Shown: piece after piece, positions 1 to 61,078 of the stretch
Layout: each line of letters starts with the position of its first letter
Position numbering within the stretch: position 1 is the stretch's first letter
DNA from: a virus
DNA: 61,078 bases
Strand: one strand, 5' to 3'
Virus record (IMG/VR): IMGVR_UViG_3300036979_000267
Span: 1 to 61,078 of that record
Program-made: the position numbers and the translations under genes
The notes under the pieces: model-generated
Databases searched by the model: none
The model's input: the letters and a program-made list of their open reading frames with translations, nothing else
What the model was told of the DNA's origin: nothing

Positions 1-127
1 CCATACACGTCGGGGTTGTACTGGGCTTGGCCCGTGTCGAACTCGTCACCCGTTTGTTTCAGGAATTCTTCGGCCGCTGACCCCGCCGGGGCAGCAAACT
101 GCGCGGCGCGCACACCCATCTGGGGGA
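1..127. repeat. Terminal direct repeat, left copy (contig overlap)
   Basis: These 127 bases are identical to 60952-61078. An exact overlap of 127 bases is what a de Bruijn assembler with k=127 leaves at the ends of a circular contig. It is therefore most likely an assembly overlap showing that the genome is circular or circularly permuted, rather than a true short terminal repeat. Confidence 0.93.
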
Positions 128-611
128 TGTCTTTCACACCTTGCCAGATTTGGCTGCCCACTTCTGAGGCGGCGGAACCGAACCCGCGCTTGACGCCTTC
201 GGCCTGCAGGTAGTTCTTGATCTGCGAGGCGCGTACCCGGGCGACGCCGGGCGGCAACTTGTCGGTATTGTCGATGTCCAGATACCCGGCCTTCATGGCC
301 GCGTCGATCTCGCTCAGGTTGGAGCCGCTGAACTTCTGGCCACCCGACAGGTACATGCCAGATGCTGTGTCGTACCCGATGATGGGGTCCGCGTTCGCGG
401 CCGCTGGGGCAGGTGCGGGCGTGCGGGGCGCGCGCAGCGCGTTGAGTTGTTGTGCATACGCCTCTGGGTTGGCCATGGGGTCTTGCGCAGCCACACGGGA
501 CCGGGGCATGCTGAGTCCTGCCCGGGGGACAGTGCCCATGGCAGCCTCTGCTTTTGCGCCGCCCATAAGGGCCTCGTCAGAACGCGTGTTTGAATCGAAC
601 AAATTAGCCAT
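1..611 (-). CDS. Giant internal virion protein, N-terminal part (continues at 60951 down to 55347)
   Basis: The ATG at 611-609 opens a frame that runs off the left end and is in phase with the long frame ending at 55347, once the 127-base overlap is removed. The joined gene is 2072 codons, giving 2071 residues. This piece supplies residues 1 to about 203: a disordered-looking, Ala/Pro-rich start followed by a segment leading into the internal Met at residue 165 (base 119, equal to 61070). A GGGG stretch about 8 bases upstream is a possible ribosome site. The lytic transglycosylase gene (658-2274) ends 46 bases upstream. See the 55347-61078 entry for domains. Confidence 0.9.
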   Translation of the reverse strand, partial: MANLFDSNTRSDEALMGGAKAEAAMGTVPRAGLSMPRSRVAAQDPMANPEAYAQQLNALRAPRTPAPAPAAANADPIIGYDTASGMYLSGGQKFSGSNLSEIDAAMKAGYLDIDNTDKLPPGVARVRASQIKNYLQAEGVKRGFGSAASEVGSQIWQGVKDIPQMGVRAAQFAAPAGSAAEEFLKQTGDEFDTGQAQYNPDVY

Positions 612-657
612 ACGCAACCCCAGAGTTAACTGAGGGTATTGTATAGCGGCAGGGGAT

Positions 658-2274
658 TTATGACCCCATTTTTACCGGGACCATGGAAGACTCCGACATG
701 CCCACAGGAGTCATGACCCCGGGAATGTACCGCAGCACCTGATTGCCTCGGGTTACGAAGATGGTTTTGCCATCGTCCGGGGAGACAATCTTCAGTCCCT
801 CGGTACCCCCGAAGATTTTCGCAGCCTCTGCAATCGCCTTCTGCTGCTCCAGCATCCGGGCGTTCACGCCTTGGGCATCTGCCACAGCGATTTCCCCTTC
901 GGCCTTGAGCGCAACCTTCCGGCGTTCGGCGGCGGCGGCCTGTGCCCGGGCACGTTCTTGTTCGCTGATTTGGGCGTACTCCGTGTCGCTGAGTTTGTCT
1001 TGGGCATACAAATTGGCGAAGTGGGCTTCCCGCACGGAGTACAGCAGGTCCGCGTATGAGTCCTGATACTGCTGAAGCTGCTTGGGATCGTTGGTTACCT
1101 GCGCAAGCTGCTGGATTTGTTGCATCTTGAACTGGGCCATGCGCCCCTGTTGCCCGGCCATGTTCGACAACTGCTCGGGAGTGAACCCGCCAGAGGCGAT
1201 AACGCGAGAGATGGGAGTCTCGGGAGCGGCAGCGGTGGGAGCGCCGGGCACTTGTTGCGCAGGAGCCCCGCCAGCCGCTTGCTGCCCGGTTACCTTGGCG
1301 ACATAGTTGCGGGTCTCGGCGGGCATTTGGGCAAGGTTTGCGCCGCTGGCCTTCCACCGGTCGTAGTTGCCCGGACCCCAGTTGTAGGCAGCAGCAGCCT
1401 CTGCTTCATTGCCGTATCGGTTCAGCATGGCTTGGGCGTAGTCGCGCCCAACACGGGACCGTTCTTCCACAGAGTTATTTTGCGCAGGACGAACGCCGTA
1501 GCCGGGGTCTCCGCTGGTCCTGTCCATCACCTGCATGTCGCTCTTGGCTGTGCCTTGGCCCGGCACATTTGGGCCAATGGCCGCCATGTTCCCACCGCTC
1601 TCCGCTTGCCGGATACGGGAGATGAAGTCGGTGCCCGGGGTAGGGGTAGGGGTAGGGGTAGCCGCACGACGTGCCTGTGCAGCCGCTTGGTCGGCCGCGC
1701 CGCCAGTCCGCGCCGCTTCTTCGCTACGCAGGGCATCCATCCGAAGTTGCTCTGGCGTAGCTTTAGCCTTGGGGGATTGCAATCCGTACCCGGGGGCGCT
1801 TATAAGGTGTTTTGCTCCGGAGGCTATAAGGTTGGGCACGAAAGCCAAAGCCTTGCCCACACTCTCGCCATACGGTGTATTTAGGTTTGGGTCAGACCCC
1901 TCCGCGTGCCATAGGTGCGTGCGCTCGGGCTCGGGCTTCGTGGGCGGGATAGCTGCTTTACGGCCGGTACCAGCCCGAGGGACATACGCGCCCATGTTTC
2001 CAGCGTCGGCTACTGGTTTCGCAGCGGCAGCCGGTGCAGCCACAGTGGACGCAGTGGACGCAGGCCCACCCGTGGTTCCCCACTGAATCCGCGACGTGTC
2101 GGGCAATGCTTCCTGTGTGGGCATGCGGCGAAGAATCTCGGCCTGTCTCAGTTTTTCCATGCGCGCCTGTGCGGCGCCAGTGTCTGCCACCACCTGACGT
2201 TGTCGGGCCAGCGCTTGGTCATCAAGGGTGCGCTCGGTTCCCCGCGCGGTACCGTATTCAGCTAAGAATCCCAT
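658..2274 (-). CDS. Virion-associated lytic transglycosylase (SLT domain)
   Basis: The 538-residue protein has a Pro/Ala-rich N-terminal half, a Thr-Pro repeat linker at about residues 205-214, and then a soluble lytic transglycosylase-like domain at about 215-330. The motif RQAESGG holds the expected catalytic Glu at residue 225, and the later AAAAYNWGPGNYDRW matches the AYNxGxG core of the goose-lysozyme/SLT fold. The C-terminal 150 residues are helical and Gln/Ala-rich. In podoviruses such enzymes are ejected with internal head proteins and cut peptidoglycan for genome entry. It lies between a Gly-rich structural protein and the giant internal protein, which fits that role. Domain call from motif reading; ejection role is inferred. 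Confidence 0.85.
   Translation of the reverse strand: MGFLAEYGTARGTERTLDDQALARQRQVVADTGAAQARMEKLRQAEILRRMPTQEALPDTSRIQWGTTGGPASTASTVAAPAAAAKPVADAGNMGAYVPRAGTGRKAAIPPTKPEPERTHLWHAEGSDPNLNTPYGESVGKALAFVPNLIASGAKHLISAPGYGLQSPKAKATPEQLRMDALRSEEAARTGGAADQAAAQARRAATPTPTPTPGTDFISRIRQAESGGNMAAIGPNVPGQGTAKSDMQVMDRTSGDPGYGVRPAQNNSVEERSRVGRDYAQAMLNRYGNEAEAAAAYNWGPGNYDRWKASGANLAQMPAETRNYVAKVTGQQAAGGAPAQQVPGAPTAAAPETPISRVIASGGFTPEQLSNMAGQQGRMAQFKMQQIQQLAQVTNDPKQLQQYQDSYADLLYSVREAHFANLYAQDKLSDTEYAQISEQERARAQAAAAERRKVALKAEGEIAVADAQGVNARMLEQQKAIAEAAKIFGGTEGLKIVSPDDGKTIFVTRGNQVLRYIPGVMTPVGMSESSMVPVKMGS
1637..1660 (+). repeat. Four tandem GGGGTA units
   Basis: Four exact copies of the hexamer GGGGTA occur on the plus strand. 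In the coding (minus) strand they encode the Thr-Pro linker of the lytic transglycosylase. The G-runs could fold as a quadruplex on the non-coding strand, but the simplest explanation is a low-complexity linker. Confidence 0.8.
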
Positions 2275-2275
2275 A

Positions 2276-3283
2276 TTACACTCCTACTTGCGTTTCGGCT
2301 TTTTTCTTGGACAAGCCCAGCACGTCCTCGTACAGGGAGTATGCACCACCTGTGGTGTCCCCGGTATCGCTCGCCGTGCCCAAGCCGGTAACATAACTCG
2401 AATCGTACTGCGGGGTAGCCTGCGGCACGTACTGGATCCCGCTGAGTCCTACACGACGAGTTCCCTCTGCGCCAGAACGGGCAACCTCGGCAGCGGTCGT
2501 AGCCCCGGTAGTTGCGCCCACCATGCCCCGACGCTTGTCGGCCGCCACAGTAGCGGCGCTGTGGCCCCTACCGGCCGCTTCTGTGGCGGCCTTCTGTGCC
2601 TGCCCAGAGATACGACTCAGTGTGCCCGCGTACGCCTGCCTGCCCGCCCGCTGGGGGTCTATGGCCAAGTAGTCCGACACCTGTTGGTCCACCAGTGCGT
2701 TCTTTTTGCTCACATTCGCAGCATTCGCAGCCGTGGCCGCGTCGGCCTGACCCCGGTATTGCTCGTTGTACGCTTGGACAGGGGCAGCGGCCGCGCGCTT
2801 TGCTTGATTGCCGAGGTACGCAGAAACGCCCTTGCCCACCAAACGCACACCCTCATTTTCTCCGGCCCATTCCCGTATCTTGCCGAGGCCCGCATTGACC
2901 TTGTTCATCATAGTGCCGCCGGTATCCCCAGTGACCCCGGTATTCCCAGTCGTCCCCGTATAGCCGCCGTACCCGCCCACAGCGGTTTCTCCCGGTTTGC
3001 CCATATCTACCCCGGTGCCCATGGTGGCTGCCGAAGAGACTGGCGTTGCCGCAGGCATACCGGCGACAGGGGCTGTAGGGGATGCTGCTGCTTGGTTGTC
3101 CCAGTTGCCAGCAACATAATTGGCTCCGGCGCCCAGCGCAGCGCCAAGGCCCATGGCCTGCAGATCGCCCTCGCTCTTGCCACCAGTCAGGCGGTGGACT
3201 ACCAGTCCTGCTCCCGCACCAGCTATCTCAGGGTTGGACTGCGCCCAATCCCACGCACTGTTTACATAGTCCATGAAATCCAT
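2276..3283 (-). CDS. Gly/Ala-rich structural protein, possible internal virion protein
   Basis: The 335-residue protein begins with an acidic/aromatic segment (MDFMDYVNSAWDWAQ), followed by Gly/Ala-rich stretches that could be membrane-active, a Thr-Gly-rich collagen-like patch at about residues 105-125, and a helical Ala-rich region. No enzymatic motif was seen. Its stop is one base before the start of the transglycosylase gene, so the two are probably co-translated. The position among ejected proteins suggests an internal virion protein; that is inference. Confidence 0.6.
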   Translation of the reverse strand: MDFMDYVNSAWDWAQSNPEIAGAGAGLVVHRLTGGKSEGDLQAMGLGAALGAGANYVAGNWDNQAAASPTAPVAGMPAATPVSSAATMGTGVDMGKPGETAVGGYGGYTGTTGNTGVTGDTGGTMMNKVNAGLGKIREWAGENEGVRLVGKGVSAYLGNQAKRAAAAPVQAYNEQYRGQADAATAANAANVSKKNALVDQQVSDYLAIDPQRAGRQAYAGTLSRISGQAQKAATEAAGRGHSAATVAADKRRGMVGATTGATTAAEVARSGAEGTRRVGLSGIQYVPQATPQYDSSYVTGLGTASDTGDTTGGAYSLYEDVLGLSKKKAETQVGV

Positions 3284-3285
3284 GA

Positions 3286-4917
3286 TTAAGCCTCCGCTTT
3301 CGGAACTTCCGAATACCGACGCAAGAGCGCGTCAAAAAAGTCACGACCCTTGGCACGGACTACGTGCTCGGGTATCACATACTCGCCGTTGGACACCTTG
3401 ACCGGCCCGCCCGTGGACAGGTTCTGTGTACCGATGGAATCGCTGCGCCCGGTGCCCGGCCCCTGCAGCATACCGCCATCTGGTCCGCCCGTGGGGTTGA
3501 CCATCTGCGCCTGCGATGTCGGTGGGATTTGTCCGGCAGGTGTGGGTTGCCCTTGGCCCGGCTGCGCCATGCCGCCACCTGACTGCTCCAGCGCCCGTGT
3601 AACGGACAGGATTTTGATGATAGTCATGGGGTCGTACGATGGGGGCAGCGGGGACATGCCCTGTGCAGCAACAAACTGGCGAAGCTGTGGGTATAGCTTG
3701 GGGTTCTGCATGCTGGCCATAGCAATCTGGCCCATCACAGTTATCTCCTGCGGTGTCAATTCGCCAGACTGCAGCAGGGGCTGCATGGTCTCCATGATTT
3801 TCTGGCGGAACTGGGGGTTGCGCGCCATCTGGTTCACGCGCATCTCGATCATCTGGGGCGACGTGTCTGCCCCCATGCCGGGACGGGACATACCGGGACC
3901 GCCCGTAGGGCCGCCGTTGGCAAAGCCCATGGCCAGAAGGGGACCGCCGCCGACCTCGCCGCCGTCAGCATAACCAGACATGGAGAGGCCCACCGGGCCA
4001 CCGTCTGCCATTCCGCCGCCAGACCATCCGCCTCCGGGATTTTCAGTGCTGGTACGACTTTCTGTATCAGAACTGGTGTCTGGGCCAGTGTCCGAAGTAG
4101 TGTCTGGGCCAGTGTCCGAAGTAGTGTCTGGGCTGGTATCGGCGCCGGGCGCGGAAAACGATTCGGTTCCTGTATCTGGATACCCATAATACCCACCGCC
4201 CATCGTGGCGGGGTCTTGCTGCATGGGGTTGGCCGCAGGCACATCGGCCAGCGGAGTGCCGAAGAATCCGCCAGACCCGAAGGCCGCGTTCTGCATGGAC
4301 CGGCCCACAGGGAACCCCGCGCCCACGTTGGCCGCCGTCTGCGCAGCCATGGAGCTATCAGGTCCAGTTACGCCAGTGTTATATCCTTGATACGCGTCGT
4401 ATGCAGCGCGTCCAGCACCCAACGCCAGACCGACTGGGCCGGGCAGAAAACTAGCGGCGCCGACCATCGCCTTGCCGTAGTTCTGGGCACCGATGTCTGC
4501 GCCAATCCCAGCGACTTTACCCGCAGTACCCACCGCGCGGGAAACTCCGAACAGCCCAGCGTCCCTCGTGCCAATAGCGACGGGGGCCAGCACATTGGAA
4601 ATACCCGAAGCTACCTTGGAAAAATCCTGCAGCGTACCGGGCGAACTAGGTGTGGTTTGGAAAAGTCCTGCGCCCGGCGACTGGGTATCGTTGTCGAGTG
4701 TATCTAGTCCGGGGGTAATGTTCCCAGACGATCCGCCAGGGGAATCTCCCGACCGGCCGCCCGAAGGCATCGCCTGTTCTGGGGGCAGTATTTCGGGGGC
4801 CGCGGCGTTTACCCCCGGAACGGGTATGGACACGGGTGGCGTAGCAAAATAGTTCCCTACGCTGCTAGACGCACCGCGTGCCCCACCGAGAGATTTCCGT
4901 GTTTTCTGTGTTGCCAT
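3286..4917 (-). CDS. Large Gly/Pro-rich structural protein with Thr-Ser-Asp-Thr repeats
   Basis: The 543-residue protein is rich in Gly, Pro, Ser and Met. Residues about 260-280 form tandem TGPDTTSD-type repeats, encoded by a 24-bp DNA repeat. The C-terminus carries the motif STGGPVKVSNGEYVIP followed by VRAKGRDFFDALLRRY. A GEYVIPxxVV-type motif is common near the ends of phage structural proteins such as tape-measure-like proteins, but no enzymatic domain is visible. The ATG is followed by a basic stretch. It sits 2 bases upstream of the next gene in the late operon. Function not assigned. Confidence 0.6.
   Translation of the reverse strand: MATQKTRKSLGGARGASSSVGNYFATPPVSIPVPGVNAAAPEILPPEQAMPSGGRSGDSPGGSSGNITPGLDTLDNDTQSPGAGLFQTTPSSPGTLQDFSKVASGISNVLAPVAIGTRDAGLFGVSRAVGTAGKVAGIGADIGAQNYGKAMVGAASFLPGPVGLALGAGRAAYDAYQGYNTGVTGPDSSMAAQTAANVGAGFPVGRSMQNAAFGSGGFFGTPLADVPAANPMQQDPATMGGGYYGYPDTGTESFSAPGADTSPDTTSDTGPDTTSDTGPDTSSDTESRTSTENPGGGWSGGGMADGGPVGLSMSGYADGGEVGGGPLLAMGFANGGPTGGPGMSRPGMGADTSPQMIEMRVNQMARNPQFRQKIMETMQPLLQSGELTPQEITVMGQIAMASMQNPKLYPQLRQFVAAQGMSPLPPSYDPMTIIKILSVTRALEQSGGGMAQPGQGQPTPAGQIPPTSQAQMVNPTGGPDGGMLQGPGTGRSDSIGTQNLSTGGPVKVSNGEYVIPEHVVRAKGRDFFDALLRRYSEVPKAEA
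4077..4139 (-). repeat. 24-bp in-frame tandem repeat (about 2.6 copies)
   Basis: Two exact copies of a 24-base unit (4077-4100 and 4101-4124) and a partial third lie inside the 543-residue structural gene. Because the unit is a multiple of three, copy number changes would add or remove eight residues (a TGPDTTSD-type unit) without breaking the frame. Confidence 0.85.
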
Positions 4918-4918
4918 A

Positions 4919-5266
4919 TTACCGCCTCATGTTTTCAAGGAGCGCATTGAACGCATTCTGTATTTTAGCCACGTCAGCGGCTAACTGCTGCACATCGTTG
5001 AGCAGTTTGTAGTAGTCCGCCAGAGTTGGAGAGCCATTGGCCGCTAACTGCGTGGTGTTATAGTTCGCATCGCCCCGGGCGGAAAGCTGCGTCATCACCT
5101 GTAAATTCTGGGGGGTTACGCCCACCGAGTCATTTGAGATGCTGCGCCCGGGGCCGCGCTGGCCCATCATGATCTCTATGTTTTCCTTGAACGCCGCCAA
5201 CAGGTCATACTGCCACTGCGGAATCTTCTCATTGGGTATGGACGGTATGCCCTGAAACTTTGGCAT
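4919..5266 (-). CDS. Small structural protein, coiled-coil C-terminus
   Basis: The 115-residue protein starts MPKFQGIPSIPNEKIPQWQY and ends in a helix with heptad-like hydrophobics (LLNDVQQLAADVAKIQNAF). It overlaps the stop of the upstream tail gene by one base. The layout, a short Pro-rich anchor then a coiled coil, would suit a trimeric adaptor or fibre-attachment protein, but the family was not recognised. Confidence 0.55.
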   Translation of the reverse strand: MPKFQGIPSIPNEKIPQWQYDLLAAFKENIEIMMGQRGPGRSISNDSVGVTPQNLQVMTQLSARGDANYNTTQLAANGSPTLADYYKLLNDVQQLAADVAKIQNAFNALLENMRR

Positions 5267-7311
5267 TACACGCCTCGCAGTCCGGACACAGTCTCGGCCA
5301 AGTGTATGGCCCGCACGCGCGCCGTGGTGGCGACCCGCACCTCGAAGGTGTCAGACCGGTACCCCGTGGGCAGTCGGAACGGTTGGTCGTTCGTGATGAT
5401 GTTGGTGTACACCAATTGCTTGTTCACAAAGAATTGGAACGTGGCGTTGAACTCGGGCACCGTCAGGGGGGTCAACCGCGAGCCGTTCAGTGATAATTCG
5501 TTGGCCTCGTCCTCGCCCATGGCGCCCCCTTCGGTGGTCGCTGAAAGTATCAGGGCGTTAGCTGCCACGATGGCCGCATTCTCGGCAATAAGGGCTGCCT
5601 CACCCTCGGGCGTGGAATAATCCGCGATGACCCGGGCAGCGCCGAAGTTGACAAACTGCTTGGTGGTAAATACCTTCGATTTCCAATCCAGTGTCGTTGG
5701 CCCCACGTTGGGCGAATTCCACAGATGCACCTTGCCGCTGTCCACGTAGTAGAACGAGTCGGTGGCGGGTAGGTAATACGCAGCGGTAAAAATCACGTCG
5801 GTGCGAACAAGGTGGCCGCCCACTTGGTCATTGCGCTCAAACAGGAAAGTGTTGGTGCTGTCAGAGCCAAAGTACCTGCCCCGGTAGTATTCGCCGATCA
5901 CCCCGGCCGGTGTAACCGCTTGTGGCCATGTAGTCCAGCTATGGACGTTCTTGGTGATGTAATCCGTGCCGATTGTCGTGGAGTAGACCGCCATGCCGCC
6001 CGTCGAGGACCACATAACACCAAATCCGATGTTGACGATGGACCGCTTGGACACGCAGGGCAGCACGTAGTCGGTGCGGGCCAACGAGACAGCCTCGGGG
6101 TTGTTGCCGTCCACCTTCCACGGTGTCCGGTCTGTCAGCACGATCAGCGTAGTGCCGAACGCGCCCAGTCCCACAATGGTGGAGTCAATCTGCTGGCGGT
6201 ACTTGATGGGCCACGCGTGTGGCTTGCCCGGCTCGCAGAAGCACAGGGTGTTGCCGAAGAACCCCACAATCATGGAATTGTGGATGGTCAGCATACCGGC
6301 CATGTTGGTCTCGGGCTGGTCGTAGTCCAATGACTCCAGCAGGGTGTCCGCGTCGAGCGTAGAAACGTCGATGTCGTCAACAAAGGATGTAGTGCCCAGC
6401 GTGACCTCGCCAACCCGGTAATACTCCGTGCCGCTGACGCCCAGCACAGTGCGGTATATCCGCACCTTCATGCCGGATGTCTGGTATCCAGCGCCGTGGG
6501 TCCACGAGGCGGGCAGCCCAGTGACGGTGACGGTCTGGCCTTCCTTGACGAACACAGCAGCGCTGGGCTCGGAGGGGACGGATTCCTCTTCCCACGCGGT
6601 GTAGTACGTGAACACGTAGGTGCGTGGTTCGATGGTGCCTGCGAGGTTTACCTTACCCAGCGGGGCCGTTATCTCAGTGGTCGTAGCCTCGGCCGCGCCA
6701 AACGTGAAGTACGTGAATGTGGTGGCGTTGACTACGGTAACCGGAGCGTTGGTCAGGTTGTACCCTGTACCGTCAATATCGGTCGTGGTGACATAATCGC
6801 CTGTGGTCAGCCCATGGGCCGCCGTGGTGCCGATGGTAGCCGTGCCGCCCGAGTCCCGCGCCCGCGAGGACACGGTTTTTTCCGCAAACGCCGTTGCCGT
6901 AGCAATCGGCGTAGCTGCTGGCAGGGGCAGGCCCAGCGTGTAGCTAGTCGTCGGAAACTCGGCGCCGGATGTCGCCATGGTGAAATTCGTGACCTTGGGC
7001 ACGCCGTCGCCCGTGTAATAAATGCGCTGGGTGGTGTCACCCTCAATCTGGGCAGTGGCCACATCCACATCGGTAATCCAGTGGAGCCACTTGAGGCTGC
7101 CGTCGCCGGGGTCCGTCATTGGGTAGATGGTCTTGACCGTGCCGACCTTGTCCAGCGTGGTCATTTCTTCATTGCGCCGGTACGGCAGCAAATCCCCCGA
7201 CGACAAGTCGAGATTGAACGCGTACTGCGCTACCGTTTCCGGTAACAGTTCAGGGCTGATCTTGGGAGCCTCGCCCAAGAACCGAACAATTTTTAGCGCA
7301 GTACCTGCCAT
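5266..7311 (-). CDS. Large beta-rich tail or neck protein (propeller-like)
   Basis: The 681-residue protein is mostly beta strand, with repeated Tyr/Trp-Asp turns (for example YYTGDGVPKVTNF and TDRTPWKVDGNN) that resemble blades of a propeller. Such proteins in podoviruses form the tail tube or stabilise the portal vertex (P22 gp10 and T7 gp12 are functional analogues). The start MAGTALKIVRFLGEAP follows a short spacer after the upstream small gene. No catalytic motif was found. The role is inferred from fold impression and position in the late operon. Confidence 0.6.
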   Translation of the reverse strand: MAGTALKIVRFLGEAPKISPELLPETVAQYAFNLDLSSGDLLPYRRNEEMTTLDKVGTVKTIYPMTDPGDGSLKWLHWITDVDVATAQIEGDTTQRIYYTGDGVPKVTNFTMATSGAEFPTTSYTLGLPLPAATPIATATAFAEKTVSSRARDSGGTATIGTTAAHGLTTGDYVTTTDIDGTGYNLTNAPVTVVNATTFTYFTFGAAEATTTEITAPLGKVNLAGTIEPRTYVFTYYTAWEEESVPSEPSAAVFVKEGQTVTVTGLPASWTHGAGYQTSGMKVRIYRTVLGVSGTEYYRVGEVTLGTTSFVDDIDVSTLDADTLLESLDYDQPETNMAGMLTIHNSMIVGFFGNTLCFCEPGKPHAWPIKYRQQIDSTIVGLGAFGTTLIVLTDRTPWKVDGNNPEAVSLARTDYVLPCVSKRSIVNIGFGVMWSSTGGMAVYSTTIGTDYITKNVHSWTTWPQAVTPAGVIGEYYRGRYFGSDSTNTFLFERNDQVGGHLVRTDVIFTAAYYLPATDSFYYVDSGKVHLWNSPNVGPTTLDWKSKVFTTKQFVNFGAARVIADYSTPEGEAALIAENAAIVAANALILSATTEGGAMGEDEANELSLNGSRLTPLTVPEFNATFQFFVNKQLVYTNIITNDQPFRLPTGYRSDTFEVRVATTARVRAIHLAETVSGLRGV

Positions 7312-7312
7312 A

Positions 7313-7549
7313 TCAGCACTTCCAAGCCTTGAGGGCCAACGCCTTGCGAGTGGGTTGCCCCTTCTCGTCGGTCATCGGACCTTTGACCCCGCCCATGCGC
7401 GCGCAAAACGAGGCTTTGCGGCCTGCGTCTGCTTTGGTCTTGGGGTTGGGTGCGGGGGGTTTCAGGTTGGCACCTTCGGTGCGCTTGTAGTGCGCACGTC
7501 CGGCAGCGTTGAGACCACCCTTCGGGTCTTGGAAAGCCTTCTTTGGCAT
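7313..7549 (-). CDS. Small basic Cys-containing phage protein (DUF6321-like)
   Basis: The chosen start is the ATG at 7549 (MPKKAFQDPKGGLN), two bases after the preceding gene ends, which gives 78 residues; a longer in-frame start at 7573 would overlap that gene. The protein contains LNAAGRAHY, a PPAPNPKT segment, and RKASFCARMGGVKGPM, ending in WKC. This pattern is familiar from small phage proteins of unknown function encoded near other Lys-rich virion proteins. The strong positive charge suggests association with packaged DNA; this is inference. Confidence 0.65.
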   Translation of the reverse strand: MPKKAFQDPKGGLNAAGRAHYKRTEGANLKPPAPNPKTKADAGRKASFCARMGGVKGPMTDEKGQPTRKALALKAWKC

Positions 7550-7551
7550 GG

Positions 7552-7758
7552 CTACTTGACCTTGCCGCCGCACATGTACGGTGTGGACTTGGGGGTCATT
7601 TTGACCATACCGCCGTTCTTGTACTTCAGGGAGGCGTCGTACGCTTTGGTGTTGGCCTTCTGCATCTTGATGTCGGCAGCTTCGGCGCGGGCAGCGCGTT
7701 CAGCCTTGTCCATCGGAGCGGATGCGGCTTTGCGAGGAATGAGGGGTTTCTTTTCCAC
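7552..7758 (-). CDS. Small Lys/Ala-rich protein
   Basis: The 68-residue protein starts at a GTG (7758) that has a strong ribosome site, TAAGGAG, eight bases upstream. It is basic and helical, ending with CGGKVK. No family was recognised. It is one of three consecutive small basic proteins between the lysis genes and the tail protein, and may be a minor virion or DNA-condensing protein. Confidence 0.6.
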   Translation of the reverse strand: MEKKPLIPRKAASAPMDKAERAARAEAADIKMQKANTKAYDASLKYKNGGMVKMTPKSTPYMCGGKVK

Positions 7759-7768
7759 GGGATTCTCC

Positions 7769-7930
7769 TTACTTCTTGCCGAACTTGGGGGCCATTTTGG
7801 AGGTGGACTTGCCGCCCTCCATCTTCTCGCCCTTGGCGTAAGCAGCCTTGCCCATTTTCTTCTCGGCGGCCTCTTCCTTCTTGGACTCTTTGCCCTTGAA
7901 CAGGAAAGCGGGTTTTTTCGATGTTGCCAT
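7769..7930 (-). CDS. Very small Lys-rich protein (53 aa)
   Basis: An ATG at 7930 with GGAG six bases upstream opens a 53-codon frame ending in TAA at 7771-7769. The product is highly basic (many KK and KGK pairs) with a start MATSKKPAFLFKGK. Its clear ribosome site, tight spacing to the next gene and similarity of composition to its two neighbours support it as real. Function unknown. Confidence 0.65.
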   Translation of the reverse strand: MATSKKPAFLFKGKESKKEEAAEKKMGKAAYAKGEKMEGGKSTSKMAPKFGKK

Positions 7931-7973
7931 GAATATCTCCAAACAAATTGTGGTAGGGGAGATTCTACCGGCG

Positions 7974-7992
7974 TAGCGACGCGTTGTCGCTA
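7974..7992 (-). terminator. Hairpin at the end of the endolysin gene
   Basis: A 7-bp perfect stem TAGCGAC/GTCGCTA with a 5-base loop overlaps the stop codon of the M15 peptidase gene. It lacks a downstream T-run on the minus strand, so it may be only a weak terminator or an mRNA-stabilising hairpin. Confidence 0.35.
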
Positions 7993-8349
7993 GACTTTGC
8001 GCTCAAAGTGGGGCGCGTCAACAAAACTACTTTTGCCAGAATCCACCAGCCCTCGCCAGTTGCCGCCCCAGCGGTTCAGCGGCCCTTGGGCTTCCCACCA
8101 GTCGCCCAGCGGCTTGATTTGCGCCCGGGTGCAGACGTTGCCCCCCATGAGCAAAACAAGGTCTACCGCGCACTTCTTGATGTGGGCAGAGTCCATGGTC
8201 TTGCTGCGCCCAGTGCGGACGTAGATTTCTTGCATCTCCAGAGGGCGTTGCACCTCTCCGAGGCGCACTGCATATCCCATGGCCCATGCCTGTTGTACCA
8301 GCGCAACCATGTCGCGCGCGAAGGCTTCTTGGTGCTCGCCGAGGGTCAT
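7990..8349 (-). CDS. Endolysin, M15-family peptidase (VanY/L-Ala-D-Glu type)
   Basis: The start used is the ATG at 8349, which overlaps the stop of the holin-like gene as ATGA and gives 119 residues; an upstream in-frame Met at 8439 would lie inside that gene. The motif SAHIKKCAVDLVL followed by DAPHFE supplies the zinc-binding His, Asp and His expected of M15 peptidases, which cleave the peptide cross-bridges of peptidoglycan. It lies directly after the holin-like membrane protein in a compact lysis cassette, and its size is typical of single-domain Gram-negative phage endolysins. Confidence 0.85.
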   Translation of the reverse strand: MTLGEHQEAFARDMVALVQQAWAMGYAVRLGEVQRPLEMQEIYVRTGRSKTMDSAHIKKCAVDLVLLMGGNVCTRAQIKPLGDWWEAQGPLNRWGGNWRGLVDSGKSSFVDAPHFERKV

Positions 8350-8861
8350 TTCATACCCCCAGCCATGCGGGCCAGACTGTCCGTCTTTTCCTTGGAGCCG
8401 CTGGAACTGCCCCGGTGGTAATTCAAAATCGTGCCGCACATGGTCACCAGCGAGCCGAAGGCGGCGTAGGCCAGTTCCTTATTTTCCGCTGGGATGGCGT
8501 GGAAGAACAGCAGTGCCGCGAGTCCGACAGTGGCCGACACAATGATGCCGTCCAGCACGTAAGGGAAGTTTTTGGCCGCCCAAGAGGCTTGGGCGCTCTC
8601 TTGGATGCGGGTATTGGAGTCCCGGGCGCCCTGTGTGTTAGCGATGTCCAGCTTGCGGGCTTCCAGCGCGTTGGTGAGCAGAAACTCCTCGTGGTCAAGT
8701 TCCATCTGGCGAAGTTGCTGAAGCCCTTCAGGAGTCTGGGTCAGCGCCTCAAGGTCCACCCCCAATTTATCCTCGATGGCCTCTTTGCCCTTGGCGAGCA
8801 CTGCATTACCCAGCAGCCCAAGACCTTGTGCCAGCAGCGTGGCTACGAATGGGGGAATCAT
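8346..8861 (-). CDS. Holin-like membrane protein (3TM holin family)
   Basis: The 171-residue protein begins with a hydrophobic segment (residues 5-25), has a charged helical middle rich in Glu/Gln, then two hydrophobic segments at about 100-120 and 130-148, and ends with a Ser/Gly/Lys tail. This matches the gene-transfer-agent-type 3TM holin pattern. It overlaps the downstream endolysin by ATGA and the upstream gene by 4 bases, so it is translationally coupled within the lysis cassette. Family assignment is by architecture, not by search. Confidence 0.7.
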   Translation of the reverse strand: MIPPFVATLLAQGLGLLGNAVLAKGKEAIEDKLGVDLEALTQTPEGLQQLRQMELDHEEFLLTNALEARKLDIANTQGARDSNTRIQESAQASWAAKNFPYVLDGIIVSATVGLAALLFFHAIPAENKELAYAAFGSLVTMCGTILNYHRGSSSGSKEKTDSLARMAGGMK

Positions 8862-9256
8862 TTGTCGGCCTTTCCGTCGAGGCCCGTATGGATGGCCTGC
8901 ATTAGTTCGATGTGCCGCTGCGTGCTTTGTTGGGAGTGGATATTGAGTGCGTCGCGGAAGGCAGCCCGGTCCTTTTCTGCGTTCTCAAACAACTTCTCGA
9001 TATGCGTGTTTAGCTTGTCAATGCGTTTGCCGTGCTCAGTGCGGACTTCATCGACCTTCTCGTCCACACGCACCATTACCTTGTCATTCAAGGTAGAGTA
9101 CCCGCTCGATTGGTTAGTCCGCAAAGTTTCCTGTGTAGATCGCAGCATGTCGTGCTCCTTCTCATTGCGGTTCCATGCCCAAGCGATAAGACCCATCACA
9201 GGTGCCCACAGCCATTTCAGAATGAAGTCGAAGATGTCGTTATCTGGTGGAGTCAC
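8858..9256 (-). CDS. Membrane-anchored coiled-coil protein of the lysis cassette
   Basis: The 132-residue protein has one N-terminal transmembrane segment (about residues 10-27) followed by a long charged coiled coil (about 30-125). The layout resembles an inner-membrane spanin or a holin accessory protein. It overlaps the holin-like gene downstream and the next membrane protein upstream by 4 bases each. No outer-membrane spanin lipoprotein was recognised beside it, so the spanin reading is tentative. Confidence 0.5.
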   Translation of the reverse strand: MTPPDNDIFDFILKWLWAPVMGLIAWAWNRNEKEHDMLRSTQETLRTNQSSGYSTLNDKVMVRVDEKVDEVRTEHGKRIDKLNTHIEKLFENAEKDRAAFRDALNIHSQQSTQRHIELMQAIHTGLDGKADK

Positions 9257-9555
9257 AGTACGGCCTTGATGTGTGGGGATTTGGTAACCCGATTGATTTT
9301 TAATGCAATCTGGCGCATGAGATTGTAGTCTGGGTCGAAGCTGTTGAACGGATGTGCCAAGCGCTCCAGCGTGTCGCTCACAGTGAACTCACCCGCCTTC
9401 GGCCAACCACCGGTGACCAGCGCCCATGTGGTGTGCGCAATGATGATGTCCACGAACCAAGCAACGATGGCGATGGGGGCCAAGTACCAGTATCGCTTGG
9501 GATTGTCCGCGCAAGCCACCGCAGGCCGCAGGAGGAGGATCAATAGGTCGATCAT
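9253..9555 (-). CDS. Small integral membrane protein
   Basis: The 100-residue protein has a hydrophobic start (MIDLLILLLRPAVACA) and a second membrane segment (YLAPIAIVAWFVDIIIAHTTWALV), followed by a soluble tail. Proteins with this layout commonly sit beside phage holins. Function is not known; it could be a second holin or a holin regulator. Confidence 0.55.
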   Translation of the reverse strand: MIDLLILLLRPAVACADNPKRYWYLAPIAIVAWFVDIIIAHTTWALVTGGWPKAGEFTVSDTLERLAHPFNSFDPDYNLMRQIALKINRVTKSPHIKAVL

Positions 9556-9821
9556 GGCTTTGGATACTGCGCCTTAACCGCTAGGCAGGCATCCTTGTAC
9601 GCCTGCACTTGTGCCATATCATCTTTGGCCAAACCGTCGAGTAATTCCGTAATCGGTGGGTATGCCGCCCGACGCAGATCGGCGTACGTTGGCGCGGGTG
9701 GGGCCGGGCGCAGGGCTTCGGCCTCCTCGTCCGTAATCGGAACCGACCCCGGGGGCAGAAGGTGCTCGAACCCCGCAGCGTCGAGGTAGTGGAGAGAATT
9801 GTCGGGGGCTTTGTAACGCAT
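9552..9821 (-). CDS. Small conserved phage protein, tail-fibre-associated
   Basis: The 89-residue protein starts RYKAPDNSLHYLD and includes an acidic segment (ITDEEAEALR) then AAYPPITELLDGLAKDD and a C-terminal AVKAQYPKP. The AYPPxxELLDGL pattern is widely seen in short proteins encoded next to phage tail fibres, often described as tail-fibre assembly or XkdW-like. It lies between the fibre gene and the lysis genes. Assignment to assembly is inferred. Confidence 0.55.
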   Translation of the reverse strand: MRYKAPDNSLHYLDAAGFEHLLPPGSVPITDEEAEALRPAPPAPTYADLRRAAYPPITELLDGLAKDDMAQVQAYKDACLAVKAQYPKP

Positions 9822-9830
9822 TACGTTTCC

Positions 9831-11147
9831 TTATCGAAGTTCGGCCCATGTTGAAATTGCGGCTGAGTAGGTGACCACATAAGACGCACCAATAGGCACT
9901 ACAAAAGTAATGCCCCGCTGTTCTGCGTTACTCGCTGTACCACCAACTACAGAAATTCCGTTCACTACAGCACCATAACTGCCAGACGTTGCACATCCAC
10001 CGTTTACACCGACCTCGATGGGTTTTCCCGTTGTATTGTAGTAGGTTGTGCCAGATGTTCGACTACCTGTCACGTTCTGCCAAGTCTGCCCGTACCCAAG
10101 GCCGGAAGGCCCGGAGTGTGTCATCCACCCGGCACCACTGTAGTTGATAAGCGTCAGGGAATCTCCCAGCCCCATAGCGACAAGAGAGGTAGTTGTCGAG
10201 GTACCATTCGCGTACAGTATCTGACTCCCCTGTGTGGCTATGGTTATGGTACCAGCCGTATGGCAATAAAGCGTTATGACCTTGCCAATATTTGCAACAT
10301 CCGCGACGGGCAACGTCAACGTCATCGTCCCAGACACATAGAAGTGTTTGTTGTAATCTGCGGATGACAGGGTGGTATTCGCGGAAAAACCTGTCCCGGC
10401 GGAATATCGCGTATCGCCTGATCCCCAAGTAGGTGGCGCGTCGCCATTGGATTTCAGTACCTGCCCGGCCGTTCCGTAGTTGGCCCCACCGATACCCCAA
10501 GCCCCTGTAGTATTAATCCGAAATCTCTCCGAGCCGTTCGTATGGAACGCCATGGGAAGGTAAGTGCCGGTTCCAACAATCCCCGCCTCAAGAGTCGATA
10601 GCGTTCCGTTAACGCCGACATATGTGTATGAAGCGTTTGTCGCCCCGGAGGAGTTCAGAAACACTGCCCCGGCCGTCGGGCTCGTCCCGTTTGGGATAAC
10701 CCCTACTTGTGTGTATCCGTTTAGGGTGCTGCTCTGGAAACTTACCCGGTTGGCGACTGTTGTGTTGCTGAAGTCGCCAGTAATGCGGTTGCCGGTACCC
10801 GTAAAAATTAGGTCTTCCGGGTATGTTCCGGCCACTGCTGCAGCCATGACATCTGTAATCGCTGCCGCATTAAATCGCAGCGCGAAGGTGTCCCCAGCGT
10901 TCCACGCCGCTGCAGTGGTACCGTCTTGCGCGCGCGCAACTGTGAGGGTATCCCCTGTACGCGCGGTAACTTTTACAATCTCTCGTACCAGCGCAGCGTT
11001 CTCAATCGTGGCGTAAAAATACTCCCCCGCGGTGAGCGCGGGAAACAATGCCCCAGAGGCCCCGGTGATGGTGATGGTCGTTGCCCCGGTGGAAATTCCC
11101 ACCGTCAGTTTGGACCGTGCGAAGTTGGTGAATTTGATATTTGCCAT
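9831..11147 (-). CDS. Tail fibre protein
   Basis: The 438-residue protein is almost entirely Ser/Thr/Gly/Asn-rich beta structure. An N-terminal domain (about 1-110) with repeats such as TITITGASGALFP resembles virion-attachment domains. The middle has the HTNGSERFRINTTGAWGIG pattern that recurs in many phage fibres. The C-terminal part is a possible receptor-binding head. It is the last of a run of fibre-type genes before the lysis cassette. Confidence 0.75.
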   Translation of the reverse strand: MANIKFTNFARSKLTVGISTGATTITITGASGALFPALTAGEYFYATIENAALVREIVKVTARTGDTLTVARAQDGTTAAAWNAGDTFALRFNAAAITDVMAAAVAGTYPEDLIFTGTGNRITGDFSNTTVANRVSFQSSTLNGYTQVGVIPNGTSPTAGAVFLNSSGATNASYTYVGVNGTLSTLEAGIVGTGTYLPMAFHTNGSERFRINTTGAWGIGGANYGTAGQVLKSNGDAPPTWGSGDTRYSAGTGFSANTTLSSADYNKHFYVSGTMTLTLPVADVANIGKVITLYCHTAGTITIATQGSQILYANGTSTTTSLVAMGLGDSLTLINYSGAGWMTHSGPSGLGYGQTWQNVTGSRTSGTTYYNTTGKPIEVGVNGGCATSGSYGAVVNGISVVGGTASNAEQRGITFVVPIGASYVVTYSAAISTWAELR

Positions 11148-11155
11148 GTGTTACC

Positions 11156-11848
11156 TTACGCGAACGGCCGCATCTGCACGGCTTGACTATCAGTATTGTA
11201 TTCTTGCCCAGCCCGGATTGTGGCTTGGGAAAGTAAGTATGTCCACTGTTTGCCGTGGTAATCCGCCAGTTTGGGGTTAGACCAACTGCGTTCCGGCATG
11301 GCCATTAGCTCGTGTAACGTGCCGTGAAACAGTTCGCGTTGAAACTCGGCATAAAGCCATGTGGGCAACTCGGTCGCTGAGGTCGTCGGGCGCATGTACG
11401 CCTTGATGTAGACACTGCCTACGGCGTCGGGAACCGGCACAAACGAGGCATAGCCCGTCATGTTGGTGGTGATGAACTGCGGCCGTCCAGCGTCGTCCTG
11501 CGGCCACGAGGGGTGCCCCGCGCGAACGGCTTTGTATGGCTTCCACGTAATCGGGGTCTTCTTCCCCTCGGAGTCGATCAGATAAGCGTCAAAAATGTCA
11601 ATCACCTCTGCATAACTTACAGCGGATACAAGTTCGTATGTGGGCTCGGCAATCACTAGGGATAGCGGGATCAGGTCCAACGTCCACACCCTCCCGCGCT
11701 GGCACAGGTCAGTAGCCATTTTGCGCACTGTGCGTTCAATGGCAAGGTCTGGGCAGCCGGGTAGGAACGCGGAAAACTCTGGCGTCACCGTGGAAAAACT
11801 GGTGGTGGGGATTGCCGCGGATACCGCGGGGGTGATGATGATGGGCAT
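11156..11848 (-). CDS. Phage adaptor-like or tail-associated protein
   Basis: The 230-residue protein starts MPIIITPAVSAAIPTT and has a mixed alpha/beta body with ITWKPYKAVRAGHPSWP and a C-terminal helix around FQRELFHGTLHELM. The pattern of an N-terminal helical part followed by an annotated value or state-like beta segment resembles gp6-type adaptor proteins that plug onto the portal, but it is encoded among fibre genes. Function is uncertain. Confidence 0.5.
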   Translation of the reverse strand: MPIIITPAVSAAIPTTSFSTVTPEFSAFLPGCPDLAIERTVRKMATDLCQRGRVWTLDLIPLSLVIAEPTYELVSAVSYAEVIDIFDAYLIDSEGKKTPITWKPYKAVRAGHPSWPQDDAGRPQFITTNMTGYASFVPVPDAVGSVYIKAYMRPTTSATELPTWLYAEFQRELFHGTLHELMAMPERSWSNPKLADYHGKQWTYLLSQATIRAGQEYNTDSQAVQMRPFA

Positions 11849-11849
11849 G

Positions 11850-12320
11850 CTAATTCTCCTCGCCAGTGGATTCGACCCATGTACCTTCGCGCACAGCCTT
11901 GATCTTTAGGTCGAGCGCCTTGACGCGCTGGTAGCCGAAGTTTGTAGCCAAGGACTCCGCAGGGATGCTGGACTCTAGGAACAGCAGCATGAACTCGCGG
12001 GTGGCACGGGGCAGTAATGTCTCGCGTTCTAGCTGGGCGACGCGGGCATTTATCGCGGAGAGCTTAATAGCCGCGACTACCTCCGGGTCTTTGGGCGTAT
12101 TGATGATGGTGCGAACTGCACCCACCAAAATATCGCTCACCCAGAAGTACCGGCTGTCTTCCGGCGTTCCCACGGTGATTACTTCCTCCAGCCCAAGATC
12201 AATTTTATCCTGTGGAGTAGACAGGTTCAACCAGTTGGCCGGGTATTGGGTGTCTGCAATGGTGAAGGGGTTGCCCTCGGAGAGATGCCGCGCAGAGGCG
12301 GCGTGGTAGTAGGTTGTCAT
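11850..12320 (-). CDS. Hypothetical fibre-cluster protein
   Basis: The 156-residue protein has an N-terminal beta-type part and a helical C-terminus (residues about 80-150). It overlaps the lectin-like gene upstream by 4 bases and ends 1 base before the next gene. No family was recognised. Its position among fibre genes suggests a fibre chaperone or connector. Confidence 0.5.
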   Translation of the reverse strand: MTTYYHAASARHLSEGNPFTIADTQYPANWLNLSTPQDKIDLGLEEVITVGTPEDSRYFWVSDILVGAVRTIINTPKDPEVVAAIKLSAINARVAQLERETLLPRATREFMLLFLESSIPAESLATNFGYQRVKALDLKIKAVREGTWVESTGEEN

Positions 12321-13687
12321 GGGTTAGCCTTGGCAAGTTGTTTGCGGAATGCGGATTTGCTGGCGGGCGTCAGCACTGTGGCGGTCCAAGTGTTTGTGCC
12401 AGCAGCGTTGTAGCTGGCCGAGGCCGTGCGCAGCTTGAAACCGTTGGCGAGCTTGTCTGCGTGTGTGCCAAACGTCACAGCGTTGCCGTTAATGGTCAGA
12501 GTCTCGGGCGCTCCGTTCATCCACACGAAGGGGCCATCTGCCAGAGCATTACCCGTGAAGCTGCCAGAGGTGGTGACGGTATCGCTGGTCAGGTTGCCCG
12601 TGTGCAGGAGTTGATACCCCGGTGTAATTGCGTTGGTGAACGGGCGCTGCCCGAAGTTGTAATCGCCAGCCGCAGAAGGGAACGCAGCCGGTGGCGTCCA
12701 ATTCTTGGTCACGCCGCTGATCTCAAAATACCAATTGCCCAAAGTTGGGATGATGGTGGGTAAATCAGTCGTTCCTGAAGCGGTTAGATTTCCATTAGTA
12801 AGCGTTGACGCCGTAGGAGAAAGCGGATTCAACGTGGCGTAATTCCCCCGCCCATTACCCCCATCAGAGTAGCGCGTAGGCACATCCAGCATGGAGTCGT
12901 AGGTTTCCCCGGCTGTGATGCTGATACCTGCGGGTGTCCAGTTGTTTGCGTTACCAGACCTGTCAAGACACAGGTTGGCCGTGCTGCTTGGGTCAGAGAA
13001 GTCGAGGTAAAAGCCGTTGGTTCCGTATGTTCCCGCGTAGGCGATGGGCGACCACTGGCCGGTCGCAGGGTCAGTCATACCGAAACTGGCGGGGGTCAGG
13101 GCTTGGCCGTCTACGAAGTTGACCTCGGAGAGGTAGCCGTCGAGGTGAGACCACACCGCGCCGTTATCGACTGCGCCCATCCGATGAATGTAGCTGGAGG
13201 AATTTACGGCCAACTCGTCATTCTGAGCCGTGTTGAGCGTGTTGGTAGAGAACGAAGTTATTCGTATGCCGTTTACATACAGCTTGAATCTGTCCTCCGC
13301 AGCCGCCAATGTTGTGTTCGTAGCAACCAGTACATGATACCAAGCGGACGGGTCGCGGTACGTCGCCGTAGTAACCTTGTCACTCCGTATGGCGTAATCC
13401 CAAAAGTCTGTAATTCTTAGAGCTGACTCCTCCGTGAACGAAAAATGCACCTGATTTATGGCGTCTCCAATCGACGGCAATGCGTAGAACAGGGTGTGCC
13501 ATTTCAACTTGCCCCGCTTCGCCCACCCACTCCACGTCCACGTTCTGCGGTCCCCCAGAATTGAAGCCGTTCTCTCAAGGTACGCTGTTGCGCTTGCACG
13601 AAAACGCAGGCTGCGCTTGATCTGGTACTCGGTACTCCCTCCTGCGCTACTCTCCAGCAACAATGGCGATGCGCTACCGGGGATCAT
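12317..13687 (-). CDS. Lectin-like (concanavalin/LamG-type) tail protein
   Basis: The 456-residue protein contains an N-terminal LamG/laminin-G-like jelly roll at about residues 30-190: the pattern WTWSGWAKRGK, WYHVLVATNTT and KLYVNGIRI followed by YLSEVNFVDGQ is typical of concanavalin-like domains in phage tail spikes. Later segments (NWYFEISG and PGYQLLHTGN) resemble a second sugar-binding beta sandwich. It probably contributes to host surface binding. It overlaps its neighbours by 4 bases on both sides. Confidence 0.75.
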   Translation of the reverse strand: MIPGSASPLLLESSAGGSTEYQIKRSLRFRASATAYLERTASILGDRRTWTWSGWAKRGKLKWHTLFYALPSIGDAINQVHFSFTEESALRITDFWDYAIRSDKVTTATYRDPSAWYHVLVATNTTLAAAEDRFKLYVNGIRITSFSTNTLNTAQNDELAVNSSSYIHRMGAVDNGAVWSHLDGYLSEVNFVDGQALTPASFGMTDPATGQWSPIAYAGTYGTNGFYLDFSDPSSTANLCLDRSGNANNWTPAGISITAGETYDSMLDVPTRYSDGGNGRGNYATLNPLSPTASTLTNGNLTASGTTDLPTIIPTLGNWYFEISGVTKNWTPPAAFPSAAGDYNFGQRPFTNAITPGYQLLHTGNLTSDTVTTSGSFTGNALADGPFVWMNGAPETLTINGNAVTFGTHADKLANGFKLRTASASYNAAGTNTWTATVLTPASKSAFRKQLAKANP

Positions 13688-15009
13688 TTCACGTCCCCTA
13701 TCAGTTTGGTCGTGATGCGCGTGGCGCTCTCGACGTAGTACACCAGCACATCCACGGCATTGGCAGTTGTGGTCAGCGAGGGTGCTGTACCCGCCGCAAA
13801 CTTCCAGTAACTGCCATATGCCAGCGTGCGTGAGCCAGTGGCGTCCTGTGTGATGACGATGGAGCCGGACTGCCCTGCCACAACATTGGTCGGGTTCGCC
13901 AGTGTGCGGTTGCCCCCGATGGTGAGCCTGAAGTTATTGCCGAGCGCGAGGTTGGTGGCGACGCTTGCTGCATCCGTCAGGGCCACCGGCGTGCCGCGTT
14001 GGGCCGCAGTGAAAGATTGTGGTACACCCGTGTCGCTCGTGCTACTATTTTTCCACAGCCCGGTGGCCGCGTCATACTGCAAAAGTTGCTTGTTTACCGG
14101 AGTTGTAATCAGCACGTCGTGCAGTTCGCCGATCTCGAACCCATTTTGGACGTGCACGAAGATAGAGCCGTTGCTGGGGTTGCTGATAACGCACCAGCCC
14201 AGAAGTACACCATGGTTGGGCGCCGTGGGTCGCACGTTGGTAACCGCGCCTGCCGTCGATGCCGATAGCCACAACGCATCGCCTTCGGCGAACGCAGCGG
14301 TGTTCACGTCACGCAGAAGGCCGGACGTAGTAGCGAAGCCCTCAGCATTGTTGCCTATGGGTTCCGCCACGAGTGCGAAGGTGCGGCTGGATGTCGCGTC
14401 GGACGTGGCCAATGCCAGCGCCGCACTCAGGCGCTGCCCCTGTGCCCCAATGACGTAGACCGCCTGCATCTTGGTAAACGCCACACCGGTCTTGTTGATG
14501 ATGTGTGTGACGCTCTCCTGCCCCACCTGCAACGTGACATTGCCGCCCTTGAGGCGCAAGTCAGCAGTGCCGTCCGTGTCGTTCCATGTGAACCGCCCCA
14601 CTGCGTTGGCCGCCGGGGCGGTGGTAGAAAGCTGCACCCCGGTGAATCCGCCCAGCGCGGGGGTCGTGCCCCCGATGGGAGTGCTATCCATGGTACATAG
14701 GGTAATCCCTACCCCAGTGATGTCGTCGTCCACCAAATCCGTTGGGTCCTCAAAGAGGACATCGGTAAGTACCGCCGAGTTGTACCCGACCTTGGCTACA
14801 GTAATGTCGTAGCGCCCGTCCGCCGCGTAAAACTCAATCAGGCCAGTGATACTGCTCTGAAAGGGGTTTGTCTTGGCTAAACCTGCGTTGGTGCTGTATA
14901 TGCTGGCCAGTGTGGCCGTACCAGCGAGCGTAACGGTGACGGTGGCGGTGGACAATACCTCCAGCGCGCTGCCATTGGTAGTGGCTACAAAGTCGGAATA
15001 TTTTCTCAT
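13684..15009 (-). CDS. Tail fibre or spike protein
   Basis: The 441-residue protein starts MRKYSDFVATTNGSALEVLS, with a first domain (about 1-85) like the carboxypeptidase-regulatory-type fold often used to anchor fibres (FYAADGRYDITVAKVGYN). The rest is Thr/Ala/Gly-rich beta, including a repeated NRTLANPTN-type strand turn near the C-terminus, common in phage fibres. It directly follows the adaptor gene in transcription order, so it may be the virion-proximal part of the fibre. Confidence 0.7.
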   Translation of the reverse strand: MRKYSDFVATTNGSALEVLSTATVTVTLAGTATLASIYSTNAGLAKTNPFQSSITGLIEFYAADGRYDITVAKVGYNSAVLTDVLFEDPTDLVDDDITGVGITLCTMDSTPIGGTTPALGGFTGVQLSTTAPAANAVGRFTWNDTDGTADLRLKGGNVTLQVGQESVTHIINKTGVAFTKMQAVYVIGAQGQRLSAALALATSDATSSRTFALVAEPIGNNAEGFATTSGLLRDVNTAAFAEGDALWLSASTAGAVTNVRPTAPNHGVLLGWCVISNPSNGSIFVHVQNGFEIGELHDVLITTPVNKQLLQYDAATGLWKNSSTSDTGVPQSFTAAQRGTPVALTDAASVATNLALGNNFRLTIGGNRTLANPTNVVAGQSGSIVITQDATGSRTLAYGSYWKFAAGTAPSLTTTANAVDVLVYYVESATRITTKLIGDVK

Positions 15010-15653
15010 TGGATTACCTCTTCAGGGGGTAGTCCGGCGGTGCCCACATCGGTAATGCGCCGGGAAGTCAGGCCAGCAGACAAGCCGGACATAAAGGAGT
15101 CTTGGTGCATCTTGGCGCTGCCGGATTCCACATGCTCGGCGTCGATAGACTCCATAAGCCACACGGTGCCGTCTGTGATGACGGGGGAGTACACGTCCTG
15201 CATCACGATGGTGTCCGTGTAGGTCAGGGTAGCCGGGCAGCGCGCATATGTGATGGTGAGCGTGTCTACCGCGGTGGCCGCCGGGTACACATAGAAACGG
15301 TTGGGGTCTCGGGGGTATCGCATCCAGTTGATTGCTGGCCCGGACGCGAGGGCTTCCCACGTGGGCACCATCATGTCCAGCACCTCCTGAGATACTTCCT
15401 TGATCGCCCGACCGTTCGTGTTGGACAGCGCATCCAGAAGGCGAATGGAGTCGGTGGGGGCAGTCTGTAGGCTGCCCGCCGCACAGGTGAGAGACTCCAC
15501 AACGACAAAAAGGTCAGGGCGCAGGATGGCCGCGCGGCGCATGACTTGGTTCAGCTTGCGGACGATAAACCCATCGCTGTAACGATACGGGATCACGGTA
15601 TCCTGTATCTCGTCACGAACGTCCGCGACTATCTCAGCGACGGTAAAGCTCAT
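15006..15653 (-). CDS. Head-tail adaptor protein (P22 gp4/DUF6682-like)
   Basis: The 215-residue protein starts MSFTVAEIVADVRDEIQDT, with a YRYSDGFIVRKLNQVMRRAAILRPDLF segment split across two helices. The pattern of regularly spaced helices, a substrate-independent beta hairpin (NRFYVYPAATAV) and a C-terminal helix with HVESGSAKMHQDSF is typical of phage adaptor proteins that bind under the portal. It overlaps the following fibre gene by 4 bases. Assignment by pattern recognition. Confidence 0.7.
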   Translation of the reverse strand: MSFTVAEIVADVRDEIQDTVIPYRYSDGFIVRKLNQVMRRAAILRPDLFVVVESLTCAAGSLQTAPTDSIRLLDALSNTNGRAIKEVSQEVLDMMVPTWEALASGPAINWMRYPRDPNRFYVYPAATAVDTLTITYARCPATLTYTDTIVMQDVYSPVITDGTVWLMESIDAEHVESGSAKMHQDSFMSGLSAGLTSRRITDVGTAGLPPEEVIQ

Positions 15654-15868
15654 GGCAGGCCTCGGCTCGCTTCTTCGGAGATCATGGCGTCATCAACAGC
15701 TACGACTTCTGCCTTGGGCTTCGCCCGGCGGGGCGCGCGGACCTCAGGGTCAGGAATTACCCGGGCCTCCACATTGATAATTTCCTCGAAGTCTGGGCGT
15801 TGCGCAAATACGTCTTGGTACACGTACAGGACGCCGGAGGGGATGTGTCGAAGCATTCGGTCAGCCAT
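15650..15868 (-). CDS. Small structural protein (72 aa)
   Basis: The start chosen is the ATG at 15868, which has GGAG ten bases upstream; the longer frame back to 15904 would read through a terminator hairpin. The product starts MADRMLRHIPSGVLYVYQD and has a basic middle (RAPRRAKPK) and acidic C-terminus. The opening resembles small head-completion-region proteins. It overlaps the adaptor gene by 4 bases. Confidence 0.6.
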   Translation of the reverse strand: MADRMLRHIPSGVLYVYQDVFAQRPDFEEIINVEARVIPDPEVRAPRRAKPKAEVVAVDDAMISEEASRGLP

Positions 15869-15884
15869 GCGGGTCTCCAAAAGA

Positions 15885-15910
15885 AAAGGGGTGCCGTTGG
15901 GCACCCCTTT
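15885..15910 (-). terminator. Rho-independent terminator, probably bidirectional
   Basis: A perfect 8-bp stem GGGGTGCC/GGCACCCC with a 4-base loop is flanked by AAA and TTT, extending the stem to 11 bp. On the minus strand it is followed by TTTTCTTTT. It lies between the 155-residue head protein and the small structural gene, so it separates head from tail transcription. Confidence 0.85.
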
Positions 15911-15932
15911 ATTCTACGCCGGTTTTACGCGG

Positions 15933-16400
15933 TTAGGTAGCGGAGGCAGCTTCCAAGATGCGGCCGAACACGCGGACGCGATACTTGCCTGCGCCTGCGC
16001 CGCCAGTCAGCACTTGCAACTTGATAAATCCAGAAGCAGTGGTGTTGATCAGCGAGTTAGCCGCAGTAGCCAGTTTCACCAGCTTGGTACCCGCAGCAGC
16101 GTCAGCAGCCCATGCGGTCAGACCCGTGACGGCCGTACCGGCCGCAGCAGCGGCGCCAAGGGTGATACTGAATGTGGACGAAGCAGTACCAGCCTTGACG
16201 GTGGTAATGGCAGCGCCCTCAATGACGACGCCCGCGTATGCTGGGAACTCGAACAGGTCAGCAGTGTCGTTGGCCACGGTCGAACGCTTGCTGCCGTCAA
16301 ACTCATACTCGACGTAGAAGGTGCCGGGAGTGCCTTCAAAGTCGGTGCCAGCGGGGTTGATGCCCACGGTGCGCAGTTGCGCGATTGTGTAATTTGCCAT
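15933..16400 (-). CDS. Probable head decoration or fibre protein
   Basis: The 155-residue protein starts MANYTIAQLRTVGINPAG, is Ala/Thr/Gly-rich and beta-strand-like, and has no enzymatic motif. It has an AAGGAA-type ribosome site and its own terminator on each side. Being placed just after the major capsid gene with a separate hairpin upstream and downstream fits an abundant decoration protein. Role inferred from position and composition. Confidence 0.6.
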   Translation of the reverse strand: MANYTIAQLRTVGINPAGTDFEGTPGTFYVEYEFDGSKRSTVANDTADLFEFPAYAGVVIEGAAITTVKAGTASSTFSITLGAAAAAGTAVTGLTAWAADAAAGTKLVKLATAANSLINTTASGFIKLQVLTGGAGAGKYRVRVFGRILEAASAT

Positions 16401-16430
16401 GATGATTCCTTGAAAAAATGAACGTCAGAA

Positions 16431-16448
16431 AATGGGCCGAAGCCCATT
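16431..16448 (-). terminator. Terminator with TTCG tetraloop after the capsid gene
   Basis: On the minus strand, a 7-bp stem AATGGGC/GCCCATT encloses a TTCG loop and is followed by TTC. The UUCG tetraloop is unusually stable in RNA. The hairpin begins 4 bases after the major capsid stop codon and may be a partial terminator that tunes capsid relative to downstream expression. Confidence 0.8.
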
Positions 16449-16452
16449 CACT

Positions 16453-17370
16453 TCATTGACGGACGTAAAGGCGGGCCAGAGCCTCACCCTTGACCACTTT
16501 GTATCCGTACACCTGCAGGCCGCGGATGATGTTTCCGAAGGTGGATTCCGCACGGAGGCTTTCCATCTCGGTCATCTGCGAAGCGAATGTCAGACCCATC
16601 TTGTGGCCAGCAACGACGCTGAAGCACTTGAACGTGGAATCAGTCACGCTGTTCAGGTTGTGGCTGGAGTACAGGGTGAAGCGGTCGATCATGCCCAGAC
16701 GACCATTGCGCAGAACAGAAGAACTGTCGCCGGTCAGGGAAGCGTCCTTCAGGTCGGACTTCTTGATCATGCCTGCCATCCATGCAGGGATAACCATGAA
16801 GCGGCCAGACTCAGGACAGTTGGCTTCGTCCAACACGGTACCAGCGTCCACCAACAAGTCCAACACGTTGGTCTTGGTAACCTGCACTGGGGAACCAGTG
16901 GCGCCGAGGTTGATCGACTGGCTGATACGGCCTGCGGCAGTGCCGAGGTTGGTAGCAGCGATATCGGGCAACATGCCAGTCAGGATTTTGGCGTCGATCT
17001 GGATTTTCATCTTTTCAGATGCGTCCTTCGACCATGCGTCCATCAAGGCGATGTCTGACTGCACTTTGTCCACGTCTTCTTCGATGCAAGCGAAGTATTC
17101 GCCTTGGTCGATTTCCAGCGTGATCTTCGGCTTGTCAGGGCGTTCGACGGTCAGGTTCATACCTTTCTGGTATGGGCGGATGGTGACTTCAGGTGTCAGA
17201 CGAATCTGGACCTTGTCGCCGTGGGCCTTGATCTCGCCTTCGTAGTCAGTGTTCGAGATTGCTGCGAGCACGGTGGCGTCGTAGAAGTTCTCGATCAGTT
17301 TGGAAGACCAGATTTCTGGGATGAAATTGCCGGAGTAGTTTGCACCACCGGCTGCTACAGGAAATGGCAT
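16453..17370 (-). CDS. Major capsid protein
   Basis: The 305-residue protein starts MPFPVAAGGANYSGNFIPEIW and has the segments expected of HK97-fold capsid proteins: an N-terminal arm, WSSKLIENFYDATVLAAISN, a Lys/Thr-rich beta region (VQIRLTPEVTIRPYQ), DVDKVQSDIALMDAWSKDASEKM (spine-helix-like), and RFMVIPAWMAGMIKKSDLKDASL. It is preceded by the scaffold gene and followed by a strong hairpin, the classic arrangement for the most abundant virion protein. Length is typical of small T=7 capsid subunits. Confidence 0.88.
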   Translation of the reverse strand: MPFPVAAGGANYSGNFIPEIWSSKLIENFYDATVLAAISNTDYEGEIKAHGDKVQIRLTPEVTIRPYQKGMNLTVERPDKPKITLEIDQGEYFACIEEDVDKVQSDIALMDAWSKDASEKMKIQIDAKILTGMLPDIAATNLGTAAGRISQSINLGATGSPVQVTKTNVLDLLVDAGTVLDEANCPESGRFMVIPAWMAGMIKKSDLKDASLTGDSSSVLRNGRLGMIDRFTLYSSHNLNSVTDSTFKCFSVVAGHKMGLTFASQMTEMESLRAESTFGNIIRGLQVYGYKVVKGEALARLYVRQ

Positions 17371-17390
17371 CTGAATTACCTCTTAAAAAG

Positions 17391-18425
17391 TTATGCGGCG
17401 CGTTGGACAACACGTCCTTCGCGCTGGGCCAGAAAAATGTCACGCTCGATTGCTGTCGCCTCGGCGGCACGGTCCTTGTACACGCCGCGCAGCTTGTCCC
17501 GATAGAACGCTGCGATGTCGGCTGGGGTGTACTGCTTCTCAGCTTTCTGTGAAGGGGCTGCAGTCGATGCGGATGCACGACCGGGGGCCACCTGCTTTTC
17601 GAGCTTCGAGGCATTGGACGGAACTGCCGGAGCGGCCGCTACGGGCGCGGTTTGAACTCCTGATTCACGTTTCCATGCTTGGAAAATGCTCACAACACGT
17701 TGGAGGTCTAGTGCCTGTTCAGCATCCGCGAGATAGGTCTGGCGCTGTAGTCCAGTCATATCATCGGGGGTCAGAAGCCAGTCGTGGAACCGGGAGTCAT
17801 CGTTGATACGAGTCCAATCCGGTACCGCACGTGTCAGCTTGTCCGCGAACGATTGCTCGGCCGTGGCTTGCTGGTTGGCTACGACACGCTGCACGGTGGG
17901 GGCCATACCTTGCAACTGCTCCATCCGACGGTTCAAATCGTGCAGGGCCTGCGCGATAGGAGCCATCTCTTCCCGCGTCACGCGCCGGGCAAAGTCCACC
18001 ATCTCCGAGCCGTACTCGGTGACATCGGTGTCCGTTACCAAACGGGACTGGGTGTGCTGCGCTTGTGGCGCAGCAGAAGCGTTCTGCAAAGAGGCGACCA
18101 GTTGCTCAAGGTTGGCGGTTCGTGCTTCGGATTCTTGCAACTTGCGGTTGACCGCGTTGACAATTCCTTGCTGCGAACGCCAGCGCTGTGCGTACGTGGG
18201 GCTGTTTTCGTCCTCCGCCGAGGTGGCGGTTTCTCCCTGCATGCGCGCAGGCTCTTGTTGCGTGGCAGCAACGGCTGCAGGTTCTGGAATGGCTTGCGCC
18301 GGGGCGGAACCTTCGACTTCGGTAGGGGTTGCTGGGTCAGCGGTTCCGGCATCAGGGCCGTAGTGCTGCTCAATAATCGCCTTGGCGTCGTCAACTTGCT
18401 TCTGGATTTGCGCGGGGAGTGTCAT
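17391..18425 (-). CDS. Capsid scaffolding protein
   Basis: The 344-residue protein is Ala/Gln/Glu-rich and predicted helical, with a disordered Pro/Ala N-terminal segment (residues about 20-70), coiled-coil stretches (about 90-125, 165-190) and a basic C-terminal helix that in scaffold proteins binds the capsid shell. It lies directly upstream of the major capsid gene in the same transcription unit. No protease motif was seen. Confidence 0.85.
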   Translation of the reverse strand: MTLPAQIQKQVDDAKAIIEQHYGPDAGTADPATPTEVEGSAPAQAIPEPAAVAATQQEPARMQGETATSAEDENSPTYAQRWRSQQGIVNAVNRKLQESEARTANLEQLVASLQNASAAPQAQHTQSRLVTDTDVTEYGSEMVDFARRVTREEMAPIAQALHDLNRRMEQLQGMAPTVQRVVANQQATAEQSFADKLTRAVPDWTRINDDSRFHDWLLTPDDMTGLQRQTYLADAEQALDLQRVVSIFQAWKRESGVQTAPVAAAPAVPSNASKLEKQVAPGRASASTAAPSQKAEKQYTPADIAAFYRDKLRGVYKDRAAEATAIERDIFLAQREGRVVQRAA

Positions 18426-18457
18426 TTTGTGTCCTTGCTCACTTGCTAAGGGGAAAG

Positions 18458-18649
18458 TCAGGGCCTAAGCTGCTGCAGGAATTCTGTCAGCATTTGCACC
18501 CGGCCTTTAAGGGTGCAGAAATTGTCGGGGTTCGTACGGGCCATCGCTTCCAACTCACTCTGACGCAGGCGAGACACTAACTCGACGAACTGTCGGTTGT
18601 GTTGCCCTACTTGCGCGAATAGCGCAGCGTCGTCAGGAGCGAGAAGCAT
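18458..18649 (-). CDS. Small helical head-region protein (63 aa)
   Basis: The frame starts MLLAPDDAALFAQVGQHNRQ and is helical throughout, ending in LQQLRP. It lies between a small beta protein and the scaffold gene in the head operon. A short helical protein here may be a head-assembly accessory. Family not recognised. Confidence 0.5.
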   Translation of the reverse strand: MLLAPDDAALFAQVGQHNRQFVELVSRLRQSELEAMARTNPDNFCTLKGRVQMLTEFLQQLRP

Positions 18650-18655
18650 GGTGGG

Positions 18656-18976
18656 TTACGAGCCTTTGATAACCAAGAAGGTGTATGTGCCCGCAGTGGG
18701 GGTCAGCGGACCCGCAGTGGGATTCACGAATGTCAGGCGCAGGGTGTTGGCGGCCGATACTTCGGCGCCGGTCAACGCTACGGCGTTGGAAATGGGGTTG
18801 GTGAGGGCGATAACTGAGTCGCCTACGTTCAGGCCCGCAACGGTCAACGTCTGCTTGGCGGCCACAATAGTTGCAACGGCAGCAGGGGTCAACGAGAGCG
18901 ATACCAGCGAACCAGCGGCCACGGAGGTCACGGTAGGCATGTTGAGTTGCGTGGGGGTTAGAACTTCACGGGACAT
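18656..18976 (-). CDS. Small beta-sandwich head protein (decoration-like)
   Basis: The ATG at 18976 (MSREVLTPTQLNMP) has GGAG six bases upstream and gives 106 residues; an ATG 12 bases further upstream lacks that spacing. The sequence is Thr/Val/Ala-rich with strands such as SLVSLSLTPAAVATI and TLRLTFVNPTAGPLTP, suggesting an Ig-like fold typical of head decoration proteins. It ends 6 bases before the next gene. Confidence 0.6.
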   Translation of the reverse strand: MSREVLTPTQLNMPTVTSVAAGSLVSLSLTPAAVATIVAAKQTLTVAGLNVGDSVIALTNPISNAVALTGAEVSAANTLRLTFVNPTAGPLTPTAGTYTFLVIKGS

Positions 18977-19011
18977 AACGATCTCCAAAAATATAACGTA
19001 AATGTACTACT

Positions 19012-19587
19012 TCAACGTCGCCTGTCAATAGTAACACGAACCACAGCAGCAACTTCGGCGTCAGATAAATTGCGAATACCCTGCCCAACGGCATTCCCGT
19101 GGGCAGAAAACGACGTAAATGCGGCCAGAGAGGCCCGCCCGGCGGCCACGGACGCGGGACGGTTCCCCGAAGTAGCGTTTCGGTTACGCGCGCAAGCCGC
19201 CGTGGCACCCCCCGCAGAATCCGTTGGGGACACGCGCGTGCGTCCCATGCACCCCACTACTGTCATAACCGCATAACCCTTGGCCCGAAGCGCGCGAACC
19301 TTGGACGTGGCTCGGGTCGGTACGCACATCACGGCACCCGACATCATCGGCATTGCGTGCGGAACTACTGCTCCTTTGCCCGTGGCGGAGCGCGCGTGGG
19401 TCAGTGCCTTGGCCGACAGAACCATGGCCCGGCCGTCCTTGATGCGCTGCAGCTTCAGGGTGTTGGTAGACTTGGGGCGGCGCGTTGTACCACCCCCGAC
19501 GATGTAGTCCAGTAGACCTTGCGTGGCTAGCTGAATAGCCGAGAACCCTATACCCTGTATGGCTACGACGCGGGCGTTCAGGCTCAT
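19012..19587 (-). CDS. Hypothetical basic head-operon protein
   Basis: The 191-residue protein has an N-terminal segment LDYIVGGGTTRRPKS followed by an Arg/Ala-rich body. It overlaps the upstream gene by 4 bases. No catalytic motif or family was recognised. In the late operon it may be a head-tail joining factor, but nothing in the sequence decides. Confidence 0.5.
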   Translation of the reverse strand: MSLNARVVAIQGIGFSAIQLATQGLLDYIVGGGTTRRPKSTNTLKLQRIKDGRAMVLSAKALTHARSATGKGAVVPHAMPMMSGAVMCVPTRATSKVRALRAKGYAVMTVVGCMGRTRVSPTDSAGGATAACARNRNATSGNRPASVAAGRASLAAFTSFSAHGNAVGQGIRNLSDAEVAAVVRVTIDRRR

Positions 19588-20273
19588 ACGAGGTCCACAG
19601 TGGTCGTTATGCCGTCAGTTGCCAGTGTCTGGGAGACCGTGCCCGCGACGCGTGTGATGTCTGTGGTTACCAGAGGCACGGTGAGCCCGTGGATGGCCGC
19701 CAGCGCGTCGATCCAGTCCGATAGATCGCCTTGCAACACATCACTGGCCACAGTGGTGATGGTCACCGTATCGGTGCCCGAGATAGTCTGGACTACGTTG
19801 CCCGCGCTACGCCCGGTAGCTGAAACGGTCAGGGGGTTGCCCGGAACCAGCCCATGCAATAGGGCTATTTCGTAGATCAAATTTGCGCGTCCTGCACTCA
19901 CTACTACGGGAGACTGGACCACTCCGAGGGAAGCCAGCGTATCTCCGATGTCCGTGTACGCGAGGGAGGCACCCACAAGCACGCTCGCCTGCCCTGCCCC
20001 TGTATCGGCTGCATCCGTGCCTGCCAGTGTCCCTGTGACGGGCGGAAATACGACAGTGCCAGCAGCGGATACTGTATCCCCCGCCTCAGAACCCGTGCCT
20101 GTGGCCGATACGAGAATCTTCGCACTGGAAACTATCGTGTCGCCTGCATCCGGGCGGGCCAGCGTGGCCGACAGTGCAACGCCTGCTACCGCCGTGGCTG
20201 TGTCATTGTCCTCCGCAATAGACGCGGTGGCAGTAACCCCACCCTCTAAAAGCGAGCGCAGGAGCAGCAGCAT
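19584..20273 (-). CDS. Beta-rich structural protein
   Basis: The 229-residue protein has repeating Asp-Thr turn segments such as ARPDAGDTI, GSEAGDTVS and TDAADTGAG, spaced about 20-25 residues apart, and a C-terminal alpha/beta part. The repeated GDT unit suggests stacked strands as in surface-exposed virion proteins. It overlaps the next gene by 4 bases. Function not assigned. Confidence 0.55.
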   Translation of the reverse strand: MLLLLRSLLEGGVTATASIAEDNDTATAVAGVALSATLARPDAGDTIVSSAKILVSATGTGSEAGDTVSAAGTVVFPPVTGTLAGTDAADTGAGQASVLVGASLAYTDIGDTLASLGVVQSPVVVSAGRANLIYEIALLHGLVPGNPLTVSATGRSAGNVVQTISGTDTVTITTVASDVLQGDLSDWIDALAAIHGLTVPLVTTDITRVAGTVSQTLATDGITTTVDLV

Positions 20274-20276
20274 GGG

Positions 20277-20441
20277 TTAGGCCAGCGTATTGAGCTTGTC
20301 GATGGTGGTTTGGGTTTCGGCGATAAGTGCCGATACGCGCTGCATGTCGTCAATCTTGCCGCCGATGTAGGCGGTTGAATACTCGCTATTCAGCGCCGTT
20401 ATGCGGTTACTGGCAAGCCGAATGAGCTCTTGAATCGTCAT
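20277..20441 (-). CDS. Small helical protein (54 aa)
   Basis: An ATG at 20441 overlaps the stop of the upstream 537-residue gene as ATGA and opens a 54-codon frame ending TAA at 20279-20277. The product starts MTIQELIRLASNRITALNSE and is helical throughout with regularly spaced hydrophobics. Translational coupling and the tight fit between neighbours support it. Function unknown; small helical proteins in this place often bridge virion parts. Confidence 0.65.
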   Translation of the reverse strand: MTIQELIRLASNRITALNSEYSTAYIGGKIDDMQRVSALIAETQTTIDKLNTLA

Positions 20442-22051
20442 ACCAATACCACCATTTCTTGCGCCACTGTGGACAGGTGCGATTGCAGCAAAACCACGTC
20501 ATAAACATCCGTGCCGTCCAAGGCTGCATAACAGGCTATGCGCTTGCCTGCTGTGGCGGTGCCCGACTGAATAAAGTCAGTTGGCGTAAAAGGGGACAGA
20601 ACACGGTTTTGCACGTCGAAACGATGCATTTGGTTGTACGCCGATGCCGCGTAGACGTTGACATAAAACATGCGGCCCTCATTGTCGAACGGGGCATATC
20701 CGCCGCAAGTGCCGACCGTCAACGTCAACGCACCATCATACGTAATCGTACCCGTCCAAGTGCCCGTGATGCTTCCGGCAATATCCAACACGTCCAGATT
20801 CTGTGCACTGCCTCGGAAAAAGTAGCAAAAGCTGTGGCGTGCGTTTTTGTCGTCGTCAGGCTGGATTCCGAACGACGGTGCCCACATGCCGCCCGAAGCA
20901 TTGGCCGCTGGAGCGACCCCAAAGTAAGTGGTGGACCATGCATTAGTCAAGATGCTGTTGGTGCCGTTGTTGATGGTGGCGTCACCATAATTGTAGGTAT
21001 AGACCGTTGTAGTGCCAGAGCTGCGCATCAGCATCAAGTTCGGCAACTCAATCACAAATTTGGCGCTTGTGGAGGGCGTAACTGCCCATGCTGTGCCCAG
21101 CGTATAGACCGCGCTTGGGCCTGCCGTGTGGCTTGCAATCACGCGACGCTGGCCCACCGCTGTGGTGTTCACCGTGTCCTGAACAATCCGAATCTGAAAA
21201 TTTCTGTATTCGTTTGCCAGAACCGTTGCGTCGCCCAACGTAGCCTGCCCGGTCAGCGTGGCGGCCCCTGCCGCCGTTGCCGCCAGCGCATACCTAGACG
21301 ATAGTCCAGCGTCATACAAGAATGCGCCTTTAACCATGCCTTCGCCAGGCACACAATCAAATGGCGTATATTGCTCGTCAAGCACCATAATATCGCTGTC
21401 AGTGGCGACGGTAACGGGCAAGCCTGTGGTCGATAGGCCAGTCGACAACGTGTTGCTGGAAACTTCAAAGCTGCGCCAAATATTGGCTGCGGTGGTTCCC
21501 GCGCTCAGCATGAACACGCGGCCTGCAATGATTTCGTAACGCGCACCAGTGGCCGGGGTGAAAGAAAATGCAGAGAGCACCCGCAGTTTTGGAGTGGTTC
21601 CGCCGCTGTTGCCGATGATGTACCGTTCTTCGGTTTTGCCCGCTACGGTGTCGGTGATGCGCAACTTAAAACCATACTCTCCGCTTCCGCCCCGGTTAGC
21701 CAACATGTTGACGCCTACCGCCGTAGGCAGCGCGGTCGACAGCGTTACGCTCGATGTGGTGGAGCCCGCTGCAATAACCCCAACCAGGCCCAAGGAAGGC
21801 GCAAATACCATAGCCGCGCCCGTACCAAATGTGCCTGCTAGTGCGGGAGACTGCACAAAACTCCATGCTTTTGTGACGATGTTGAATCGGTTTAGCACTG
21901 TGGAACCTGCCAGACTGTAGACGAACGGATTGCGCGACACATCAGAACGTAAATCAGATGCCAGACATGTTGCTGTTGCAGATGCGTTAGGGGCAGGCGA
22001 GACTTGCGCCCACATCAGACGGTCGATTACTTTTTTAAATGTATTTGCCAT
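20438..22051 (-). CDS. Large beta-rich structural protein (possible decoration or tail protein)
   Basis: The 537-residue protein starts MANTFKKVIDRLMWAQVSP. It is dominated by beta strands with recurrent turns (PALAGTFGTGAAM, SLGLVGVIAAG, RVFMLSAGTTAANIW) that resemble propeller blades. Homologous-looking proteins are typical of phage virion surface or tail components. No enzyme motif was seen. It follows a conserved small structural protein and precedes a coupled small helical gene. Confidence 0.55.
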   Translation of the reverse strand: MANTFKKVIDRLMWAQVSPAPNASATATCLASDLRSDVSRNPFVYSLAGSTVLNRFNIVTKAWSFVQSPALAGTFGTGAAMVFAPSLGLVGVIAAGSTTSSVTLSTALPTAVGVNMLANRGGSGEYGFKLRITDTVAGKTEERYIIGNSGGTTPKLRVLSAFSFTPATGARYEIIAGRVFMLSAGTTAANIWRSFEVSSNTLSTGLSTTGLPVTVATDSDIMVLDEQYTPFDCVPGEGMVKGAFLYDAGLSSRYALAATAAGAATLTGQATLGDATVLANEYRNFQIRIVQDTVNTTAVGQRRVIASHTAGPSAVYTLGTAWAVTPSTSAKFVIELPNLMLMRSSGTTTVYTYNYGDATINNGTNSILTNAWSTTYFGVAPAANASGGMWAPSFGIQPDDDKNARHSFCYFFRGSAQNLDVLDIAGSITGTWTGTITYDGALTLTVGTCGGYAPFDNEGRMFYVNVYAASAYNQMHRFDVQNRVLSPFTPTDFIQSGTATAGKRIACYAALDGTDVYDVVLLQSHLSTVAQEMVVLV

Positions 22052-22061
22052 ATTTTTTTAC

Positions 22062-22463
22062 TCAGGTTATGCGAGCGCGAACGCAGGCTTGCCATGCTGA
22101 TAAGTTTTGACCGTTGACCAGTAGCTGTGCTTGAATGCCGCCAATGTTGGATTGGTTGTTGACGGTGTTGACGGCGGTGATGGTGCCTTGGGTGATAGTT
22201 TCAATAACAGTTGTCTGACGGTAGCGCCCTAGTGACTTGTCGTAACCAACCGGGGCACCAAGCATATTCAGCAACCTCACAAACAGCGTAATCAGCGGGC
22301 CGGATTCGGCTACGGGTATGGGGTTGCTGGCGCTAACGTCTCCGTCATTTACGCCATCAGCGCCTAGGGTCAACTTGACGCGCTGATACTTTACGCCGTC
22401 GATGTCGTCAGCAGCGGCAGTGTCGCCGCCTACGCCGGGGTTGAGGGTAGTGTTATCTGCCAT
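22062..22463 (-). CDS. Small conserved structural protein (MADN..LNPGVGG type)
   Basis: The 133-residue protein starts MADNTTLNPGVGGDTAAADD with a following DGVKYQRVKLTLGADG, a signature seen in many short phage structural proteins from metagenomes and in receptor-region proteins. The C-terminus is helical. It probably forms part of the virion surface or tail hub. Function unassigned. Confidence 0.6.
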   Translation of the reverse strand: MADNTTLNPGVGGDTAAADDIDGVKYQRVKLTLGADGVNDGDVSASNPIPVAESGPLITLFVRLLNMLGAPVGYDKSLGRYRQTTVIETITQGTITAVNTVNNQSNIGGIQAQLLVNGQNLSAWQACVRARIT

Positions 22464-22466
22464 GGT

Positions 22467-22868
22467 TTATGTGTTCGCTGCGGTTATGGCGAAACTGGTG
22501 ACGGTGATCGCCTGTCCTGCCGTGATTGTGCCATCGACCGAAAGGTCTCCAGAACCAATACCGGCAGTTCCCTGTATGTGGCAGACGGTGCCGCCCGCGT
22601 TCCAGATGCGGAAGTGCGTGGGAGTCGCACCAAAACCCGAGGAAGCGGTGCCAGTCCACGTACCCAGCAGGGTTTTCGTGGTACCAGAGGCTGGGTTCAT
22701 CCAGTCGGTCGGAAGGGTTATTGTAGCCAGCAACGTGCCAGAGTCAGCAGCAGCGCAATTGGCGGGAATAGCCCCGGAAAAGATGCGCAAAAGGGGTGCG
22801 GTGCCCGCAGACACCTCGATCTGGTCTAGGCGGGCGAGGTAAATCGAGGCGGAGTATTGCAAAGCCAT
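22467..22868 (-). CDS. Small beta-sandwich structural protein
   Basis: The 133-residue protein starts MALQYSASIYLARLDQIEV and consists of strand-forming segments (TAPLLRIFSGAIPAN, LLATITLPTDWMNPAS, TTKTLLGTWTGTASS). The sequence pattern fits a jelly-roll minor virion protein. It ends 3 bases before the next gene. No specific family recognised. Confidence 0.55.
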   Translation of the reverse strand: MALQYSASIYLARLDQIEVSAGTAPLLRIFSGAIPANCAAADSGTLLATITLPTDWMNPASGTTKTLLGTWTGTASSGFGATPTHFRIWNAGGTVCHIQGTAGIGSGDLSVDGTITAGQAITVTSFAITAANT

Positions 22869-22876
22869 GGGTGTTC

Positions 22877-23293
22877 CTAATCGATCACAAATACACCGTC
22901 GGCCGCGGTGGCCTCTGGGAAGATTACCTCAAACGGGCCATTCGTGGAGGATGTTTTTTGCGCCAGCGCCACAACGCCCACGGCGCGGTTGCCCTTGGAC
23001 GCGTTGTAGACCAGCCCCGCCACTACATCCTTGAGCGTGGCGCGCTCCCAGCGCACGTCGTCAAACGTGAGCACTGCGGCCTCGCCGTCCTCAATAACCT
23101 CAAAACCCTTGAGCATCGTGCCACCTGCCTTGTATCCGGGGCCCGTATTCTCCCCTTTGGGCGTGTACGTTTGTACGTAGCACGTCAGGTCGGCCGACTC
23201 GGTGTACAGCGCGAGCATGTACCGGTCATCTTCACTATGCACGCCGCGCATGATGTCCGCTTTATACCCGACGCAGAAGCAGGGGCGAATCAT
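22877..23293 (-). CDS. Hypothetical structural protein
   Basis: The 138-residue protein includes an N-terminal Cys pair (MIRPCFCVGYKAD) and alternating strands such as YMLALYTESADLTCYV and PFEVIFPE. It overlaps the portal gene by 4 bases, so it is translated with it. No conserved catalytic motif is visible. Probably a virion component. Confidence 0.5.
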   Translation of the reverse strand: MIRPCFCVGYKADIMRGVHSEDDRYMLALYTESADLTCYVQTYTPKGENTGPGYKAGGTMLKGFEVIEDGEAAVLTFDDVRWERATLKDVVAGLVYNASKGNRAVGVVALAQKTSSTNGPFEVIFPEATAADGVFVID

Positions 23294-25374
23294 GCTCCAC
23301 CCCCGCCTGTTTGCCGGTTGCTCATGACGTTGGACTCTTTACCGCCCATGCGGTTGCCGTCCGGTGCCGTAGGGTTGCTTTGGGACTCGCCTTGGCGTAC
23401 CACAACTTCCTGCGGTGCCTGACCCGCTTGGGCCGCCATGGCCTCCTGCTGCCGCTTGACTTCCGCTTGGATGTCCAGCTTCTCGTCGGATGGCACGATG
23501 TCGTCCACGGGCATCGCCAGACCCTTGGCCACTTCGCGCAGGATGGCCGCGCGGCCCGGGATTCCGACGATCTCTGCGTCGATTGGGTTGGCCGTCGCTT
23601 GCAGGAACTCGACACGGCGCACGTTGAGTTGGTCGCGGTTGGCCAGCGTGACAGCGCCACGGGGGATGATTTCGCAATCGCCCTTGATATCTTCGCGGTC
23701 CACGTACTGCATGTTCCAATTGTACTGGGCGGTGACGGTGGGGCCGATGACCTCAAAGTCGGTGTGCATCACGACTTGGCGAATACCCTTACCGGCGGAA
23801 CCCATGAGCATGGACAAGCCGGAAGCGGTGCGGCCTGCGCCACCCACTTGGCCGTCGCCGTACACGTAGGCTGGAACGCCAGACTGCTCATCTGCCATGC
23901 GCGCGAAGTTCTGGTATACCGACATGAGCGGTGCACTGCGGTCGTCTGGCTGGTTGAACCGGATGGCTGGCTGCCCGGAACCCATGGGGTCACTGAGCGT
24001 CTGCCAGATTTTCCACGGGTACATGCTGCTGACCTTGGCGCCCTGTGGCAGCCGGTCGGTCGTGACCTCTACCTGCGGGCCGGAGGCGATACCCATATTG
24101 TTGGCCAGTGCGCGCGCGGACGCGTTGCACATGCCCTGCACGTCTTCGATCAATTCCGGGATGCCGGAGCCCCAGAACGAGCCGGGGCGCTTCACGAAGC
24201 TGGTGCACCGATAGGGCTTGTCACCCAATGGGTCGTAGTTCAGCGTGGCCTTGATGACCCAGCGGCCTACCAGCCACACGTTCGCGTCGTACATCTTGGC
24301 CGTGTCTGGCACCTCGGTATCGTCCAAGCCCCACTCGCGCAGCAGCTTGCCGCTCACACGGCCCCAGAACTCCAGCGCGTCGTACTTGTTGGAGTCGCTA
24401 CGCCAGATGTTGTATTTGTTTTCCAAGTCGCTCTTGACGTACTCGGCGGACCACAACCACTCGGAGTTGCTGCCCTCGTCCAGCACCGCGCGCACGGCGG
24501 CTTCGTCATACCCCGGAACCCCGATGAGATCGCTCAGGTCGGCGTCAGACAGCCTGTGGTGCTCGATGGTGTATCCGTCCTGCAGGCGGGTGATGCCCGG
24601 CTCGACGTAGAACCGGAACGGGTCAACGCGGGCGTATGTGGGGGCCAACTTCTCGGCTACCTCTGGGGCGAACGAGCCGTCGGGCTGCTTGGCCCAATCC
24701 AGCGTACGCACCCGGCGCACGGTAGGGCCTTTGAGAATGGCCAGCGGGTAGGTGGTCAGGTCCGACAGGAAAGCGTCGAAAGCATCAACCATGCCACCCT
24801 CGACGAACTGGTCCGTTATGAACTGCTGGTGGCGCTCGGCCCGGTCGGACGCGTCCTTGATGACACTTTGGCGCGCGTCGTCCTTGGCTTGCTCTTCCAT
24901 TTGCTTCATGACCATCTGGTCGATGGGCATTCCGCTCTGGATGATGCCAATGACCTTCTGGGCGATGGCGGCCGTGACGGTCTGGACAAAGTCCGGCGGC
25001 ATCTCTGGGTCTGGCGTGGGTTTGATGGCGAAGGGCACCATGCCCTCGTCCAGCAGGATGTCCCGCAGCCATGACTCCGCGCCGCGGCACTTGGTCTCGG
25101 TGATCATCATGAAAATCTCGGATCCACCGGCTTCCTTGATCTGGTTCAGCTTCTCCGGCTCGTACTCACCCTTGCGCTGGCGCAGGGCTTTGAGCATCCC
25201 GCGCTCGATGGGTTGTTTGGCGTCGCGCGCCGATTCCCAGCACTTGCGGACGTGGGAGGCGAGGGACAAAATGTACGGGGTTGACTGGCGATCTTGCGCG
25301 GCGCGCTGTGCAGCGCGTTCGGCGTCCTGCGCGTCCAGCGTCCCGTTGGATGTAAAATTGACAAGACCGGCCAT
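23290..25374 (-). CDS. Portal protein (P22 gp1-like)
   Basis: The 694-residue protein fits the podovirus portal family in length and composition. It has an N-terminal helical clip, a hinge with DPFRFYVEPGITRLQDG, a long wing region with WLVGRWVIKATLN, and the characteristic PGSFWGSGIPELIEDVQ followed by an N-to-Ala-rich crown helix. The C-terminal 60 residues are Gln/Ala-rich and disordered, as usual for the barrel. It lies next to terminase, as expected for the DNA-packaging vertex. Confidence 0.88.
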   Translation of the reverse strand: MAGLVNFTSNGTLDAQDAERAAQRAAQDRQSTPYILSLASHVRKCWESARDAKQPIERGMLKALRQRKGEYEPEKLNQIKEAGGSEIFMMITETKCRGAESWLRDILLDEGMVPFAIKPTPDPEMPPDFVQTVTAAIAQKVIGIIQSGMPIDQMVMKQMEEQAKDDARQSVIKDASDRAERHQQFITDQFVEGGMVDAFDAFLSDLTTYPLAILKGPTVRRVRTLDWAKQPDGSFAPEVAEKLAPTYARVDPFRFYVEPGITRLQDGYTIEHHRLSDADLSDLIGVPGYDEAAVRAVLDEGSNSEWLWSAEYVKSDLENKYNIWRSDSNKYDALEFWGRVSGKLLREWGLDDTEVPDTAKMYDANVWLVGRWVIKATLNYDPLGDKPYRCTSFVKRPGSFWGSGIPELIEDVQGMCNASARALANNMGIASGPQVEVTTDRLPQGAKVSSMYPWKIWQTLSDPMGSGQPAIRFNQPDDRSAPLMSVYQNFARMADEQSGVPAYVYGDGQVGGAGRTASGLSMLMGSAGKGIRQVVMHTDFEVIGPTVTAQYNWNMQYVDREDIKGDCEIIPRGAVTLANRDQLNVRRVEFLQATANPIDAEIVGIPGRAAILREVAKGLAMPVDDIVPSDEKLDIQAEVKRQQEAMAAQAGQAPQEVVVRQGESQSNPTAPDGNRMGGKESNVMSNRQTGGGGA

Positions 25375-25384
25375 GTTGGGCGGC

Positions 25385-25612
25385 TCAGTAAAGGGCGACG
25401 ATCAGTGTGGCAGTCGCAGCAGTGACGAGGTAGCACTGCACCGGTAGCAGCGTGTGATTCCCGACATCAAAGACCACTGTGCTGGCGTCTTCGCGGTTGC
25501 ACTGCACGGTGACCGTACCGGCGCCCCCGATCCAGAGTGCCCGGGCTACGCCGTTGGCACAGGGAGTACCGGGGGTGACAGCGCGTGCGGTAGTTGCGGG
25601 AGGGACGAGCAT
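25385..25612 (-). CDS. Small spike-base-like conserved protein
   Basis: The 75-residue protein contains the pattern VARALWIGGAGTVTVQC and ends LPVQCYLVTAATATLIVALY. A short protein with this spacing of Gly/Val strands and a terminal VxALY is common beside phage portal and packaging genes and resembles small spike-base proteins of gene-transfer agents. It precedes the portal in transcription order. Assignment by pattern only. Confidence 0.6.
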   Translation of the reverse strand: MLVPPATTARAVTPGTPCANGVARALWIGGAGTVTVQCNREDASTVVFDVGNHTLLPVQCYLVTAATATLIVALY

Positions 25613-25667
25613 GGGGGACTCCAGTGTAATTACCGCGCCATTCTACTACCAGCGCAGCCACATGTCA

Positions 25668-28070
25668 CTACGTCCACGCGCCGATATTGACTCTCTCGAC
25701 TTCCCGGACGGTATTGCCCATGTACGCCCCGGACTGCTGGCCGTCCGCGTGAAGCGCTAGATACTGGAGTGCGTCACAGTTGCTCACCAGCACGCCGTTG
25801 GCATAGTACGCCCCAGCCCCCTCAACGGCTATCGCGTAGACGCAGGCGGGCTGCGCTAATGGCAGCACCTGCACACACCTTAGAGCATGTTTTTGTTTTC
25901 CGGTACTTGTTCGCTTGGAACTCTGTACCGCAAACCACGCACGTGCGCGTTTCGTCATCAACTCCGCTGGCGACTCGGGCCATGCCCTGACAACTGGGGG
26001 AGCAGAACCCCCGCTTGCGGGCTCCGGCAAAGCCGTCGTACAGCTTACCGCACTGTGTGCAGACATGCTGTTGCTTTTCCCGCCCAATCCACGTAGATTT
26101 CCCGTGCTCCCGGTGCCAAGCCAGTCCATCAGGGCTACCATGCCACTGCGCAGCGGCGAGCCGGGCCGCTGCCAGATGCTCGGGCATACCGAACGTACCG
26201 TCGGCGATGCGTTCGAGGGCATGTTGCCTGCTGTGGTCGGTGCCGAGCATGAGGGCAAGGTTTTCAAGGCGGTTGTCGCTGGTGTTTCCATTGTCGTGGT
26301 GCACGTGGTGCTTGGGGGGTATTGGCCCGTTGTGGAACTCCCACACGTACCGGTGCATGTAGACCGTGCGGCGGCCAGACTCCTCATAACCAGCTTTGTA
26401 GTACCCCCGGCCTTTGCGATAGAACCGAATGCCGTTGAAAATCTGAACCGGATGTTTTGTAGCCATGGAGCGCTCCGAGTGTGGATGCTGTCCAGTATAT
26501 CAGAATACTGGAGTGCGTCAAGCGCAACCCACCCCCGTTGTGTGAGTATGGGATGGTCGGGCGTCCCCTCAAGCACCAGCCCGTCGGACAATTCCGCGCG
26601 CACCACGGGCGCAACACGGCTGTGGACCGCTGTGACCCTCCGGGGGCCAATCGGAGTCTCCACCAAGTCCCCCACGCGCAAAAGGTCCACGTCCGTCGCG
26701 CCATCCGGGGTAGCGACGCGCGTACCAGCCACAAAGCAGATGTGAGAGGCCATGTTTTTCTCCGGCTCGTCGTCCATCTCGCCCGTTTTCTTGGCCTTGT
26801 ACCGGTACTTGCCGCGCAAACCCCCAATCAAATTTAAGCACTTGTTGTCCACAAGGAACCCCGCGCCGCCGTCCACCTGTCGGTTGAGGAACTGGTCCAC
26901 CGCCCCGATGCGGGCAATCAGGGAGTTGGTGTGGGCCGAGATAGCCGTAAACCCCTCGGCTTTCAAGATGTCGTACACCGTTTTCTCGTCGGTCTGCACC
27001 CGCGAGCGTCCAGCGGGGTCGCCGATAACGAGTATGGGCGCCCCGGGAAAGTTCTGCGCCAGTAGTGGTTTCAGTATGGTACGCACGAACCGGAGCACGC
27101 CCATGCCGTCCGAGGTGGCCTCGCCCATGACCAGCAGCCTGCCCTGCATGTCAAGCTGCCCGATGACCGCACTGGGGTTCAACCCGAAGTCCATGCCGAT
27201 GAGCACTGGCCGTACCCCGTTCAGTATGGGTCGCAGCGCGCCCTTGGCGATGTGAAAGTCGGAGTCGAACGATTTCCACACGGGCTGGCCAGACAGGCTC
27301 TTGCCGAACTTCGCGTGGATGTAAATATCTATGTATTCCTCGGATTTCCCAGTTGCGAGCGTTTCATAGTACCCTGAAGGAAGCAGGTGGAGCCAGTCTG
27401 CTTCCGGGCTCGTCCCGCTAGGTTGAATTGTCACGTGTGTGTTCGATGGGGGGTTCGTCAGCAGGCCCTCGAAGTACGTGTCCATATCGGGCGGATTCGA
27501 GGCGCCCCATAGCCGGGCATTGGGGGTTCCGTCGTCCATGACACAGCCCATGCGCGGGTTACCCTTGTCGTCCGTCCCCCATTCCGGTTTGTGGGGCACC
27601 ATCATGCCATCGGGGTATCGACCCAATCGGGCCTGCAGGGCCTCGAAGATGTCCTTGTTGAGTTCGCGGAACTCGTCAATGATGGCAAAGCTCGCTTGGA
27701 GCGACAGCAGCCGCCGTACGTCTTGGGCGTCGTCAAGGCCGCGGAACAGCACATCGCACCGAATGTCACCAACAGACAGCTCAAAGCGCATCTCGGACTT
27801 GTAGTAGGTACCCGCCTCACCGTCCGGGAACCATTTTAGGAAGTCGGGAATGCTCGTGTCACGAAGTTGTTCACGTGTGTTGCGTACGAAAATGCACCGC
27901 GAGCGGCGAAAGCCATCCTTGGCCCGGGCCATGTGCCCAGCGTGGTAAAGCAGCTTCACGATCGCGGAAGTTGTCTTTGAGCTGCCTACTGGTCCACAGA
28001 TGAACGAGATGAACTTTTCCGAGGTAAAGAACGCCTCGGTGCTCGGAACTGGGGTGAAGATCAGGCTCAT
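25668..28070 (-). CDS. terL: Terminase large subunit precursor containing an intein
   Basis: The precursor is 800 residues; removal of the intein (residues 445-764) would leave a 480-residue terminase. The ATPase part has a Walker A GPVGSSKTT at 26-34 and Walker B with FAIIDEFREL (Asp132, Glu133). The RNase H-like nuclease part includes LIGMDFGLNP and ILVIGDPAG. The intein sits after Ile444, and the Cys after it is followed directly by the DALQY motif, whose Asp is the third metal ligand of TerL nucleases. The unspliced precursor should therefore be nuclease-defective. It overlaps the small subunit gene by 4 bases. Between residues about 540 and 740 the frame is a low-complexity Ser/Thr/Pro-rich out-of-frame reading of the nested endonuclease gene. 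Confidence 0.92.
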   Translation of the reverse strand: MSLIFTPVPSTEAFFTSEKFISFICGPVGSSKTTSAIVKLLYHAGHMARAKDGFRRSRCIFVRNTREQLRDTSIPDFLKWFPDGEAGTYYKSEMRFELSVGDIRCDVLFRGLDDAQDVRRLLSLQASFAIIDEFRELNKDIFEALQARLGRYPDGMMVPHKPEWGTDDKGNPRMGCVMDDGTPNARLWGASNPPDMDTYFEGLLTNPPSNTHVTIQPSGTSPEADWLHLLPSGYYETLATGKSEEYIDIYIHAKFGKSLSGQPVWKSFDSDFHIAKGALRPILNGVRPVLIGMDFGLNPSAVIGQLDMQGRLLVMGEATSDGMGVLRFVRTILKPLLAQNFPGAPILVIGDPAGRSRVQTDEKTVYDILKAEGFTAISAHTNSLIARIGAVDQFLNRQVDGGAGFLVDNKCLNLIGGLRGKYRYKAKKTGEMDDEPEKNMASHICFVAGTRVATPDGATDVDLLRVGDLVETPIGPRRVTAVHSRVAPVVRAELSDGLVLEGTPDHPILTQRGWVALDALQYSDILDSIHTRSAPWLQNIRFRFSTAFGSIAKAGGTTKLVMRSLAAARSTCTGTCGSSTTGQYPPSTTCTTTMETPATTALKTLPSCSAPTTAGNMPSNASPTVRSVCPSIWQRPGSPLRSGMVALMDWLGTGSTGNLRGLGGKSNSMSAHSAVSCTTALPEPASGGSAPPVVRAWPESPAELMTKRARAWFAVQSSKRTSTGKQKHALRCVQVLPLAQPACVYAIAVEGAGAYYANGVLVSNCDALQYLALHADGQQSGAYMGNTVREVERVNIGAWT
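25761..25776 (-). repeat. 16-bp direct repeat, extein copy
   Basis: The coding-strand sequence TGACGCACTCCAGTAT, which encodes the start of the TerL nuclease motif DALQY, is repeated exactly at 26505-26520 inside the intein, where the intein also reads DALQY. The spacing between copies is 744 bases, a whole number of codons, and encloses the nested HNH gene and intein C-terminus. Confidence 0.9.
25822..26466 (-). CDS. HNH homing endonuclease nested out of frame in the TerL intein
   Basis: A 214-residue frame, offset by two bases from terL on the same strand, starts at an ATG with GGAG six bases upstream and ends TGA. Residues about 36-75 form an HNH_3-type module: MHRYVWEFHNGPIPPKH, then HHDNG at 56-60 and NRLENL. 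Two zinc ribbons follow, CTQC/CSPSC at 136-159 and CVVC/CSKVC at 176-198. These are definite coding signatures, whereas the intein frame over the same bases is low complexity. The gene probably makes the intein mobile by cutting intein-less terL. The last 30 or so bases also encode intein block F in the other frame, so that segment is under double constraint. Confidence 0.9.
   Translation of the reverse strand: MATKHPVQIFNGIRFYRKGRGYYKAGYEESGRRTVYMHRYVWEFHNGPIPPKHHVHHDNGNTSDNRLENLALMLGTDHSRQHALERIADGTFGMPEHLAAARLAAAQWHGSPDGLAWHREHGKSTWIGREKQQHVCTQCGKLYDGFAGARKRGFCSPSCQGMARVASGVDDETRTCVVCGTEFQANKYRKTKTCSKVCAGAAISAARLRLRDSR
26505..26520 (-). repeat. 16-bp direct repeat, intein copy
   Basis: This copy matches the extein DALQY-coding sequence at 25761-25776 exactly. 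It lies 39 bases upstream of the nested HNH start codon, at the end of the N-terminal splicing segment (GWVALDALQYSDIL). Confidence 0.9.
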
Positions 28071-28666
28071 GGGGTGAGCCTCCCAAACTCAATTTCAAAG
28101 GCCTCCGCGTTGTGGTGCAGGGCCGTATCGGTGTCAGGTTCAGGGAACATTGTGAGGCGCGGGAGGGTTTCCGGGGGTGCTTTTTGGACCTTTTCGGGGA
28201 GAATTACCCCCTGAAACTTCGGTTTTTCCTCGTTTTCTAGGGTGATTTGGGTGCTTTTCGGGGCACCGTTGAGGCTAATTGTGATGCTGTAACCGGGTCC
28301 AGAGGCGATGTCGGCGGTGTGTTTCGGGGCTAATTTGCCCCAATCTACGAGGTTTTCGAGCGTTTTTACCCTCATGGCGGCCGGTGTATCGGTGTCTTTT
28401 GCCATACGGTAGATGTCGGCAAGAAGGTCTTCGGCCAGCACACGGGCTTTTGCGGAGAAACTGAAGCCGTTCTCCGTAAGGTCTGCCTTGAAGTCCTTCA
28501 GGTACCGCTGATACTGGGGGTTTTTGGCTATCGCCTCGTACTCCGGCAGCGTCAGGCACTCGTGAGAGAGGAAAACGGACAGGGGTTCCCCGGGGCCAAG
28601 CGCATTCCGGGCTTCGGACAGGGCAAGCTCTCGTAGGTTTTGGTCGGCGGCAATGGATGGGTGCAT
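28067..28666 (-). CDS. terS: Terminase small subunit (probable)
   Basis: The 199-residue protein precedes terL with a 4-base overlap, the canonical position. It has an N-terminal helical part with an ALSEARNALG helix and SHECLTLPEYEAIAKNPQYQRYL, consistent with a DNA-binding helix-turn-helix, a central helical domain (LAEDLLADIYRMAKDTDTPAAM) for oligomerisation, and a C-terminal segment (about 150-199) with Pro/Glu-rich character that usually contacts the large subunit. The initiating ATG is 28666. Assignment by position and pattern. Confidence 0.78.
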   Translation of the reverse strand: MHPSIAADQNLRELALSEARNALGPGEPLSVFLSHECLTLPEYEAIAKNPQYQRYLKDFKADLTENGFSFSAKARVLAEDLLADIYRMAKDTDTPAAMRVKTLENLVDWGKLAPKHTADIASGPGYSITISLNGAPKSTQITLENEEKPKFQGVILPEKVQKAPPETLPRLTMFPEPDTDTALHHNAEAFEIEFGRLTP

Positions 28667-28875
28667 GAAATCTACTAAGCCTTCGCAGCTTGTGGAATAG
28701 CGGGGAATGTAACACGAACGGGGCTGGCGGGGAATACTAAATCACGTGACTGAGTAAAAGGTTAGATGTCTAAAGTGAAAAATGGGCGGAAAATTTTTAG
28801 ATAGGGGGAAACACTGTATAAAAACACAGGGAGATGAAAAAATGGGGCGCGTGTTATGGTGAAGGGATAACTACC

Positions 28876-28912
28876 CGAGGGGGAGGGGGGCCTATGGACG
28901 GGTGGGTGGGGG
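28876..28912 (+). other. G-rich tract, possible quadruplex
   Basis: Five or more runs of three to six G residues occur within 37 bases on the plus strand, enough for a G-quadruplex. It is outside any gene and immediately left of the repeat cluster, so it could affect origin melting or transcription direction. Folding is not tested. Confidence 0.55.
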
Positions 28913-28920
28913 TACTGCCC

Positions 28921-29042
28921 TACTATCATCTTTCGGCGCCTCCTCCAACCCCGGCCTGCCCACGGCGCAGCGCTCAACTACTATCACAAGGCTAGGCTCC
29001 AGTATGCGAGTGGCCCGGCGAAGACGCGCGCGACTACTATCA
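28921..29042 (+). repeat. Three TACTATCA iteron-like repeats
   Basis: The octamer TACTATCA occurs at 28921-28928, 28979-28986 and 29035-29042, spaced 58 and 56 bases apart, mostly within ACTACTATCA. A fourth lies at 30105-30112 and two variants, TACTGTCA, at 30152 and 30179. Regularly spaced short repeats in a divergent spacer suggest binding sites for a replication initiator or regulator. Confidence 0.65.
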
Positions 29043-29055
29043 CCTTTCAGGGGCC

Positions 29056-29071
29056 TAATCCTGCGGAATTA
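29056..29071. repeat. Degenerate 16-bp palindrome
   Basis: TAATCCTGCGGAATTA differs from the repeated palindrome TAATCCC-NN-GGGATTA at two arm positions. It lies just upstream of the -35 box of the promoter for the 228-residue early gene, where a bound protein could regulate it. Confidence 0.6.
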
Positions 29072-29081
29072 CGTGGCGCAC

Positions 29082-29108
29082 TTGTCGTTCACGTACCTAT
29101 GTTATAAT
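29082..29108 (+). promoter_or_regulatory. Sigma70-like promoter for the first early gene
   Basis: TTGTCG at 29082-29087 and a perfect TATAAT at 29103-29108 are separated by 15 bases. The -10 box is consensus; the spacer is short. Transcription would start near 29115 and read into the gene at 29184. Confidence 0.6.
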
Positions 29109-29183
29109 TCAGTCGTGGCCGGATTACTGGCCTACCGTCCCAGCGGGTTTATTGGGCAACTTGATTATTAGGAGTTTCATACC

Positions 29184-29870
29184 ATGGCTAAAAACCAAAA
29201 GTCTATCGATACCGTTATCGTCGCCACCCCTGCGGTCGTGACCCTTATCAATGCGGCCGGTAAAGCCGCGGGCACAATGTACAGCAAGACGCTAGAAGCA
29301 GCGAAGCTAGCATCCGCGGAGTTAAACGGGGCTAAGCCGATGGCCGAGCGTATTTCTGAGGTTGTCACCCGGTACGCTGATACATTTAAGGCTCTCAAGA
29401 CGAACGCGAACAACGTCAGGTCAATTTTCGTTGACGCCCTCACACTGCACGCATGTGCAGGCGACCAGGTGACGATTGTCGGAGCGGATAAGTCACAGCA
29501 AACATTGTCTGCATCCGCTGCCGTGGCCACACTGGCTAAGAACCCAATGAGGGAAGCAGCAAAGCAGGTAAGGGAAACACACGACATGGGCCGGAAAACA
29601 AAGCCGAAGGAAGTCATCATCAAACCCGCTATTGATACCGCAGGGCTTCAACGCGAAACGCTGGCCGAAGTTGCCGATCATATGGCAAGCCCTGATTTCG
29701 TGGCAAAACTTGTCGCCCTGATGGATGTCGCCGGATACATTCTGCAGGCAAAGGCGAAGCTAGCAAATCAGGCGCCCGCGAAGCCCGCGAAGCCAGCAAA
29801 GCTCGTGACCATGGCAAGCCTACCGGTTCACCGGGTAACTGGTGCCGTGAACCTGCCCGCGCCACTGTAA
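29184..29870 (+). CDS. First rightward early gene, Ala/Lys-rich protein
   Basis: The 228-residue protein starts MAKNQKSIDTVIVATPAVVT with TTAGGAG upstream. It is helical and Ala/Lys-rich. The C-terminal part carries a PAKPAKPAK repeat before the end. No motif identifies it. Being the first gene transcribed after entry from a consensus -10 promoter, with its own downstream hairpin, it may act in host takeover or defence evasion. This is inference from position. Confidence 0.65.
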   Translation: MAKNQKSIDTVIVATPAVVTLINAAGKAAGTMYSKTLEAAKLASAELNGAKPMAERISEVVTRYADTFKALKTNANNVRSIFVDALTLHACAGDQVTIVGADKSQQTLSASAAVATLAKNPMREAAKQVRETHDMGRKTKPKEVIIKPAIDTAGLQRETLAEVADHMASPDFVAKLVALMDVAGYILQAKAKLANQAPAKPAKPAKLVTMASLPVHRVTGAVNLPAPL

Positions 29871-29877
29871 TAACCCA

Positions 29878-29895
29878 GAGCCCCCATGGGGGCTC
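29878..29895. terminator. Perfect 8-bp hairpin after the first early gene
   Basis: GAGCCCCC and GGGGGCTC form an 8-bp stem around the two bases AT, 8 bases after the stop codon. There is no T-run, so it may be an mRNA 3'-end stabiliser rather than an intrinsic terminator. Confidence 0.5.
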
Positions 29896-29912
29896 GCACT
29901 GGAGAATCTATT

Positions 29913-30059
29913 ATGCTTATCAATTCCACATCCCGAACATACTGGTTTTTAGTCTGCCCATTGTCCCGCGTGGGAGTGTTGCGAGTGTATGCGGCACGTG
30001 TCGAACAGGACTACACGACGTGGGTTCACGTGCTCCCATGCTGGGCACCAGCACCCTAA
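29913..30059 (+). CDS. Small ORF (48 aa), early region
   Basis: ATG at 29913 with GGAG eight bases upstream, inside the recurring ACTGGAGA leader, opens 48 codons ending TAA just before a strong terminator. The product starts MLINSTSRTYWFLVCPLS and is Trp/Cys-containing. The ribosome site and the terminator directly after it support a real gene. Function unknown. Confidence 0.55.
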   Translation: MLINSTSRTYWFLVCPLSRVGVLRVYAARVEQDYTTWVHVLPCWAPAP

Positions 30060-30063
30060 CCCC

Positions 30064-30091
30064 AAGGCCCCACACGGGGCCTTTTATTTTT
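30064..30091 (+). terminator. Rho-independent terminator
   Basis: An 8-bp stem AAGGCCCC/GGGGCCTT with an ACAC loop is followed by TTATTTTT. It lies 5 bases after the 48-codon gene and closes the first early transcription unit. Confidence 0.88.
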
Positions 30092-30140
30092 CCCAAGGGG
30101 TAACTACTATCACCTCGCTCTGGCCGCTCTGCGGCCTTTC

Positions 30141-30188
30141 GGCCTTCCCACTACTGTCATGCGACGGGGCCTTCCCACTACTGTCATG
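30141..30188 (+). repeat. 21-base tandem repeat, period 27
   Basis: The 21 bases at 30141-30161 recur exactly at 30168-30188. Each copy contains the TACTGTCA variant of the iteron, so the tandem duplication doubles that site. Confidence 0.85.
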
Positions 30189-30210
30189 GATCGGCGCGGG
30201 GCTGGGCGGC

Positions 30211-30226
30211 TAATCCCGCGGGATTA
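30211..30226. repeat. 16-bp palindrome, copy 1 (centre CG)
   Basis: TAATCCCGCGGGATTA is a perfect palindrome, intergenic, immediately after the tandem iterons. Confidence 0.9.
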
Positions 30227-30648
30227 GGTACGGTAGTTGCCACGTACACAGAGATAAGAGGGACAGAAATCTAAGAATTAACTAATTAGCGCCCACAAAA
30301 AATCGTAGCGTGGCGAAGCCCCTGTTTATGCGGGTTTCGACGACTAATTCGTTTCTGTCTCGGGTAACGTGGTTGGCACAGAGTACGATAGATATTTGAA
30401 TGCGTAAGTGCTTGATTCCATTGGGTTTTCTACCGACCGGCATATGGAGTAGTTATATATAGTTTTTATTTCATTTAATCATCATTTCTAAAGAGTCGTG
30501 TGGCAAAATGTTTTCCCCTGACCCCCTCCAAATTGCGATCCCCAAATACTCCTTCCACGGTGACTCTCTTGGGCGGATTTCCAATCTAATTAACTACCGC
30601 TTCGTAACTACATGATTCCAAAGAATAAAGTCGTAGATGGCCCAATAA

Positions 30649-30671
30649 TATAATGAACTAAGGTGTATAAT
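30649..30671 (+). promoter_or_regulatory. Two TATAAT boxes before the 286-residue gene
   Basis: TATAAT occurs at 30649-30654 and again at 30666-30671, 32 bases before the start codon. No good -35 box was seen at the right distance, so only the -10 elements are proposed. Confidence 0.45.
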
Positions 30672-30702
30672 TTCCCCACCTAAAACCAACTAAGGAACCC
30701 CG

Positions 30703-31563
30703 ATGACCAAATTTATCAATGACCTGCCTGAGTTAGAAGCCACGTATCTGCACGAGCAGCTCAAGTACGACCCCGAGACTGGCGCGCTGGTGTGGATCGT
30801 CAAGCGCCAAGGCGTTACCTGTGGGGCTGTTGCTGGGCTGCGTCGCTACGAAGGTGACTCCATCCACATCGGCCTTCGTAAATTCCAGTACCCTGCCGAG
30901 CTACTCGTGTGGGTAATGCGCCGGGGCTCGTGGCCTTCGCACATACCGTACCACATGGACCAAAACCGAAGTAATAATCTAATTGCGAATCTGGCGCTGC
31001 CCGTGGGCGCGCACCAGATAAAACCCCCACGCCAAAGGCGCATGCAGGTCGTGCTGGCACGGCTAGACGCAACCCCTGTCCCCGACACCTTTGCCGCCGC
31101 CCTTGCACCCACCATCAGCCTCGACCTTGCACGGTTAGGCACGACAGCCCCTGCCGACGCCTTTGCCCCAGACACCAAGCGGAACAACCGGGGGCGCAAG
31201 CACGCGCTGGTATCCATTCGACTACCCGCCAAGGCGCCGGAGCCCACTGCGCTGGAGGCCATGCAGTCGCTAATAATAAAGGCGCGCGTCGAACTGGCAC
31301 ACGAGCAGGGCAACCCCCCGGACATGAGCCCAGCACCGGAGAACATCGCAGGGCGCGCCGCCGTGATCGAGTACACCCGCAAGCTGGCCAGCTTGGAGGA
31401 GCGCATCCGCGGTATGCAACGCAAGATCGCCACCATGGAGGAGCAGGACGCCCAGAACCCCATGACCTCAGACACGGCCACACACCAGCCCATCAAAGGG
31501 TTGTCCACACTGCAGGGCCTGTTCGCCAAAGCCCTTGGAGGCACACCCCACAAAATCACGTGA
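30703..31563 (+). CDS. Protein with degenerate HNH_3-like N-terminal domain
   Basis: The 286-residue protein begins with a segment (about residues 18-105) resembling HNH_3 homing endonucleases: LKYDPETGALVWIVK, LLVWVMRRGSWP and YHMDQNRSNNLIANL. The last of these matches the HxDxNxxNN...NL core, but the preceding metal-binding residues look altered. The remaining 180 residues are Ala/Pro/Arg-rich with a coiled coil near 225-255. It could be an endonuclease domain reused for DNA binding. A ribosome site, AAGGAA, lies 8 bases upstream. Confidence 0.6.
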   Translation: MTKFINDLPELEATYLHEQLKYDPETGALVWIVKRQGVTCGAVAGLRRYEGDSIHIGLRKFQYPAELLVWVMRRGSWPSHIPYHMDQNRSNNLIANLALPVGAHQIKPPRQRRMQVVLARLDATPVPDTFAAALAPTISLDLARLGTTAPADAFAPDTKRNNRGRKHALVSIRLPAKAPEPTALEAMQSLIIKARVELAHEQGNPPDMSPAPENIAGRAAVIEYTRKLASLEERIRGMQRKIATMEEQDAQNPMTSDTATHQPIKGLSTLQGLFAKALGGTPHKIT

Positions 31564-31574
31564 ACCACTACCTA

Positions 31575-31603
31575 TTGACAAGTACCCCAAAACCTGTTAC
31601 AAT
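31575..31603 (+). promoter_or_regulatory. Sigma70 promoter
   Basis: A consensus TTGACA at 31575-31580 is followed, after exactly 17 bases, by TACAAT at 31598-31603. It is one of the clearest promoters in the window and drives the gene cluster beginning at 31711. The 16-bp palindrome lies 50 bases downstream, within the leader. Confidence 0.85.
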
Positions 31604-31653
31604 ATACCCAGTGAGTCAGAAAGCGTCTAGGTTTTCACTCACTGCCCCTCGCT

Positions 31654-31669
31654 TAATCCCGCGGGATTA
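31654..31669. repeat. 16-bp palindrome, copy 2 (centre CG)
   Basis: A perfect TAATCCC-CG-GGGATTA lies in the leader between the promoter at 31575 and the gene at 31711. Confidence 0.9.
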
Positions 31670-31710
31670 GGTTCTCAACTTGTTACTTTGTTCTTATTAG
31701 GAGATTCGCT

Positions 31711-32040
31711 ATGTCCAACCACGTATTCAACGAACTCAACGCGTTCAACGCACTCAACGCACTCCATGAGGAGCGGGCATTGCTCCAGGCGGAGTTGGCC
31801 TTACTACGAGAGGACAACGCAGCCCTCAATGCTGCACTGCAGGACTACACCGCACCCCGCACCGTGGGCCAGCTTCTCGACGACCTCGACCACTACCCGA
31901 CCTGCGAACTTATGGCGGCCCTGCACGGCGCGGTGCTGCACTCCAACGGCCTCGACTTTTGTGAGCGTGACACCATGCTGGAACTGGCCGCCATGCTGCG
32001 CATGGAAGCTGTGCGCCGGGGCAGCACAGCCGCTCTCTAA
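31711..32040 (+). CDS. Coiled-coil hypothetical protein
   Basis: The 109-residue protein starts MSNHVFNELNAFNALNALHE and has a Leu/Ala/Glu coiled coil at about residues 17-45. The remainder is helical, with a YPTCELMAALHGAVLHSNG segment. It has GGAG ahead of the start. Its TAA stop is the first three bases of palindrome copy 3. Function unknown. Confidence 0.65.
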   Translation: MSNHVFNELNAFNALNALHEERALLQAELALLREDNAALNAALQDYTAPRTVGQLLDDLDHYPTCELMAALHGAVLHSNGLDFCERDTMLELAAMLRMEAVRRGSTAAL

Positions 32041-32053
32041 TCCCACGGGATTA
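32038..32053. repeat. 16-bp palindrome, copy 3 (centre AC)
   Basis: The TAA of the palindrome is the stop codon of the coiled-coil gene. Confidence 0.9.
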
Positions 32054-32089
32054 CGGTATTCTCATTCACTTAATTACTTAGGATTTCAT

Positions 32090-32248
32090 ATGCCTCTCTT
32101 CAACACATTTCGCAAGGGTCTCCAGCTCTTCATGATCTACACCCGCGACGGTCACCCCGTCGGTATGCTGTGGGCCGGTTCATCGGAAGCAGCCAAGGGT
32201 CGTGCCGACCGGCTCGGTGGCGCAGGCTCCACAGTGGAAAGGGCGTAA
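32090..32248 (+). CDS. Small hypothetical protein (52 aa)
   Basis: ATG at 32090 with AGGAT six bases upstream opens 52 codons. The product starts MPLFNTFRKGLQLFMIYTRD and is basic at the end. It lies between palindrome copy 3 and the next gene with no overlap. Function unknown. Confidence 0.55.
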   Translation: MPLFNTFRKGLQLFMIYTRDGHPVGMLWAGSSEAAKGRADRLGGAGSTVERA

Positions 32249-32252
32249 CACC

Positions 32253-32510
32253 ATGGCCGCACAACTCTGGGCAACAGTCAACGGGACACTGCACGAGGCC
32301 AAGGCCGCGCCACTGTGGTGGCAGGATGCGTGCCTGTCACAGACCGCGTCGGGGTACGGCGACAAGCTGACCACACGCTACATGGTACTGCTGGACAAGC
32401 GGTGGCGCCGCATCTATTGCTACCAGCACAGCAACATCGGCACGCTGTTCATCGGCAAGAGCGTGGCCAAGGGCACCATCGTCACTTACATCGGCACGGA
32501 GGCACCATGA
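32253..32510 (+). CDS. Hypothetical protein (85 aa)
   Basis: The ATG at 32253 begins MAAQLWATVNGTLHEAKA. The protein has alternating strands with basic and aromatic residues (RYMVLLDKRWRRIYCYQ), which suggests a small SH3- or OB-like fold. It overlaps the next gene by 4 bases (ATGA). An in-frame start upstream would run into the preceding gene. Confidence 0.55.
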   Translation: MAAQLWATVNGTLHEAKAAPLWWQDACLSQTASGYGDKLTTRYMVLLDKRWRRIYCYQHSNIGTLFIGKSVAKGTIVTYIGTEAP

Positions 32511-32800
32511 TCGCCAAAACCATTCCCCCTAATCCCACGGGATTAGCTTTCACCGAGACCAAGCTGCTGCTGCCTGCGCACTGGGCATGCGCATTGATCA
32601 ACGGGGATTACACGGGCTTCGACATCACACCCAGTGACGCCCACGAGATCAGCATTATTTGTGAGGTTCAACGGCTCTACGGTTCCTGCGTTGCCGCCTC
32701 TGACTACCCCGAGTTCGCATGGACTCACGACGCGACAGCCGACGGCGTACTGGCCGCTGACTGCCTGACATTCACATTCATCGAGCAGCATCATGACTAA
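32507..32800 (+). CDS. Hypothetical protein containing palindrome copy 4
   Basis: The start ATG overlaps the preceding stop. The first codons run through the 16-bp palindrome, which is read as NPTGL here. The remaining 80 residues include aromatic and acidic segments (WTHDATADGVLAAD) without a recognised family. The next gene starts 8 bases before its stop. Confidence 0.55.
   Translation: MIAKTIPPNPTGLAFTETKLLLPAHWACALINGDYTGFDITPSDAHEISIICEVQRLYGSCVAASDYPEFAWTHDATADGVLAADCLTFTFIEQHHD
32530..32545. repeat. 16-bp palindrome, copy 4 (centre AC)
   Basis: It lies within the coding sequence of the preceding entry, near its start codon, and encodes NPTGL. Confidence 0.9.
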
Positions 32801-33380
32801 AACAAATTCAGAAGTGGCGCAAGCCTTTGTGTCCGGCGGCGAAGCCTGCAAGGGCAGCAACACGTTGTACGACCGCATGGAGCTCCCACGCATTCCGTTA
32901 GTGGTGCGGACATTCACATCGTATTCCACGCTGGTGGCGGTGATCGCCGAGGGCACGCTATGGTGGAATGACTACCGCTCCAATTCTACGCAACGACAAC
33001 TCAGCTACATGCATGCCGCATGGCGGACCGCGAGCGTCGGCACGGATGCTCTGAGCATGTGTGTGGAGCGTCCGCTAGAGGGGGCATCGGACAGCAACGT
33101 GTGCAGCTACGTGGTGAAGGCCGAGGACACCCTGCAAAAACTCCTGAAGCCGCGCATCCGAAACACGACCAAGGCAAACCACTGGGGCGAATTCTTGTCG
33201 CTGGTGGACCGCACCGAGCTACTGCTGACCCTGCCCTGCTACTCGTCGGCGCCAAGCAAAACTGTCATGAAACGCCTGGACACCCTGCGCCGCATCCGCG
33301 ACTCGAACGCCTCTAATCCCGTGGGATTAGACCGCGTCATCACCAATGTACGTGCGATACACGCACTGGAAGGAAAGTAA
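32793..33380 (+). CDS. Hypothetical accessory protein
   Basis: The 195-residue protein starts MTKTNSEVAQAFVSGGEAC, with a middle helix and a Lys/Arg-rich segment (LLKPRIRNTTKANHW). Palindrome copy 5 lies in frame near the C-terminus and reads NPVGL. No family recognised. It is one of a run of overlapping early genes. Confidence 0.55.
   Translation: MTKTNSEVAQAFVSGGEACKGSNTLYDRMELPRIPLVVRTFTSYSTLVAVIAEGTLWWNDYRSNSTQRQLSYMHAAWRTASVGTDALSMCVERPLEGASDSNVCSYVVKAEDTLQKLLKPRIRNTTKANHWGEFLSLVDRTELLLTLPCYSSAPSKTVMKRLDTLRRIRDSNASNPVGLDRVITNVRAIHALEGK
33314..33329. repeat. 16-bp palindrome, copy 5 (centre GT)
   Basis: Perfect arms, inside a coding sequence and read as NPVGL. Confidence 0.88.
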
Positions 33381-33381
33381 T

Positions 33382-33579
33382 ATGGACTTCAATATCACCA
33401 TCACCGAGATCGCCCTGATCATCTGGGGCGTCATCGCATCAGGCATAGCCCACCACCAGTACAACCAGCACCTCGAAGCGGCACGGCTCATCTACCGCCT
33501 GCTCGGCGACGAGTTCCTGCGGGACCAGATGGTGCAGGCTCACGCCCGGTTCCACGCGGCGCAAGGAGAAGAGAAATGA
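33382..33579 (+). CDS. Small membrane protein (65 aa)
   Basis: The product starts MDFNITITEIALIIWGVIAS, one membrane segment, followed by a charged helical tail. A GGAAGGAAAG ribosome site lies upstream. It overlaps the next gene by 4 bases. Function unknown; a small inner-membrane protein of the early region could act on the host envelope. Confidence 0.6.
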   Translation: MDFNITITEIALIIWGVIASGIAHHQYNQHLEAARLIYRLLGDEFLRDQMVQAHARFHAAQGEEK

Positions 33580-33893
33580 AAGTCAAAGTAAACGAAGCAG
33601 TCGGCCCTGTGCTGAACTGGATGGTGGGTTGCGCACTGGACGAGTACAGCCCAAGCGCAGTACCTGAATATTCAACCGACTGGGCACAAGGCGGGCCGAT
33701 CATTGAGTGGGAGAAGATTGATCTGTACCAGTCCACTGGACGCACCTGTGCCGCGATGTGGGAGAACCTACCCGGAGGTGGAAGGCTGATCGCAGAGGCT
33801 AAAGACTGCCCCACCCCATTGATCGCGGGCATGCGCTGCTACGTTTCTTCCCGCTTAGGCGACACCGTAGAGGTTCCAGATGAGCTGGCCTAA
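33576..33893 (+). CDS. DUF2591 family protein
   Basis: The 105-residue protein matches the DUF2591 phage family: a KVNEAVGPVLNWMVGCAL start, a central WEKIDLYQS segment and a tail PLIAGMRCYVSSRLGDTVEVPDEL. Families of this kind occur in many phages without known function. Its last 17 codons are part of a duplicated junction: another, different copy of the same tail lies about 490 bases downstream in frame with the neighbouring endonuclease gene. The ATG overlaps the upstream stop by 4 bases. Confidence 0.85.
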   Translation: MKVKVNEAVGPVLNWMVGCALDEYSPSAVPEYSTDWAQGGPIIEWEKIDLYQSTGRTCAAMWENLPGGGRLIAEAKDCPTPLIAGMRCYVSSRLGDTVEVPDELA

Positions 33894-33906
33894 GACACCC
33901 ACTAAG
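33843..33906 (+). repeat. Left copy of a duplicated gene junction
   Basis: This 64-base stretch covers the DUF2591 tail, its stop and the first codons of the endonuclease gene. It aligns without gaps to 34336-34399, which covers the endonuclease tail, stop and first codons of the next gene. Identity by eye is about two thirds, with many differences at third codon positions, so the copies are old or of different origin. Confidence 0.8.
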
Positions 33907-34386
33907 CACGGCCATGCAACACGGGCAAAGGGAATTAGCCCTACATACCGGACTTGGCAGGCCATGAATACCCGCTGCACAAATGTTTCGGTCAAGTCCT
34001 ACGAAGACTACGGTGCACGGGGCATATCAGTGTACGCAGGGTGGCTCGTGTTCGAGAACTTTTTTGCCGACATGGGCGAGAAGCCTGCAGGCACAACGCT
34101 TGAGCGCATCGACAACGAGAAAGGCTACGGACCTGACAACTGCAAGTGGGCGACCAAGACGGAGCAAGCACGAAACACTCGGGCTAACAAGTTCGTCAAC
34201 TACAAAGGAAAACGTATGACGCAAGCTGAATTCGGAGAAGTCATTGGGCATAACCAATCTACAGTCAGCTACCGACTACGTGCTGGCTGGACACCTGAGC
34301 AAGTAGCCAACACACCAGCACATACAGGGAACCGTGTGGTGTCCAAGTTGGGCGAGGAAGTGGAGGTGCCTGATGAACTCGTCTAA
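33880..34386 (+). CDS. HNH-like homing endonuclease inserted at a gene junction
   Basis: The 168-residue protein contains YRTWQAMNTRCTN, a DYGARGISVYAGW segment and LERIDNEKGYGPDNCKWAT followed by EQARN, a signature shared with the endonuclease at 49637 and with many phage HNH-like endonucleases. A C-terminal helix-turn-helix-like segment (TQAEFGEVIGHNQSTVSYR) may read DNA. Its final residues, SKLGEEVEVPDEL, are a DUF2591 tail, and its first residues, MSWPKTPTK, resemble the start of the next gene (MNSSKTPPKK). It therefore uses host sequence for both start and stop. Confidence 0.85.
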   Translation: MSWPKTPTKHGHATRAKGISPTYRTWQAMNTRCTNVSVKSYEDYGARGISVYAGWLVFENFFADMGEKPAGTTLERIDNEKGYGPDNCKWATKTEQARNTRANKFVNYKGKRMTQAEFGEVIGHNQSTVSYRLRAGWTPEQVANTPAHTGNRVVSKLGEEVEVPDELV

Positions 34387-34399
34387 AACTCCGCCCAAG
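34336..34399 (+). repeat. Right copy of the duplicated gene junction
   Basis: This copy corresponds to 33843-33906 and probably is the original junction between the DUF2591 gene and the gene starting at 34373. Confidence 0.8.
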
Positions 34400-34630
34400 A
34401 AACTCGTTGGGGACTTCAAAACGCTGCGGGAAACACGTGACGAGGCCAACAGGCTGGTGATAAACGTCACGTCACACCCCGAGGCCACACAGGAGCAGAT
34501 ACTGCGGGCACGGGATAGCGGCCTGCGTATCGGCGCACGATACAAAGAGATTCGGGCCGATCTTCGGGAGATTTACCCAAACCAAAGTTACTGGCGGACT
34601 TACCCATGGAATGATAAGGAGGAATCATGA
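34373..34630 (+). CDS. Hypothetical protein displaced from the DUF2591 gene
   Basis: The ATG at 34373 sits within the DUF2591-type tail sequence, so before the endonuclease insertion this gene would have overlapped the DUF2591 gene directly. The 85-residue protein starts MNSSKTPPKKLVGDFKTL and is charged and helical, with EATQEQILRARDSGLRIG. It overlaps the next gene by 4 bases. Family not recognised. Confidence 0.6.
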   Translation: MNSSKTPPKKLVGDFKTLRETRDEANRLVINVTSHPEATQEQILRARDSGLRIGARYKEIRADLREIYPNQSYWRTYPWNDKEES

Positions 34631-35232
34631 GCGACACATACAGAACGGATACCCGAGAGGCGCCATGCGGTACGCGATACCGCGTGGACTGGGAGTACGA
34701 CAACGACTACGGTATGCCGGAGAAGGAGTCCGATGGGCATGGGGTAGTTGTGGAGTTGGTTGAGGACCCAGCGGACTACATGGATCAGTTCGACGAAGAC
34801 GACGATCCCGACATGGAAGAGGTCATCCGGCACAAGATGATGCGGCGCTTGTCGGGGTATCACCACACACATAGACACGGGCAGGTGAAGTATTACGACG
34901 TGTGGGAAACACGGAAGAGGGCCGCGGCCGAGGGCTGGGGGGTCGATAATCCCATGGGATTAAGCCCCGAGGAGATCATCGACGCGGCCATTGATGCGGA
35001 CTTCAAGTACCTGCGTGGTTGGTACAACGACAACTGGCACTGGTGCGGCATCACGGTGACCCTGCTGGCCGAGGACGAGGATGGCGACGACGAGGATACC
35101 GAGTGGGATAGCAGTCTATGGGGGGTCAACTCCGAGGACGATGCGCACCACGAGGAAGTTATTGCCGAGTTGCTGGCGGATGTGCTAGGTCGCCGAGCCG
35201 AAGCAACAACTGTCATAACCGCTACCGCTTGA
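34627..35232 (+). CDS. Acidic hypothetical protein with DUF-like phage signature
   Basis: The 201-residue protein has an N-terminal WEYDNDYGMPEKESDGHG segment and an acidic run (DQFDEDDDPDMEE). A second half includes YLRGWYNDNWHWCGITVTLL and WDSSLWGVNSEDD, a pattern known in several phage proteins of unknown function. Palindrome copy 6 lies in frame and reads NPMGL. AGGAGG precedes the start. Confidence 0.6.
   Translation: MSDTYRTDTREAPCGTRYRVDWEYDNDYGMPEKESDGHGVVVELVEDPADYMDQFDEDDDPDMEEVIRHKMMRRLSGYHHTHRHGQVKYYDVWETRKRAAAEGWGVDNPMGLSPEEIIDAAIDADFKYLRGWYNDNWHWCGITVTLLAEDEDGDDEDTEWDSSLWGVNSEDDAHHEEVIAELLADVLGRRAEATTVITATA
34947..34962. repeat. 16-bp palindrome, copy 6 (centre AT)
   Basis: Perfect arms with an ATG in the centre; read in frame as NPMGL within the acidic protein. 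Confidence 0.88.
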
Positions 35233-35276
35233 CTATTCATGTACAATACGGACTTAACAAACTGTAAAGGATTTTT

Positions 35277-35885
35277 ATGTACAACCCAACAATAGCACCG
35301 CTCACTGCACGCGACCTAGAAATGTATGAGTTGCTGCTCGCGGGCACTACCTTAGCGGACACGGGGCGCAAATACGGGGTGAGCCGACAGCGAGTGAAGC
35401 AGGTGGTAAACAAACTATCCGCATGGGGCAAGCCGACAAACGCAAAAGCAGTACGCGATGCATCTAAGCATGCGGGGTACTTAGAGCAGAAAGTTTCCAA
35501 GTTTGGAGCGTCGTACTCTGAGATTGCAGCGAGCCCAGAACTACTAGCCCTTCTAAAAAAGCGGATAACACTGAAACGCAACCACGCGATGCAGAACGGG
35601 GTACCTTTTGACCTTACGATATCTGATCTATACCCGCTACCAGAAGTATGCCCTGTACTAGGTATACCGATTCACTACGGGACAGGCCACACGGGGGCTG
35701 CGGACAACGCTATGTCGATAGACCGGATTGATCCCAGCAAGGGCTATGTCCGAGGGAATATACAACTAATGTCGATGCGCGCCAACCGCATAAAGAACAA
35801 CGCAACCCCGGACGAATTGCGGCGGGTAGCGGACTTCTACGCCCTCTGCGCTTTACATTCGGAAAAAGTACCGCTTGACAAATAG
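35277..35885 (+). CDS. HNH-like endonuclease with N-terminal helix-turn-helix
   Basis: The 202-residue protein begins with a helix-turn-helix-like segment (LLAGTTLADTGRKYGVSRQRVKQVV). The C-terminal half has LPEVCPVLGIPIHYG and SIDRIDPSKGYVRGNIQLMS followed by RANRIKNNAT, a pattern common to phage endonucleases with a His-Me-type core. AAAGGA lies upstream. It is a plausible freestanding homing endonuclease in the early region. Confidence 0.75.
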   Translation: MYNPTIAPLTARDLEMYELLLAGTTLADTGRKYGVSRQRVKQVVNKLSAWGKPTNAKAVRDASKHAGYLEQKVSKFGASYSEIAASPELLALLKKRITLKRNHAMQNGVPFDLTISDLYPLPEVCPVLGIPIHYGTGHTGAADNAMSIDRIDPSKGYVRGNIQLMSMRANRIKNNATPDELRRVADFYALCALHSEKVPLDK

Positions 35886-35902
35886 TTTGTTTCTGCTATA
35901 AT
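35875..35902 (+). promoter_or_regulatory. Sigma70 promoter
   Basis: A consensus TTGACA at 35875-35880 and TATAAT at 35897-35902 are separated by 16 bases. The start of the signal overlaps the last codons of the preceding endonuclease gene. It should drive the gene block from 35981 onward. Confidence 0.88.
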
Positions 35903-35952
35903 AGAGTCTCAGGTGGTAATTCACCTGTGTTTTTTCTTATTAACTTGTTAGC

Positions 35953-35968
35953 TAATCCCACGGGATTA
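35953..35968. repeat. 16-bp palindrome, copy 7 (centre AC)
   Basis: It is located between the promoter at 35875 and the ATG at 35981, 12 bases ahead of that start codon. Confidence 0.9.
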
Positions 35969-35980
35969 AGAAAGTACCTC

Positions 35981-36217
35981 ATGAAATCGATTGTAGTTCT
36001 GACCAACGGATGGGTGTTTTGCGGGACCTATGTTCCAGGGACCAAAGTAGCCCGTATCGACGACGCGGCATGTGTGCGCCGCTGGGGCACCACTGCCGGA
36101 TTGGGCCAGCTTGCCCTGGAAGGGCCGACCAAGGAAACGGAACTCGACCCCTGTGGAACGGTGTTGCTGACCCAACCCGCTGCGGTACTGTTCGTAATAC
36201 CGGCACCCGCGCTGTAA
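35981..36217 (+). CDS. Hypothetical protein (78 aa)
   Basis: The start is taken as ATG 35981 (MKSIVVLTNGWVFCGTYVPG) because it follows palindrome copy 7 and an AAGAAAG ribosome-like site. The protein has alternating strands (YVPGTKVARIDDAAC, GTVLLTQPAAVLFVIP), possibly an SH3-like barrel. It ends one base before the repeat protein gene, so the two are coupled. Function unknown. Confidence 0.6.
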   Translation: MKSIVVLTNGWVFCGTYVPGTKVARIDDAACVRRWGTTAGLGQLALEGPTKETELDPCGTVLLTQPAAVLFVIPAPAL

Positions 36218-36218
36218 C

Positions 36219-36536
36219 GTGTCTAATATAGATGGCAACGGCTACGGCAACGGCAACGGCTACGGCAGCGGCTACGGCTACGGCGACGGCTACGGCTACG
36301 GCGACGGCGACGGCGACGGCAGCGGCGACGGCAACGGCAACGGCGACGGCGACGGCAACAGCCACGGCAACGGCAACGGCAACGGCAGCGGCTACGGCAA
36401 CGGCAAAGGCGGCGGCTACGGCAAAGGCTACGGCAACGGCAACGGCAACGGCAACGGCATACAACCCTTCGTGGTCTCGGATTACACCGGCGACAGCATG
36501 GCATCGGCTGTGCTGGTTTCACAACTTGTTACCTAA
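36219..36536 (+). CDS. Gly-Asn/Tyr/Asp dipeptide-repeat protein
   Basis: The 105-residue frame starts at GTG (36219), one base after the preceding stop. Residues 5-82 alternate Gly with Asn, Tyr, Asp, Ser or Lys (for example GNGYGNGNGYGSGYGYGDG). The last 25 residues, PFVVSDYTGDSMASAVLV, form a more ordinary domain. The bias for GGC at Gly and a mix of aromatic and acidic residues resemble phase-separating or surface-adhesive repeat peptides, but nothing proves a function. The stop TAA is from palindrome copy 8. Confidence 0.7.
   Translation: MSNIDGNGYGNGNGYGSGYGYGDGYGYGDGDGDGSGDGNGNGDGDGNSHGNGNGNGSGYGNGKGGGYGKGYGNGNGNGNGIQPFVVSDYTGDSMASAVLVSQLVT
36231..36459 (+). repeat. Tandem GGCNNC repeat tract
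   Basis: About 38 consecutive hexamer units of the form GGC plus NAC or NGC run without interruption. In frame 36219 they give Gly-X dipeptides. Such a tract is prone to slipped-strand expansion and contraction, always in whole codons. Confidence 0.9.
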
Positions 36537-36549
36537 TCCCACGGGATTA
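36534..36549. repeat. 16-bp palindrome, copy 8 (centre AC)
   Basis: Its first three bases are the stop codon of the repeat protein, and the ATG of the DUF3150-like gene is 11 bases after it. Confidence 0.9.
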
Positions 36550-36560
36550 AGAAAGTATTT

Positions 36561-37439
36561 ATGTCAATCAAAAACAATTCACTGATCGTGTCTCTTACGG
36601 TGCGTAAGCCCCAGTTGTCGGCTAAAGACGACAAGGCTACGTTCGACGCCGAGGTGGCCAACAACGCCGCTGGTGCGGGCAAGTACACCAAGGACTTGTA
36701 CCCCAAGAGCCTGATCGCCCCCATCATTGCCGTCGAGTCGGCGGCCCGGGCATACATTGAGCGCAACACGTACCCATGGGGTAGGAGCCGGGGCTCTGAC
36801 CTGCTGCCCATGACCAAGTTCATGGGCTTCACCAGCCGTGTCGGCGAGTTCGAGATTCAGTTCTCGCAGGCTGTGACGGTGTTCCTGAACAACTGGACCA
36901 ACGTGATGATCGAAGCGCAGCGCAGGCAGGGAGCACTCTTTGATGCGGCTGCGTACCCAGACGTGAGCGACCTCAAGGCCCAGTTCGCCTTCGAGATCAG
37001 CTACCTGCCAGTCACGGACATGAGCGACTTTCGTGTGGCGGCCAGCGAGGCAGAGACCGACATTCTCAAGGCGTCCGTGGAGCGTGATGTGCTGCGTGCC
37101 CAAGAGGCGCTGATTGAGGCGCCCCTGCAGCGACTGCGTGATGCCGTCGAGAAGCTGGCCACGGTGACTGGCGCGAGCCGCACCAAGGTCAACAAGAAGA
37201 CTGGCGAGACCGAGATGGTGGCTCCCATCTTCCGCGACACCCTGATCGACAACCTGCTGCACGAGGTGTCCATGATCGCCGAGTTTGCAGACCTGCTGCC
37301 CGACAACGTCAAGGCTGTGGCTGCGCAGGCCAAAGACATTGCACCGCATCCTGACGCGCTGCGTGTGGACCCGGACCTTCGCACCAAGACGCACGCTGCG
37401 TCGAAGGCACTGCTGGCCGCTATCGGGGAGATGATGTGA
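36561..37439 (+). CDS. DUF3150-like protein
   Basis: The 292-residue protein is helical and Ala-rich, with segments typical of DUF3150: KYTKDLYPKSLIAPIIAVES, SAARAYIERNTYPWG and LPMTKFMGFTSRVGEFE. In phages and plasmids DUF3150 proteins are encoded beside MoxR-type ATPases and VWA-metallopeptidases, as here (38299 and 39835). They may form a chaperone-like complex. It overlaps the next gene (TGATG). The ATG follows palindrome copy 8. Confidence 0.7.
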   Translation: MSIKNNSLIVSLTVRKPQLSAKDDKATFDAEVANNAAGAGKYTKDLYPKSLIAPIIAVESAARAYIERNTYPWGRSRGSDLLPMTKFMGFTSRVGEFEIQFSQAVTVFLNNWTNVMIEAQRRQGALFDAAAYPDVSDLKAQFAFEISYLPVTDMSDFRVAASEAETDILKASVERDVLRAQEALIEAPLQRLRDAVEKLATVTGASRTKVNKKTGETEMVAPIFRDTLIDNLLHEVSMIAEFADLLPDNVKAVAAQAKDIAPHPDALRVDPDLRTKTHAASKALLAAIGEMM

Positions 37440-37705
37440 TGGCAACTAAAGCTGCGGACAAACCGCTGATCGACCCGAACGACCCCATGGTTGTCGTGAG
37501 CAACAACGGATTTGCGTCCCTGATGCTGCCCATGAGCAAGGCCAAGGAATTGGTGACGCTCGTGATGTTTGCGGAGAAGGTCGAGTGGGACTACACTCCG
37601 AAGACTTGGAGGCCCTCGGGCTATGAAAACAACTGCGAGATCAAGCAGGTGTCGCTGGCGCAGTATGTTGCGTACCAGATGGCAAAGGCTGAGAAGCAAA
37701 CCTAA
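37439..37705 (+). CDS. Small hypothetical protein of the MoxR block
   Basis: The ATG at 37439 shares one base with the TGA of the DUF3150-like gene, so the genes are coupled. The 88-residue product contains VVVSNNGFASLMLPMSKAKEL and AEKVEWDYTPKTW. The stop TAA is supplied by palindrome copy 9. Function unknown. Confidence 0.65.
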   Translation: MATKAADKPLIDPNDPMVVVSNNGFASLMLPMSKAKELVTLVMFAEKVEWDYTPKTWRPSGYENNCEIKQVSLAQYVAYQMAKAEKQT

Positions 37706-37718
37706 TCCCACGGGATTA
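37703..37718. repeat. 16-bp palindrome, copy 9 (centre AC)
   Basis: The first TAA ends the preceding gene. Confidence 0.9.
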
Positions 37719-37750
37719 ACACCGATACGCATATGCGTATACAATGGGGC

Positions 37751-38227
37751 ATGACAACTGATATGACCCAAGAGCTGCTGCGCAGCATCCTCCAATACGA
37801 CCCGCTCACCGGCGTGTTCGTATGGTTAGTTGATAGCGGCGCGCGAAAGTGCAAAGGGAATGCGGCGGGTACGCCCGGCATGGAGCGCCCCTGCATATAC
37901 ATCAGCTACAAACGGCGCAAGTACCTTGCGCATCGACTGGCTTGGCTGTATATGCAGGGCGTGTGGCCAGAGGATACGGTTGACCATCGGGATGGCAATC
38001 CAGCGAACAATCGGTGGAGCAATCTGAGGCTGGCCACCCGTTCGCAGCAACGGCAGAACCAGCATCGCCCGAGGGGCGCGAACCCCTTCGTGGGGGTGTA
38101 CCCGTCGAAGGAACAGTACGTTGCGAAGATCGACAATCGGCACCTTGGGTATTTCCCCACGCCGGAGTTGGCCAGCGAGGCATATCAGGCGGAGAAGGCG
38201 AGGGTGCACACGCATCTTCCTGAGTAA
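37751..38227 (+). CDS. HNH_3 homing endonuclease with AP2-like C-terminus
   Basis: The 158-residue protein has an N-terminal LQYDPLTGVFVWL motif, then YLAHRLAWLYMQGVWPEDT and VDHRDGNPANNRWSNL (His79), the HNH_3 core. A C-terminal AP2-like DNA-binding segment (NPFVGVYPSKEQYVAKID, HLGYFPTPELASEAYQ) follows. The start is uncertain between ATG 37751 and ATG 37733; the former is used. It sits between the DUF3150-like and MoxR-like genes and is probably an insertion. Confidence 0.85.
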   Translation: MTTDMTQELLRSILQYDPLTGVFVWLVDSGARKCKGNAAGTPGMERPCIYISYKRRKYLAHRLAWLYMQGVWPEDTVDHRDGNPANNRWSNLRLATRSQQRQNQHRPRGANPFVGVYPSKEQYVAKIDNRHLGYFPTPELASEAYQAEKARVHTHLPE

Positions 38228-38236
38228 GTACCGGCT

Positions 38237-38253
38237 CCACAGCGGCCCTGTGG
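38237..38253 (+). terminator. Weak terminator hairpin after the endonuclease
   Basis: CCACAG and CTGTGG form a 6-bp stem with a 5-base loop 10 bases after the endonuclease stop codon, followed by TATTTGTT. The T-run is interrupted, so termination would be partial. Confidence 0.4.
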
Positions 38254-38298
38254 TATTTGTTAACTGGGGATTTAGTTACCCCGCACTGGAGATATATT

Positions 38299-39312
38299 TT
38301 GAGAATTGGACACATCACACCCCTCATCGCCAAGCGTTACACCAACGAGGCAACCCGCAAGCGCGCCATGTTCATCGTGGGCAAGTCAGGTATCGGCAAG
38401 TCCGAGTGCGTGTATCAGGCCAGCGAGTTGCTGGGCCAGCACATCGAGGGATGGCAAGGTGTCGTGGACCTGCGCTTGTCGCAGATGGAACCCACGGACC
38501 TGAAGGGTATCCCGGTGCCCAACCACGAGGCAGGCACAACTGTCATGTACCGCCCCGACACGATCCCCCAGACCGGCTCGGGCATTTTGTTCCTCGACGA
38601 GATCACGTCTGCTCCCCCCAGCATTCAGGCTGCGGCATACGAGATGGTGCTGACACCTGAGCACTACGGTATCCCGAAAGGTTGGATGGTTGTGGCTGCT
38701 GGCAACTTGCAGAGCGACCGCGGTGTGACATTCCAGATGGCCGGACCACTACTCAACCGCTTCAACAAGATTGAGGCTGTGACCACACTGGACGACTTCA
38801 TTGACCACGCAGTGACCCGCGACATCGCCCCCGAGGTGACATCGTTCCTCAAGTCCCGCGCGGACTACCTGCACAAGTTTGAAGGCACTGGTGTGATTGA
38901 TTCCTTTCCCAGCCCACGCTCGTGGTTCGCTGTGTCTGACTCGCTGTCGCTGGACCTGCGCCCCGCTGACCGTGTGGAGTCCTTCAAGGGTGATGTAGGC
39001 CACGAGGCTGCTGTTGCATTCGAGGCGCACCTGCGTGTCTGGGAGTCGATGCCCAGTCTGGACGCTATTCTGGCCGGTAAGGACATTGACGTGCCCGAGA
39101 AGATGGATGTGCGGTACTGCATCGCCATGGGCTTGGCTGCCCGTGTGAACGAGAAGAACTTCGATGGCGCATGGAACTTCCTCCAGAAGATGCCCAAGGA
39201 CATACAGACACTGACCGTCAAGCTGTCGTACAGGAGATGCAAGCAACTTGTATTAAGTTCGTCGTTCACTACATGGGCTGCGGCAAACCAGTCAGCTTTT
39301 AAGCGTGGCTAA
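38299..39312 (+). CDS. MoxR-like AAA+ ATPase
   Basis: The start is placed at TTG 38299 because GGAG lies seven bases upstream within the recurring ACTGGAGA leader and the frame upstream shows no other site. The 337-residue protein has Walker A GKSGIGKS (residues 28-35), Walker B GILFLDEITS with Asp100 and Glu101, and a sensor-type NLQSDRG segment. MoxR ATPases act as chaperone-like activators of VWA-domain partners, and such a partner is encoded at 39835. The stop TAA is part of palindrome copy 10. Confidence 0.85.
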   Translation: MRIGHITPLIAKRYTNEATRKRAMFIVGKSGIGKSECVYQASELLGQHIEGWQGVVDLRLSQMEPTDLKGIPVPNHEAGTTVMYRPDTIPQTGSGILFLDEITSAPPSIQAAAYEMVLTPEHYGIPKGWMVVAAGNLQSDRGVTFQMAGPLLNRFNKIEAVTTLDDFIDHAVTRDIAPEVTSFLKSRADYLHKFEGTGVIDSFPSPRSWFAVSDSLSLDLRPADRVESFKGDVGHEAAVAFEAHLRVWESMPSLDAILAGKDIDVPEKMDVRYCIAMGLAARVNEKNFDGAWNFLQKMPKDIQTLTVKLSYRRCKQLVLSSSFTTWAAANQSAFKRG

Positions 39313-39325
39313 TCCCATGGGATTA
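39310..39325. repeat. 16-bp palindrome, copy 10 (centre AT)
   Basis: TAATCCCATGGGATTA supplies both the stop of the MoxR-like gene (TAA) and, in its centre, the likely ATG of the next gene at 39317. Confidence 0.9.
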
Positions 39326-39559
39326 GAGTGGCGCAGCACGGGGAGCAACAAGGCATATGCAATGTGTCGCCGGGATATGCCGAAACCCCGCGGTAGGTAT
39401 GTCTCGGAGCCTGACAACTGGGTCGTCTTCGGCCGTGTTGAGCCGGACATTACTGGCAAACTGGTGGCCTCGGCCACCTCATTCGACCACGTCAAGTACG
39501 TGGATAGCATGGAAGACGGACGTTTACATGTGGAGGCAATATGGGCATTGGAACAATAG
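39317..39559 (+). CDS. Small hypothetical protein starting in the palindrome
   Basis: The start is the ATG in the centre of palindrome copy 10, or less likely the GTG at 39305 in the same frame. The 80-residue product starts MGLEWRSTGSNKAYAMCRRD and has a strand-rich middle (YVSEPDNWVVFGRVEPD). It overlaps the next gene by 19 bases. Function unknown. Confidence 0.55.
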   Translation: MGLEWRSTGSNKAYAMCRRDMPKPRGRYVSEPDNWVVFGRVEPDITGKLVASATSFDHVKYVDSMEDGRLHVEAIWALEQ

Positions 39560-39813
39560 TCTGCGGGCGGGGGGTAACGCCCCCGATGACCCACCCGGCG
39601 GGCAACATCGAAGGGTGGTACAGCCCATGGCCCGGTTCTCCCGAGCTTGTGTTGTACGTGAAGGGCGTACCGTTGGGTGAGGTGTACCCGATCAGCGCGT
39701 ACGAGCTTGACGGAGAGTGGCAGGCGCGGATAATGCCTCATGTGGGAAACGCGTACTCGACGCAGAACGAGGCGATGCTGTTCTTGGAAGCTATCGCAGC
39801 CCTCGGGGTTTAA
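39541..39813 (+). CDS. Hypothetical protein (90 aa)
   Basis: The product starts MGIGTIVCGRGVTPPMTHPA and includes PELVLYVKGVPLGEVYP. It is not recognised. It overlaps the previous gene and precedes the metallopeptidase gene with a 21-base gap holding the ACTGGAGA leader. Confidence 0.5.
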   Translation: MGIGTIVCGRGVTPPMTHPAGNIEGWYSPWPGSPELVLYVKGVPLGEVYPISAYELDGEWQARIMPHVGNAYSTQNEAMLFLEAIAALGV

Positions 39814-39834
39814 CTTTTTTACTGGAGATTTACT

Positions 39835-40968
39835 ATGAGTTTCGAGCAACGTATTGACCTTGCTGCAAGCAAGCTGGGTTTGCGGGAGCCGTTCATTGCG
39901 GCTGTGGTTGCGGCCATGCCGCGCATCATCGTGAGGGGCGACGCAGGGTTCACTGCGAGCACCAACGGTACGTGGATGAAGTTCGGCGAGGAGTGGGGTT
40001 CGCAGTGGAACGACGAGCAATTGTTCGGGTTGTACATGCACGAAGCCCTGCACGTCATCCTCATGCACATGTGGCGCCGGGGTGACCTTGACGCTGGCCT
40101 GTGGAATACCGCGAACGATGCCATCATCAACCGCATGATCCTCAACAAGGGGTACCAACTGCCTTCCGGGGGCGTGGACATTCCGTGGGTCAAGGAGAGT
40201 CATGACTCTGACGACGTGTATCGCAAGCTGGCGGGGGAAGCGTCCGAGCAGCCCAAGGGCGGCGAGGGTACGCCCAACCCCAACGGTGGCTGGGATGACA
40301 AGGGTGATCTGGAGGACGCCCCGGACGAGGCGACCAAGGCTGACGTGGAGGCCCGCATCATTACCTCCGCGAAGATGGCCCGTGAGTGCGGCGATGGCTC
40401 TGCGCTGATTGCCCGCATCCTCGGCGAAGTGGGCAAGGCGTCGGTGCGGTGGCAGGACGAGATGCGTGCGGTGATGATGATGACGGCCCGCAACGACTTC
40501 AGCTATGCGCGGTTCTCCCGCCGGTACATCGGACGTGGCATGTACTTCCCCACGTTGCGCAGCGAGGAGATGGGTGGGCTGGCCATTGGTTTCGACGTGT
40601 CGGGCTCTGTGTCGCAGCAGATGGCGGACCAACTGTGCGCAGAGATTCAGGGCATCGTGGACGATACCAACCCAGAGTGGGTCGAGGTGGTGTACTGCAC
40701 CGATGTCATCACTGGTGTGCAGCGCTTCATGCGGGGTGATCCTCTGGCGCTCAAGGTGGTGGGTACTGGCGGCACACGGTTCAAGCCGGTGTTCGACCAC
40801 TTCCAGCGTGTTGCTGAGACCGACCGTGTGGCGGCGTTCATCTACCTGACGGACATGGAGGGCAACCTCGGTGAGTGCGCCGAGCCCGAGTGGCCTGTGA
40901 TCTGGGGCAATGTGGGCAGCCGCGACTATGACGCGCCGTTCGGCAAAGCTGTGAAGGTGCGACTATGA
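39835..40968 (+). CDS. VWA-like protein with metallopeptidase motif (DUF2201-type)
   Basis: The 377-residue protein has an N-terminal zinc-peptidase-like motif, HEALH at 69-73, with downstream WNTANDAIINRM resembling the family's metal-binding helix. A Gly/Asp-rich linker (about 120-160) leads to a von Willebrand A-like domain with a MIDAS-type DVSGS (Asp254). DUF2201 proteins have this order and are partners of MoxR-like ATPases. Together with the DUF3150-like and MoxR-like genes this is likely a phage-encoded protein-remodelling or proteolytic set. TACTGGAGA leads the gene. Confidence 0.85.
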   Translation: MSFEQRIDLAASKLGLREPFIAAVVAAMPRIIVRGDAGFTASTNGTWMKFGEEWGSQWNDEQLFGLYMHEALHVILMHMWRRGDLDAGLWNTANDAIINRMILNKGYQLPSGGVDIPWVKESHDSDDVYRKLAGEASEQPKGGEGTPNPNGGWDDKGDLEDAPDEATKADVEARIITSAKMARECGDGSALIARILGEVGKASVRWQDEMRAVMMMTARNDFSYARFSRRYIGRGMYFPTLRSEEMGGLAIGFDVSGSVSQQMADQLCAEIQGIVDDTNPEWVEVVYCTDVITGVQRFMRGDPLALKVVGTGGTRFKPVFDHFQRVAETDRVAAFIYLTDMEGNLGECAEPEWPVIWGNVGSRDYDAPFGKAVKVRL

Positions 40969-41174
40969 GCCTGTCCGAATCGTTGTATATTTCATGGCAG
41001 CGATTTTGTGCCATCGAGCTTGGGCGCCCACTGGACATGAACTCCATTGAGCCCGGCTTGGTGTCGCACGTTGTGCCCGATGGGCAGCCACCCTTCCGCT
41101 GTGCGGATGGAACGGTGCGCAAACTTTCTATGGCTTACGAACTTGAGGACTTACACAATGAATTTCCAAACTGA
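40965..41174 (+). CDS. Small hypothetical protein (69 aa)
   Basis: The frame overlaps the upstream stop by 4 bases and starts MSLSESLYISWQRFCAIELG. It is mixed, with two Cys. It ends within the start region of the next gene. Function unknown. Confidence 0.55.
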   Translation: MSLSESLYISWQRFCAIELGRPLDMNSIEPGLVSHVVPDGQPPFRCADGTVRKLSMAYELEDLHNEFPN

Positions 41175-41421
41175 AGTATTGAACAAACTGACCCGCCTTG
41201 AGAGCAAGGTAGTGCGAGGCTTCGAGGAACTTGGTGCCGACACAGACGTGGACCCGAACTGGTTGAGTGTCGATGAGGCATCACGTGTCATCTACGTGTC
41301 CACACTCGGGCGCTCATTCAAGATCATGCACAGCGTGGCAATACAAAAAGGCGCCAAGCAATTTGGCAAAGAGTACGACATCGTCCACAAAGGCGATGTC
41401 GTTGGAACCGTAACCCTGTAA
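41158..41421 (+). CDS. Hypothetical protein (87 aa)
   Basis: ATG 41158 is inside the previous gene and begins MNFQTEVLNKLTRLESKVVR, a short coiled-coil followed by a strand segment (RVIYVSTLGRSFKIMHS). Palindrome copy 11 begins 2 bases after its stop. Function unknown. Confidence 0.6.
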   Translation: MNFQTEVLNKLTRLESKVVRGFEELGADTDVDPNWLSVDEASRVIYVSTLGRSFKIMHSVAIQKGAKQFGKEYDIVHKGDVVGTVTL

Positions 41422-41422
41422 C

Positions 41423-41438
41423 TAATCCCGTGGGATTA
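41423..41438. repeat. 16-bp palindrome, copy 11 (centre GT)
   Basis: Perfect arms, lying two bases after the preceding stop and 10 bases before the small lipoprotein ATG. Confidence 0.9.
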
Positions 41439-41447
41439 AGGAAAAAT

Positions 41448-41564
41448 ATGAAGACCACTATCATCGTCGCCCTGTGCGCCCTGCTTGGAGGATGCGCCAC
41501 CGCAGAAACCATTCAGGTGCTCGACAACATCATCACGTACGTCAACCATGCGCCGAGCAATTAA
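41448..41564 (+). CDS. Small lipoprotein (38 aa)
   Basis: ATG 41448 with AAGGAAAAA upstream opens 38 codons. The product starts MKTTIIVALCALLGGC, a short signal peptide with a lipobox LGGC, giving a mature chain of about 23 residues after lipid attachment. It is one of the smallest lipoproteins possible and overlaps the next small ORF. Its early position argues against a lysis role. Confidence 0.7.
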   Translation: MKTTIIVALCALLGGCATAETIQVLDNIITYVNHAPSN

Positions 41565-41622
41565 CTACCTACTGCTGTTCATCAACATAGCCCTTCTGTG
41601 GCTACTTGCTTACTGGAGATAA
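41548..41622 (+). CDS. Tiny membrane peptide (24 aa)
   Basis: ATG 41548 overlaps the lipoprotein gene in another frame. The product starts MRRAINYLLLFINIALLWLL, one positive-inside membrane span. Its stop includes the leader of the next gene. Proposed only because it fits the overlap pattern of neighbours. Confidence 0.45.
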   Translation: MRRAINYLLLFINIALLWLLAYWR

Positions 41623-41623
41623 C

Positions 41624-41800
41624 ATGACACCACTACCAGAGGACGAAGACCTCAACAACCCGTTCACACTCGACTACGTGATGGGCTGGATCATCAACCT
41701 ACTCGCAGCTATTGGCGCTGTGGCATTTGCGGGCCTGCTGGGGCTGTACTTCAGCGGGTTTTTTCATTGGCTTTTTGAGCGCGCAAGCGCGGGGGGATAG
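41624..41800 (+). CDS. Small membrane protein (58 aa)
   Basis: The ATG follows the ACTGGAGA leader. The product is acidic at the start (LPEDEDLNNPFTLDYVMG), then a long hydrophobic span (WIINLLAAIGAVAFAGLLG). Together with the two previous entries it makes a cluster of three membrane-associated peptides. Function unknown. Confidence 0.65.
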   Translation: MTPLPEDEDLNNPFTLDYVMGWIINLLAAIGAVAFAGLLGLYFSGFFHWLFERASAGG

Positions 41801-41803
41801 GGG

Positions 41804-42199
41804 ATGACTACATACACACAAGCAGAGCGCGAAAAAATGATCACAGAATTAACCGTTGCGGCTGGACTGCTCAGTGTTGGGCAAGTGCGCGATTTTGATG
41901 ACCTTTCAGAAACACTCGCATGCGCTGCCAACATGCTGGCCGCACCAAGCACCATTCCCGAGGTAATTAGGGCTCAAGAGGTCGTGTACCACGTTTGTCT
42001 AGAAAAATGGGGCGCAGAAAATGGCGTAACTATTGATGCACTGTTGGTGCTTGACCACCTCAAAACCGCACCAAGCCCCAGCCAGCCGCTGACACCGCAT
42101 GAAATTGGGGCATTTGTCGGAACTCACGAATTTGGGCCTGAACAGCTTAAGTGGTTCCGCCTTGGCGAAGCAGCCCACGGTATCAAAGGAGGTGCGTGA
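41804..42199 (+). CDS. Hypothetical protein (131 aa)
   Basis: The frame starts MTTYTQAEREKMITELTVAA and is helical in the first half. The end includes PHEIGAFVGTHEFGPEQ. It shares its final base with the start of the next gene. No family recognised. Confidence 0.55.
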   Translation: MTTYTQAEREKMITELTVAAGLLSVGQVRDFDDLSETLACAANMLAAPSTIPEVIRAQEVVYHVCLEKWGAENGVTIDALLVLDHLKTAPSPSQPLTPHEIGAFVGTHEFGPEQLKWFRLGEAAHGIKGGA

Positions 42200-42582
42200 T
42201 GAGCGCAGAACTTGAAATGACTGATCTAGAAATAGACAAAGCCCTCGCGCTGGCGATTGGGTGGACGGTAACCCGCATTGACGAAAACGGTTGCATTGGC
42301 CCCGATGTGGCGATTGGGTGGCCTATACGGACTGTACTTGCCTATCCAGATACTACTGGCTGCTGGGTCTGGACTGATGGCAACTGGCGCATCTTCTCTC
42401 ACCTTGACTGGAACGTCATCGGGCCGATTGCGGAACGGTACGACTGCTTTCCGTTTCAGATTCGCAGCAAGGAGGAGGACTTCGGGAAGTGGAACGTAAT
42501 CAGGTGCGGAGAGAACGACATCATGGATGCAAGCCCACAACGAGCCATAGCACTGGCGGTGATTCAAGGAGCAAAGACATGA
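42199..42582 (+). CDS. Hypothetical protein with phage DUF pattern
   Basis: AAAGGAGGTG lies directly upstream of ATG 42199 (MSAELEMTDLEIDKALAL), a very strong ribosome site. The 127-residue protein includes WPIRTVLAYPDTTGCW and IGPIAERYDCFPFQIRS, then SPQRAIALAVIQ, a pattern seen in short phage proteins near DUF2591-type genes. It overlaps the next gene by 4 bases. Confidence 0.6.
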   Translation: MSAELEMTDLEIDKALALAIGWTVTRIDENGCIGPDVAIGWPIRTVLAYPDTTGCWVWTDGNWRIFSHLDWNVIGPIAERYDCFPFQIRSKEEDFGKWNVIRCGENDIMDASPQRAIALAVIQGAKT

Positions 42583-42722
42583 AGCTCCGACACCGCCGCA
42601 AACAGTTCTGGTGGACGTGGCACCACTGCACGCAACTGTACCCCTACTACTCCAAGCTCTACGGCATGTTCGATTGGGGCGTAGGCCGTATCAACCACCA
42701 ACACAAGGGCGTAACGAAATGA
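42579..42722 (+). CDS. Small basic Trp/His-rich protein (47 aa)
   Basis: The ATG at 42579 overlaps the previous stop. The product starts MKLRHRRKQFWWTWHHCTQL and is rich in aromatics, His and basic residues. It overlaps the next gene by 4 bases. Function unknown. Confidence 0.55.
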   Translation: MKLRHRRKQFWWTWHHCTQLYPYYSKLYGMFDWGVGRINHQHKGVTK

Positions 42723-42910
42723 AACTCAACGAAGCCCTCACCGCCCTGTGCAAAGCCGTCGAAGGCACAGAGATTGCTGTCAATGTAGACGCTGACGACG
42801 TGCAAATTCACTGGTTCGGCGTCACGCAAATTACCTGCTCCGCTGCTGTCGCTGCGAAGGTGATACCTGCGCTCAAGCAGCTTGAAATGTTCGGAATGAA
42901 GGACTGCTGA
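42719..42910 (+). CDS. Small hypothetical protein (63 aa)
   Basis: ATG 42719 overlaps the preceding stop as ATGA. The product starts MKLNEALTALCKAVEGTEIA with an alpha/beta pattern and ends GMKDC. Function unknown. Confidence 0.55.
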   Translation: MKLNEALTALCKAVEGTEIAVNVDADDVQIHWFGVTQITCSAAVAAKVIPALKQLEMFGMKDC

Positions 42911-42911
42911 A

Positions 42912-43094
42912 ATGACAACACCACTACCCACACCCGACTGCGGGGTCCACTACACCGAGGAGCAGATTCAAGCCTACGGCAAGGCTGAGTACGAGCGCGC
43001 CCTGCTCGACGCTATGAACGCCACGCGCGCCTTCGGCAAGACAGGCGAAGTGATCGCTGTGATTATTGCAGCACTGAAGGAGAAGAAAGAATGA
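42912..43094 (+). CDS. Small hypothetical protein (60 aa)
   Basis: The frame begins MTTPLPTPDCGVHYTEEQIQ and is helical toward the Lys/Glu-rich end. It overlaps the next gene by 4 bases. Function unknown. Confidence 0.5.
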   Translation: MTTPLPTPDCGVHYTEEQIQAYGKAEYERALLDAMNATRAFGKTGEVIAVIIAALKEKKE

Positions 43095-43291
43095 CATCCT
43101 ATCAAGCAGGCCCCGAGGGCGGCGAGTTCATCTACCCGCACATCGACAAGCGCTGGCCGGAGCCGGGGGCCAAGGTGTCCCTGCTCACCAAGGGCGGCAT
43201 CCATACCACCGGCCCGTGGGACGCATCGTTCTGCGTGGCTTGGCTACCACTACCGAAACGCAACAAGGACAAAGAAGATGCCAAGACATAA
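43091..43291 (+). CDS. Small hypothetical protein (66 aa)
   Basis: The product contains PEPGAKVSLLTKGGIHTTG and FCVAWLPLPKR, a short beta-type protein. It overlaps the next gene by 14 bases. Function unknown. Confidence 0.5.
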   Translation: MTSYQAGPEGGEFIYPHIDKRWPEPGAKVSLLTKGGIHTTGPWDASFCVAWLPLPKRNKDKEDAKT

Positions 43292-43547
43292 TGCTCGCAC
43301 TTGCAAGTGCCCACCGGACTCCCCGTTCCACTGGCAAACCGCGATAGATTCCCGCTCGTTCACCCCAGTCGAGTTGCGTGCGCGGCACAGTGCAGCAGCT
43401 AGTGCGACAGTTGAGACCAAGCGCGCGGAAGGTAAGGACTACGGCCAGATTGCCGGGCTGTCCAAAAACAGCGAAGCGTACATGGACCGGATGCAGGGAA
43501 ACTTCGCGCCAAAGAGGACTCGTCGTGCCAAGACCAAAGCCGCCTGA
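43278..43547 (+). CDS. Hypothetical protein (89 aa)
   Basis: The start MPRHNARTCKCPPDSPFHWQ carries a Cys pair and His, and a basic C-terminal tail (PKRTRRAKTK). The next gene begins inside it at GTG 43525. A small nucleic-acid-binding protein is possible but not shown. Confidence 0.5.
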   Translation: MPRHNARTCKCPPDSPFHWQTAIDSRSFTPVELRARHSAAASATVETKRAEGKDYGQIAGLSKNSEAYMDRMQGNFAPKRTRRAKTKAA

Positions 43548-43785
43548 GAAACTGTTCGAGCGATGCGTGCGACTGACGGACGCGCAGTGGGCAGAGCTAC
43601 ATAGAAGGGGCGGAGTGTCGTGGTTACGTGCAGACCTTGGTGGGTCTCACAGCCTTGAGCAGTGGCGCATGGAGCGTAACCAAGGTATAAAGGATGCGCA
43701 CAGCCGGGGCGACAAACCCCTTGTGTTGGCGAACCAGTATGGTTTGCATATTTCCCACGTCCATCGAATTTTGAAAGCGCCCTGA
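43525..43785 (+). CDS. Probable helix-turn-helix DNA-binding protein
   Basis: A GTG at 43525 with AGAGGA ten bases upstream opens 86 codons. The product begins with PRPKPPEKLFERCVRLTDAQ. The C-terminus, SRGDKPLVLANQYGLHISHV, fits a helix-turn-helix followed by HRILKAP. It could be a phage transcription regulator of the early region. The helix-turn-helix reading is by pattern. Confidence 0.55.
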   Translation: MPRPKPPEKLFERCVRLTDAQWAELHRRGGVSWLRADLGGSHSLEQWRMERNQGIKDAHSRGDKPLVLANQYGLHISHVHRILKAP

Positions 43786-43787
43786 CC

Positions 43788-43967
43788 ATGGCACATACCG
43801 CAGATACCCCCACATACTCTACGTGGGAACGACAACCACTTGTGGACGAGGCCACACGGCTATACAACTTGTTGCTGGAGAAACAGCATGAGATCGAGTG
43901 TTTGAAACTCGACATCAAAACCCGCCGCGAGGCATACCGTAAATTTATTGTGGAGACTAGCAAATGA
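43788..43967 (+). CDS. Small coiled-coil protein (59 aa)
   Basis: ATG 43788 opens 59 codons ending at TGA 43965-43967, overlapping the next start by 4 bases. The product starts MAHTADTPTYSTWERQPLVD and has a heptad-rich helix (LLLEKQHEIECLKLDIK). Function unknown. Confidence 0.55.
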   Translation: MAHTADTPTYSTWERQPLVDEATRLYNLLLEKQHEIECLKLDIKTRREAYRKFIVETSK

Positions 43968-44185
43968 GCGCAGCGAAAAAGAAACAGGTCGGGGGCGAGC
44001 ACTACAGGTCCAAGACCGTGCAGCCGTGGGATGTCATCGACTCCTGCATGAGCAAAGAAGAGGCCGTGGGCTTCTACCGGGGAAACGTCATCAAGTACAC
44101 CATGCGATGCAACGACAAGGGTGGCGTCGAGGACTTGCGCAAGGCGCAGCACTACATGGAAAAGTTGCTGGAGGTGTTGTCGTGA
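43964..44185 (+). CDS. DUF3310 family protein (SaV-like)
   Basis: The 73-residue protein has the DUF3310 pattern: QVGGEHYRSKTVQPWDVID, GFYRGNVIKYTMRCNDKGG and EDLRKAQHYMEKLLEVL. These small phage proteins are often described as nucleotide-metabolism-associated, without proven activity. It overlaps both neighbours by 4 bases. Confidence 0.85.
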   Translation: MSAAKKKQVGGEHYRSKTVQPWDVIDSCMSKEEAVGFYRGNVIKYTMRCNDKGGVEDLRKAQHYMEKLLEVLS

Positions 44186-44580
44186 GCGGCCCGGTATTTA
44201 ACCCCGACGCATACAGGGACGCCCTCGTCGGCGGCGGACTTTCGACGTACACCAAGCGCGATTGGTTGCCGGAAAACACAGCAGCACGGCAGGCACTGGA
44301 CCGAATACCGACGGCTTCAGCGCTCCCGGTGGCCCTTTTTGTGCGGAATATTGAAAATGGGTATGTGGTAGTGCACAAGGGGGCAGAGTATTTTTGCGAA
44401 GACTTTGAAAAAGTCGCGGCGCGTGTCGTGGCAATACTGGCTGCCGATGCCATGGACAGAACAAACCAGCCGCGCCCGGTGCAAGATCAGGCTGCGGATG
44501 CTATGCGGTACATGTTGTCCGCGTACCCCGACATTATTCAGCCGTATGGCCACGCACTCCACATAACAGGAGCTACTTGA
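44182..44580 (+). CDS. Hypothetical protein before the DNA polymerase
   Basis: The start is taken as GTG 44182, which overlaps the preceding stop; the product is 132 residues. It starts with SGPVFNPDAYRDALVGGG and is an alpha/beta-type chain with KVAARVVAILAADAMDR. Its stop overlaps the polymerase start. Family not recognised. Confidence 0.55.
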   Translation: MSGPVFNPDAYRDALVGGGLSTYTKRDWLPENTAARQALDRIPTASALPVALFVRNIENGYVVVHKGAEYFCEDFEKVAARVVAILAADAMDRTNQPRPVQDQAADAMRYMLSAYPDIIQPYGHALHITGAT

Positions 44581-46427
44581 TGCAGACCATATACGTGGAT
44601 TTTGAGACCTACTACTCTGCGGACTACTCGCTGTCAAAGATGCAGACCGATGCGTACATCAAGGATTCCCGGTTTGAAGTTATTGGTGTGTCGGTAGGGG
44701 TCATGGATGCGAAGCCTGTGTGGTACACGGGCTCTATGTTGGAGATAGCCGGGTGGCTGCACAGTACCTTCGACTGGGGGAATTCGGCGGTCTGCTGCCA
44801 CAACACGTTGTTCGATGGCTTCATCCTGGCGCACCATTTCGGCATTAAACCGAAGTTGTGGATGGATACACTGGCGATGGCGCGCATGATTTGGCCATAC
44901 CTCCCGTCGCACTCGCTGGCCAATATTGCCAAGCATCTCAAACTGCAGGACAAGGGCACGGAGGTCGCTAATGCCATGGGATTAAGGAAGGCGGACATGA
45001 GCCCGCAATTTCTGGCCTCGTACGCCGCGTACTGTGTGGGGGACACGGAGATTTGCCGAGACATTAGCCGCGCGACGCAGCCGTTGGTGCCCGCCATTGA
45101 GTTGAAGCAGATCGACATGATTGTGCGGATGTTTACCGAGCCCCAATTCCACGGGGACATAGAGCTACTAAAGCAGCAGTATGTGACGGAGGTGGAGCGC
45201 AAGCGGGAGTTGCTGGAAAAGGCGGAGTTGCAGAAGGACATCATCATGTCCAACGACAAGTTCGCGGAGCACCTGCGCAATCTGGGTGTGGTGCCGCCGA
45301 CCAAGGTGTCCGCCAAGACCGGCAAGGTTGCGTTCGCGTTTGCCAAGACCGACAAAGAATTTCAGGCGCTACTGGAGGACGACAACGAGGAGGTAGTGGC
45401 TGCAGTGTCCGCGCGGCTCGGCGTGAAGACCACGATTGCGGAGACTCGTGTGCTGCGCATGGTGGAGATGGCCGAGCGTGGTCCGCTGCCGGTGTACCTG
45501 AATTTCTGGGGCGCGAAAACAACCGGCAGGTTGTCTGGTGGTAATGGACTTAACTGGCAAAACCTGCCAGCGCGTGGTCCGTCAGCGGGCATTCGCAAAG
45601 GCATCATCGCGCCCGAGGGGTATAAAATTCTCGTGGGGGATTCGTCCAACATCGAGTTGCGCGTGGCCATGGCGGCGGCAGGGCAGGATGATGTGGTGCA
45701 CAAGCTGGCCAGTGGTATCGACCTGTACTGCGACTTCGCGTCGAAGCTGTTCGGGCGGGTGGTGACCAAGGCCGACAAGAAGGAGCGCATGCTGGGCAAG
45801 ATCGCCATGCTTTCGCTGCAGTACGGTGCGGGCTGGGTGAAGTTTAAGGAGATGGTGCGCATCCAGTCGGGGGACATACTTCCAGACGACACCGCGCGGC
45901 GCATTGTGGACCTGTATCGGGCTGTGCATGGAAACGTGATGGACTTGCATCGGTACTGCAACGATGTGATTTTGCCCGACATAGCGCAGGGATGCTCACT
46001 GCTGCCGGTGGACCGCCACGCTTGGGCCATCACGTCGAACGAGGGCTACGGGACCGCTGCGCAGCCCGGGGTTAAGTACCACAACCTGCGGCAAGAGTTG
46101 ATGATGCGGGACGGCCGACAGGAGTTGACGTGGGTTTACACCATGGGCCGGGAGAAGGTGAAAATTTATGGCGGCAAGGTGGTAGAAAATCTTTGCCAAT
46201 ACCTTGCAGGACGCATCGTGATGTGGCAAACTGCACGCTTCAATCAGCGGTATCCGGTAGCTCTATCGGTACACGATGAAGTAGTGTGCGTAGTGCGAGA
46301 TGATCAGTTGGCGGAGGCGCAAGCCTATTTGGAGGAGTGCCTTTCTTTGGCGCCTCCGTGGTGCCGGGGGACTATTCCCTTGGCGTGTGAGACAGATTTT
46401 GGGCAGAGCTACGGCGACGCCAAGTAG
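44580..46427 (+). CDS. Family A DNA polymerase with 3'-5' exonuclease domain
   Basis: The 615-residue protein starts at ATG 44580 with GGAG eight bases upstream and overlaps the preceding stop. The first 180 residues are a DnaQ-like exonuclease: YVDFETYYS holds the two metal-binding Asp/Glu (Asp7, Glu9), with later motifs CHNTLFDGF and YCVGDTEICRD. The polymerase part has a motif A-like GDSSNIELRV (Asp354; usual Tyr replaced by Ser), motif B in RMLGKIAMLSLQYGAG and motif C VHDEV (566-567 Asp/Glu). No 5' nuclease domain. Phage replicative polymerase. Near-palindrome copy lies inside its 5' half. Confidence 0.92.
   Translation: MQTIYVDFETYYSADYSLSKMQTDAYIKDSRFEVIGVSVGVMDAKPVWYTGSMLEIAGWLHSTFDWGNSAVCCHNTLFDGFILAHHFGIKPKLWMDTLAMARMIWPYLPSHSLANIAKHLKLQDKGTEVANAMGLRKADMSPQFLASYAAYCVGDTEICRDISRATQPLVPAIELKQIDMIVRMFTEPQFHGDIELLKQQYVTEVERKRELLEKAELQKDIIMSNDKFAEHLRNLGVVPPTKVSAKTGKVAFAFAKTDKEFQALLEDDNEEVVAAVSARLGVKTTIAETRVLRMVEMAERGPLPVYLNFWGAKTTGRLSGGNGLNWQNLPARGPSAGIRKGIIAPEGYKILVGDSSNIELRVAMAAAGQDDVVHKLASGIDLYCDFASKLFGRVVTKADKKERMLGKIAMLSLQYGAGWVKFKEMVRIQSGDILPDDTARRIVDLYRAVHGNVMDLHRYCNDVILPDIAQGCSLLPVDRHAWAITSNEGYGTAAQPGVKYHNLRQELMMRDGRQELTWVYTMGREKVKIYGGKVVENLCQYLAGRIVMWQTARFNQRYPVALSVHDEVVCVVRDDQLAEAQAYLEECLSLAPPWCRGTIPLACETDFGQSYGDAK
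44969..44984. repeat. Near-perfect 16-bp palindrome inside the polymerase gene
   Basis: TAATGCCATGGGATTA differs by one base from the palindrome and is read in frame as NAMGL. It may be a decayed or convergent copy, as this is the only one in a core replication gene. Confidence 0.6.
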
Positions 46428-46447
46428 TTTATTTACTGGAGATTCCT

Positions 46448-46648
46448 ATGAGTGAATTCGTAGTATCGACGTGGGCGCAGCTTGCGGCCGCACTTCTGGC
46501 TGCGGCGTGCAGTACCTATGACGAGGCCCGGCGCAATCCGTTCGTGGTCAAGTTCAGCACCTGCACATACACGTTCAAACACGGGCTGCACGAAGCCCGT
46601 GCGAACAGCATGGCGCGTGAAATTCGGAGGACGCACCGTGGCCGATAA
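46448..46648 (+). CDS. Small hypothetical protein (66 aa)
   Basis: The frame follows the ACTGGAGA leader, starting MSEFVVSTWAQLAAALLAAA and ending in basic residues. It overlaps the next gene by 11 bases. No function assigned. Confidence 0.55.
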   Translation: MSEFVVSTWAQLAAALLAAACSTYDEARRNPFVVKFSTCTYTFKHGLHEARANSMAREIRRTHRGR

Positions 46649-47345
46649 ACTCATGCCACTATCATATAGTCGGCTTTCGACGTACGAGTCGTGCCCGCGC
46701 AAGTTCGAGTACCTGTACGTGCTGAAGTCCATCAAGGACGAGGGCAGCACCGCTACGGAGTACGGAACCCGCGTGCACAGTGCGCTGGAAAATTACGGCA
46801 AGGCGCTGGTAGACCAAGACATCCCTGTGCTGGAAGGCCTCATGGAGTTGGAGAGCGAAGCGAAGGCTTGGTTCCCCATGGTCAAGAAAATCTGTGGCCG
46901 CTCGGGCAAAAAACTGTTCGAGCATCAGATGGCCATTCGCCGCGACAAGACCCCGTGCGGCTGGTTCGACGCTGACGTGTGGCTTCGCTCCATCGCGGAC
47001 GTGCTGATCGTGGACGGCAAGAAGGCGTACTGCCTCGACTGGAAGACTGGCAAGAAGAAGGACAACCCCACGCAGATGCAACTGTTTGCGGCCATGGTGT
47101 TCCTGCACTTCCCAGAGGTCGAAGAGGTGGTGACCAGTTTCGTGTGGTTGGTTGCAAACGACATGACCAATGTGGTGTATCAGCGCCGCTACGCAGACAG
47201 CTTGTGGGTGGCCATTGAGCCGCGACTGGTGGCGGTGCAGGAAGCTGTGGACCTCGGCGTATTCGCGGCCAAGCCCTCGGGCCTGTGCCCATGGTGCCCT
47301 GCACAAGACATCTGCGGCGACGCAAAGAAGGGAAAACGGAAATGA
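46638..47345 (+). CDS. PD-(D/E)XK nuclease, Cas4/AddB-like
   Basis: The start is GTG 46638, seven bases after GGAGG, giving 235 residues. The sequence starts ADKLMPLSYSRLSTYESCPRKFEY, the usual opening of PDDEXK_1 proteins. The active site is VLIVDGKKAYCLDWKTGKK, supplying the D-xK residues, followed by TQMQLFAAMVFLHF. Cysteines in CPRK and in LCPWCPAQDIC could bind a 4Fe-4S cluster as in Cas4 and AddB. It probably processes DNA ends during replication or recombination. It overlaps the next nuclease gene by ATGA. Confidence 0.88.
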   Translation: MADKLMPLSYSRLSTYESCPRKFEYLYVLKSIKDEGSTATEYGTRVHSALENYGKALVDQDIPVLEGLMELESEAKAWFPMVKKICGRSGKKLFEHQMAIRRDKTPCGWFDADVWLRSIADVLIVDGKKAYCLDWKTGKKKDNPTQMQLFAAMVFLHFPEVEEVVTSFVWLVANDMTNVVYQRRYADSLWVAIEPRLVAVQEAVDLGVFAAKPSGLCPWCPAQDICGDAKKGKRK

Positions 47346-47665
47346 AAAACGAAAAAGATGTGAAGGCTGCTGTGAAGGCGATCATGGGCCGCCCCGTGGA
47401 CTTCCTGTGGTACTACATGCCTGCGGCCAATGGCTTCGGCACGCCGGGCATCCCGGACTTCATGGGAATCTGCTACGGCCGCGCGTTTGCCATCGAGACC
47501 AAGTTCGGTGCCGGTAAGCGCACTGCATGGCAGGAGAAGCAAGCGGACGCAATCAACTGGGCCGGAGGGCAATACTGGCTGGTGAACGAGAAGAACGTGG
47601 AGGACTTCGCTGTTTCGTTTTCGCAGTTCGCACGCGAATGCGCAGCCCGCAACGGGATCATGTAA
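47342..47665 (+). CDS. VRR-NUC domain nuclease
   Basis: The 107-residue protein has the VRR-NUC pattern: GTPGIPDFMG, then AIETKFGAG and Q-rich WQEKQADAINWAGG. Phage VRR-NUC proteins are small Holliday-junction-resolving or flap-type nucleases that often sit next to a SNF2-type helicase, exactly as here; the next gene starts one base before its stop ends. Start ATG 47342 overlaps the previous stop. Confidence 0.88.
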   Translation: MKNEKDVKAAVKAIMGRPVDFLWYYMPAANGFGTPGIPDFMGICYGRAFAIETKFGAGKRTAWQEKQADAINWAGGQYWLVNEKNVEDFAVSFSQFARECAARNGIM

Positions 47666-49662
47666 TGCTCGTAGTCCCGGCTTCCCGCAAACTCGTCATC
47701 GACTCACCCAGCTATGCGCAGGTGGCGTCGGTGATTCCCCACGCGAAGGCATTTACCCATGCTGGGCAGAACCTACTTGCGCTGCACCACGGCGTTGAAG
47801 AGTCACTGGTGCTTAAAAACTTTGGCTTTAGTGTGCCTGCGCCTATCTTGTCCTACTACTCGTGGCCTGCACGCTTTACGGCTATGGAGCATCAAAAGGA
47901 CACGGCAGCGTTTCTGACGATGAACAAGCGGGCGCTGGTGCTGAACGCGCCGGGCACTGGGAAGACCCTATCGGCCATCTGGGCTGCGGACTTCCTGCTG
48001 GACGAGGGAGTGGCCAAGCGTATTCTGATCGTGGCGCCGCTATCTACCCTGACTGTGGTGTGGGGCCGGGAGTTGTACCACCACTTACCCCACAGGGCTT
48101 TCAAGGTAGTCACAGGAGATCGGAAGAAGCGGGAAGAGTTGCTGGCCACACCCGGGTGTCAATACTTCATCATCAACCACGATGGCTTCACGAACATGCA
48201 GGACGCCCTGAAGGATTTCGACATCGTGATCTATGACGAGGCCACCGCACTAAAGTCGCCAAGCTCACAGCGGTACAAGATATTTGCGAAGTGGATGTCG
48301 AAGCACGACCCATGGCTGTGGATGCTGACGGGGACACCCATCTCCCAGAGCCCTGCGGACGCATGGACACTTGCGCGCCTTGTGAATTCACCGGCGTGCC
48401 CGAAGAGCTACACCACGTTCAAGGATATGGTGATGCAGAAAATTACGACGTTCAAGTGGGCCGCGCGGCCGGACGCCCTGACGACATGCAAGAAGATTTT
48501 GCAGCCGTCGATTCGCTTTTCGCTGGACGAGTGCAAGGACTTGCCAGACACGAATTTTGTGGGGCGCAAGACCACGCTGACGCTGCAACAGAAGAAGGCG
48601 TTCAAGGAGATGCAGGAGAAGGCGGTGACGTTTTTCTCTGGCGCGGAGGTATCCGCACCGAACGCTGCAGTGGTGCTGGCCAAGCTATTACAAATCTGCT
48701 GCATAGCGGGCGATACGGATGTGCTAACCGGGAGGGGGTGGGTGCCCATACAGACCGTTACTCCGTTGGACATTGTGTGGGATGGGGCGGAGTGGGTAAC
48801 CTGCGCCGGGTCTGCGCTACAAGGGTATAAGACTGTGGTGGACTGCGCGGGTGTGTTCATGACGCCCGACCACAAAGTCCTTTCGACAGCAGGGTGGGTA
48901 GAGGCGAGGGAGTTTTTGTATGGCGAATCACGCAGTAGACCTACTAGGGCAGACGTTCGGGTTCCTGACGGTGCTGTCCCGAGCAGAGCCACCCACGGGG
49001 AAATCCAAGACCGCCCGAATTTCCCGCGGGGACCCGGACCCACTGCGGCGGGTCCGGTAGCTGTGTATGACGTGCTGAACTGTGGCCCGAGAAATCGTTT
49101 TGTGGTGCGCGGACGCAACGGGGAACTAAGCATCGTGCACAACTGTGGCGTAGTTTATTCTGACACAGATCGAGTTGAAATAGATGCCAGTGACAGGTAT
49201 AATACGTTCACCGAATTGCTCGATGAAATAGGCGGCAAGGTAATAGTGTTTTGCCCTTTACGGGGAGTGCAGGATTGGTTGGAAACGTCATTGCGCAAAG
49301 GTGGCTACGATGTGGCATCTGTGCATGGCGGTGTGAGTAAGACAGCGCGTAATCAGATATTTAATGACTTTCAGCATACAAGCGGCATTCAGGTTTTGCT
49401 GGCACACCCCAAGGTGGCCGCGCACGGACTGACGCTGACGGCGGCGAAGGACATTATCTGGTTTGCCCCTATCTACTCACTGGAGCAGTATGAACAAGCC
49501 TGTGCTAGAATACGTAGGCTGAGTACAGAAGGCAAGACGACGGTGTGGCATTTGTACGCAACACCATTTGAGGCGGAGCTTTACAGGCGACTCCACCAGA
49601 AACGAAAAGTGCTTGGGGACTTTTTGGACTTAGTAAATGGAACGAACGACGACTCTGATTGA
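47665..49662 (+). CDS. SNF2/DEAD-type helicase precursor containing a mini-intein
   Basis: The 665-residue precursor has motif I LNAPGTGKTLSAIW (about 93-106), motif II IYDEAT, motif III MLTGTP and motif VI-like QACARIRRLSTEGKT near the end. The intein occupies residues 346-493 (148 residues) after LLQIC, so the mature enzyme is 517 residues. It is a superfamily 2 phage helicase of the kind found beside VRR-NUC nucleases. The start ATG 47665 overlaps the preceding stop codon by one base. The 3' end overlaps the next endonuclease gene. Confidence 0.9.
   Translation: MLVVPASRKLVIDSPSYAQVASVIPHAKAFTHAGQNLLALHHGVEESLVLKNFGFSVPAPILSYYSWPARFTAMEHQKDTAAFLTMNKRALVLNAPGTGKTLSAIWAADFLLDEGVAKRILIVAPLSTLTVVWGRELYHHLPHRAFKVVTGDRKKREELLATPGCQYFIINHDGFTNMQDALKDFDIVIYDEATALKSPSSQRYKIFAKWMSKHDPWLWMLTGTPISQSPADAWTLARLVNSPACPKSYTTFKDMVMQKITTFKWAARPDALTTCKKILQPSIRFSLDECKDLPDTNFVGRKTTLTLQQKKAFKEMQEKAVTFFSGAEVSAPNAAVVLAKLLQICCIAGDTDVLTGRGWVPIQTVTPLDIVWDGAEWVTCAGSALQGYKTVVDCAGVFMTPDHKVLSTAGWVEAREFLYGESRSRPTRADVRVPDGAVPSRATHGEIQDRPNFPRGPGPTAAGPVAVYDVLNCGPRNRFVVRGRNGELSIVHNCGVVYSDTDRVEIDASDRYNTFTELLDEIGGKVIVFCPLRGVQDWLETSLRKGGYDVASVHGGVSKTARNQIFNDFQHTSGIQVLLAHPKVAAHGLTLTAAKDIIWFAPIYSLEQYEQACARIRRLSTEGKTTVWHLYATPFEAELYRRLHQKRKVLGDFLDLVNGTNDDSD
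48700..49143 (+). mobile_element. Helicase mini-intein (148 aa)
   Basis: Block A is CIAGDTDVLTGRGWVPI beginning at Cys346 (codon 48700-48702). Block B is VFMTPDHKVLS with TxxH. Block F is VYDVLNCGPRNRFVV and the end is SIVHN before Cys+1 (TGT 49144-49146). All four catalytic positions (Cys1, TxxH, terminal His-Asn, Cys+1) are intact, so splicing is likely. Between block B and F only about 45 residues are left where an endonuclease would be, and these coincide with an out-of-frame endonuclease remnant. Confidence 0.9.
48920..49060 (+). pseudogene. Truncated out-of-frame endonuclease remnant inside the helicase intein
   Basis: In the plus-one frame relative to the helicase, ATG 48920 (with GGGAG eight bases upstream) opens 46 codons ending TAG. 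The start, MANHAVDLLGQTFGFLTVLS, matches the opening of the endonuclease at 49637 (DLAGQRFGALQV) and of many phage endonucleases with the pattern LxGQxFGxLTV. The zinc-binding and catalytic parts are missing. It is read as the surviving 5' end of a nested homing gene, the rest of which was deleted while the intein frame stayed open. Confidence 0.8.
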
Positions 49663-50224
49663 CCTCGCGGGGCAGCGGTTTGGGGCGCTACAAGTGTGGT
49701 GCCGCCTACCGAATCGGGGGCGCGCCGTGTATTGGTTTTGTGTATGCGACTGCGGCGCTACTGCAGAGTGCTCGTCTGGTAACTTGCGCGGCGGCAAGTC
49801 TCGTAGCTGCGGATGCGTCCGCACAAGGCACGGCGGCTGGAAGAGCAAAGAGTATGCGAGTTGGCGACACATGCGCCAACGATGCGACAACCCAGAGCAC
49901 GCGGCGTACCGCAACTATGGTGGTCGGGGCATAACGTACTGCGCCGCTTGGGATGACTTCGCAGTGTTCTTGTCGGACATGGGTGCTGCGCCAGCGGGTG
50001 GGACACTGGAGAGAATCGACAACAACAAAGGGTATGCCCCCGATAACTGTCGGTGGGCCACGAAGAAAGAGCAAGGGCGCAACCGGCGTACGAATACGCT
50101 GAATACCGATACCGCGCGGCAAATACGCGCAGCGGACGGAGACCAGCAGGGGATTGCGAAACGCTTCGGTGTTTCGCAAGCGACAGTGAGTAGGGTTAAA
50201 AATTGTAAACAGTGGAACTATTAA
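49637..50224 (+). CDS. HNH-like endonuclease adjoining the helicase gene
   Basis: The 195-residue protein starts inside the last codons of the helicase gene. It has DLAGQRFGALQV, a zinc-binding CVCDCG and CGCVR pair, then YASWRHMRQRCDNPEH, NYGGRGITYCAAWDDF and LERIDNNKGYAPDNCRWAT with EQGRNRR, the same core as the 33880 protein. The C-terminus is a helix-turn-helix-like segment (GDQQGIAKRFGVSQATVSR). A complete member of the family whose remnant lies in the neighbouring intein; it may now serve that intein's mobility. Confidence 0.85.
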   Translation: MERTTTLIDLAGQRFGALQVWCRLPNRGRAVYWFCVCDCGATAECSSGNLRGGKSRSCGCVRTRHGGWKSKEYASWRHMRQRCDNPEHAAYRNYGGRGITYCAAWDDFAVFLSDMGAAPAGGTLERIDNNKGYAPDNCRWATKKEQGRNRRTNTLNTDTARQIRAADGDQQGIAKRFGVSQATVSRVKNCKQWNY

Positions 50225-50235
50225 GGAGAAATCAA

Positions 50236-50628
50236 TTGAACTTTGAACAAGCAGGCGAAAAATATATCGCCCTTCGCAATGAGGTAGCAGCCATTGAAGC
50301 CGAGGCCAAGACCGCTGTGGCCGAGAAAAAGGCCACCATGCTGGACCTCGAAAACTGGTTTACTTTGCGCGCCCAAGAAGAGGGCATGGTGAAGATTCCA
50401 ACATCAGTGGGGACCGCGTATTGGTCCACACACAATGCCGCAACAGTTGCTGACCGCAATGCGTTGTTCGAGTTCTGCAAAGAAAACAACACGTGGGATT
50501 TGATTGAATCCCGCGCGTCAAAAACCGCCGTGAAAAGTTATGTTGAAGGCCACGGTGTACCCCCGCCCGGAGTGAATTTCTCTTCCGTGCAAGTCTTCAA
50601 TTTCCGTAAAACCACCTCAAAGGAATAA
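50236..50628 (+). CDS. Conserved phage protein beside the ssDNA-binding protein
   Basis: The TTG at 50236 has AAGGAG seven bases upstream, giving 130 residues. The N-terminal half is a coiled coil (YIALRNEVAAIEAEAKTAVAE split by a turn). The C-terminal half contains VGTAYWSTHNAATVADR and PPPGVNFSSVQVFNFRK, a pattern seen beside phage ssDNA-binding proteins. It probably belongs to the replication complex, but no activity is assigned. Confidence 0.65.
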   Translation: MNFEQAGEKYIALRNEVAAIEAEAKTAVAEKKATMLDLENWFTLRAQEEGMVKIPTSVGTAYWSTHNAATVADRNALFEFCKENNTWDLIESRASKTAVKSYVEGHGVPPPGVNFSSVQVFNFRKTTSKE

Positions 50629-50633
50629 GTCTC

Positions 50634-51563
50634 ATGACTACAACCGCAATCACACAAGTACCCGCGCACATCGCGTCCCGTATCGCCGCTCGTCAGGCCG
50701 CTGGCAACGGCAAGTCCGATGCCATGAAAGCCATCCTCGGCGACGGTGGCCTATCGTTCCCCAAGATCAGCATTCGTGCTGGCCGCTACCGGTTGGTGGA
50801 AGACGGCGTCGAGACCCCCGTGGGTATCACGCTGGACGCCATCATCGTGGGCGTCAACCCCCGCACCAGCAAGGTGTTCTATGCCAAGGCGTACGACCAG
50901 AGCGCGGACAACACCCGCCCTGACTGCTTCTCGAATGACGGCCTCAAGCCTGACGCCTCTGTCACTGCCCCTGTGGCGAACGGCTGCGCCAACTGCCCCA
51001 ACAATGTGCTGGGCTCCAAGATTTTGCCGTCGGGTGCCAAGTCCAAGATGTGTAACGACCATCGCCACCTCGCGGTGATCCCTGCGTCTGACCCCAGCAA
51101 GGTCTATGGCATGACTGTTCCCGTGTCCGGCATGAAAGCGCTGCGGGAATATTTCAAGGACTTAGACAATTTCGGCATGAACCCGGAGGAAACCATAACC
51201 GAATTGGGCTTTGACGACACCGCCAGCTACCCCAGGATCACGTTCACACGCAAGGGTTTCGTGCCTGAGAAGCACATCACCAAAATTGATAGCATCGCGG
51301 GCAGTGATGCCGTGAAGGTGGCAGTACGCCTCATGGCACCCACAGGCTCAACGCAGGCCGCAATTGCCGCTCCTGCGGCGAACGCAGCCTTGGCCGCACC
51401 TACCCCCGCGGCTCCGCCGAAGCCTGCCGTGGACGACGCATACGAGGACGACGCTGCTCCGGCCGCTGCGGCCCCGGCTCCTGCGCCATCTAAACCAGTA
51501 GCGGCTCCTGTGAAGGCGTCGTCAGAATTAGAAGCGAAGCTCGACAACCTGTTCGGCGACTAA
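50634..51563 (+). CDS. Putative single-stranded DNA-binding protein
   Basis: The 309-residue protein has a beta-rich core (about 40-220) with two Cys/His pairs, CANCPN and CNDHRH, that could bind zinc. The C-terminal 80 residues are a Pro/Ala-rich linker ending with an acidic tip, LDNLFGD, as in SSB-type proteins that recruit partners through their C-terminus. Located between the helicase and the primase-helicase in the replication block, with its own terminator. No annotated homologue was searched. Confidence 0.7.
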   Translation: MTTTAITQVPAHIASRIAARQAAGNGKSDAMKAILGDGGLSFPKISIRAGRYRLVEDGVETPVGITLDAIIVGVNPRTSKVFYAKAYDQSADNTRPDCFSNDGLKPDASVTAPVANGCANCPNNVLGSKILPSGAKSKMCNDHRHLAVIPASDPSKVYGMTVPVSGMKALREYFKDLDNFGMNPEETITELGFDDTASYPRITFTRKGFVPEKHITKIDSIAGSDAVKVAVRLMAPTGSTQAAIAAPAANAALAAPTPAAPPKPAVDDAYEDDAAPAAAAPAPAPSKPVAAPVKASSELEAKLDNLFGD

Positions 51564-51586
51564 TATACTGGCCTTCCGATTTCTCA

Positions 51587-51608
51587 CCCCGGCAGCGCCG
51601 GGGTTTTT
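51587..51608 (+). terminator. Rho-independent terminator
   Basis: A 7-bp GC stem CCCCGGC/GCCGGGG with an AGC loop is followed by TTTTT, 24 bases after the putative ssDNA-binding gene stop. Confidence 0.92.
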
Positions 51609-51625
51609 CATTCTGAGGGGTATGC

Positions 51626-54583
51626 GTGGACACAAAAACTTTCTTTACTCGCGTGTTGTCCCCCACTGACGAAGTTGTAATCTGCACTCACAAACCAGAC
51701 CCGACCGGAGGTAACCCGAAGGGGTTCTTCTGGGACAACGGCTCATTTGCAGATTTAGACGATGCGGTCGCGGCGGTACAACGATTTGATAAACAGGCCG
51801 ACATGACGGTCTACTACTCAGTGGGCAAATTCGCCAACCACGAGTACACAAACGACAAGGGCAAAGTCCGGCACCATCGTTACAAACACTTGGCTACTTC
51901 GTTCAAGGCACTGGCATTCGATCTGGACTGCGGCGCGGGTAAACCCTATGCTACGCAGAAAGAGGGCTGGGCGGCGCTGAAGGTGGGGTTGCTTGCCATC
52001 GGGTTCCCCATGCCCATGGTGGTGTCTTCCGGCAACGGGATTCACTGCTACTGGCCGCTCACCGCCAGCGTCAAAGCCGAGCATTGGGAGAAAGCCTCCA
52101 TTGCCCTGCGCCTTGCGTTGGACGAACACAAGGTGGAAATTGATGTCTCGAAAATCCACGACACGTCGATGGTCCTGCGGCCCGTGGGCGCGCACCACAA
52201 GAAGCAGACACCGTGGAAAGAAGTGCGCTGTGTGGCCGACTGCCCAGACTACGACCCAGCCATGCTGTTCGGGTTGCTCAAGCCATGGTTCGGCAAGATA
52301 GCCGCCTCCGCGACGCGGCCGATACGAGTGGGTGGCACCAAGGGGCGCTCCTCGGTCATGTCCGCGCTGCTGGATACCGGCGACATCGTGCTGGACGCCG
52401 TGGTGCAAGGGTGTGCGCAGCTTGCCGCCATTGTTGCCTCCGGCGGAGTGAGCGATGCGGCGGGGCGCCCGGTGACCGAGCCTATGTGGCGGGCCACCAT
52501 CGGGTTTGCAAAGTATTGCACAGACGTGGACGGGGCAGTGGTGGCCATGGCCGGGAAGTATCCGGGCTTTGACCTTGCCGACTCCAAAGCGAAGATGCTG
52601 AACTGGAAGGCCACGGGGCCAACTACCTGTGTCGAGTTCGAGAAGCATTGCTCAAGCGGGTGCGCAGGCTGCCCGCGCAAGGGCACTATCACAAGCCCAG
52701 CCGGACTGAACAAAGTCATCGACATCGTGCCTCCGCCCGGTGTGGTGGCGATCAGCCTGCCGGGCGACTACTTCATGGACGGCGGCAAGATTTGGATGGA
52801 CGTGGAGAAGGAGATCAGCACTACGGCCTCAGACGGCAAGAAGCTGAAAGCGATGGTGACGGAGAAGACACTGGTGTGCCCACTGGAGATGTACATAACC
52901 GGCATCTTCACGGACCACTCGTACTCCAGCACCACCGCTACCCTGCATGTGAAGTATCCGCTGGGGAATTGGAAAGAGCACGAACTGCCGCTGGGCAAGT
53001 TGTCGAGCCCCAAAGACCTGAGCGACTATCTCATCAACAAGCAAATTTTTATCACTCAACAGGCCGTGCAAGAACGGACAAGGATTTACCTCATGAACTA
53101 CTTGGAAATGGTACAGCAACAGGCACCCTCTGGCGCGGACTTCGTGGCCTTCGGATGGCAAGACGACGGCTCGTTCCTATGCGGGGAAACCCTCATCAAC
53201 TCACCCACAGGCAATGTGGCCCGGCGCCTCAAGGGTCCAGCGTCCCGCTACGCTGACATCATCTGCATGAAGGGCGACCGCGAAGCGTGGGCGGATGCCA
53301 CGGCGATGCTGGACATCCCGCAGGCCAACAACGTGGCTGCAGCTATCCTGCTGTCCGGCGTGGGCATCCTCGGCCCGGTGGCGGGCAATGCCACGGCAGT
53401 GATTTCGTTCTACTCCCCCAAGACCACCACGGGCAAGACAACCTGCCTGTATGCGGCCAACAGCACGTTCGGGCACCCCAAGGCGCTGCTCATGCGCTCG
53501 AAGGACACCAGCAATGCCACGTACAAGATGCGGGGTGTGCTCAACAACATGCCGGGTACCGTGGACGAGTTGACCATGCTGCCGCCCGAGCAGGCCACAG
53601 AAATGGCATACAGTTTCAGCGAAGGCCGGGAGAAGATTGCCATGACCAAGGACCGCGAACTGCGCGAGCCTGCTGTCTGGGCAGGACCGACCATGGTGTC
53701 GTGCAACATCTCCCTGATTAGCAAGTACAGCGAAGTCCTGTCGCAGAGCGACCCAGTGCGAATTCGCACGCTGGAGTTCCTGCAGGACGACAACTACTTT
53801 GCCAAGCTGGCGGTGCGTGGTGCCCACGACTTTTTCAACGCCATCGAGCACAACCATGGGTTCTTCATCCCGGAAGTGGTCGAGGCGGTTGTGGCCATGG
53901 GCGGGGCGCGCAAGGTGTGGGAAGACGGCGCTGCTGCGTTCGACAAGAAGTTTGCTTTTGCGTTCGAGACAGAGGAGCGGTTCTACAAGACCAACGTGGT
54001 GGCGGCGTGGATTGTCGGGCTCATCGGCAAAAAGCTGGGGATTGTCCGGTTCGACGTGACCCGCGTTATCCAGCACATGATGGACCGCATCGTGGCGCTG
54101 CGCGCGCAGGCCGTGGCCACCGCGTCAGACGCCTTCGACACCATCGGCCAGTTCCTGCAGGAGCACGCTGACATGCTGCTGGTAGCCAGCGAGGAGTACA
54201 TACAGGGCGGCAAGGGCAAGGAAGTGCCCCAGTACCCGCTGCCCCTCAAGGCGGTAGCCCGCATGACCTTGGTGTTCGACGCCCAGAACCCTGTGCTACC
54301 CGGCAGCCGCATGGCCATCAACACCGCCCTCCTCAAGCGATGGCTCACACGGTCCAAGGATTCACTGGACCGCATCACAGAGGAACTGGGCGCGGCCGGG
54401 GCACTGGTCTCGGTCAACCAGCGGGTAACAATCTACAAGGGCTGCCACGGGCAGAACCCTGCACAGGCATGGTGTCTGGTCCTGAACATGAACCACCCCC
54501 GGTTCGCTCAGGCCATCACCGGCGCGAAGTCTTACCAACCCAGCCCAGTGGCCCTAAGCATGGTCGCCGGGGCTACAATCTAG
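51626..54583 (+). CDS. Primase-helicase (PrimPol-like plus DUF927/D5-like helicase)
   Basis: The 985-residue protein begins at GTG 51626 after GAGGGG. The N-terminal third resembles an archaeo-eukaryotic primase: ALAFDLDCGAGKPY (Asp99, Asp101), VVSSGNGIHCYW (His140) and HDTSMVLRPVGAHHKK. A Cys-rich patch (CSSGCAGCP) links to a DUF927-type helicase with Walker A SPKTTTGKTT (about 596-605) and Walker B GTVDELTMLP (Asp647, Glu648). The combination supplies primer synthesis and unwinding in one chain. Very likely the replicative primase-helicase. Confidence 0.88.
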   Translation: MDTKTFFTRVLSPTDEVVICTHKPDPTGGNPKGFFWDNGSFADLDDAVAAVQRFDKQADMTVYYSVGKFANHEYTNDKGKVRHHRYKHLATSFKALAFDLDCGAGKPYATQKEGWAALKVGLLAIGFPMPMVVSSGNGIHCYWPLTASVKAEHWEKASIALRLALDEHKVEIDVSKIHDTSMVLRPVGAHHKKQTPWKEVRCVADCPDYDPAMLFGLLKPWFGKIAASATRPIRVGGTKGRSSVMSALLDTGDIVLDAVVQGCAQLAAIVASGGVSDAAGRPVTEPMWRATIGFAKYCTDVDGAVVAMAGKYPGFDLADSKAKMLNWKATGPTTCVEFEKHCSSGCAGCPRKGTITSPAGLNKVIDIVPPPGVVAISLPGDYFMDGGKIWMDVEKEISTTASDGKKLKAMVTEKTLVCPLEMYITGIFTDHSYSSTTATLHVKYPLGNWKEHELPLGKLSSPKDLSDYLINKQIFITQQAVQERTRIYLMNYLEMVQQQAPSGADFVAFGWQDDGSFLCGETLINSPTGNVARRLKGPASRYADIICMKGDREAWADATAMLDIPQANNVAAAILLSGVGILGPVAGNATAVISFYSPKTTTGKTTCLYAANSTFGHPKALLMRSKDTSNATYKMRGVLNNMPGTVDELTMLPPEQATEMAYSFSEGREKIAMTKDRELREPAVWAGPTMVSCNISLISKYSEVLSQSDPVRIRTLEFLQDDNYFAKLAVRGAHDFFNAIEHNHGFFIPEVVEAVVAMGGARKVWEDGAAAFDKKFAFAFETEERFYKTNVVAAWIVGLIGKKLGIVRFDVTRVIQHMMDRIVALRAQAVATASDAFDTIGQFLQEHADMLLVASEEYIQGGKGKEVPQYPLPLKAVARMTLVFDAQNPVLPGSRMAINTALLKRWLTRSKDSLDRITEELGAAGALVSVNQRVTIYKGCHGQNPAQAWCLVLNMNHPRFAQAITGAKSYQPSPVALSMVAGATI

Positions 54584-54592
54584 GAGATAGCG

Positions 54593-55090
54593 ATGAAAGT
54601 TACACAGCAACAAGTTATGGACGCCGTGAAGGGCACCACATACACCATCCTGCCGGACGGTATTACCACGATCTGCCAACTCACGCTGGCCAATGGGTAC
54701 ACGGTGCATGGGGAGAGCGCTTGCGCAGACCCGGCCGAGTTCAACAAGGCCGAAGGCGAGAAGTGGGCATGGGAGGCGGCCCTGCGCAAGGTGTGGCCGC
54801 TACTCGGCTACGCTCTGAAAGAGAAGTTGCACACAGGTATGGGCACGAACTTTGGGGAAGCCCTTCTCGCGCTCAAGGGCGGCAATCGCGTTGCGCGGTC
54901 CGGGTGGAACGGTGCAGGGCTGTGGCTGACGCTACAGGTGCCGGACGCCCACAGCAAGATGACGCTACCCTACATTTACATGAGCTATCCCCACGACGCG
55001 AAAAACACCCCCGGCGCCCGCGTGCCTTGGCTGGCCTCGCAGACCGACCTTCTTGCGGAAGACTGGGCGCTGGTCACGCCCGGGGCGTAG
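54593..55090 (+). CDS. Phage gp49/66 plus DUF2829 fusion protein
   Basis: The first half of this 165-residue protein fits the Phage_gp49_66 pattern: TICQLTLANGYTVHGESAC and WAWEAALRKVWPLLGYALK. The second half fits DUF2829: GEALLALKGGNRVARSGWNG and LPYIYMSYP followed by LAEDWALVTP. Both families are common but usually separate in phages, so this is a fusion. Its stop codon is directly adjacent to the stop of the convergent gene. Function unknown for both. Confidence 0.82.
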   Translation: MKVTQQQVMDAVKGTTYTILPDGITTICQLTLANGYTVHGESACADPAEFNKAEGEKWAWEAALRKVWPLLGYALKEKLHTGMGTNFGEALLALKGGNRVARSGWNGAGLWLTLQVPDAHSKMTLPYIYMSYPHDAKNTPGARVPWLASQTDLLAEDWALVTPGA

Positions 55091-55345
55091 TTACTTCATC
55101 CCGCCGTTCTTGGTGCGGGCAAACGAGCGGTTCTGGGATGCCGGGACCGCTCGGAGATTGGAGGCCCCGTTGCCTCCACCCTTGACGATGGGATGTTTGT
55201 GATCGACATCCTTGCCGTCCCCCTTCTTCACTACCCCCTTCTTCACCATCTCCGCCCGTGCGGAGTTGCGGGCCGCGCGGTTTTTCTTCTGCTCCTCGGT
55301 GCCTTGGTAGTTGGCGTATTCCTTGGCGTAGTTACGTGTTGCCAT
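55091..55345 (-). CDS. Small HNH-like protein at the end of the late operon
   Basis: The start is ATG 55345 with AAAGGAG eight bases upstream, giving 84 residues; an in-frame ATG at 55402 lies inside the giant gene. The core is KDVDHKHPIVKGG followed by NGASNLRAVPASQNRSF, matching a short HNH motif with Asp-His and Asn. Basic elsewhere. Small HNH proteins are common in packaging regions, where they may assist terminase, but this copy lies at the far end of the late operon. Confidence 0.7.
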   Translation of the reverse strand: MATRNYAKEYANYQGTEEQKKNRAARNSARAEMVKKGVVKKGDGKDVDHKHPIVKGGGNGASNLRAVPASQNRSFARTKNGGMK

Positions 55346-55346
55346 C

Positions 55347-58300
55347 TCATTCTCCTTTGAGTTCTCTGATCCGCTCGTCCCTGCGCTGCAGGAGTTCGTC
55401 ACGGCGGGCGTTGAAGGCTATTTGAGCCTCCGCCAAGTCCTTATACTGGGACGATAGCCGCCTCATTTTAGCCACTTCTTTGTCGAACTCCGCATTGATA
55501 CCCCGCGCGACCATGGCCTGAACTGCACCGGCTTCGATGGTGTTGAACGAGTGCACCTGCAACCCGAGGAACTTCTGAGCGGCGTCCAGATTGCCCACGG
55601 GGTTGCCGGTGATGCCCAGTTCGGGTTTACCCTGCCCGCCCATAGCCTTGGTAGCCACGTCCGCAGCGGTGGGTGCCCACGGGGGTGTGAAGGTCTGTGC
55701 CATGAACTTGGCCCGGTCGCCTACTTCCTCCCATGTGCTATCCGTGGGCGCAGAGAGTGGTTTGCCTGTGTAGGGGTCCACACCGCCCATGAGTCCGATG
55801 ATGGCGTTGGTGAACGGGCCGCCGGGGGATACAGGCTGTGGCCAGTTGTTGATGCCGAGGAAGCCCTGTGGCTGCTTATCAAACCAGTTACCGGTGGGTA
55901 CATACGCACCCAGCTTGTAGTACACAGGGTTCTGGTCGTCGCCCAGACCGGGCAGGCGGATGTAGGCGTGCGGGCCGACGCCCCACAGACGGGACTGGAA
56001 TTTCTCCGGGCCGCCTTTGCGCACCTCGTCGTCCTCGTCCCCGCCCATGGCAGCGTCCAGAATGGAGTAGGCCAGCAGCACGTTGACCAGTTTCCACGGC
56101 TTGTGCAGGGCGATGTGCCCCAGCACCGGCATGATGGCGTAAGACCATGACACAAAGGGCAGCACAGATTGGCGCATAACCTTGACGGCCTTGGAGTCGA
56201 TGTCGTAGTCGAGGAAGGCAAAGCGGGCGTAATCCCCGGCTTTCTTGAACTCGGCGGGGGTCAGGTATGTCTTGCCCTTGGTCGTGGCAATCTCGCCCGC
56301 TTTGGACAGGAAGGCAGCCAGCCGGAACGCGTTGTCCTCTGCAGCGTAGAAGGCCGTGATGCGGTCGTCGGTCTTGCCGCCCTCCTTGACCCACTTGGCC
56401 AGCTTGTCTCGCTTGGCCAGTTCCGTGCTCGCCCAGCCGCGCAATTTGTCGTACACGCCAGTGGGCTCGTTGGTTGCGGCCGATGCTTTGTACGCCTCGT
56501 ACAGGGAACGCTTGACCTCGATGCTGGAGAAGTCGCCCAGCATGGCCCCGGAGTTCATGAACGCGTGCATGACGCGGCGCTCCTCGAGGGCCATGGCGTC
56601 CGGGTTCCTGGCGTAGTTGAACAACATGGCTGTGGCCTTGCCCACGGTAACCATAGGGATGTCGTGCATCATGGCCAACGTGGTATTGCTGGCGATGTTG
56701 GTCAAGTGCGTGCCGGGGTTGTAAATCGTCTTGGCCTTTTTGAACAGGCGCATGGTGTCGTGCAGGGCGCTAATGTCGTGGATGGGGCGGCGATCCGTCA
56801 TGTCCTGCACAGCAGCCCAGACATCGGAGCGGACCAGCTTGCCTTGCAGCGCGCCGTACGTGCCCACGGGCACCGAGACCACCTTCCCATCTATCTCCAC
56901 CTCGATGTCCCCCTTGGCGGGAATCTGCACCCATTGATGCTTGCTGCGGTATATACCCTGCAGCTTGGGGGACTTCGCCTCCGGGTCGGACAGGTTCAGG
57001 ATGGAGTTGGGGAGCACTGTGATGTCGAGCGCCTTGTTGAGTTGCTTGACGTTGTCGAAAACCACGCTGTCGGCGTCGCCCGACTTGCTCGCAATGGCAT
57101 CTGTCAGGTTGTTAGATGCGTAGCTGGCCGCCAGAATCGCCATGGTATTGCGAAGCGCGTTGGCCACGGAGTCTGCTTTGCCCTCGTCGATGGCGGCTTT
57201 GGCGTCCCGGTACGCTGTAAAAACGTATGTGTCGGCTTCGACCGCCTTGCCCTCGAACGTCCAGATGAGGCCATCGTTGGCCGGAAACGTGTCCGCAGGG
57301 AGGCTATCCCACCGGGACTCGTGGACAAACCCAGCGGGTATAGGCTCCTTGGTGGGGTTTACTGGGTCGGTCTGCATGAGTTGCTTATACCGGCCGCCCG
57401 GTGTGGGCTTGCCCATGTTGTCCAGTGGCCCGTAGATGTTGTCGCTCATGGACTTGAGCGTCTTTTGCGCGGCCAGTTCGTTCAGCTTGCGGGCGCCCAG
57501 TGCGTTGCTGGACACTTGGTCGGCGCTGGTGGCGAACACCATGGACTCGGAGAATTTCAGGTCGCGGAAAAATGCTTTAGCCTTGGGGCTGCGCAGCGCG
57601 GCAATGTACCGTGCCCGGTGCTCCAGCATCATGTCGGCCAGCTCCTTGGCTTCGACTTGGGCCTTGTCGCCGACGCGGATTTCTTTCACATCGCCGTCGA
57701 GGTATCTGATAATTTCCAGCACGATAGGCGCATCGAACGAAGCGATCTTGTTGGCCAGCGCGTCAGTCACGATGGCACTGGTGTGCTTGTCGGTCTTGAA
57801 CGTCTGGAACCACTCGCGCATCGGCACAGGCACACCGAACGTGGGGTTGACGTAGGAGATGTACTTGGACAGGGCTGGGGATTTGTCCTTGATGTAGTTG
57901 GCGACTTTGCCTGCGGTCTTTTGGAATGATCCCTCCTGCATTTCCAGTTCACCCTTGTCGTTCATCACCTCCTGCCCTGACAACTTCGTCCACCCCATCG
58001 CCCGGAACAGGTGCTCGGTGATGATGTTGGGAATCAGCTTCTTTGTGAACTGGGTGAGGTCGAGCGACTGGGGCTGCCCCGGCTGCGCAGCGTTGGAGGC
58101 GGGAGTGGAGGAGGTGACGGCGGCATTGAGCGTACTCCCACGCTTCACCACGTTTTCTCCAAACGCTTTGGCGCGGTCGTTGACCGTGGACTCTTCTAGT
58201 AATCGGGCGGTGGCGTCCATGACATCGTTGGCCACGGTGTTCGACACACCAAGGAAGCGCTGGAGTAGCTTGGCGAACATGTCGTACAGCTTGTTGGCCA

Positions 58301-61078
58301 GCGAAGCGAACTTCTGGTCCTGTGTGCTGGGTATCTGGCGCAGCGCGGCGACAAAGTCGGGCATGGTCATGCCGTAGGACACCAGTTCCAGCAGGGCAGC
58401 GTTGATGTCCCCCGGTTTGTCGGACTTGGCCAGCCCAGCAATGATGTCGTAGGCGGCCTTGGCGTTCGGGCTCTTGAGTTTGGAGCGGTCGTAGGCCACC
58501 ACGTCCTTGACGGCTTGGCGCAGACGCGCGACGCTCGGGTTGTTGGGCTGTGTGTACACAAGCCACTGCAGGGCAGCGTGAAGCGCCTCGTGCAGCGTTA
58601 CCTCGGCAGATGCGGTTTTAGACAGGTGGATGGTGTCTGTCGCAGGTGTGTAGCTGGCGTGCTCGCCCTCTGCCACGTCGAAAACGACCTTGGGTTTCTT
58701 GGTCTGGCCGCGCATAGCCCGCGACAACGCCGATGCCAGCATGCGTTCGTACGACGTGTTGCCGTGCGCCCACAGGTAGTTGAGTACGCCTTGGAATCCC
58801 TTTTCTTTGGCACCCTTCGTGTGCCCTGCGTAACCGTTTTCTGCGGCGGCGACCAGCGGCTCCTCTGCAGCGCCTTTCTTCTGGATTTCCCACGCGTTGC
58901 GCTTCTCGCCCGTGGAGAGATTGACAAGGTTCTCGGTATTCTCCAACTGCCCGTCGTTGAACATTTTCCACGCGCGACTGAGATTCACGTCCATGGAGGT
59001 CCAGTATGCGCCCTTATCGGTGTCGGTGGTTTTCTTGGCCATCTCGGTCTGCACGCGGGTCTTGAACGCCGCCACGAGGGCGTTGGCGTTGGCCGCCGAG
59101 CCGGATGCAGCAATCAATTCTTCGACGGCGTTGCGCAGTTGCTGCTGGGCTAGTTGTCGAGCCTCGGTGTATTGGGTAGCCTGCAGCGTTCGGGTGCCCG
59201 CGGACTTAGAGATGCTCCCTTCTGACCGCAGCGTGTTGCTCGCCAGATTTGACAACTTCTCGTACGCCTTGGCCACCTTTAGCGCGGCGTCGCGCATGCC
59301 GGTCATCTGTGTAGCGTACTTCTTGGTCAGGTCTTTGTCGGTCTTGGCCGTGCCCTCGACGTAAATCAATGGGGTAGCTGGGGCATTGGTGTCAGGGTTG
59401 AACGGCTTGCGCAGTGCGCGCACGATACCTGCCATGATGTTGCGGCCGATGGTGATACGCCCCTTGGGTTTGCCGCCCGGCAGGGATTGCACGGCAGACT
59501 CCAGTGCCTTGTTGGTCATGGACATACCGGCACCAGAGGCCATAGCGTCCGCAACTGCCTGCGCTAGTTCGGACTCGGGTGTGGATTCGTCGAAGGGTTC
59601 GGCAACCGTTGCCGTTGCTTTGGGTGCCTTTGGACCCTTGGTCGGGGCGGGCTTGGCCGGGGCGACAGGTGCGACAGGCTCTTTACCCGCGATCTTGTCG
59701 TCGATCATCCCCAGAATTTGCGCCTTGGTGGGCTTGCCAGTGATCTGGATGCCCATGTCCTGCGCGGTACGCGCGATGTCGCTGCGGGTCTGCCGGGCGA
59801 GTTTCTGGCGGTCAAAAGGCTCCGCAGGAGTTTGTGGCTCCTGCGGAGTAACTGAGGGGGCGACCGCAGAAGAAACTCCCTCAGAAGGAGACAGAGGTGA
59901 TTCTACCCCGAAAGCACCCGATACGGCTGCGATGCGTTGCTCGACGAGGTCTTCTTTGCGGGCTTGTTCGGCTGCGATGCGTTCTTGCTCGGCCATGGCC
60001 GCCGCACGTTGCTCCTCCAGTGACCCATATCCGCCTTCGAGCGTGGGCTGCGACTGGGGCATACCCTGCCATTCGACACCCGCCTGCCCAGCAGACACAG
60101 GAGCCACTTCCCCTTGGGGAGCGCCTTGGAGTCCCACCATGCTCAGTGGTCCCATGTCGGACGGGGTCATGCCCTGCCACTCCTGTCCGGCGGTAGTAAT
60201 TGGGGTGGATGCTGGGTTGTATCCCATGGGGATAGCGGTGCCCGCGAATATATCTGGCTGGTCCATAACGCGAGGGTCGGCGGACTGCATTTGCGGGGTA
60301 GGGGGATACATTGCAAACTCTCCGCGCCCGCCGAACATATCGGATGTCGGGCCTTCGGAAACTGGCGCGTACTCCTGCGCCGGAGCCGCTGTCTCGGGGG
60401 CCTGTGGCAGCGCTCCCTTCGGGCGGTTCGCATACCCGGCGGCCACGCCAAACGGGGCCATGAGCGCGGACATACCGAGGCCAACTTTCGCACCCTCGAC
60501 GCCTGCGGCGAACGGGTCTCCGGTGGTGATCCCGGCATCGCGCTCCACGGCGGTCTGCCCGTAGGCTTGACCGAATTCTGTACCAGCCTGCACACCGGCG
60601 TTGGCCAGCAAGTCCACAGCCACGCGTTTGCCCTGCCCCATCTGCACGCCCTTGGCCATGGCGGAAAGACCCTTGCCAGCGCCAGTAATCAGCCCGAGAC
60701 CCAGCCGGTCGCCAATAAGTTCTCCACCCGCCTCGATAGCGCCGGTCTTCAGGGCCGCAGCCTTGGCATCCTCTTGGCTCAGGCCCGCTTTAAGACCTCG
60801 CTCGTAGGTGTCGGACGCTGTGGAACCGAAAAACAGTCCACCGGCTACGCCTGTGCCCACGATGGGAGCCGCCATCATTGCGGCGCCCGCAGCCACAGAA
60901 GGGGCAAGGGACCGGCCGCCCTTGATGAGCGCAGAGGCGACTTCGCCCCGACCATACACGTCGGGGTTGTACTGGGCTTGGCCCGTGTCGAACTCGTCAC
61001 CCGTTTGTTTCAGGAATTCTTCGGCCGCTGACCCCGCCGGGGCAGCAAACTGCGCGGCGCGCACACCCATCTGGGGGA
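55347..61078 (-). CDS. Giant internal virion protein, main part (full length 2071 aa across the join)
   Basis: This part runs from residue about 165 (Met at 61070) to the stop at 55347; the frame begins at 611 on the other side of the join. Residues about 218-246 are an Ala/Gly-rich hydrophobic segment, followed by long disordered Pro/Gln-rich linkers. A zinc-peptidase-like LHEALHAALQWL lies at 990-1001 (His991, Glu992, His995). Further on, TIYNPGTHLTNIASNTT at about 1610 and a two-span membrane-like region near 1795-1840 resemble large polyvalent-protein-associated domains of ejected phage proteins. It probably enters the host with the DNA and forms the ejection channel or modifies host proteins. 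Evidence is by pattern and context. Confidence 0.8.
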   Translation of the reverse strand, partial: PQMGVRAAQFAAPAGSAAEEFLKQTGDEFDTGQAQYNPDVYGRGEVASALIKGGRSLAPSVAAGAAMMAAPIVGTGVAGGLFFGSTASDTYERGLKAGLSQEDAKAAALKTGAIEAGGELIGDRLGLGLITGAGKGLSAMAKGVQMGQGKRVAVDLLANAGVQAGTEFGQAYGQTAVERDAGITTGDPFAAGVEGAKVGLGMSALMAPFGVAAGYANRPKGALPQAPETAAPAQEYAPVSEGPTSDMFGGRGEFAMYPPTPQMQSADPRVMDQPDIFAGTAIPMGYNPASTPITTAGQEWQGMTPSDMGPLSMVGLQGAPQGEVAPVSAGQAGVEWQGMPQSQPTLEGGYGSLEEQRAAAMAEQERIAAEQARKEDLVEQRIAAVSGAFGVESPLSPSEGVSSAVAPSVTPQEPQTPAEPFDRQKLARQTRSDIARTAQDMGIQITGKPTKAQILGMIDDKIAGKEPVAPVAPAKPAPTKGPKAPKATATVAEPFDESTPESELAQAVADAMASGAGMSMTNKALESAVQSLPGGKPKGRITIGRNIMAGIVRALRKPFNPDTNAPATPLIYVEGTAKTDKDLTKKYATQMTGMRDAALKVAKAYEKLSNLASNTLRSEGSISKSAGTRTLQATQYTEARQLAQQQLRNAVEELIAASGSAANANALVAAFKTRVQTEMAKKTTDTDKGAYWTSMDVNLSRAWKMFNDGQLENTENLVNLSTGEKRNAWEIQKKGAAEEPLVAAAENGYAGHTKGAKEKGFQGVLNYLWAHGNTSYERMLASALSRAMRGQTKKPKVVFDVAEGEHASYTPATDTIHLSKTASAEVTLHEALHAALQWLVYTQPNNPSVARLRQAVKDVVAYDRSKLKSPNAKAAYDIIAGLAKSDKPGDINAALLELVSYGMTMPDFVAALRQIPSTQDQKFASLANKLYDMFAKLLQRFLGVSNTVANDVMDATARLLEESTVNDRAKAFGENVVKRGSTLNAAVTSSTPASNAAQPGQPQSLDLTQFTKKLIPNIITEHLFRAMGWTKLSGQEVMNDKGELEMQEGSFQKTAGKVANYIKDKSPALSKYISYVNPTFGVPVPMREWFQTFKTDKHTSAIVTDALANKIASFDAPIVLEIIRYLDGDVKEIRVGDKAQVEAKELADMMLEHRARYIAALRSPKAKAFFRDLKFSESMVFATSADQVSSNALGARKLNELAAQKTLKSMSDNIYGPLDNMGKPTPGGRYKQLMQTDPVNPTKEPIPAGFVHESRWDSLPADTFPANDGLIWTFEGKAVEADTYVFTAYRDAKAAIDEGKADSVANALRNTMAILAASYASNNLTDAIASKSGDADSVVFDNVKQLNKALDITVLPNSILNLSDPEAKSPKLQGIYRSKHQWVQIPAKGDIEVEIDGKVVSVPVGTYGALQGKLVRSDVWAAVQDMTDRRPIHDISALHDTMRLFKKAKTIYNPGTHLTNIASNTTLAMMHDIPMVTVGKATAMLFNYARNPDAMALEERRVMHAFMNSGAMLGDFSSIEVKRSLYEAYKASAATNEPTGVYDKLRGWASTELAKRDKLAKWVKEGGKTDDRITAFYAAEDNAFRLAAFLSKAGEIATTKGKTYLTPAEFKKAGDYARFAFLDYDIDSKAVKVMRQSVLPFVSWSYAIMPVLGHIALHKPWKLVNVLLAYSILDAAMGGDEDDEVRKGGPEKFQSRLWGVGPHAYIRLPGLGDDQNPVYYKLGAYVPTGNWFDKQPQGFLGINNWPQPVSPGGPFTNAIIGLMGGVDPYTGKPLSAPTDSTWEEVGDRAKFMAQTFTPPWAPTAADVATKAMGGQGKPELGITGNPVGNLDAAQKFLGLQVHSFNTIEAGAVQAMVARGINAEFDKEVAKMRRLSSQYKDLAEAQIAFNARRDELLQRRDERIRELKGE
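60952..61078. repeat. Terminal direct repeat, right copy (contig overlap)
   Basis: It is identical to bases 1-127. The giant gene frame is continuous through the join when one copy is removed, confirming circular closure. Confidence 0.93.

What the first reader, a model, noticed from the sequence alone, without database searches (positions are those of the whole stretch)
25668..28070. Terminase intein whose homing endonuclease is a complete gene in another reading frame
Seen directly: the terL frame is open for 800 codons, with intein block A and B residues after codon 445 and block F/G residues before codon 765. Between them lies a complete 214-residue HNH gene on the same strand but shifted by two bases, with its own ATG and GGAG, an HNH_3 core and two zinc ribbons. 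The intein frame over the gene is low-complexity Ser/Thr/Pro text. Known inteins usually carry the endonuclease in frame as a fused domain, or, in split inteins, between separate halves. Here the precursor stays one chain and the endonuclease is a separate nested gene. This permits independent expression of the endonuclease and lets it drift or be lost without breaking splicing.
Basis: partly seen in the sequence, partly recalled or inferred. Interest (0 to 1): 0.93.

Follow-up and report, generated by a model that had tools for sequence, protein, structure and literature searches.

The report
Intein overprinted with an HNH nuclease
A phage DNA-packaging gene carries a self-splicing protein insert (intein) whose middle is read a second time, one frame over, as a complete DNA-cutting mobility gene. 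The same arrangement, in the same frame, recurs in about 88 related loci, so it is a real and selected gene architecture and not an accident.

Summary
TerL (25668-28070, minus strand) contains a 320-aa intein (C445-N764). A 214-aa HNH nuclease gene (25822-26466) lies inside it, one frame off. The arrangement is conserved: an HNH-profile search plus six-frame classification gave 88 nested loci, all in the same relative frame, with no in-frame fusion. About 15 loci have split inteins with the HNH between the halves, and 29 have HNHs without an adjacent intein, many beside terL. In nested genes the intein frame holds 0 stops, against 127-239 expected. Non-nested relatives have stops there (28 of 29 free; every split gene). 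The HNH protein evolves under purifying selection, while the overlapped intein stretch is a poorly conserved, predicted-disordered loop inside a predicted Hint fold. The HNH has its own Shine-Dalgarno sequence and a sigma-70-like promoter written into intein block-B codons. A 96%-identical TerL lacks the intein, and intein-free relatives lack Cys+1, which points to mobility. Best reading: a mobile TerL intein overprinted with a separately expressed homing endonuclease. Out-of-frame HNH insertions are already published in phage methylases without an intein (PMC11855218), and an unread preprint may cover inteins. I therefore call it a new variant of a known kind. Splicing, cleavage and promoter activity are untested.

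The parts
25668..28070 (-). TerL precursor ORF, 800 aa (N-extein + intein + C-extein in one frame)
   Evidence: PHROG terminase large subunit 4.6e-22
26739..28070 (-). TerL N-extein, residues 1-444, ending ...MASHI
   Evidence: aligned with the intein-free allele L003 and about 70 empty homologues
25779..26738 (-). Intein, 320 aa, C445-N764; C1, T59, H62 and N320 invariant in 21 relatives
   Evidence: AlphaFold model with Hint fold, best PDB match gp41-1 intein 8.8e-7
25668..25778 (-). TerL C-extein, C765 to stop, starting CDALQYLALHADG
26475..26738 (-). N-terminal splicing half of the Hint fold (intein residues 1-88, mostly pLDDT about 90 or more)
25896..26450 (-). Low-complexity Ser/Thr/Pro linker of the intein frame (residues 97-281, pLDDT about 30), coincident with the HNH gene
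25779..25895 (-). C-terminal splicing half of the Hint fold (intein residues 282-320; blocks F and G)
25822..26466 (-). Nested HNH endonuclease gene, 214 aa, frame -1 relative to the intein; HNH_3 core and two zinc ribbons
   Evidence: AlphaFold pLDDT 88, best PDB match I-HmuI by Foldseek (E 0.03, prob 0.99)
25824..25883 (-). Truly dual-coded stretch: end of HNH (helix 196-212) and intein block-F strands 286-305
   Evidence: HNH stop lies within 75 nt of the intein end in 61 of 65 loci
26473..26476 (-). Shine-Dalgarno-like GGAG, 6 nt before the HNH ATG
26494..26521 (-). Sigma-70-like promoter TTGACG-16-TATACT with extended -10 TG, written in intein codons LDALQYSDIL, upstream of the HNH ATG
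   Evidence: conserved in L001, L002, L004, L005
26505..26520 (-). Copy 1 of a 16-bp direct repeat TGACGCACTCCAGTAT, in the intein, overlapping the promoter spacer
25761..25776 (-). Copy 2 of the 16-bp repeat, at the start of the C-extein (DALQY), directly after the insertion site

Best explanation
This is a mobile intein in the TerL gene whose homing endonuclease is not a fused domain but a complete, separately expressed HNH gene overprinted, in the -1 frame, on the linker of the splicing domain. The ribosome that reads terL makes one 800-residue precursor. The Hint halves (intein residues about 1-88 and 282-320) fold around a disordered 185-residue loop, excise the intein and join SHI to CDALQY, giving a 480-residue TerL (inferred). 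The same DNA, read from an internal start with its own SD and probably from a promoter embedded in block-B codons, makes the HNH nuclease. The nuclease probably cuts intein-free terL near the conserved DALQY/DALRY site, so that repair copies in the whole intein (inferred). The family most likely arose when TerL-adjacent free-standing HNH genes moved into inteins sitting at their target. The intein frame has since been held open by selection. Related forms with the HNH between two intein halves are split inteins. Shown: gene structure, register conservation, selection on both frames, predicted folds, empty alleles. Inferred: splicing, separate translation, cleavage, homing, direction of evolution.
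For: 88 nested loci (84 + 4 with only the C part held), all in the same -1 register, none in frame; hosts are TerLs of several families. Intein frame 0 stops versus 127/239 expected; stops in the same frame are present in 28 of 29 free and in all split relatives. 0/197 NTA codons followed by A/G and 0 M[KNIM] dipeptides in nested genes, versus 86/154 and 10 in free ones. HNH under purifying selection: changes at codon positions 24/20/68 between L001 and L002, HNH identity 0.87 versus intein-frame 0.62. AlphaFold: folded HNH (pLDDT 88); folded Hint with a disordered insert exactly over the gene (Foldseek gp41-1 8.8e-7). SD of 4 or more at 69% of HNH starts versus 22% of controls. Embedded promoter above a synonymous-codon null (Fisher 5.5e-15). 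Empty allele L003 at 96% aa identity, and A/S/H instead of C at +1 in intein-free relatives. Free-standing relatives beside terL in PAE1, SN1, FBPa53, EauM-23, BP10, PhiSTP1.
Against: No experiment. The window intein lacks the block-F His and has Ser in place of the penultimate His (24 of 65 relatives also have Ser; 46 of 65 keep a block-F His), so splicing efficiency is uncertain. The promoter is a consensus match, and nested loci are not phylogenetically independent. The HNH target is unproven. The tree is weakly supported in many places (52 of 108 branches open), so direction and number of origins are uncertain.
Confidence: 0.84

Rival explanations
1. The HNH is made by programmed -1 ribosomal frameshifting from the TerL/intein frame, giving a TerL-intein N-HNH fusion rather than a separate protein.
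For: The HNH is always in the -1 frame; 16 of 75 loci have an in-register X_XXY_YYZ heptamer near the HNH start.
Against: 59 of 75 loci, the window included, have no such heptamer; HNH starts carry SD (69% vs 22%) and promoter enrichment. The window's HNH frame is closed 11 codons upstream of the ATG. The constant register is explained by the +1 frame of HNH genes having far fewer stops than the +2 frame.
Confidence: 0.07
2. The HNH is a packaging cofactor like HK97 gp74 (HNH beside terminase), not a homing endonuclease.
For: The family sits inside or beside terL; HNH proteins beside terminases do assist cos cleavage in some phages (discussed in PMC10448857).
Against: Presence/absence variation within one TerL clade: L003 (96% identical) and most other relatives lack it in the stretch held. 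The best Foldseek match is the homing enzyme I-HmuI. It is inserted at a splice-competent intein site rather than kept as a packaging gene.
Confidence: 0.1
3. Split or bipartite expression: the C half of the intein is started internally, and the open frame across the HNH is not translated through.
For: Split relatives (L098, L103, L116, L182, phage CL2 L167) show that this state exists.
Against: The strong stop avoidance across the HNH occurs only in the contiguous form (0 stops versus 6-12 in split ones), which is unexpected unless ribosomes pass through.
Confidence: 0.04
4. Sequencing error, frameshift or chance overlap.
For: High GC makes open alternative frames easier; the window's gene alone has P about 0.07-0.08 for an open frame (L001).
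Against: Dozens of loci from 32 to 68% GC with the same register and zero stops; the complete genomes of TJE1, Highwayman and MD07 show it too.
Confidence: 0.01

Closest known systems
ShiLan domain / Pacc40 insertion: out-of-frame HNH in mycobacteriophage DNA methylases (Arsenault, Gosselin, Gogarten 2025, PMC11855218)
   Same: An HNH with zinc fingers encoded in another frame of an insertion that leaves the host frame open; homing-like distribution; in ShiLan the insertion's 5' end resembles the host sequence 3' of the insertion, as DALQY does here; the Pacc40 HNH has relatives beside the methylase
   Different: No splicing domain and no detectable RBS in ShiLan; here a predicted Hint intein surrounds the HNH, the host is essential TerL, and SD and promoter sequences are present; searches with this HNH family returned no mycobacteriophage among the listed phage records
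Canonical mobile inteins with an in-frame endonuclease domain (PI-SceI type)
   Same: Hint splicing fold; endonuclease between the splicing halves; inserted at a conserved site of an essential gene
   Different: The endonuclease is in another frame with its own start, so it is predicted to be a separate protein
Split inteins of fractured genes, e.g. gp41-1
   Same: Best structural match of the splicing domain; endonuclease between the halves; some relatives here are truly split
   Different: The window precursor is contiguous
Group I introns with HNH enzymes (I-HmuI) and collaborative homing (PMC2988022)
   Same: HNH-type endonuclease; free-standing relative adapted to the insertion site of a splicing element
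   Different: Protein splicing instead of RNA splicing; no Rfam match in 25500-28200
I-TevI autorepression (operator resembling the homing site, over its own promoter; PMC2988022)
   Same: A copy of the extein sequence next to the insertion site lies in the spacer of the putative HNH promoter
   Different: Only suggestive: codon identity between the copies is not above expectation over all loci (47 vs 58.7)

Membership tests
Intein (Hint protein-splicing family) | Cys1, block B TxxH, terminal Asn, Cys/Ser at +1 | tested here: met
   C1, T59, H62, N320 invariant in 21 relatives; C1 in 65/65, +1 C 56 / S 9
Intein (Hint protein-splicing family) | Hint fold | tested here: met
   both halves confident (mostly pLDDT about 90 or more); Foldseek gp41-1 8.8e-7
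Intein (Hint protein-splicing family) | Block F / penultimate His | tested here: not met
   Window has VEGAGAYYANGVLVSN; 28/65 relatives have the penultimate His, 46/65 a block-F His. Not strictly required in all inteins (established knowledge)
Intein (Hint protein-splicing family) | Splicing activity | not testable with these tools
   needs expression and mass spectrometry
Canonical endonuclease-containing intein | Endonuclease in frame, fused to the splicing domain | tested here: not met
   always -1 frame, 88 of 88 loci
HNH homing endonuclease (HNH_3 / I-HmuI type) | HNH catalytic core | tested here: met
   PF13392 1.8e-15; Foldseek I-HmuI prob 0.99 but E 0.03
HNH homing endonuclease (HNH_3 / I-HmuI type) | Presence/absence of the element at a conserved target in related genomes | tested here: met
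   L003 and about 70 empty TerL homologues
HNH homing endonuclease (HNH_3 / I-HmuI type) | Site-specific cleavage of the empty allele | not testable with these tools
   needs purified enzyme
Split intein | Halves on separate ORFs | tested here: not met
   window is one ORF; L167, L182, L098 and others do meet it
ShiLan-type out-of-frame HNH insertion | HNH out of frame in an insertion that keeps the host frame open | tested here: met
ShiLan-type out-of-frame HNH insertion | No splicing domain in the host frame | tested here: not met
   Hint fold present
Group I intron | Conserved intron RNA | tested here: not met
   no Rfam match up to E=1

The most novel reading that the evidence does not exclude
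There is a widespread class of 'overprinted' inteins, mainly in phage terminases, in which splicing domain and homing endonuclease are two separately transcribed and translated products of overlapping frames, with the endonuclease promoter written into splicing-domain codons. The class arose repeatedly when TerL-targeting free-standing HNH genes invaded inteins at their own target, and broke up repeatedly into split inteins.
Probability: 0.45. Interest if true: 0.87.

Novelty: new variant of a known kind. Interest (0 to 1): 0.74.

Why it matters
How endonuclease genes enter inteins, and how split inteins arise, are open questions. This HNH family shows three states side by side at one target: free-standing beside terL, nested out of frame in a contiguous intein, and between the halves of a split intein. 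The nested state is a strong natural case of dual coding with a clean control (the same gene, free-standing, is not constrained). It also warns annotators: terL is annotated straight through the HNH in TJE1, Highwayman and MD07, and the C half of TerL in Lactobacillus phage CL2 is unannotated. Split TerL inteins in culturable phages and prophages may be new trans-splicing tools.

Tried and rejected
Sequencing error or chance frame: rejected. Group I intron: no Rfam match. Programmed -1 frameshift: slippery heptamer in only 16/75 loci. 16-bp direct repeat as a DNA-level recombination scar or homogenised operator: across 35 loci the codon identity at matching residues is below expectation (47 vs 58.7) and the R/Q concordance (25/25) rests on 1-2 independent contrasts, so the window's perfect repeat is largely explained by the shared DALQY peptide; an own-versus-other permutation did give p=1e-4 but is confounded by composition and kinship. 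Recombination boundary at the insertion site versus L003: left about 0.89, right 0.95, suggestive only. Profile scans of genome contigs with A1 and viral contigs with A5 failed for lack of conserved blocks. Preprint 10.1101/2025.01.02.630785 is not held.

Full report
Check of the observation. TerL is one open frame of 800 codons at 25668..28070 (minus strand), and a 214-codon HNH ORF lies at 25822..26466 in the -1 frame. Pfam, NCBIfam and PHROGs see the intein splicing region at residues 444-481 and 744-765, a terminase around it, and HNH_3 in the nested ORF. The intein is C445-N764 (25779..26738). The intein-free allele L003 (96% identical) reads SHI-A-DALQY where the window reads SHI-[intein]-C-DALQY, and intein-free relatives have Ala, Ser or, less often, His where the invaded ones have the Cys that splicing needs.

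Is it more than chance? Seven TerL relatives down to 46% identity keep the nested gene in the same register with the intein frame open and the third frame full of stops. An HNH-profile scan of IMG/VR, a scan of bacterial genomes, a few phage records, and six-frame HMMs for the intein N and C blocks and the HNH classified every HNH homologue. The result is 88 nested in the -1 frame (84 plus 4 with only the C part held), 0 in frame, 11 split (plus 4 with only an N half seen), and 29 with no adjacent intein detected. Over 61 nonredundant nested genes the intein frame has 0 stops, where synonymous permutation gives 127 and extein codon usage gives 239. The same frame in free-standing relatives has 1-13 stops (one exception, L200) and in split ones 6-12. 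In nested genes none of 197 NTA codons is followed by A or G and no Met is followed by Lys, Asn, Ile or Met; in free ones 86 of 154 and 10 cases. The intein frame is therefore selected to stay open, and this reaches into the amino-acid sequence of the HNH. The constant register has a simple cause: the third frame averages 15 stops per gene, so only one out-of-frame register is practicable.

Which frame carries meaning? Between L001 and L002, substitutions in the overlap fall 24/20/68 on HNH codon positions 1/2/3; HNH identity is 0.87, intein-frame identity 0.62; other pairs agree. AlphaFold gives a confident HNH (pLDDT 88) whose best Foldseek match is I-HmuI (E 0.03, prob 0.99), with YacG zinc ribbons also listed. 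The intein model has a Hint fold (residues about 1-88 and 282-320, mostly about 90 or more) and a disordered insert at 97-281, exactly over the gene; the best match is the gp41-1 split intein at 8.8e-7. The last ~20 HNH codons overlap the two block-F strands, so both products are constrained there; the HNH stop lies within 75 nt of the intein end in 61 of 65 loci.

How the HNH is probably expressed. The window HNH has GGAG six bases before its ATG; 69% of nested HNH starts have an SD of 4 or more matches versus 22% of control starts. A sigma-70-like promoter TTGACG-16-TATACT with extended -10 lies at 26521..26494, inside the codons of LDALQYSDIL, and is conserved in L001, L002, L004 and L005. 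Over 75 nested loci the promoter score exceeds a synonymous-codon null (mean 8.46 versus 7.45, 20 loci at p of 0.05 or less, Fisher 5.5e-15; loci are not independent). Slippery -1 heptamers are rare (16/75). Separate transcription and translation is the best reading but is inferred.

Origin. Host genes are overwhelmingly TerLs of several families. The junction lists show most inteins directly before the DALRY-like motif, with a few other sites. Free-standing relatives are annotated immediately beside terL in Pseudomonas phages PAE1 and FBPa53, Sphaerotilus SN1, Exiguobacterium EauM-23 and Salmonella PhiSTP1, and beside terS-terL in Acinetobacter BP10. In Lactobacillus CL2 the HNH lies between a TerL N half ending in an intein N part and an unannotated C half. 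On the HNH tree the three states are interleaved (16 changes at least; well-supported branches force at least 4 for 'nested'), though many branches are weak. This resembles collaborative homing as described for introns (PMC2988022): an endonuclease pre-adapted to a splicing element's site joins it. Direction is inferred.

Target mimicry. A 16-bp exact repeat links the intein just upstream of the HNH (26505-26520) to the start of the C-extein (25761-25776). 35 of 68 nested inteins carry a DALxY-like motif there; the mini-intein L048 does not. ShiLan shows a similar feature (PMC11855218), and I-TevI has an operator like its homing site over its own promoter (PMC2988022). But codon identity is not above expectation and the R/Q concordance is one or two phylogenetic events, so I leave operator versus scar versus common descent open.

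Function and rivals. Presence/absence within one TerL clade and Cys+1 brought with the element favour homing over a packaging role; HNH proteins can assist terminases (discussed in PMC10448857), so this is kept at 10%. Splicing itself is untested, and the window lacks the block-F and penultimate His.

Known or new. Out-of-frame HNH insertions without an intein are published (PMC11855218). That paper cites a preprint on non-canonical architecture of actinobacteriophage inteins (10.1101/2025.01.02.630785) for overlapping frames; it is not held here, so it may already contain inteins with out-of-frame endonucleases. In the phage-record searches, the records listed as carrying this HNH family nested in terL were TJE1, Highwayman and MD07. 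I therefore file it as a new variant of a known kind: an intein by every sequence and fold test except the His residues, not a canonical endonuclease-containing intein (in-frame fusion tested, not met), not a split intein, and not a ShiLan element (splicing domain present).

Noticed in passing
L167 (Lactobacillus phage CL2) 506-1954 and 2487-2771: TerL appears split: an N half ending with intein N blocks, the HNH, then an unannotated ORF with intein C blocks and the TerL C-extein (FIVHN/CMDATRY); predicted trans-splicing.
   Followed up: partly
L182 (Staphylococcus borealis 51-48), L098, L103, L106, L116, L158, L176, L178, L179, L188: Split TerL inteins with the same HNH family between the halves; the HNH +1 frame has many stops there.
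   Followed up: partly
L048 4640-5017: Mini-intein at the same TerL site without HNH and without the DALQY mimic; possibly a loss or a pre-invasion state.
   Followed up: partly
L082 (Tetrasphaera phage TJE1), L083 (Highwayman), L084 (MD07): Annotated terL genes run through an unannotated nested HNH; annotation in public records is incomplete.
   Followed up: yes
window 26491-26512: Inverted repeat TCCAGTAT-N6-ATACTGGA overlapping the putative promoter; not fully conserved in L002.
   Followed up: no
window 25548-25562 and 25792-25806: 15-bp near-repeat (93%) between intein block G (YANGV) and the downstream 75-aa ORF (CANGV).
   Followed up: no
window 55347-61070: 1907-aa minus-strand ORF with no PHROG match.
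   Followed up: no
L200 (Spirosoma): HNH relative with an open +1 frame but no recognised intein blocks; may be nested in another host gene, ShiLan-like.
   Followed up: no
L107 1236-4787, L156 2-3625: Very long ORFs with two intein N-block hits each, suggesting two inteins in one phage gene.
   Followed up: no

Follow-up and report, generated by a model that had tools for sequence, protein, structure and literature searches.

Introduction

The textbook intein has its endonuclease joined in frame to both splicing halves, which flank it, and the whole forms one shared product. Within the large terminase subunit (TerL) of mycobacteriophages, inteins are found in the ATPase domain; of seven, five were tested and shown to splice, and endonuclease activity was shown for two (PMC5050341). 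A different arrangement is described for phage ShiLan, where an HNH gene lies in a different frame from its host gene, the insertion leaves the host frame open and the distribution is disjunct. Residues 1-11 of that insertion are similar to the 11 that come next after the site of insertion, and the paper reports no detectable splicing domain or ribosome binding site (PMC11855218). A methylase with an out-of-frame HNH is mentioned in PMC12613952. In phage T4, the td intron carries the endonuclease gene for I-TevI under its own promoter; a sequence overlapping this promoter resembles the I-TevI homing site at 15 of 20 nt, and I-TevI represses itself there (PMC2988022).

The locus described here shares with ShiLan an HNH gene in a different frame, a host frame left open by the insertion and a disjunct distribution. 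Unlike in ShiLan, this HNH gene lies inside a recognisable intein in TerL, with its splicing domains present, and is accompanied by a Shine-Dalgarno-like motif and a promoter-like sequence. The likeness to the td intron consists of an endonuclease gene with a promoter-like sequence of its own inside a splicing element, and, in the window, of a sequence like the presumed homing site over that putative promoter. I-TevI is a GIY-YIG enzyme in a group I intron whose binding was tested, whereas here the likeness is one of sequence and the region additionally codes for intein protein. In contrast to the mycobacteriophage inteins, the present one lies near the TerL C-terminus, at the motif DALQY, and its nuclease is out of frame. 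A literature search that covered few subscription papers returned no intein combining splicing domains with an out-of-frame endonuclease, and ShiLan as the one clear precedent.

Results

An intein near the C-terminus of TerL

The window, meaning the whole stretch of DNA analysed, is a virus record of 61,078 bases, the ends of which share 127 identical bases (1-127 and 60952-61078), as expected when a complete genome has been assembled as a circle. The features of the TerL locus are collected in Table 1.

Table 1. Features of the TerL locus in the window
Feature	Position	Strand	Basis
TerL gene (large terminase subunit), frame of 800 codons with the intein counted in	25668..28070	-	phrog_2, E 4.6e-22; intein-less relative L003
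Extein copy of 16-mer TGACGCACTCCAGTAT, codes TerL DALQY directly 3' of intein	25761..25776	-	exact match
Intein, 320 codons, CFVAGT...VSN then +1 Cys	25779..26738	-	boundaries from L003; Hint_2; PDB inteins; fold prediction; Foldseek
Nested HNH_3 endonuclease gene, 214 aa, frame 2 relative to intein	25822..26466	-	PF13392, E 1.8e-15; phrog_15471, E 8e-35
Putative Shine-Dalgarno GGAG, 6 nt 5' of HNH ATG (26466)	26473..26476	-	SD-like motif in 39/53 loci
Hint block LDALQYSDIL, overlaps putative promoter	26493..26522	-	aligned to 2lwy AGKLQVGDKL; structure prediction
Putative extended -10 TGA-TATACT (hexamer 26499..26494)	26494..26502	-	TATACT identical in L002 and L005
Internal copy of 16-mer TGACGCACTCCAGTAT, codes DALQY of Hint block	26505..26520	-	exact match
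Putative -35 box TTGACG	26516..26521	-	identical in L002 and L005

The intein carries the expected blocks CFVAGT, TPDHP and VSN followed by the +1 Cys, which supply Cys1, the block-B His and the terminal Asn; the penultimate residue is Ser, not His. Matches to Hint_2 (E 7.9e-8) and intein_Cterm (TIGR01443; 16.8 bits against 15.6) are above cut-off, and TIGR01445 falls slightly under its own (23.1 against 24.5). The boundaries are set by a close relative (L003), whose TerL is 96% identical and contains no intein. It reads SHI-A-DALQY, with Ala at +1, and its extein codons are GAC GCA CTC CAG TAT. In the AlphaFold2 prediction, the blocks of residues 1-80 and 291-320 have a mean pLDDT of at least 90 and residues of about 94-280 fall below 50; the best Foldseek matches of the predicted intein are solved inteins.

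Another relative (L008; TerL 86% identical to that of the window) has a different intein at the P-loop (4088-4978, plus strand), within which an HNH endonuclease gene lies on the opposite strand (4113-4865, minus strand; phrog_10730, E 6.3e-45). Elsewhere in the window, the HNH protein has a weak second match (37910-38056, plus strand; E 2.2e-4), and GC-rich hexamer repeats (ACGGCA, ACGGCT, ACGGCG) form a run at 36239-36459. The palindrome TAATCCCRYGGGATTA occurs between 30211 and 44984 in 11 exact copies and one near copy, with none expected by chance; these are possibly operators or some other phage-specific element.

A family of inteins with a nested HNH gene

The nested layout recurs in dozens of related phages, and this family is the larger find. 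A search with an HNH profile gave 47 viral loci; the TerL frame is open across the entire HNH match in 45, and in the remaining two the match continues up to the edge of the retrieved sequence. Among 280 loci gathered more widely, 82 inteins are recognisable, 75 of them with an HNH gene, which occupies the same relative alternative frame in 75/75. The same layout is present in Tetrasphaera phage TJE1, Rhodobacteraceae phage LS06-2018-MD07 and MT838676, and on contigs of Frankia, a Gemmatimonadaceae bacterium and Piscinibacter sakaiensis. It also occurs on a contig of a Methanomethylophilaceae archaeon, where the C-junction was not recognised. By its record coordinates, Acinetobacter phage Highwayman has an HNH at the same offset within its annotated TerL; the intein pattern was not matched there. 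Gene callers name the whole locus ‘terminase large subunit’, for example in the TJE1 and Highwayman records, and the nuclease is overlooked.

Across the HNH gene the intein frame is stop-free in all 44 loci tested, a set that leaves out loci with an HNH match shorter than 120 codons or without HNH coordinates. Codon shuffles that preserve the HNH protein gave 76 intein-frame stops in total over these loci (log10 probability -49.6), and the third frame showed little stop depletion (632 vs 660). Between the window and its relative L002, identity is 87% for the HNH protein and 61% for the intein frame over it, compared with 90% for the N-intein and 100% for the C-intein; substitutions by HNH codon position number 24/20/68. 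By this pattern of substitutions the HNH_3 domain is under purifying selection. The identities by frame, the open frames, the AlphaFold2 prediction and the Foldseek matches together indicate that in the overlap it is the HNH frame which is constrained, and that the intein frame serves there as a linker from which stops are excluded.

Counts over the family were made on 53 non-redundant HNH-bearing inteins, after removal of the near-duplicates L004, L098, L118 and L155; removing five more without a recognisable extein motif left 48 for comparisons with the extein. The HNH gene starts 3' of the Hint block with ATG in 46 of the 53, and 39 have an SD-like motif. In L030 the HNH frame has ATA after the SD-like motif, where relatives have ATG. 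Two inteins resemble HNH-deletion derivatives: one (L122:3672-4164) keeps a 59-residue HNH remnant and the other (L189:3168-3563) the HNH 3' end.

Free-standing homologues of the HNH gene adjoin terminase genes in Pseudomonas phage PAE1, Sphaerotilus phage SN1, Exiguobacterium phage EauM-23, Acinetobacter phage BP10 and Lactobacillus phage CL2. In these phages the HNH gene is not nested, and the adjoining TerL genes, at 404-516 codons, appear intein-free by length.

The repeated 16-mer and the Hint block

The original prediction concerned an exact 16-bp repeat, TGACGCACTCCAGTAT, which was said to code for DALQY in both TerL and the intein, at a spacing of 744 nt (a multiple of three), and to flank the HNH gene. 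Both copies are present on the minus strand, DALQY is coded at each in the TerL/intein frame, the spacing is as given, and the HNH gene sits between them. The extein copy abuts the intein, the +1 Cys codon (25778..25776) ending on the first base of the 16-mer. No third copy was found in the whole window with up to three mismatches allowed.

As DNA, the repeat exceeds base-level chance: none of 200 dinucleotide shuffles gave an exact repeat of at least 16 within 1 kb, although with no limit on distance within the window a shuffle holds on average 0.59 exact 16-mer repeats (n=200). The picture changes once DALQY is given at both sites, for five identical codons then have a probability of 0.036 under the codon usage of this gene. 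The same pentapeptide occurs internally and in the extein in 12 non-redundant HNH-bearing inteins, so 0.43 perfect codon matches are expected. A single perfect match among 12 is unremarkable, and chance is adequate. The internal and extein sites of the window match at 16/16, the highest of 48 loci, followed by 15, 14 and 14. The closest nested relatives, L002 and L004, are already imperfect (internal GCG vs extein GCA), L002 matching at 14/16.

As protein, the internal copy is a standard Hint/intein block (aDaLQySDiL). In a profile of 16 inteins, ADALQYSDIL aligns with AGKLQVGDKL of the bacterial intein-like domain 2lwy, and D-A-L-Q therefore occupies the position of G-K-L-Q. Eight other phage inteins were compared, of which four are clear at this block and read SAEALW, LAENLT, VAAKLV and QAANLT.

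What varies is the Tyr of the block. Its codon is present in 38/53 HNH-bearing inteins vs 1/7 HNH-less TerL inteins, three of the seven being assigned by eye and L188, which is not TerL, being excluded (Fisher p 0.006, uncorrected for ancestry); 15 of the 53 are without it. The HNH-less relatives have lost the Tyr: L189 reads ADALDSSS where the HNH-bearing L098 reads ADALNYSH, and L143 and L275 read ADQLECVE where L028 and L030 read ADALQYVN. The predicted link between the internal copy and the nested gene thus held for the Tyr codon, and the 16 bases themselves were found in none of the HNH-less inteins checked (four in TerL, and L188).

A promoter-like sequence over the internal copy

The internal copy overlies the -35 box and spacer of a putative sigma70-like promoter, TTGACG-N16-TATACT, whose second hexamer is preceded by TG (extended -10) and which is placed directly 5' of the HNH Shine-Dalgarno and ATG. 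Scored with weights for the hexamers and penalties for the spacer that were set for this analysis on E. coli frequencies, which may not be those of the host, it ranks fourth in the 61-kb window on both strands; against synonymous recodings its p is 0.003. In L005 both hexamers are exact though the residues there are IDDIQYTDIL, and L156 has a perfect TTGACA-N17-TATAAT.

Over the 53 HNH-bearing inteins, block windows outscore 467 control windows from the same genes (Mann-Whitney p 3.5e-11). The signal persists over 21 clusters formed by N-intein identity (p 0.0007; 15/21 positive), and the best -10 begins at the Tyr codon position in 21/53. Individually, only 10 or 11 of the 53 reach p of about 0.05, and many score poorly. 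Five HNH-less inteins considered as a negative control have z of 0.35 to 1.35 in the block window, not below the HNH-bearing mean of 0.97; HNH presence does not therefore separate promoter scores, and this control was set aside as too small.

A palindrome, CAGTAT-N6-ATACTG, spans the putative promoter (26493-26510). The internal block of L028 and L030 forms a perfect 18-bp palindrome, CAGTATGTTAACATACTG, and CAGTAY-N6-ATACTG is imperfect in L002 and L015.

Relation of the internal block to the TerL motif

Among 156 codons for residues shared by the internal and extein sites, 64 are identical vs 63.0 expected from other loci (p 0.45). The 15-nt match of the block to its own extein exceeds that under free swapping (9.40 vs 8.78, p 0.001), with no effect in a control segment, but the excess is gone within extein class (9.40 vs 9.30, p 0.31), and locus-specific target mimicry was rejected on this ground. 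Over 60 nt a small excess remains within extein class (21.90 vs 20.95, p 0.0027), and under free swapping some excess was found as well in a control segment lying 90 nt upstream (p 0.046). DALQY stands internally where the extein reads DAHQY (L015) or DANQY (L028, L030).

Covariation of internal and extein residues, significant by plain permutation, was likewise set aside. The internal D/E column ranks first of 112 intein columns for association with the extein D/E state, a result that rests on six loci with E. The internal Q/R association ranks only 9/112 and 34 columns exceed z 3, so that ancestry suffices to explain it. Upstream of free-standing HNH genes, no copy of the TerL motif was found in L289 (9/16, p 0.76), the sole independently searchable locus of four; the 16/16 match in L286 is the TerL motif itself, and L287 and L288 gave no motif.

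Discussion

The internal 16-mer is probably a Hint block that overlaps a sigma70-type promoter of the nested HNH gene, and not a copied or captured target. At the level of sequence, the loci present the nested architecture, the open frames and hexamers that recur, and present no locus-specific matching. The 16-mer would have a dual role, coding for LDALQYSDIL in the intein frame while its DNA lies across the -35 and spacer of the putative promoter, which, with the Shine-Dalgarno and ATG, would express the HNH endonuclease nested in the other frame. The likeness to TerL DALQY may then come from the Hint consensus A-x-x-L-Q-x-x-D-x-L, the HNH-associated Tyr codon, from which much of the family would take the TA for its -10 box, and chance codon agreement. 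Translation of the intein would continue across the HNH region, yielding a disordered linker there, before the intein is spliced out, and the HNH protein, made separately, probably promotes homing into intein-less terL. That the promoter works, the intein splices and the HNH protein cuts terL is what we infer.

The boldest alternative is that the HNH protein binds DALQY DNA both at its TerL homing site and at a copy in its promoter, and represses itself as I-TevI does. The layout is that of T4, where likeness to the I-TevI homing site overlaps the promoter (PMC2988022), and both the complete match across -35 and spacer in the window and the leading rank of the D/E column suit it. In the window, a homing-site-like sequence does lie over the putative promoter. 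This reading is nonetheless unlikely, and is not preferred, because across the family the match is not preserved at each locus: it disappears within extein class, L005 retains the promoter with only 10/16 of its own extein matched, the D/E signal comes from few loci and that of Q/R from ancestry, and free-standing L289 lacks a copy. That Hint block and TerL motif agree by pure coincidence, and that the DNA acts neither as promoter nor as operator, is improbable. The expected number of perfect codon matches and the undiminished promoter scores of HNH-less inteins would fit it, yet the promoter-like signal exceeds both the synonymous null and the control windows.

The original prediction offered two histories for the repeat, and neither was borne out. 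Invasion by an ancestral HNH gene of an intein that held a sequence like its TerL target has a counterpart in the I-TevII model of Loizos et al., as described in PMC3984707, and in the HNH homologues that stand free beside terminase genes. It is very unlikely here: of 60 nt compared between the two window sites 28 are alike, 16 of these being the repeat itself, with no resemblance outside it, and the nested layout is common to inteins with differing internal and extein motifs, so the present-day perfect match cannot record entry. Gene conversion or repair that copied the extein flank into the intein can scarcely be credited, even with the perfect match confined to the window lineage, since the window differs from L002 by one internal base of the pentapeptide codons (GCG/GCA) and by base three of the +1 Cys codon in the extein, the block is already there in L002 and L005, codons match no better than they do between loci, and the intein-less L003 already has the extein codons. 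It was further proposed that deletion between the copies would remove the nested gene. On paper this is in frame and takes the intein C-terminus with it, but a search for such products gave none, the lone match (L138) being the same contig as L099; the HNH loss in L189 retained the C-intein and bypassed the repeat.

As to origin, the free-standing homologues beside terL, together with reviews that cover endonuclease-gene invasion and collaborative homing (PMC3984707 and PMC2988022), make it plausible that the intein captured a terL-associated HNH gene at the same site. With these terL-adjacent homologues, nature supplies a series in which the way endonuclease genes become part of splicing elements can be tested.

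The nested HNH is a separate gene that is read in a different frame from a start of its own and has a promoter-like sequence, and the intein frame stays open across it, an arrangement that would uncouple nuclease expression from that of TerL. A single stretch of DNA would meet the demands of the Hint block and the promoter together. That a 28-bp stretch might have a third role as well, as a mimic of the TerL target through which the HNH protein represses itself in a loop like that of I-TevI, is an unlikely extension. If true, a protein-splicing element would harbour a feedback loop, in a family whose contigs, viral as well as cellular, are those of both bacteria and archaea.

Follow-up and report, generated by a model that had tools for sequence, protein, structure and literature searches.

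Dispersed operators served by one dedicated regulator have been described mainly in temperate phages, in which their role is to enforce immunity. C1 of phage P1, whose operators are asymmetric, and KorB of the plasmid RK2 each have about a dozen such sites. The sites of L5, a cluster A mycobacteriophage, are asymmetric 13-bp sequences that keep a strict orientation and are each bound by a monomer, and cluster A phages carry either an integrase or parABS (PMC6550527, PMC9283540). SPBRE, a 15-bp element repeated across the intergenic spaces of phage SPbeta, is read by MrpR, a repressor with a tyrosine-recombinase fold that maintains the prophage (PMC10516654). The Nostoc cyanophages A-1 and N-1 contain dozens of intergenic repeats in 65-68 kb, which were considered possible stoperators by their authors (PMC4916379). 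Here, what appears to be the same arrangement was found in many phage lineages in which a lysogeny module was not detected, and both the palindrome and the first early protein differ from one lineage to the next.

Results

The palindrome in the window

The window (the whole stretch of viral DNA analyzed, 61,078 nt) contained 11 exact copies of TAATCCC-NN-GGGATTA and two near copies, all between 29.0 and 45.0 kb, exactly as had been counted in the original prediction. Matches with three or fewer mismatches numbered 14, compared with a mean of 1.14 and a maximum of 5 in 100 dinucleotide shuffles; the match with three mismatches at 32595 was at background level. The window scan found no copy in either late block (1-28666 or 55347-61078), where the original prediction had noticed none, or at 45-55 kb, the replication section of the early block. 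The most frequent centre among the exact copies was AC (five copies), followed by GC, GT and AT (two each), so that the centre was purine-pyrimidine in every case; AC, GT and AT had been named correctly, and the centre listed as CG is GC.

Most exact copies (8 of 11) were intergenic, in agreement with the prediction. These were located at 30211..30226 and 31654..31669 (centre GC), 32038..32053, 35953..35968, 36534..36549 and 37703..37718 (AC), 39310..39325 (AT) and 41423..41438 (GT). The remaining exact copies lay within open reading frames (ORFs): 32530..32545 (AC) close to an ORF start, 33314..33329 (GT) close to the end of ORF 32793-33380, and 34947..34962 (AT) within ORF 34627-35232. The near copy TAATGCCATGGGATTA (44969..44984, one mismatch) likewise fell within a gene, that of DNA polymerase A. 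At four positions the motif's own TAA terminated the upstream ORF (32038, ORF 31711-32040; 36534; 37703; and 39310, ORF of a MoxR-type ATPase), and at 41423 a stop codon preceded the motif by 2 nt. A start codon had been expected 10-30 bases downstream. This was true of some copies (10 nt at 41423; 11 nt at 36534, before ORF 36561-37439; 12 nt at 35953), whereas others were separated from the start by 31, 35, 36 or 41 nt and the next called gene after the copy at 30211 was 476 nt away.

The promoter scan found a sigma-70 promoter-like TTGACA-17-TACAAT (31575..31603, plus strand) and a consensus sigma-70 promoter, TTGACA-16-TATAAT (35875..35902, plus strand); the palindromes at 31654 and 35953 begin at approximately +44 from them. 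The second near copy, TAATCCTGCGGAATTA (29056..29071, two mismatches), lies upstream of the promoter-like TTGTCG-15-TATAAT of the first early gene (29082..29108, plus strand), which was recognized by eye and is below the scan thresholds; TATAAT-like elements occupy the same place in relatives. This near copy is a candidate weak autoregulatory operator, and the same upstream position is used at the corresponding genes of relatives.

The palindrome in related phages

The early regions of dozens of related uncultured phages were filled by the same palindrome, with the consensus YTAATCCC-RY-GGGATTAR, a symmetric 18-mer with an RY centre. Conservation was very sharp: in 1.07 Mb there were 269 perfect copies, 31 with one mismatch and 7 with two (0, 0 and 2, respectively, after mononucleotide shuffling). 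The original prediction had proposed comparing the density in the late block, which was nil, and looking in relatives of the same gene order, which carried the motif. A Shine-Dalgarno sequence and start codon followed within 60 nt at 58% of sites, compared with 7.6% of random places, and were found upstream on the other strand at 9% of sites; only 9% of sites lay within a through-reading frame, compared with 58% of random windows. Of 331 unique sites, 60 began at +28 to +62 (median approximately 43) from a strong promoter. Promoters at other distances were rare, and most sites had no recognizable promoter of their own. The site was unchanged among phages spanning 42-64% G+C. Its polarity relative to transcription was modest (outer bases C..A 129 vs. 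T..G 48; centres AC 124 vs. GT 73) and its core was palindromic; the composition of the flanking coding and leader sequences may account for this polarity.

Association with the first early protein

The first early gene (29184..29870, plus strand) encodes a 228-aa protein of the family fam15, the proposed palindrome-binding regulator. Loci were gathered by fam15 protein search alone, not by motif. Among the 69 loci obtained, 55 had exact sites, 11 had a near copy upstream of the gene and 3 had a changed palindrome, TATTCCC-NN-GGGAATA. The three proteins accompanying the changed palindrome have Ala at position 76, the beginning of a predicted helix (75-90), whereas the 58 other aligned homologues have His (54) or Asn (4). 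Their nearest relative with the standard palindrome, L037, is 82-84% identical and has His at this position. Besides residue 76, the three proteins carry six further private residues, at variable positions. At most fam15 loci a site was present upstream of the fam15 gene, often with a degenerate promoter-distal arm; this putative operator is upstream of the -10/-35 region. The sequence of the site co-varies tightly with the fam15 protein across phages. The link is correlational; every gene passed down together with the early region would show it.

The fam15 sequence had no match in Pfam, PHROG or PDB. The family was not found in any phage of other lineages, and no relative turned up among 50,697 records of deposited phages and 72,556 plasmids. 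No recognized DNA-binding fold was found in its AlphaFold model (Foldseek in PDB, best E 2.0; VIA-align, best Z 4.0), a missing match that does not show a new fold, and the sole BFVD match of the model was an uncharacterised phage protein, A0A6J7WQ49. Directional ACTACTRTCAY repeats, which resemble origin iterons, are located on both sides of the gene.

Other early proteins were considered as the binder and rejected. A family of 95-100 aa (window 41158-41421) was not found in four palindrome-bearing phages (G002, G005, G009 and G019), and a 201-aa family (34627-35232) was not found in two others (G010 and G014), some of these records being fragments. The 293-aa protein, MoxR and the VWA proteins also occur in lineages with other palindromes.

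Other lineages of the phage family

Other lineages of the family had different first early genes and different palindromes. A second independent pair was formed by the first-early-gene family fam167, also found by protein, and TTAAC-N4-GTTAA, which was present at 30 of 32 loci. The profiles of fam15 and fam167 do not align. In the fam167 lineage, 44 of 114 sites include the Shine-Dalgarno sequence within the palindrome (TTAACAGGAGTTAA), with an ATG 3-5 nt later. The Rhizobium phage RHph_TM3_14A likewise has a palindrome of its own, TTACCT-N4-AGGTAA. Palindrome types followed the PolA tree except for fam166, which was paraphyletic; the tree did not give a clean discordance test. The same scan found no strong dispersed palindrome in KPP25 and Rollin, which are distantly related by PolA. 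Published Nostoc phage repeats with TAATCCC proved to be CRISPR repeats.

Discussion

The palindromes are probably dispersed, stoperator-like operators, read by an early DNA-binding protein that regulates its own gene and blocks transcription. A fam15 dimer would bind every TAATCCC-RY-GGGATTA site and also the weaker copy beside its own promoter, resulting in autoregulation. At the remaining sites, most of them directly before genes and some approximately 40 nt past strong host sigma-70 promoters, bound fam15 would act as a roadblock, halting initiating or elongating RNA polymerase; a halt to elongation is suggested by the position of sites downstream of promoters. As fam15 accumulated, it would hold down its own expression together with that of the first 16 kb of early genes, producing a timed early shut-off. 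The three exact window copies inside genes, the many sites with no recognizable promoter, the model with no recognized DNA-binding fold and the correlational nature of the protein link weigh against this reading. The original prediction had named a dimeric protein and a phage-specific regulator among its possibilities, and both ideas gain from the two-fold symmetry of the consensus, including its centre and outer bases, the co-variation with a phage protein and the near-absence of the site from bacterial genomes. Its interpretation was partly supported overall; it had also entertained an RNA hairpin, which is disfavored (see below), an RNA processing site, and a recombination site, of which there was no sign (17 phages yielded neither a tyrosine nor a serine recombinase).

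The same protein could bind the same sites and instead activate, antiterminate or organize DNA, as would an early-to-middle activator, a genome-compacting protein or a replication protein. We consider this unlikely. The operator of the regulator gene, being upstream of its -10/-35 region, would also suit an activator; approximately ten invariant sites in 15 kb also fit a spreading or bridging protein, and the origin-iteron-like repeats around the fam15 gene fit as well. However, the promoter-linked sites start at +28 to +62, downstream of the start point, where activators rarely act, and the ParB N-terminal domain was not found in 17 phages. A ParB or KorB-like centromere/operator system was rejected on the same search (PF02195, with controls responding). 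An immunity repressor of a temperate phage, with classical stoperators silencing the prophage, is a decidedly improbable identity for fam15. The lineage-specific pairing of repressor and site does recall cluster A immunity (PMC6550527, PMC9283540), but phage integrase and resolvase (PF00589 and PF00239) were not found in 17 related phages, some of whose records may be fragments, although the controls responded; nor was ParB_N found in these phages, fam15 in plasmids, or any cluster of sites among 84,980 genomes of bacteria and archaea. Integrase, resolvase and prophage-like clusters were all sought without success, so fam15 is likelier to regulate the early genes of a virulent phage than to be a lysogeny repressor.

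Action of the palindrome in RNA, as a hairpin that guides processing, affects mRNA stability or controls translation near the ribosome-binding site, is very improbable. Sites do lie in leaders directly before Shine-Dalgarno sequences, the fam167-lineage palindrome contains one, and the 16-mer folds, if weakly (-3.9 to -4.9 kcal/mol). However, the degeneracy of the centre is two-fold symmetric, and the palindrome changes jointly with the residue at which a helix of the first early protein is predicted to begin. With sites oriented by transcription, the most frequent single change, G11>A, breaks an RNA pair (19 cases), whereas C4>T, which would keep a G-U pair, was found in 3. Pairing of the outer bases was also below expectation (59 vs. 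88), and on these last two observations the hairpin was rejected for the TAATCCC lineage. That a conserved host protein, exploited by the phages, binds the sites is hardly credible and largely refuted. Many bacterial regulators fit palindromes of such size, but 257 billion bases of bacterial genomes yielded 24 isolated single matches (approximately 60 expected by chance), never more than one per fetched stretch, and the site is invariant over the G+C range of the phages and changes together with a phage protein.

The stoperator-like reading can be extended, more tentatively and with the chances slightly against it, to the virulent phages of a large uncultured family: each lineage may possess its own undescribed first-early DNA-binding protein and approximately ten palindromes forming a shut-off network, with the protein and all its sites repeatedly exchanged together. 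Such lineages would be a natural series for the long-standing question of how the specificity of a regulator shifts in step with that of ten or more sites, and they provide a one-residue hypothesis, in which His or Asn to Ala at position 76 accompanies TAAT to TATT. If true, the reading would give a function to unannotated protein families for which the search of deposited phages found no match.

The proposed scheme, with operators scattered under a single regulator, is shared with P1 C1 and RK2 KorB, to which the present proteins and sites are unrelated. The A-1 and N-1 motifs, unlike the present palindrome, lack symmetry, and their authors put forward no protein that might bind them (PMC4916379). 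The SPBRE-MrpR system is similar in its phage-wide repeated intergenic element and in the single dedicated phage regulator that is proposed here; the fam15 model had no tyrosine-recombinase fold among its Foldseek and VIA matches, and PF00589 and a lysogeny gene were not found. The site differs from that of L5 in being a 16-bp palindrome, apparently of weak polarity, and the present phages differ in having no detected integrase or ParB gene (17 phages; records may be fragments). L5 gp71 consists of an N-terminal HTH and a Stoperator domain; for fam15, sequence and fold searches found no similarity to known families. Features in common with cluster A are as follows: many copies of one short site occupy short intergenic spaces and promoters, the site and the repressor (here, the putative one) change together between relatives, and a site is found upstream of the repressor's own gene.

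Results

In the window, a single virus record of 61,078 bases, the late genes run leftward in two blocks (1-28.7 kb and 55.3-61 kb). Between these lies an early block read rightward (28.7-55.2 kb), which includes genes for a MoxR-type ATPase, a VWA metallopeptidase-like protein, DNA polymerase A, a SNF2-type helicase and a DUF927-type primase. By eye and from sequence only, the helicase gene (47664-49662) appears split by an intein-like insert. The 11 exact copies of TAATCCC-NN-GGGATTA and the two near copies claimed in the original prediction were all recovered, at 29,056-44,984, and both late blocks lacked the motif, as had been claimed; a shuffled window gave about one match even with three mismatches allowed. 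The listed centres AC, GT and AT were found, but the fourth was GC and not CG, and all window centres were purine-pyrimidine. The description of most copies as intergenic held for 8 of the 11 exact copies, the other three being inside ORFs. A low-complexity ORF of NGYGNGDG-type repeats (36232-36585) lies immediately 5′ of palindrome 36534.

The pattern occurred in at least 118 IMG/VR stretches (scan counts are lower bounds), many with 3-10 copies, and the motif-rich contigs represented one phage family sharing core early genes with the window. The consensus, YTAATCCC-RY-GGGATTAR, was derived from 185 copies (repeated flanks removed), with the centres AC (63), AT (60), GT (51) and GC (11) and no others. 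In 1.07 Mb of motif-rich sequence, 269 perfect, 31 one-mismatch and 7 two-mismatch copies were counted, compared with 0, 0 and 2, respectively, after mono-nucleotide shuffling. Thus, the sequence requirement is unusually strict. All results are computational and were obtained on contigs of uncultured phages, many of which are fragmentary; copies from kindred phages are non-independent even after identical flanks are removed. Within one phage group (contigs G014, G030 and G011) AT was the centre of all 8-10 copies, in contrast to the mixed centres of other phages; this suggests that a lineage prefers a particular centre or that its copies have become homogenised.

Copies were assigned an orientation from the direction in which neighbouring genes are transcribed, with gene calls from a simple ORF picker as a source of error (site 41423 was misjudged, and window orientations were set by hand). 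A Shine-Dalgarno sequence and start codon followed within 60 nt downstream in 58% of 331 unique copies, compared with 7.6% at random places and 9% upstream on the other strand. Read-through frames crossed 9% of copies and 58% of random windows, and in 44% of copies the motif's own TAA terminated an open frame of 45 codons or more (21% for random TAA). For 60 of the 331 copies, the palindrome started 28-62 nt (median approximately 43 nt) past the predicted start point of a strong sigma-70 promoter, defined as one matching 10 or more of the 12 consensus bases; promoters were scarce at other distances. Window examples are the promoters at 31575-31603 and 35875-35902, with palindromes 31654 and 35953, respectively, within that range. 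Between the latter promoter and its palindrome lies a hairpin that resembles a terminator and has a run of T residues (35910-35927), an arrangement not seen to be general. A leader like ACTTGTTTACTTACTGGAGAnnnnATG, which is a start-associated sequence, is common to many genes of these phages (window 39819, 41610 and 46433, and relatives).

The original prediction had suggested either recognition of the motif by a dimeric protein or an RNA hairpin. The consensus was symmetric in its centre and outer bases. In the direction of transcription, C4>T, which keeps a G-U pair in RNA, was found in 3 cases, whereas the mirror change G11>A, which breaks the RNA pair, was found in 19. Watson-Crick pairing of the outer bases was present in 59 of 226 copies (88 expected), and the hairpin energy was small (-3.9 to -4.9 kcal/mol). 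Together, these features fit a dimer on double-stranded DNA better than a hairpin in RNA. A modest residual polarity (C..A 129 vs. T..G 48; AC 124 vs. GT 73) may reflect the base composition of coding and leader sequence.

A host site was rejected as an explanation: the 18-base consensus had 24 matches, each solitary in its stretch, across 84,980 bacterial and archaeal species (257 billion bases), compared with approximately 60 expected by chance (14 fixed and 4 two-fold positions, equal base frequencies). 

The first early gene (29184-29870; 228 aa) adjoins the early/late transcription junction and belongs to the family fam15, the candidate reader of the palindrome. Most fam15 loci had a palindrome copy upstream of the start, often degenerate in the promoter-distal arm (window 29056, two mismatches). 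When IMG/VR was searched with the fam15 protein alignment alone, ignoring the motif, 69 loci were found: 55 had exact palindromes, 11 had a near copy (in most of these, early sequence was scant or missing) and three (L440, L442 and L443, two of them close to each other) had a changed palindrome, TATTCCC-NN-GGGAATA, with one-mismatch forms. These three variants had alanine at window position 76, where 58 other aligned sequences had histidine (54) or asparagine (4; the residue of the window protein). Their closest standard-palindrome relative (L037; 82-84% identical) had histidine. The variant proteins showed six further private positions, all in variable columns.

The AlphaFold model of fam15 (residues 11-130, pLDDT mostly >90) places helices at 53-63, 65-70 and 75-90 before strands at 95-99 and 105-109, an order compatible with a winged helix-turn-helix; position 76 falls at the beginning of helix 75-90, the place from which a recognition helix would contact bases. 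A fold search of the model recognised no known fold, and none of the sequence libraries names the family. Two tandem fam15 genes, with palindromes flanking each, were seen in G010 (L150) and L062.

Directional ACTACTRTCAY repeats, iteron- or origin-like, lie on both sides of the first early gene (28919, 28977, 29033, 30103, 30150 and 30177, all +). They were likewise clustered around the gene in every checked fam15 phage with that stretch covered, and the clustering was absent from other lineages checked. The repeats were unchanged in the three variants; thus, the change concerns the palindrome.

Relatives identified by DNA polymerase carried other dispersed palindromes. Rhizobium phage RHph_TM3_14A had 36 genome-wide copies of TTACC(T)-N4..6-GGTAA (within one mismatch), and further relatives had GTCAC-N3-GTGAC, TACTGTC-N-GACAGTA, ATTAAC-N4-GTTAAT, TTCCTAC-N-GTAGGAA, TATAGTC-N-GACTATA and GCGACA-N3-TGTCGC. 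Wherever the junction was visible, the first early gene differed too; fam15 did not occur in any other lineage surveyed. The family fam166 accompanied palindromes with a one-base spacer and fam167 accompanied TTAAC-N4-GTTAA, which a fam167 protein search found in 30 of 32 loci (the other two show <1 kb of early sequence). No relatedness among fam15, fam166 and fam167 was detectable. In fam167 phages (L445-L476), 44 of 114 palindromes contained the Shine-Dalgarno sequence (TTAACAGGAGTTAA, ATG 3-5 nt later); therefore, site and ribosome-binding site coincide.

Discussion

Given the observed sites, positions, symmetry and covariation, we infer repression by roadblock: RNA polymerase would be halted by a dimer sitting at gene boundaries and approximately 40 nt past the start of transcription. 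The binding, the dimer, the block and its timing are putative steps. That the same protein instead activates or has a structural role is unlikely, but the copy ahead of the regulator gene's promoter lies where an activator might bind as well. The lifestyle is probably virulent: there was no sign of a prophage, and searches of 17 family phages detected neither a phage integrase or resolvase nor a ParB_N domain (controls were detected; records may be fragments).

A block of RNA polymerase has been proposed for the L5 stoperators (PMC9283540), the repressor sites of cluster A mycobacteriophages. The palindrome system described here works similarly, as it does to the SPbeta element SPBRE and its repressor MrpR. 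In contrast to stoperators, which are asymmetric 13-mers of temperate phages with integrase or parABS, the site is a palindrome and neither an integrase nor a ParB_N domain was found in the 17 phages. The fam15 protein does not place the system in the stoperator or SPBRE-MrpR class. Should the fam15 protein prove to have a previously unseen DNA-binding fold, and its phages to be strictly virulent, the system would count as more novel than this comparison suggests.
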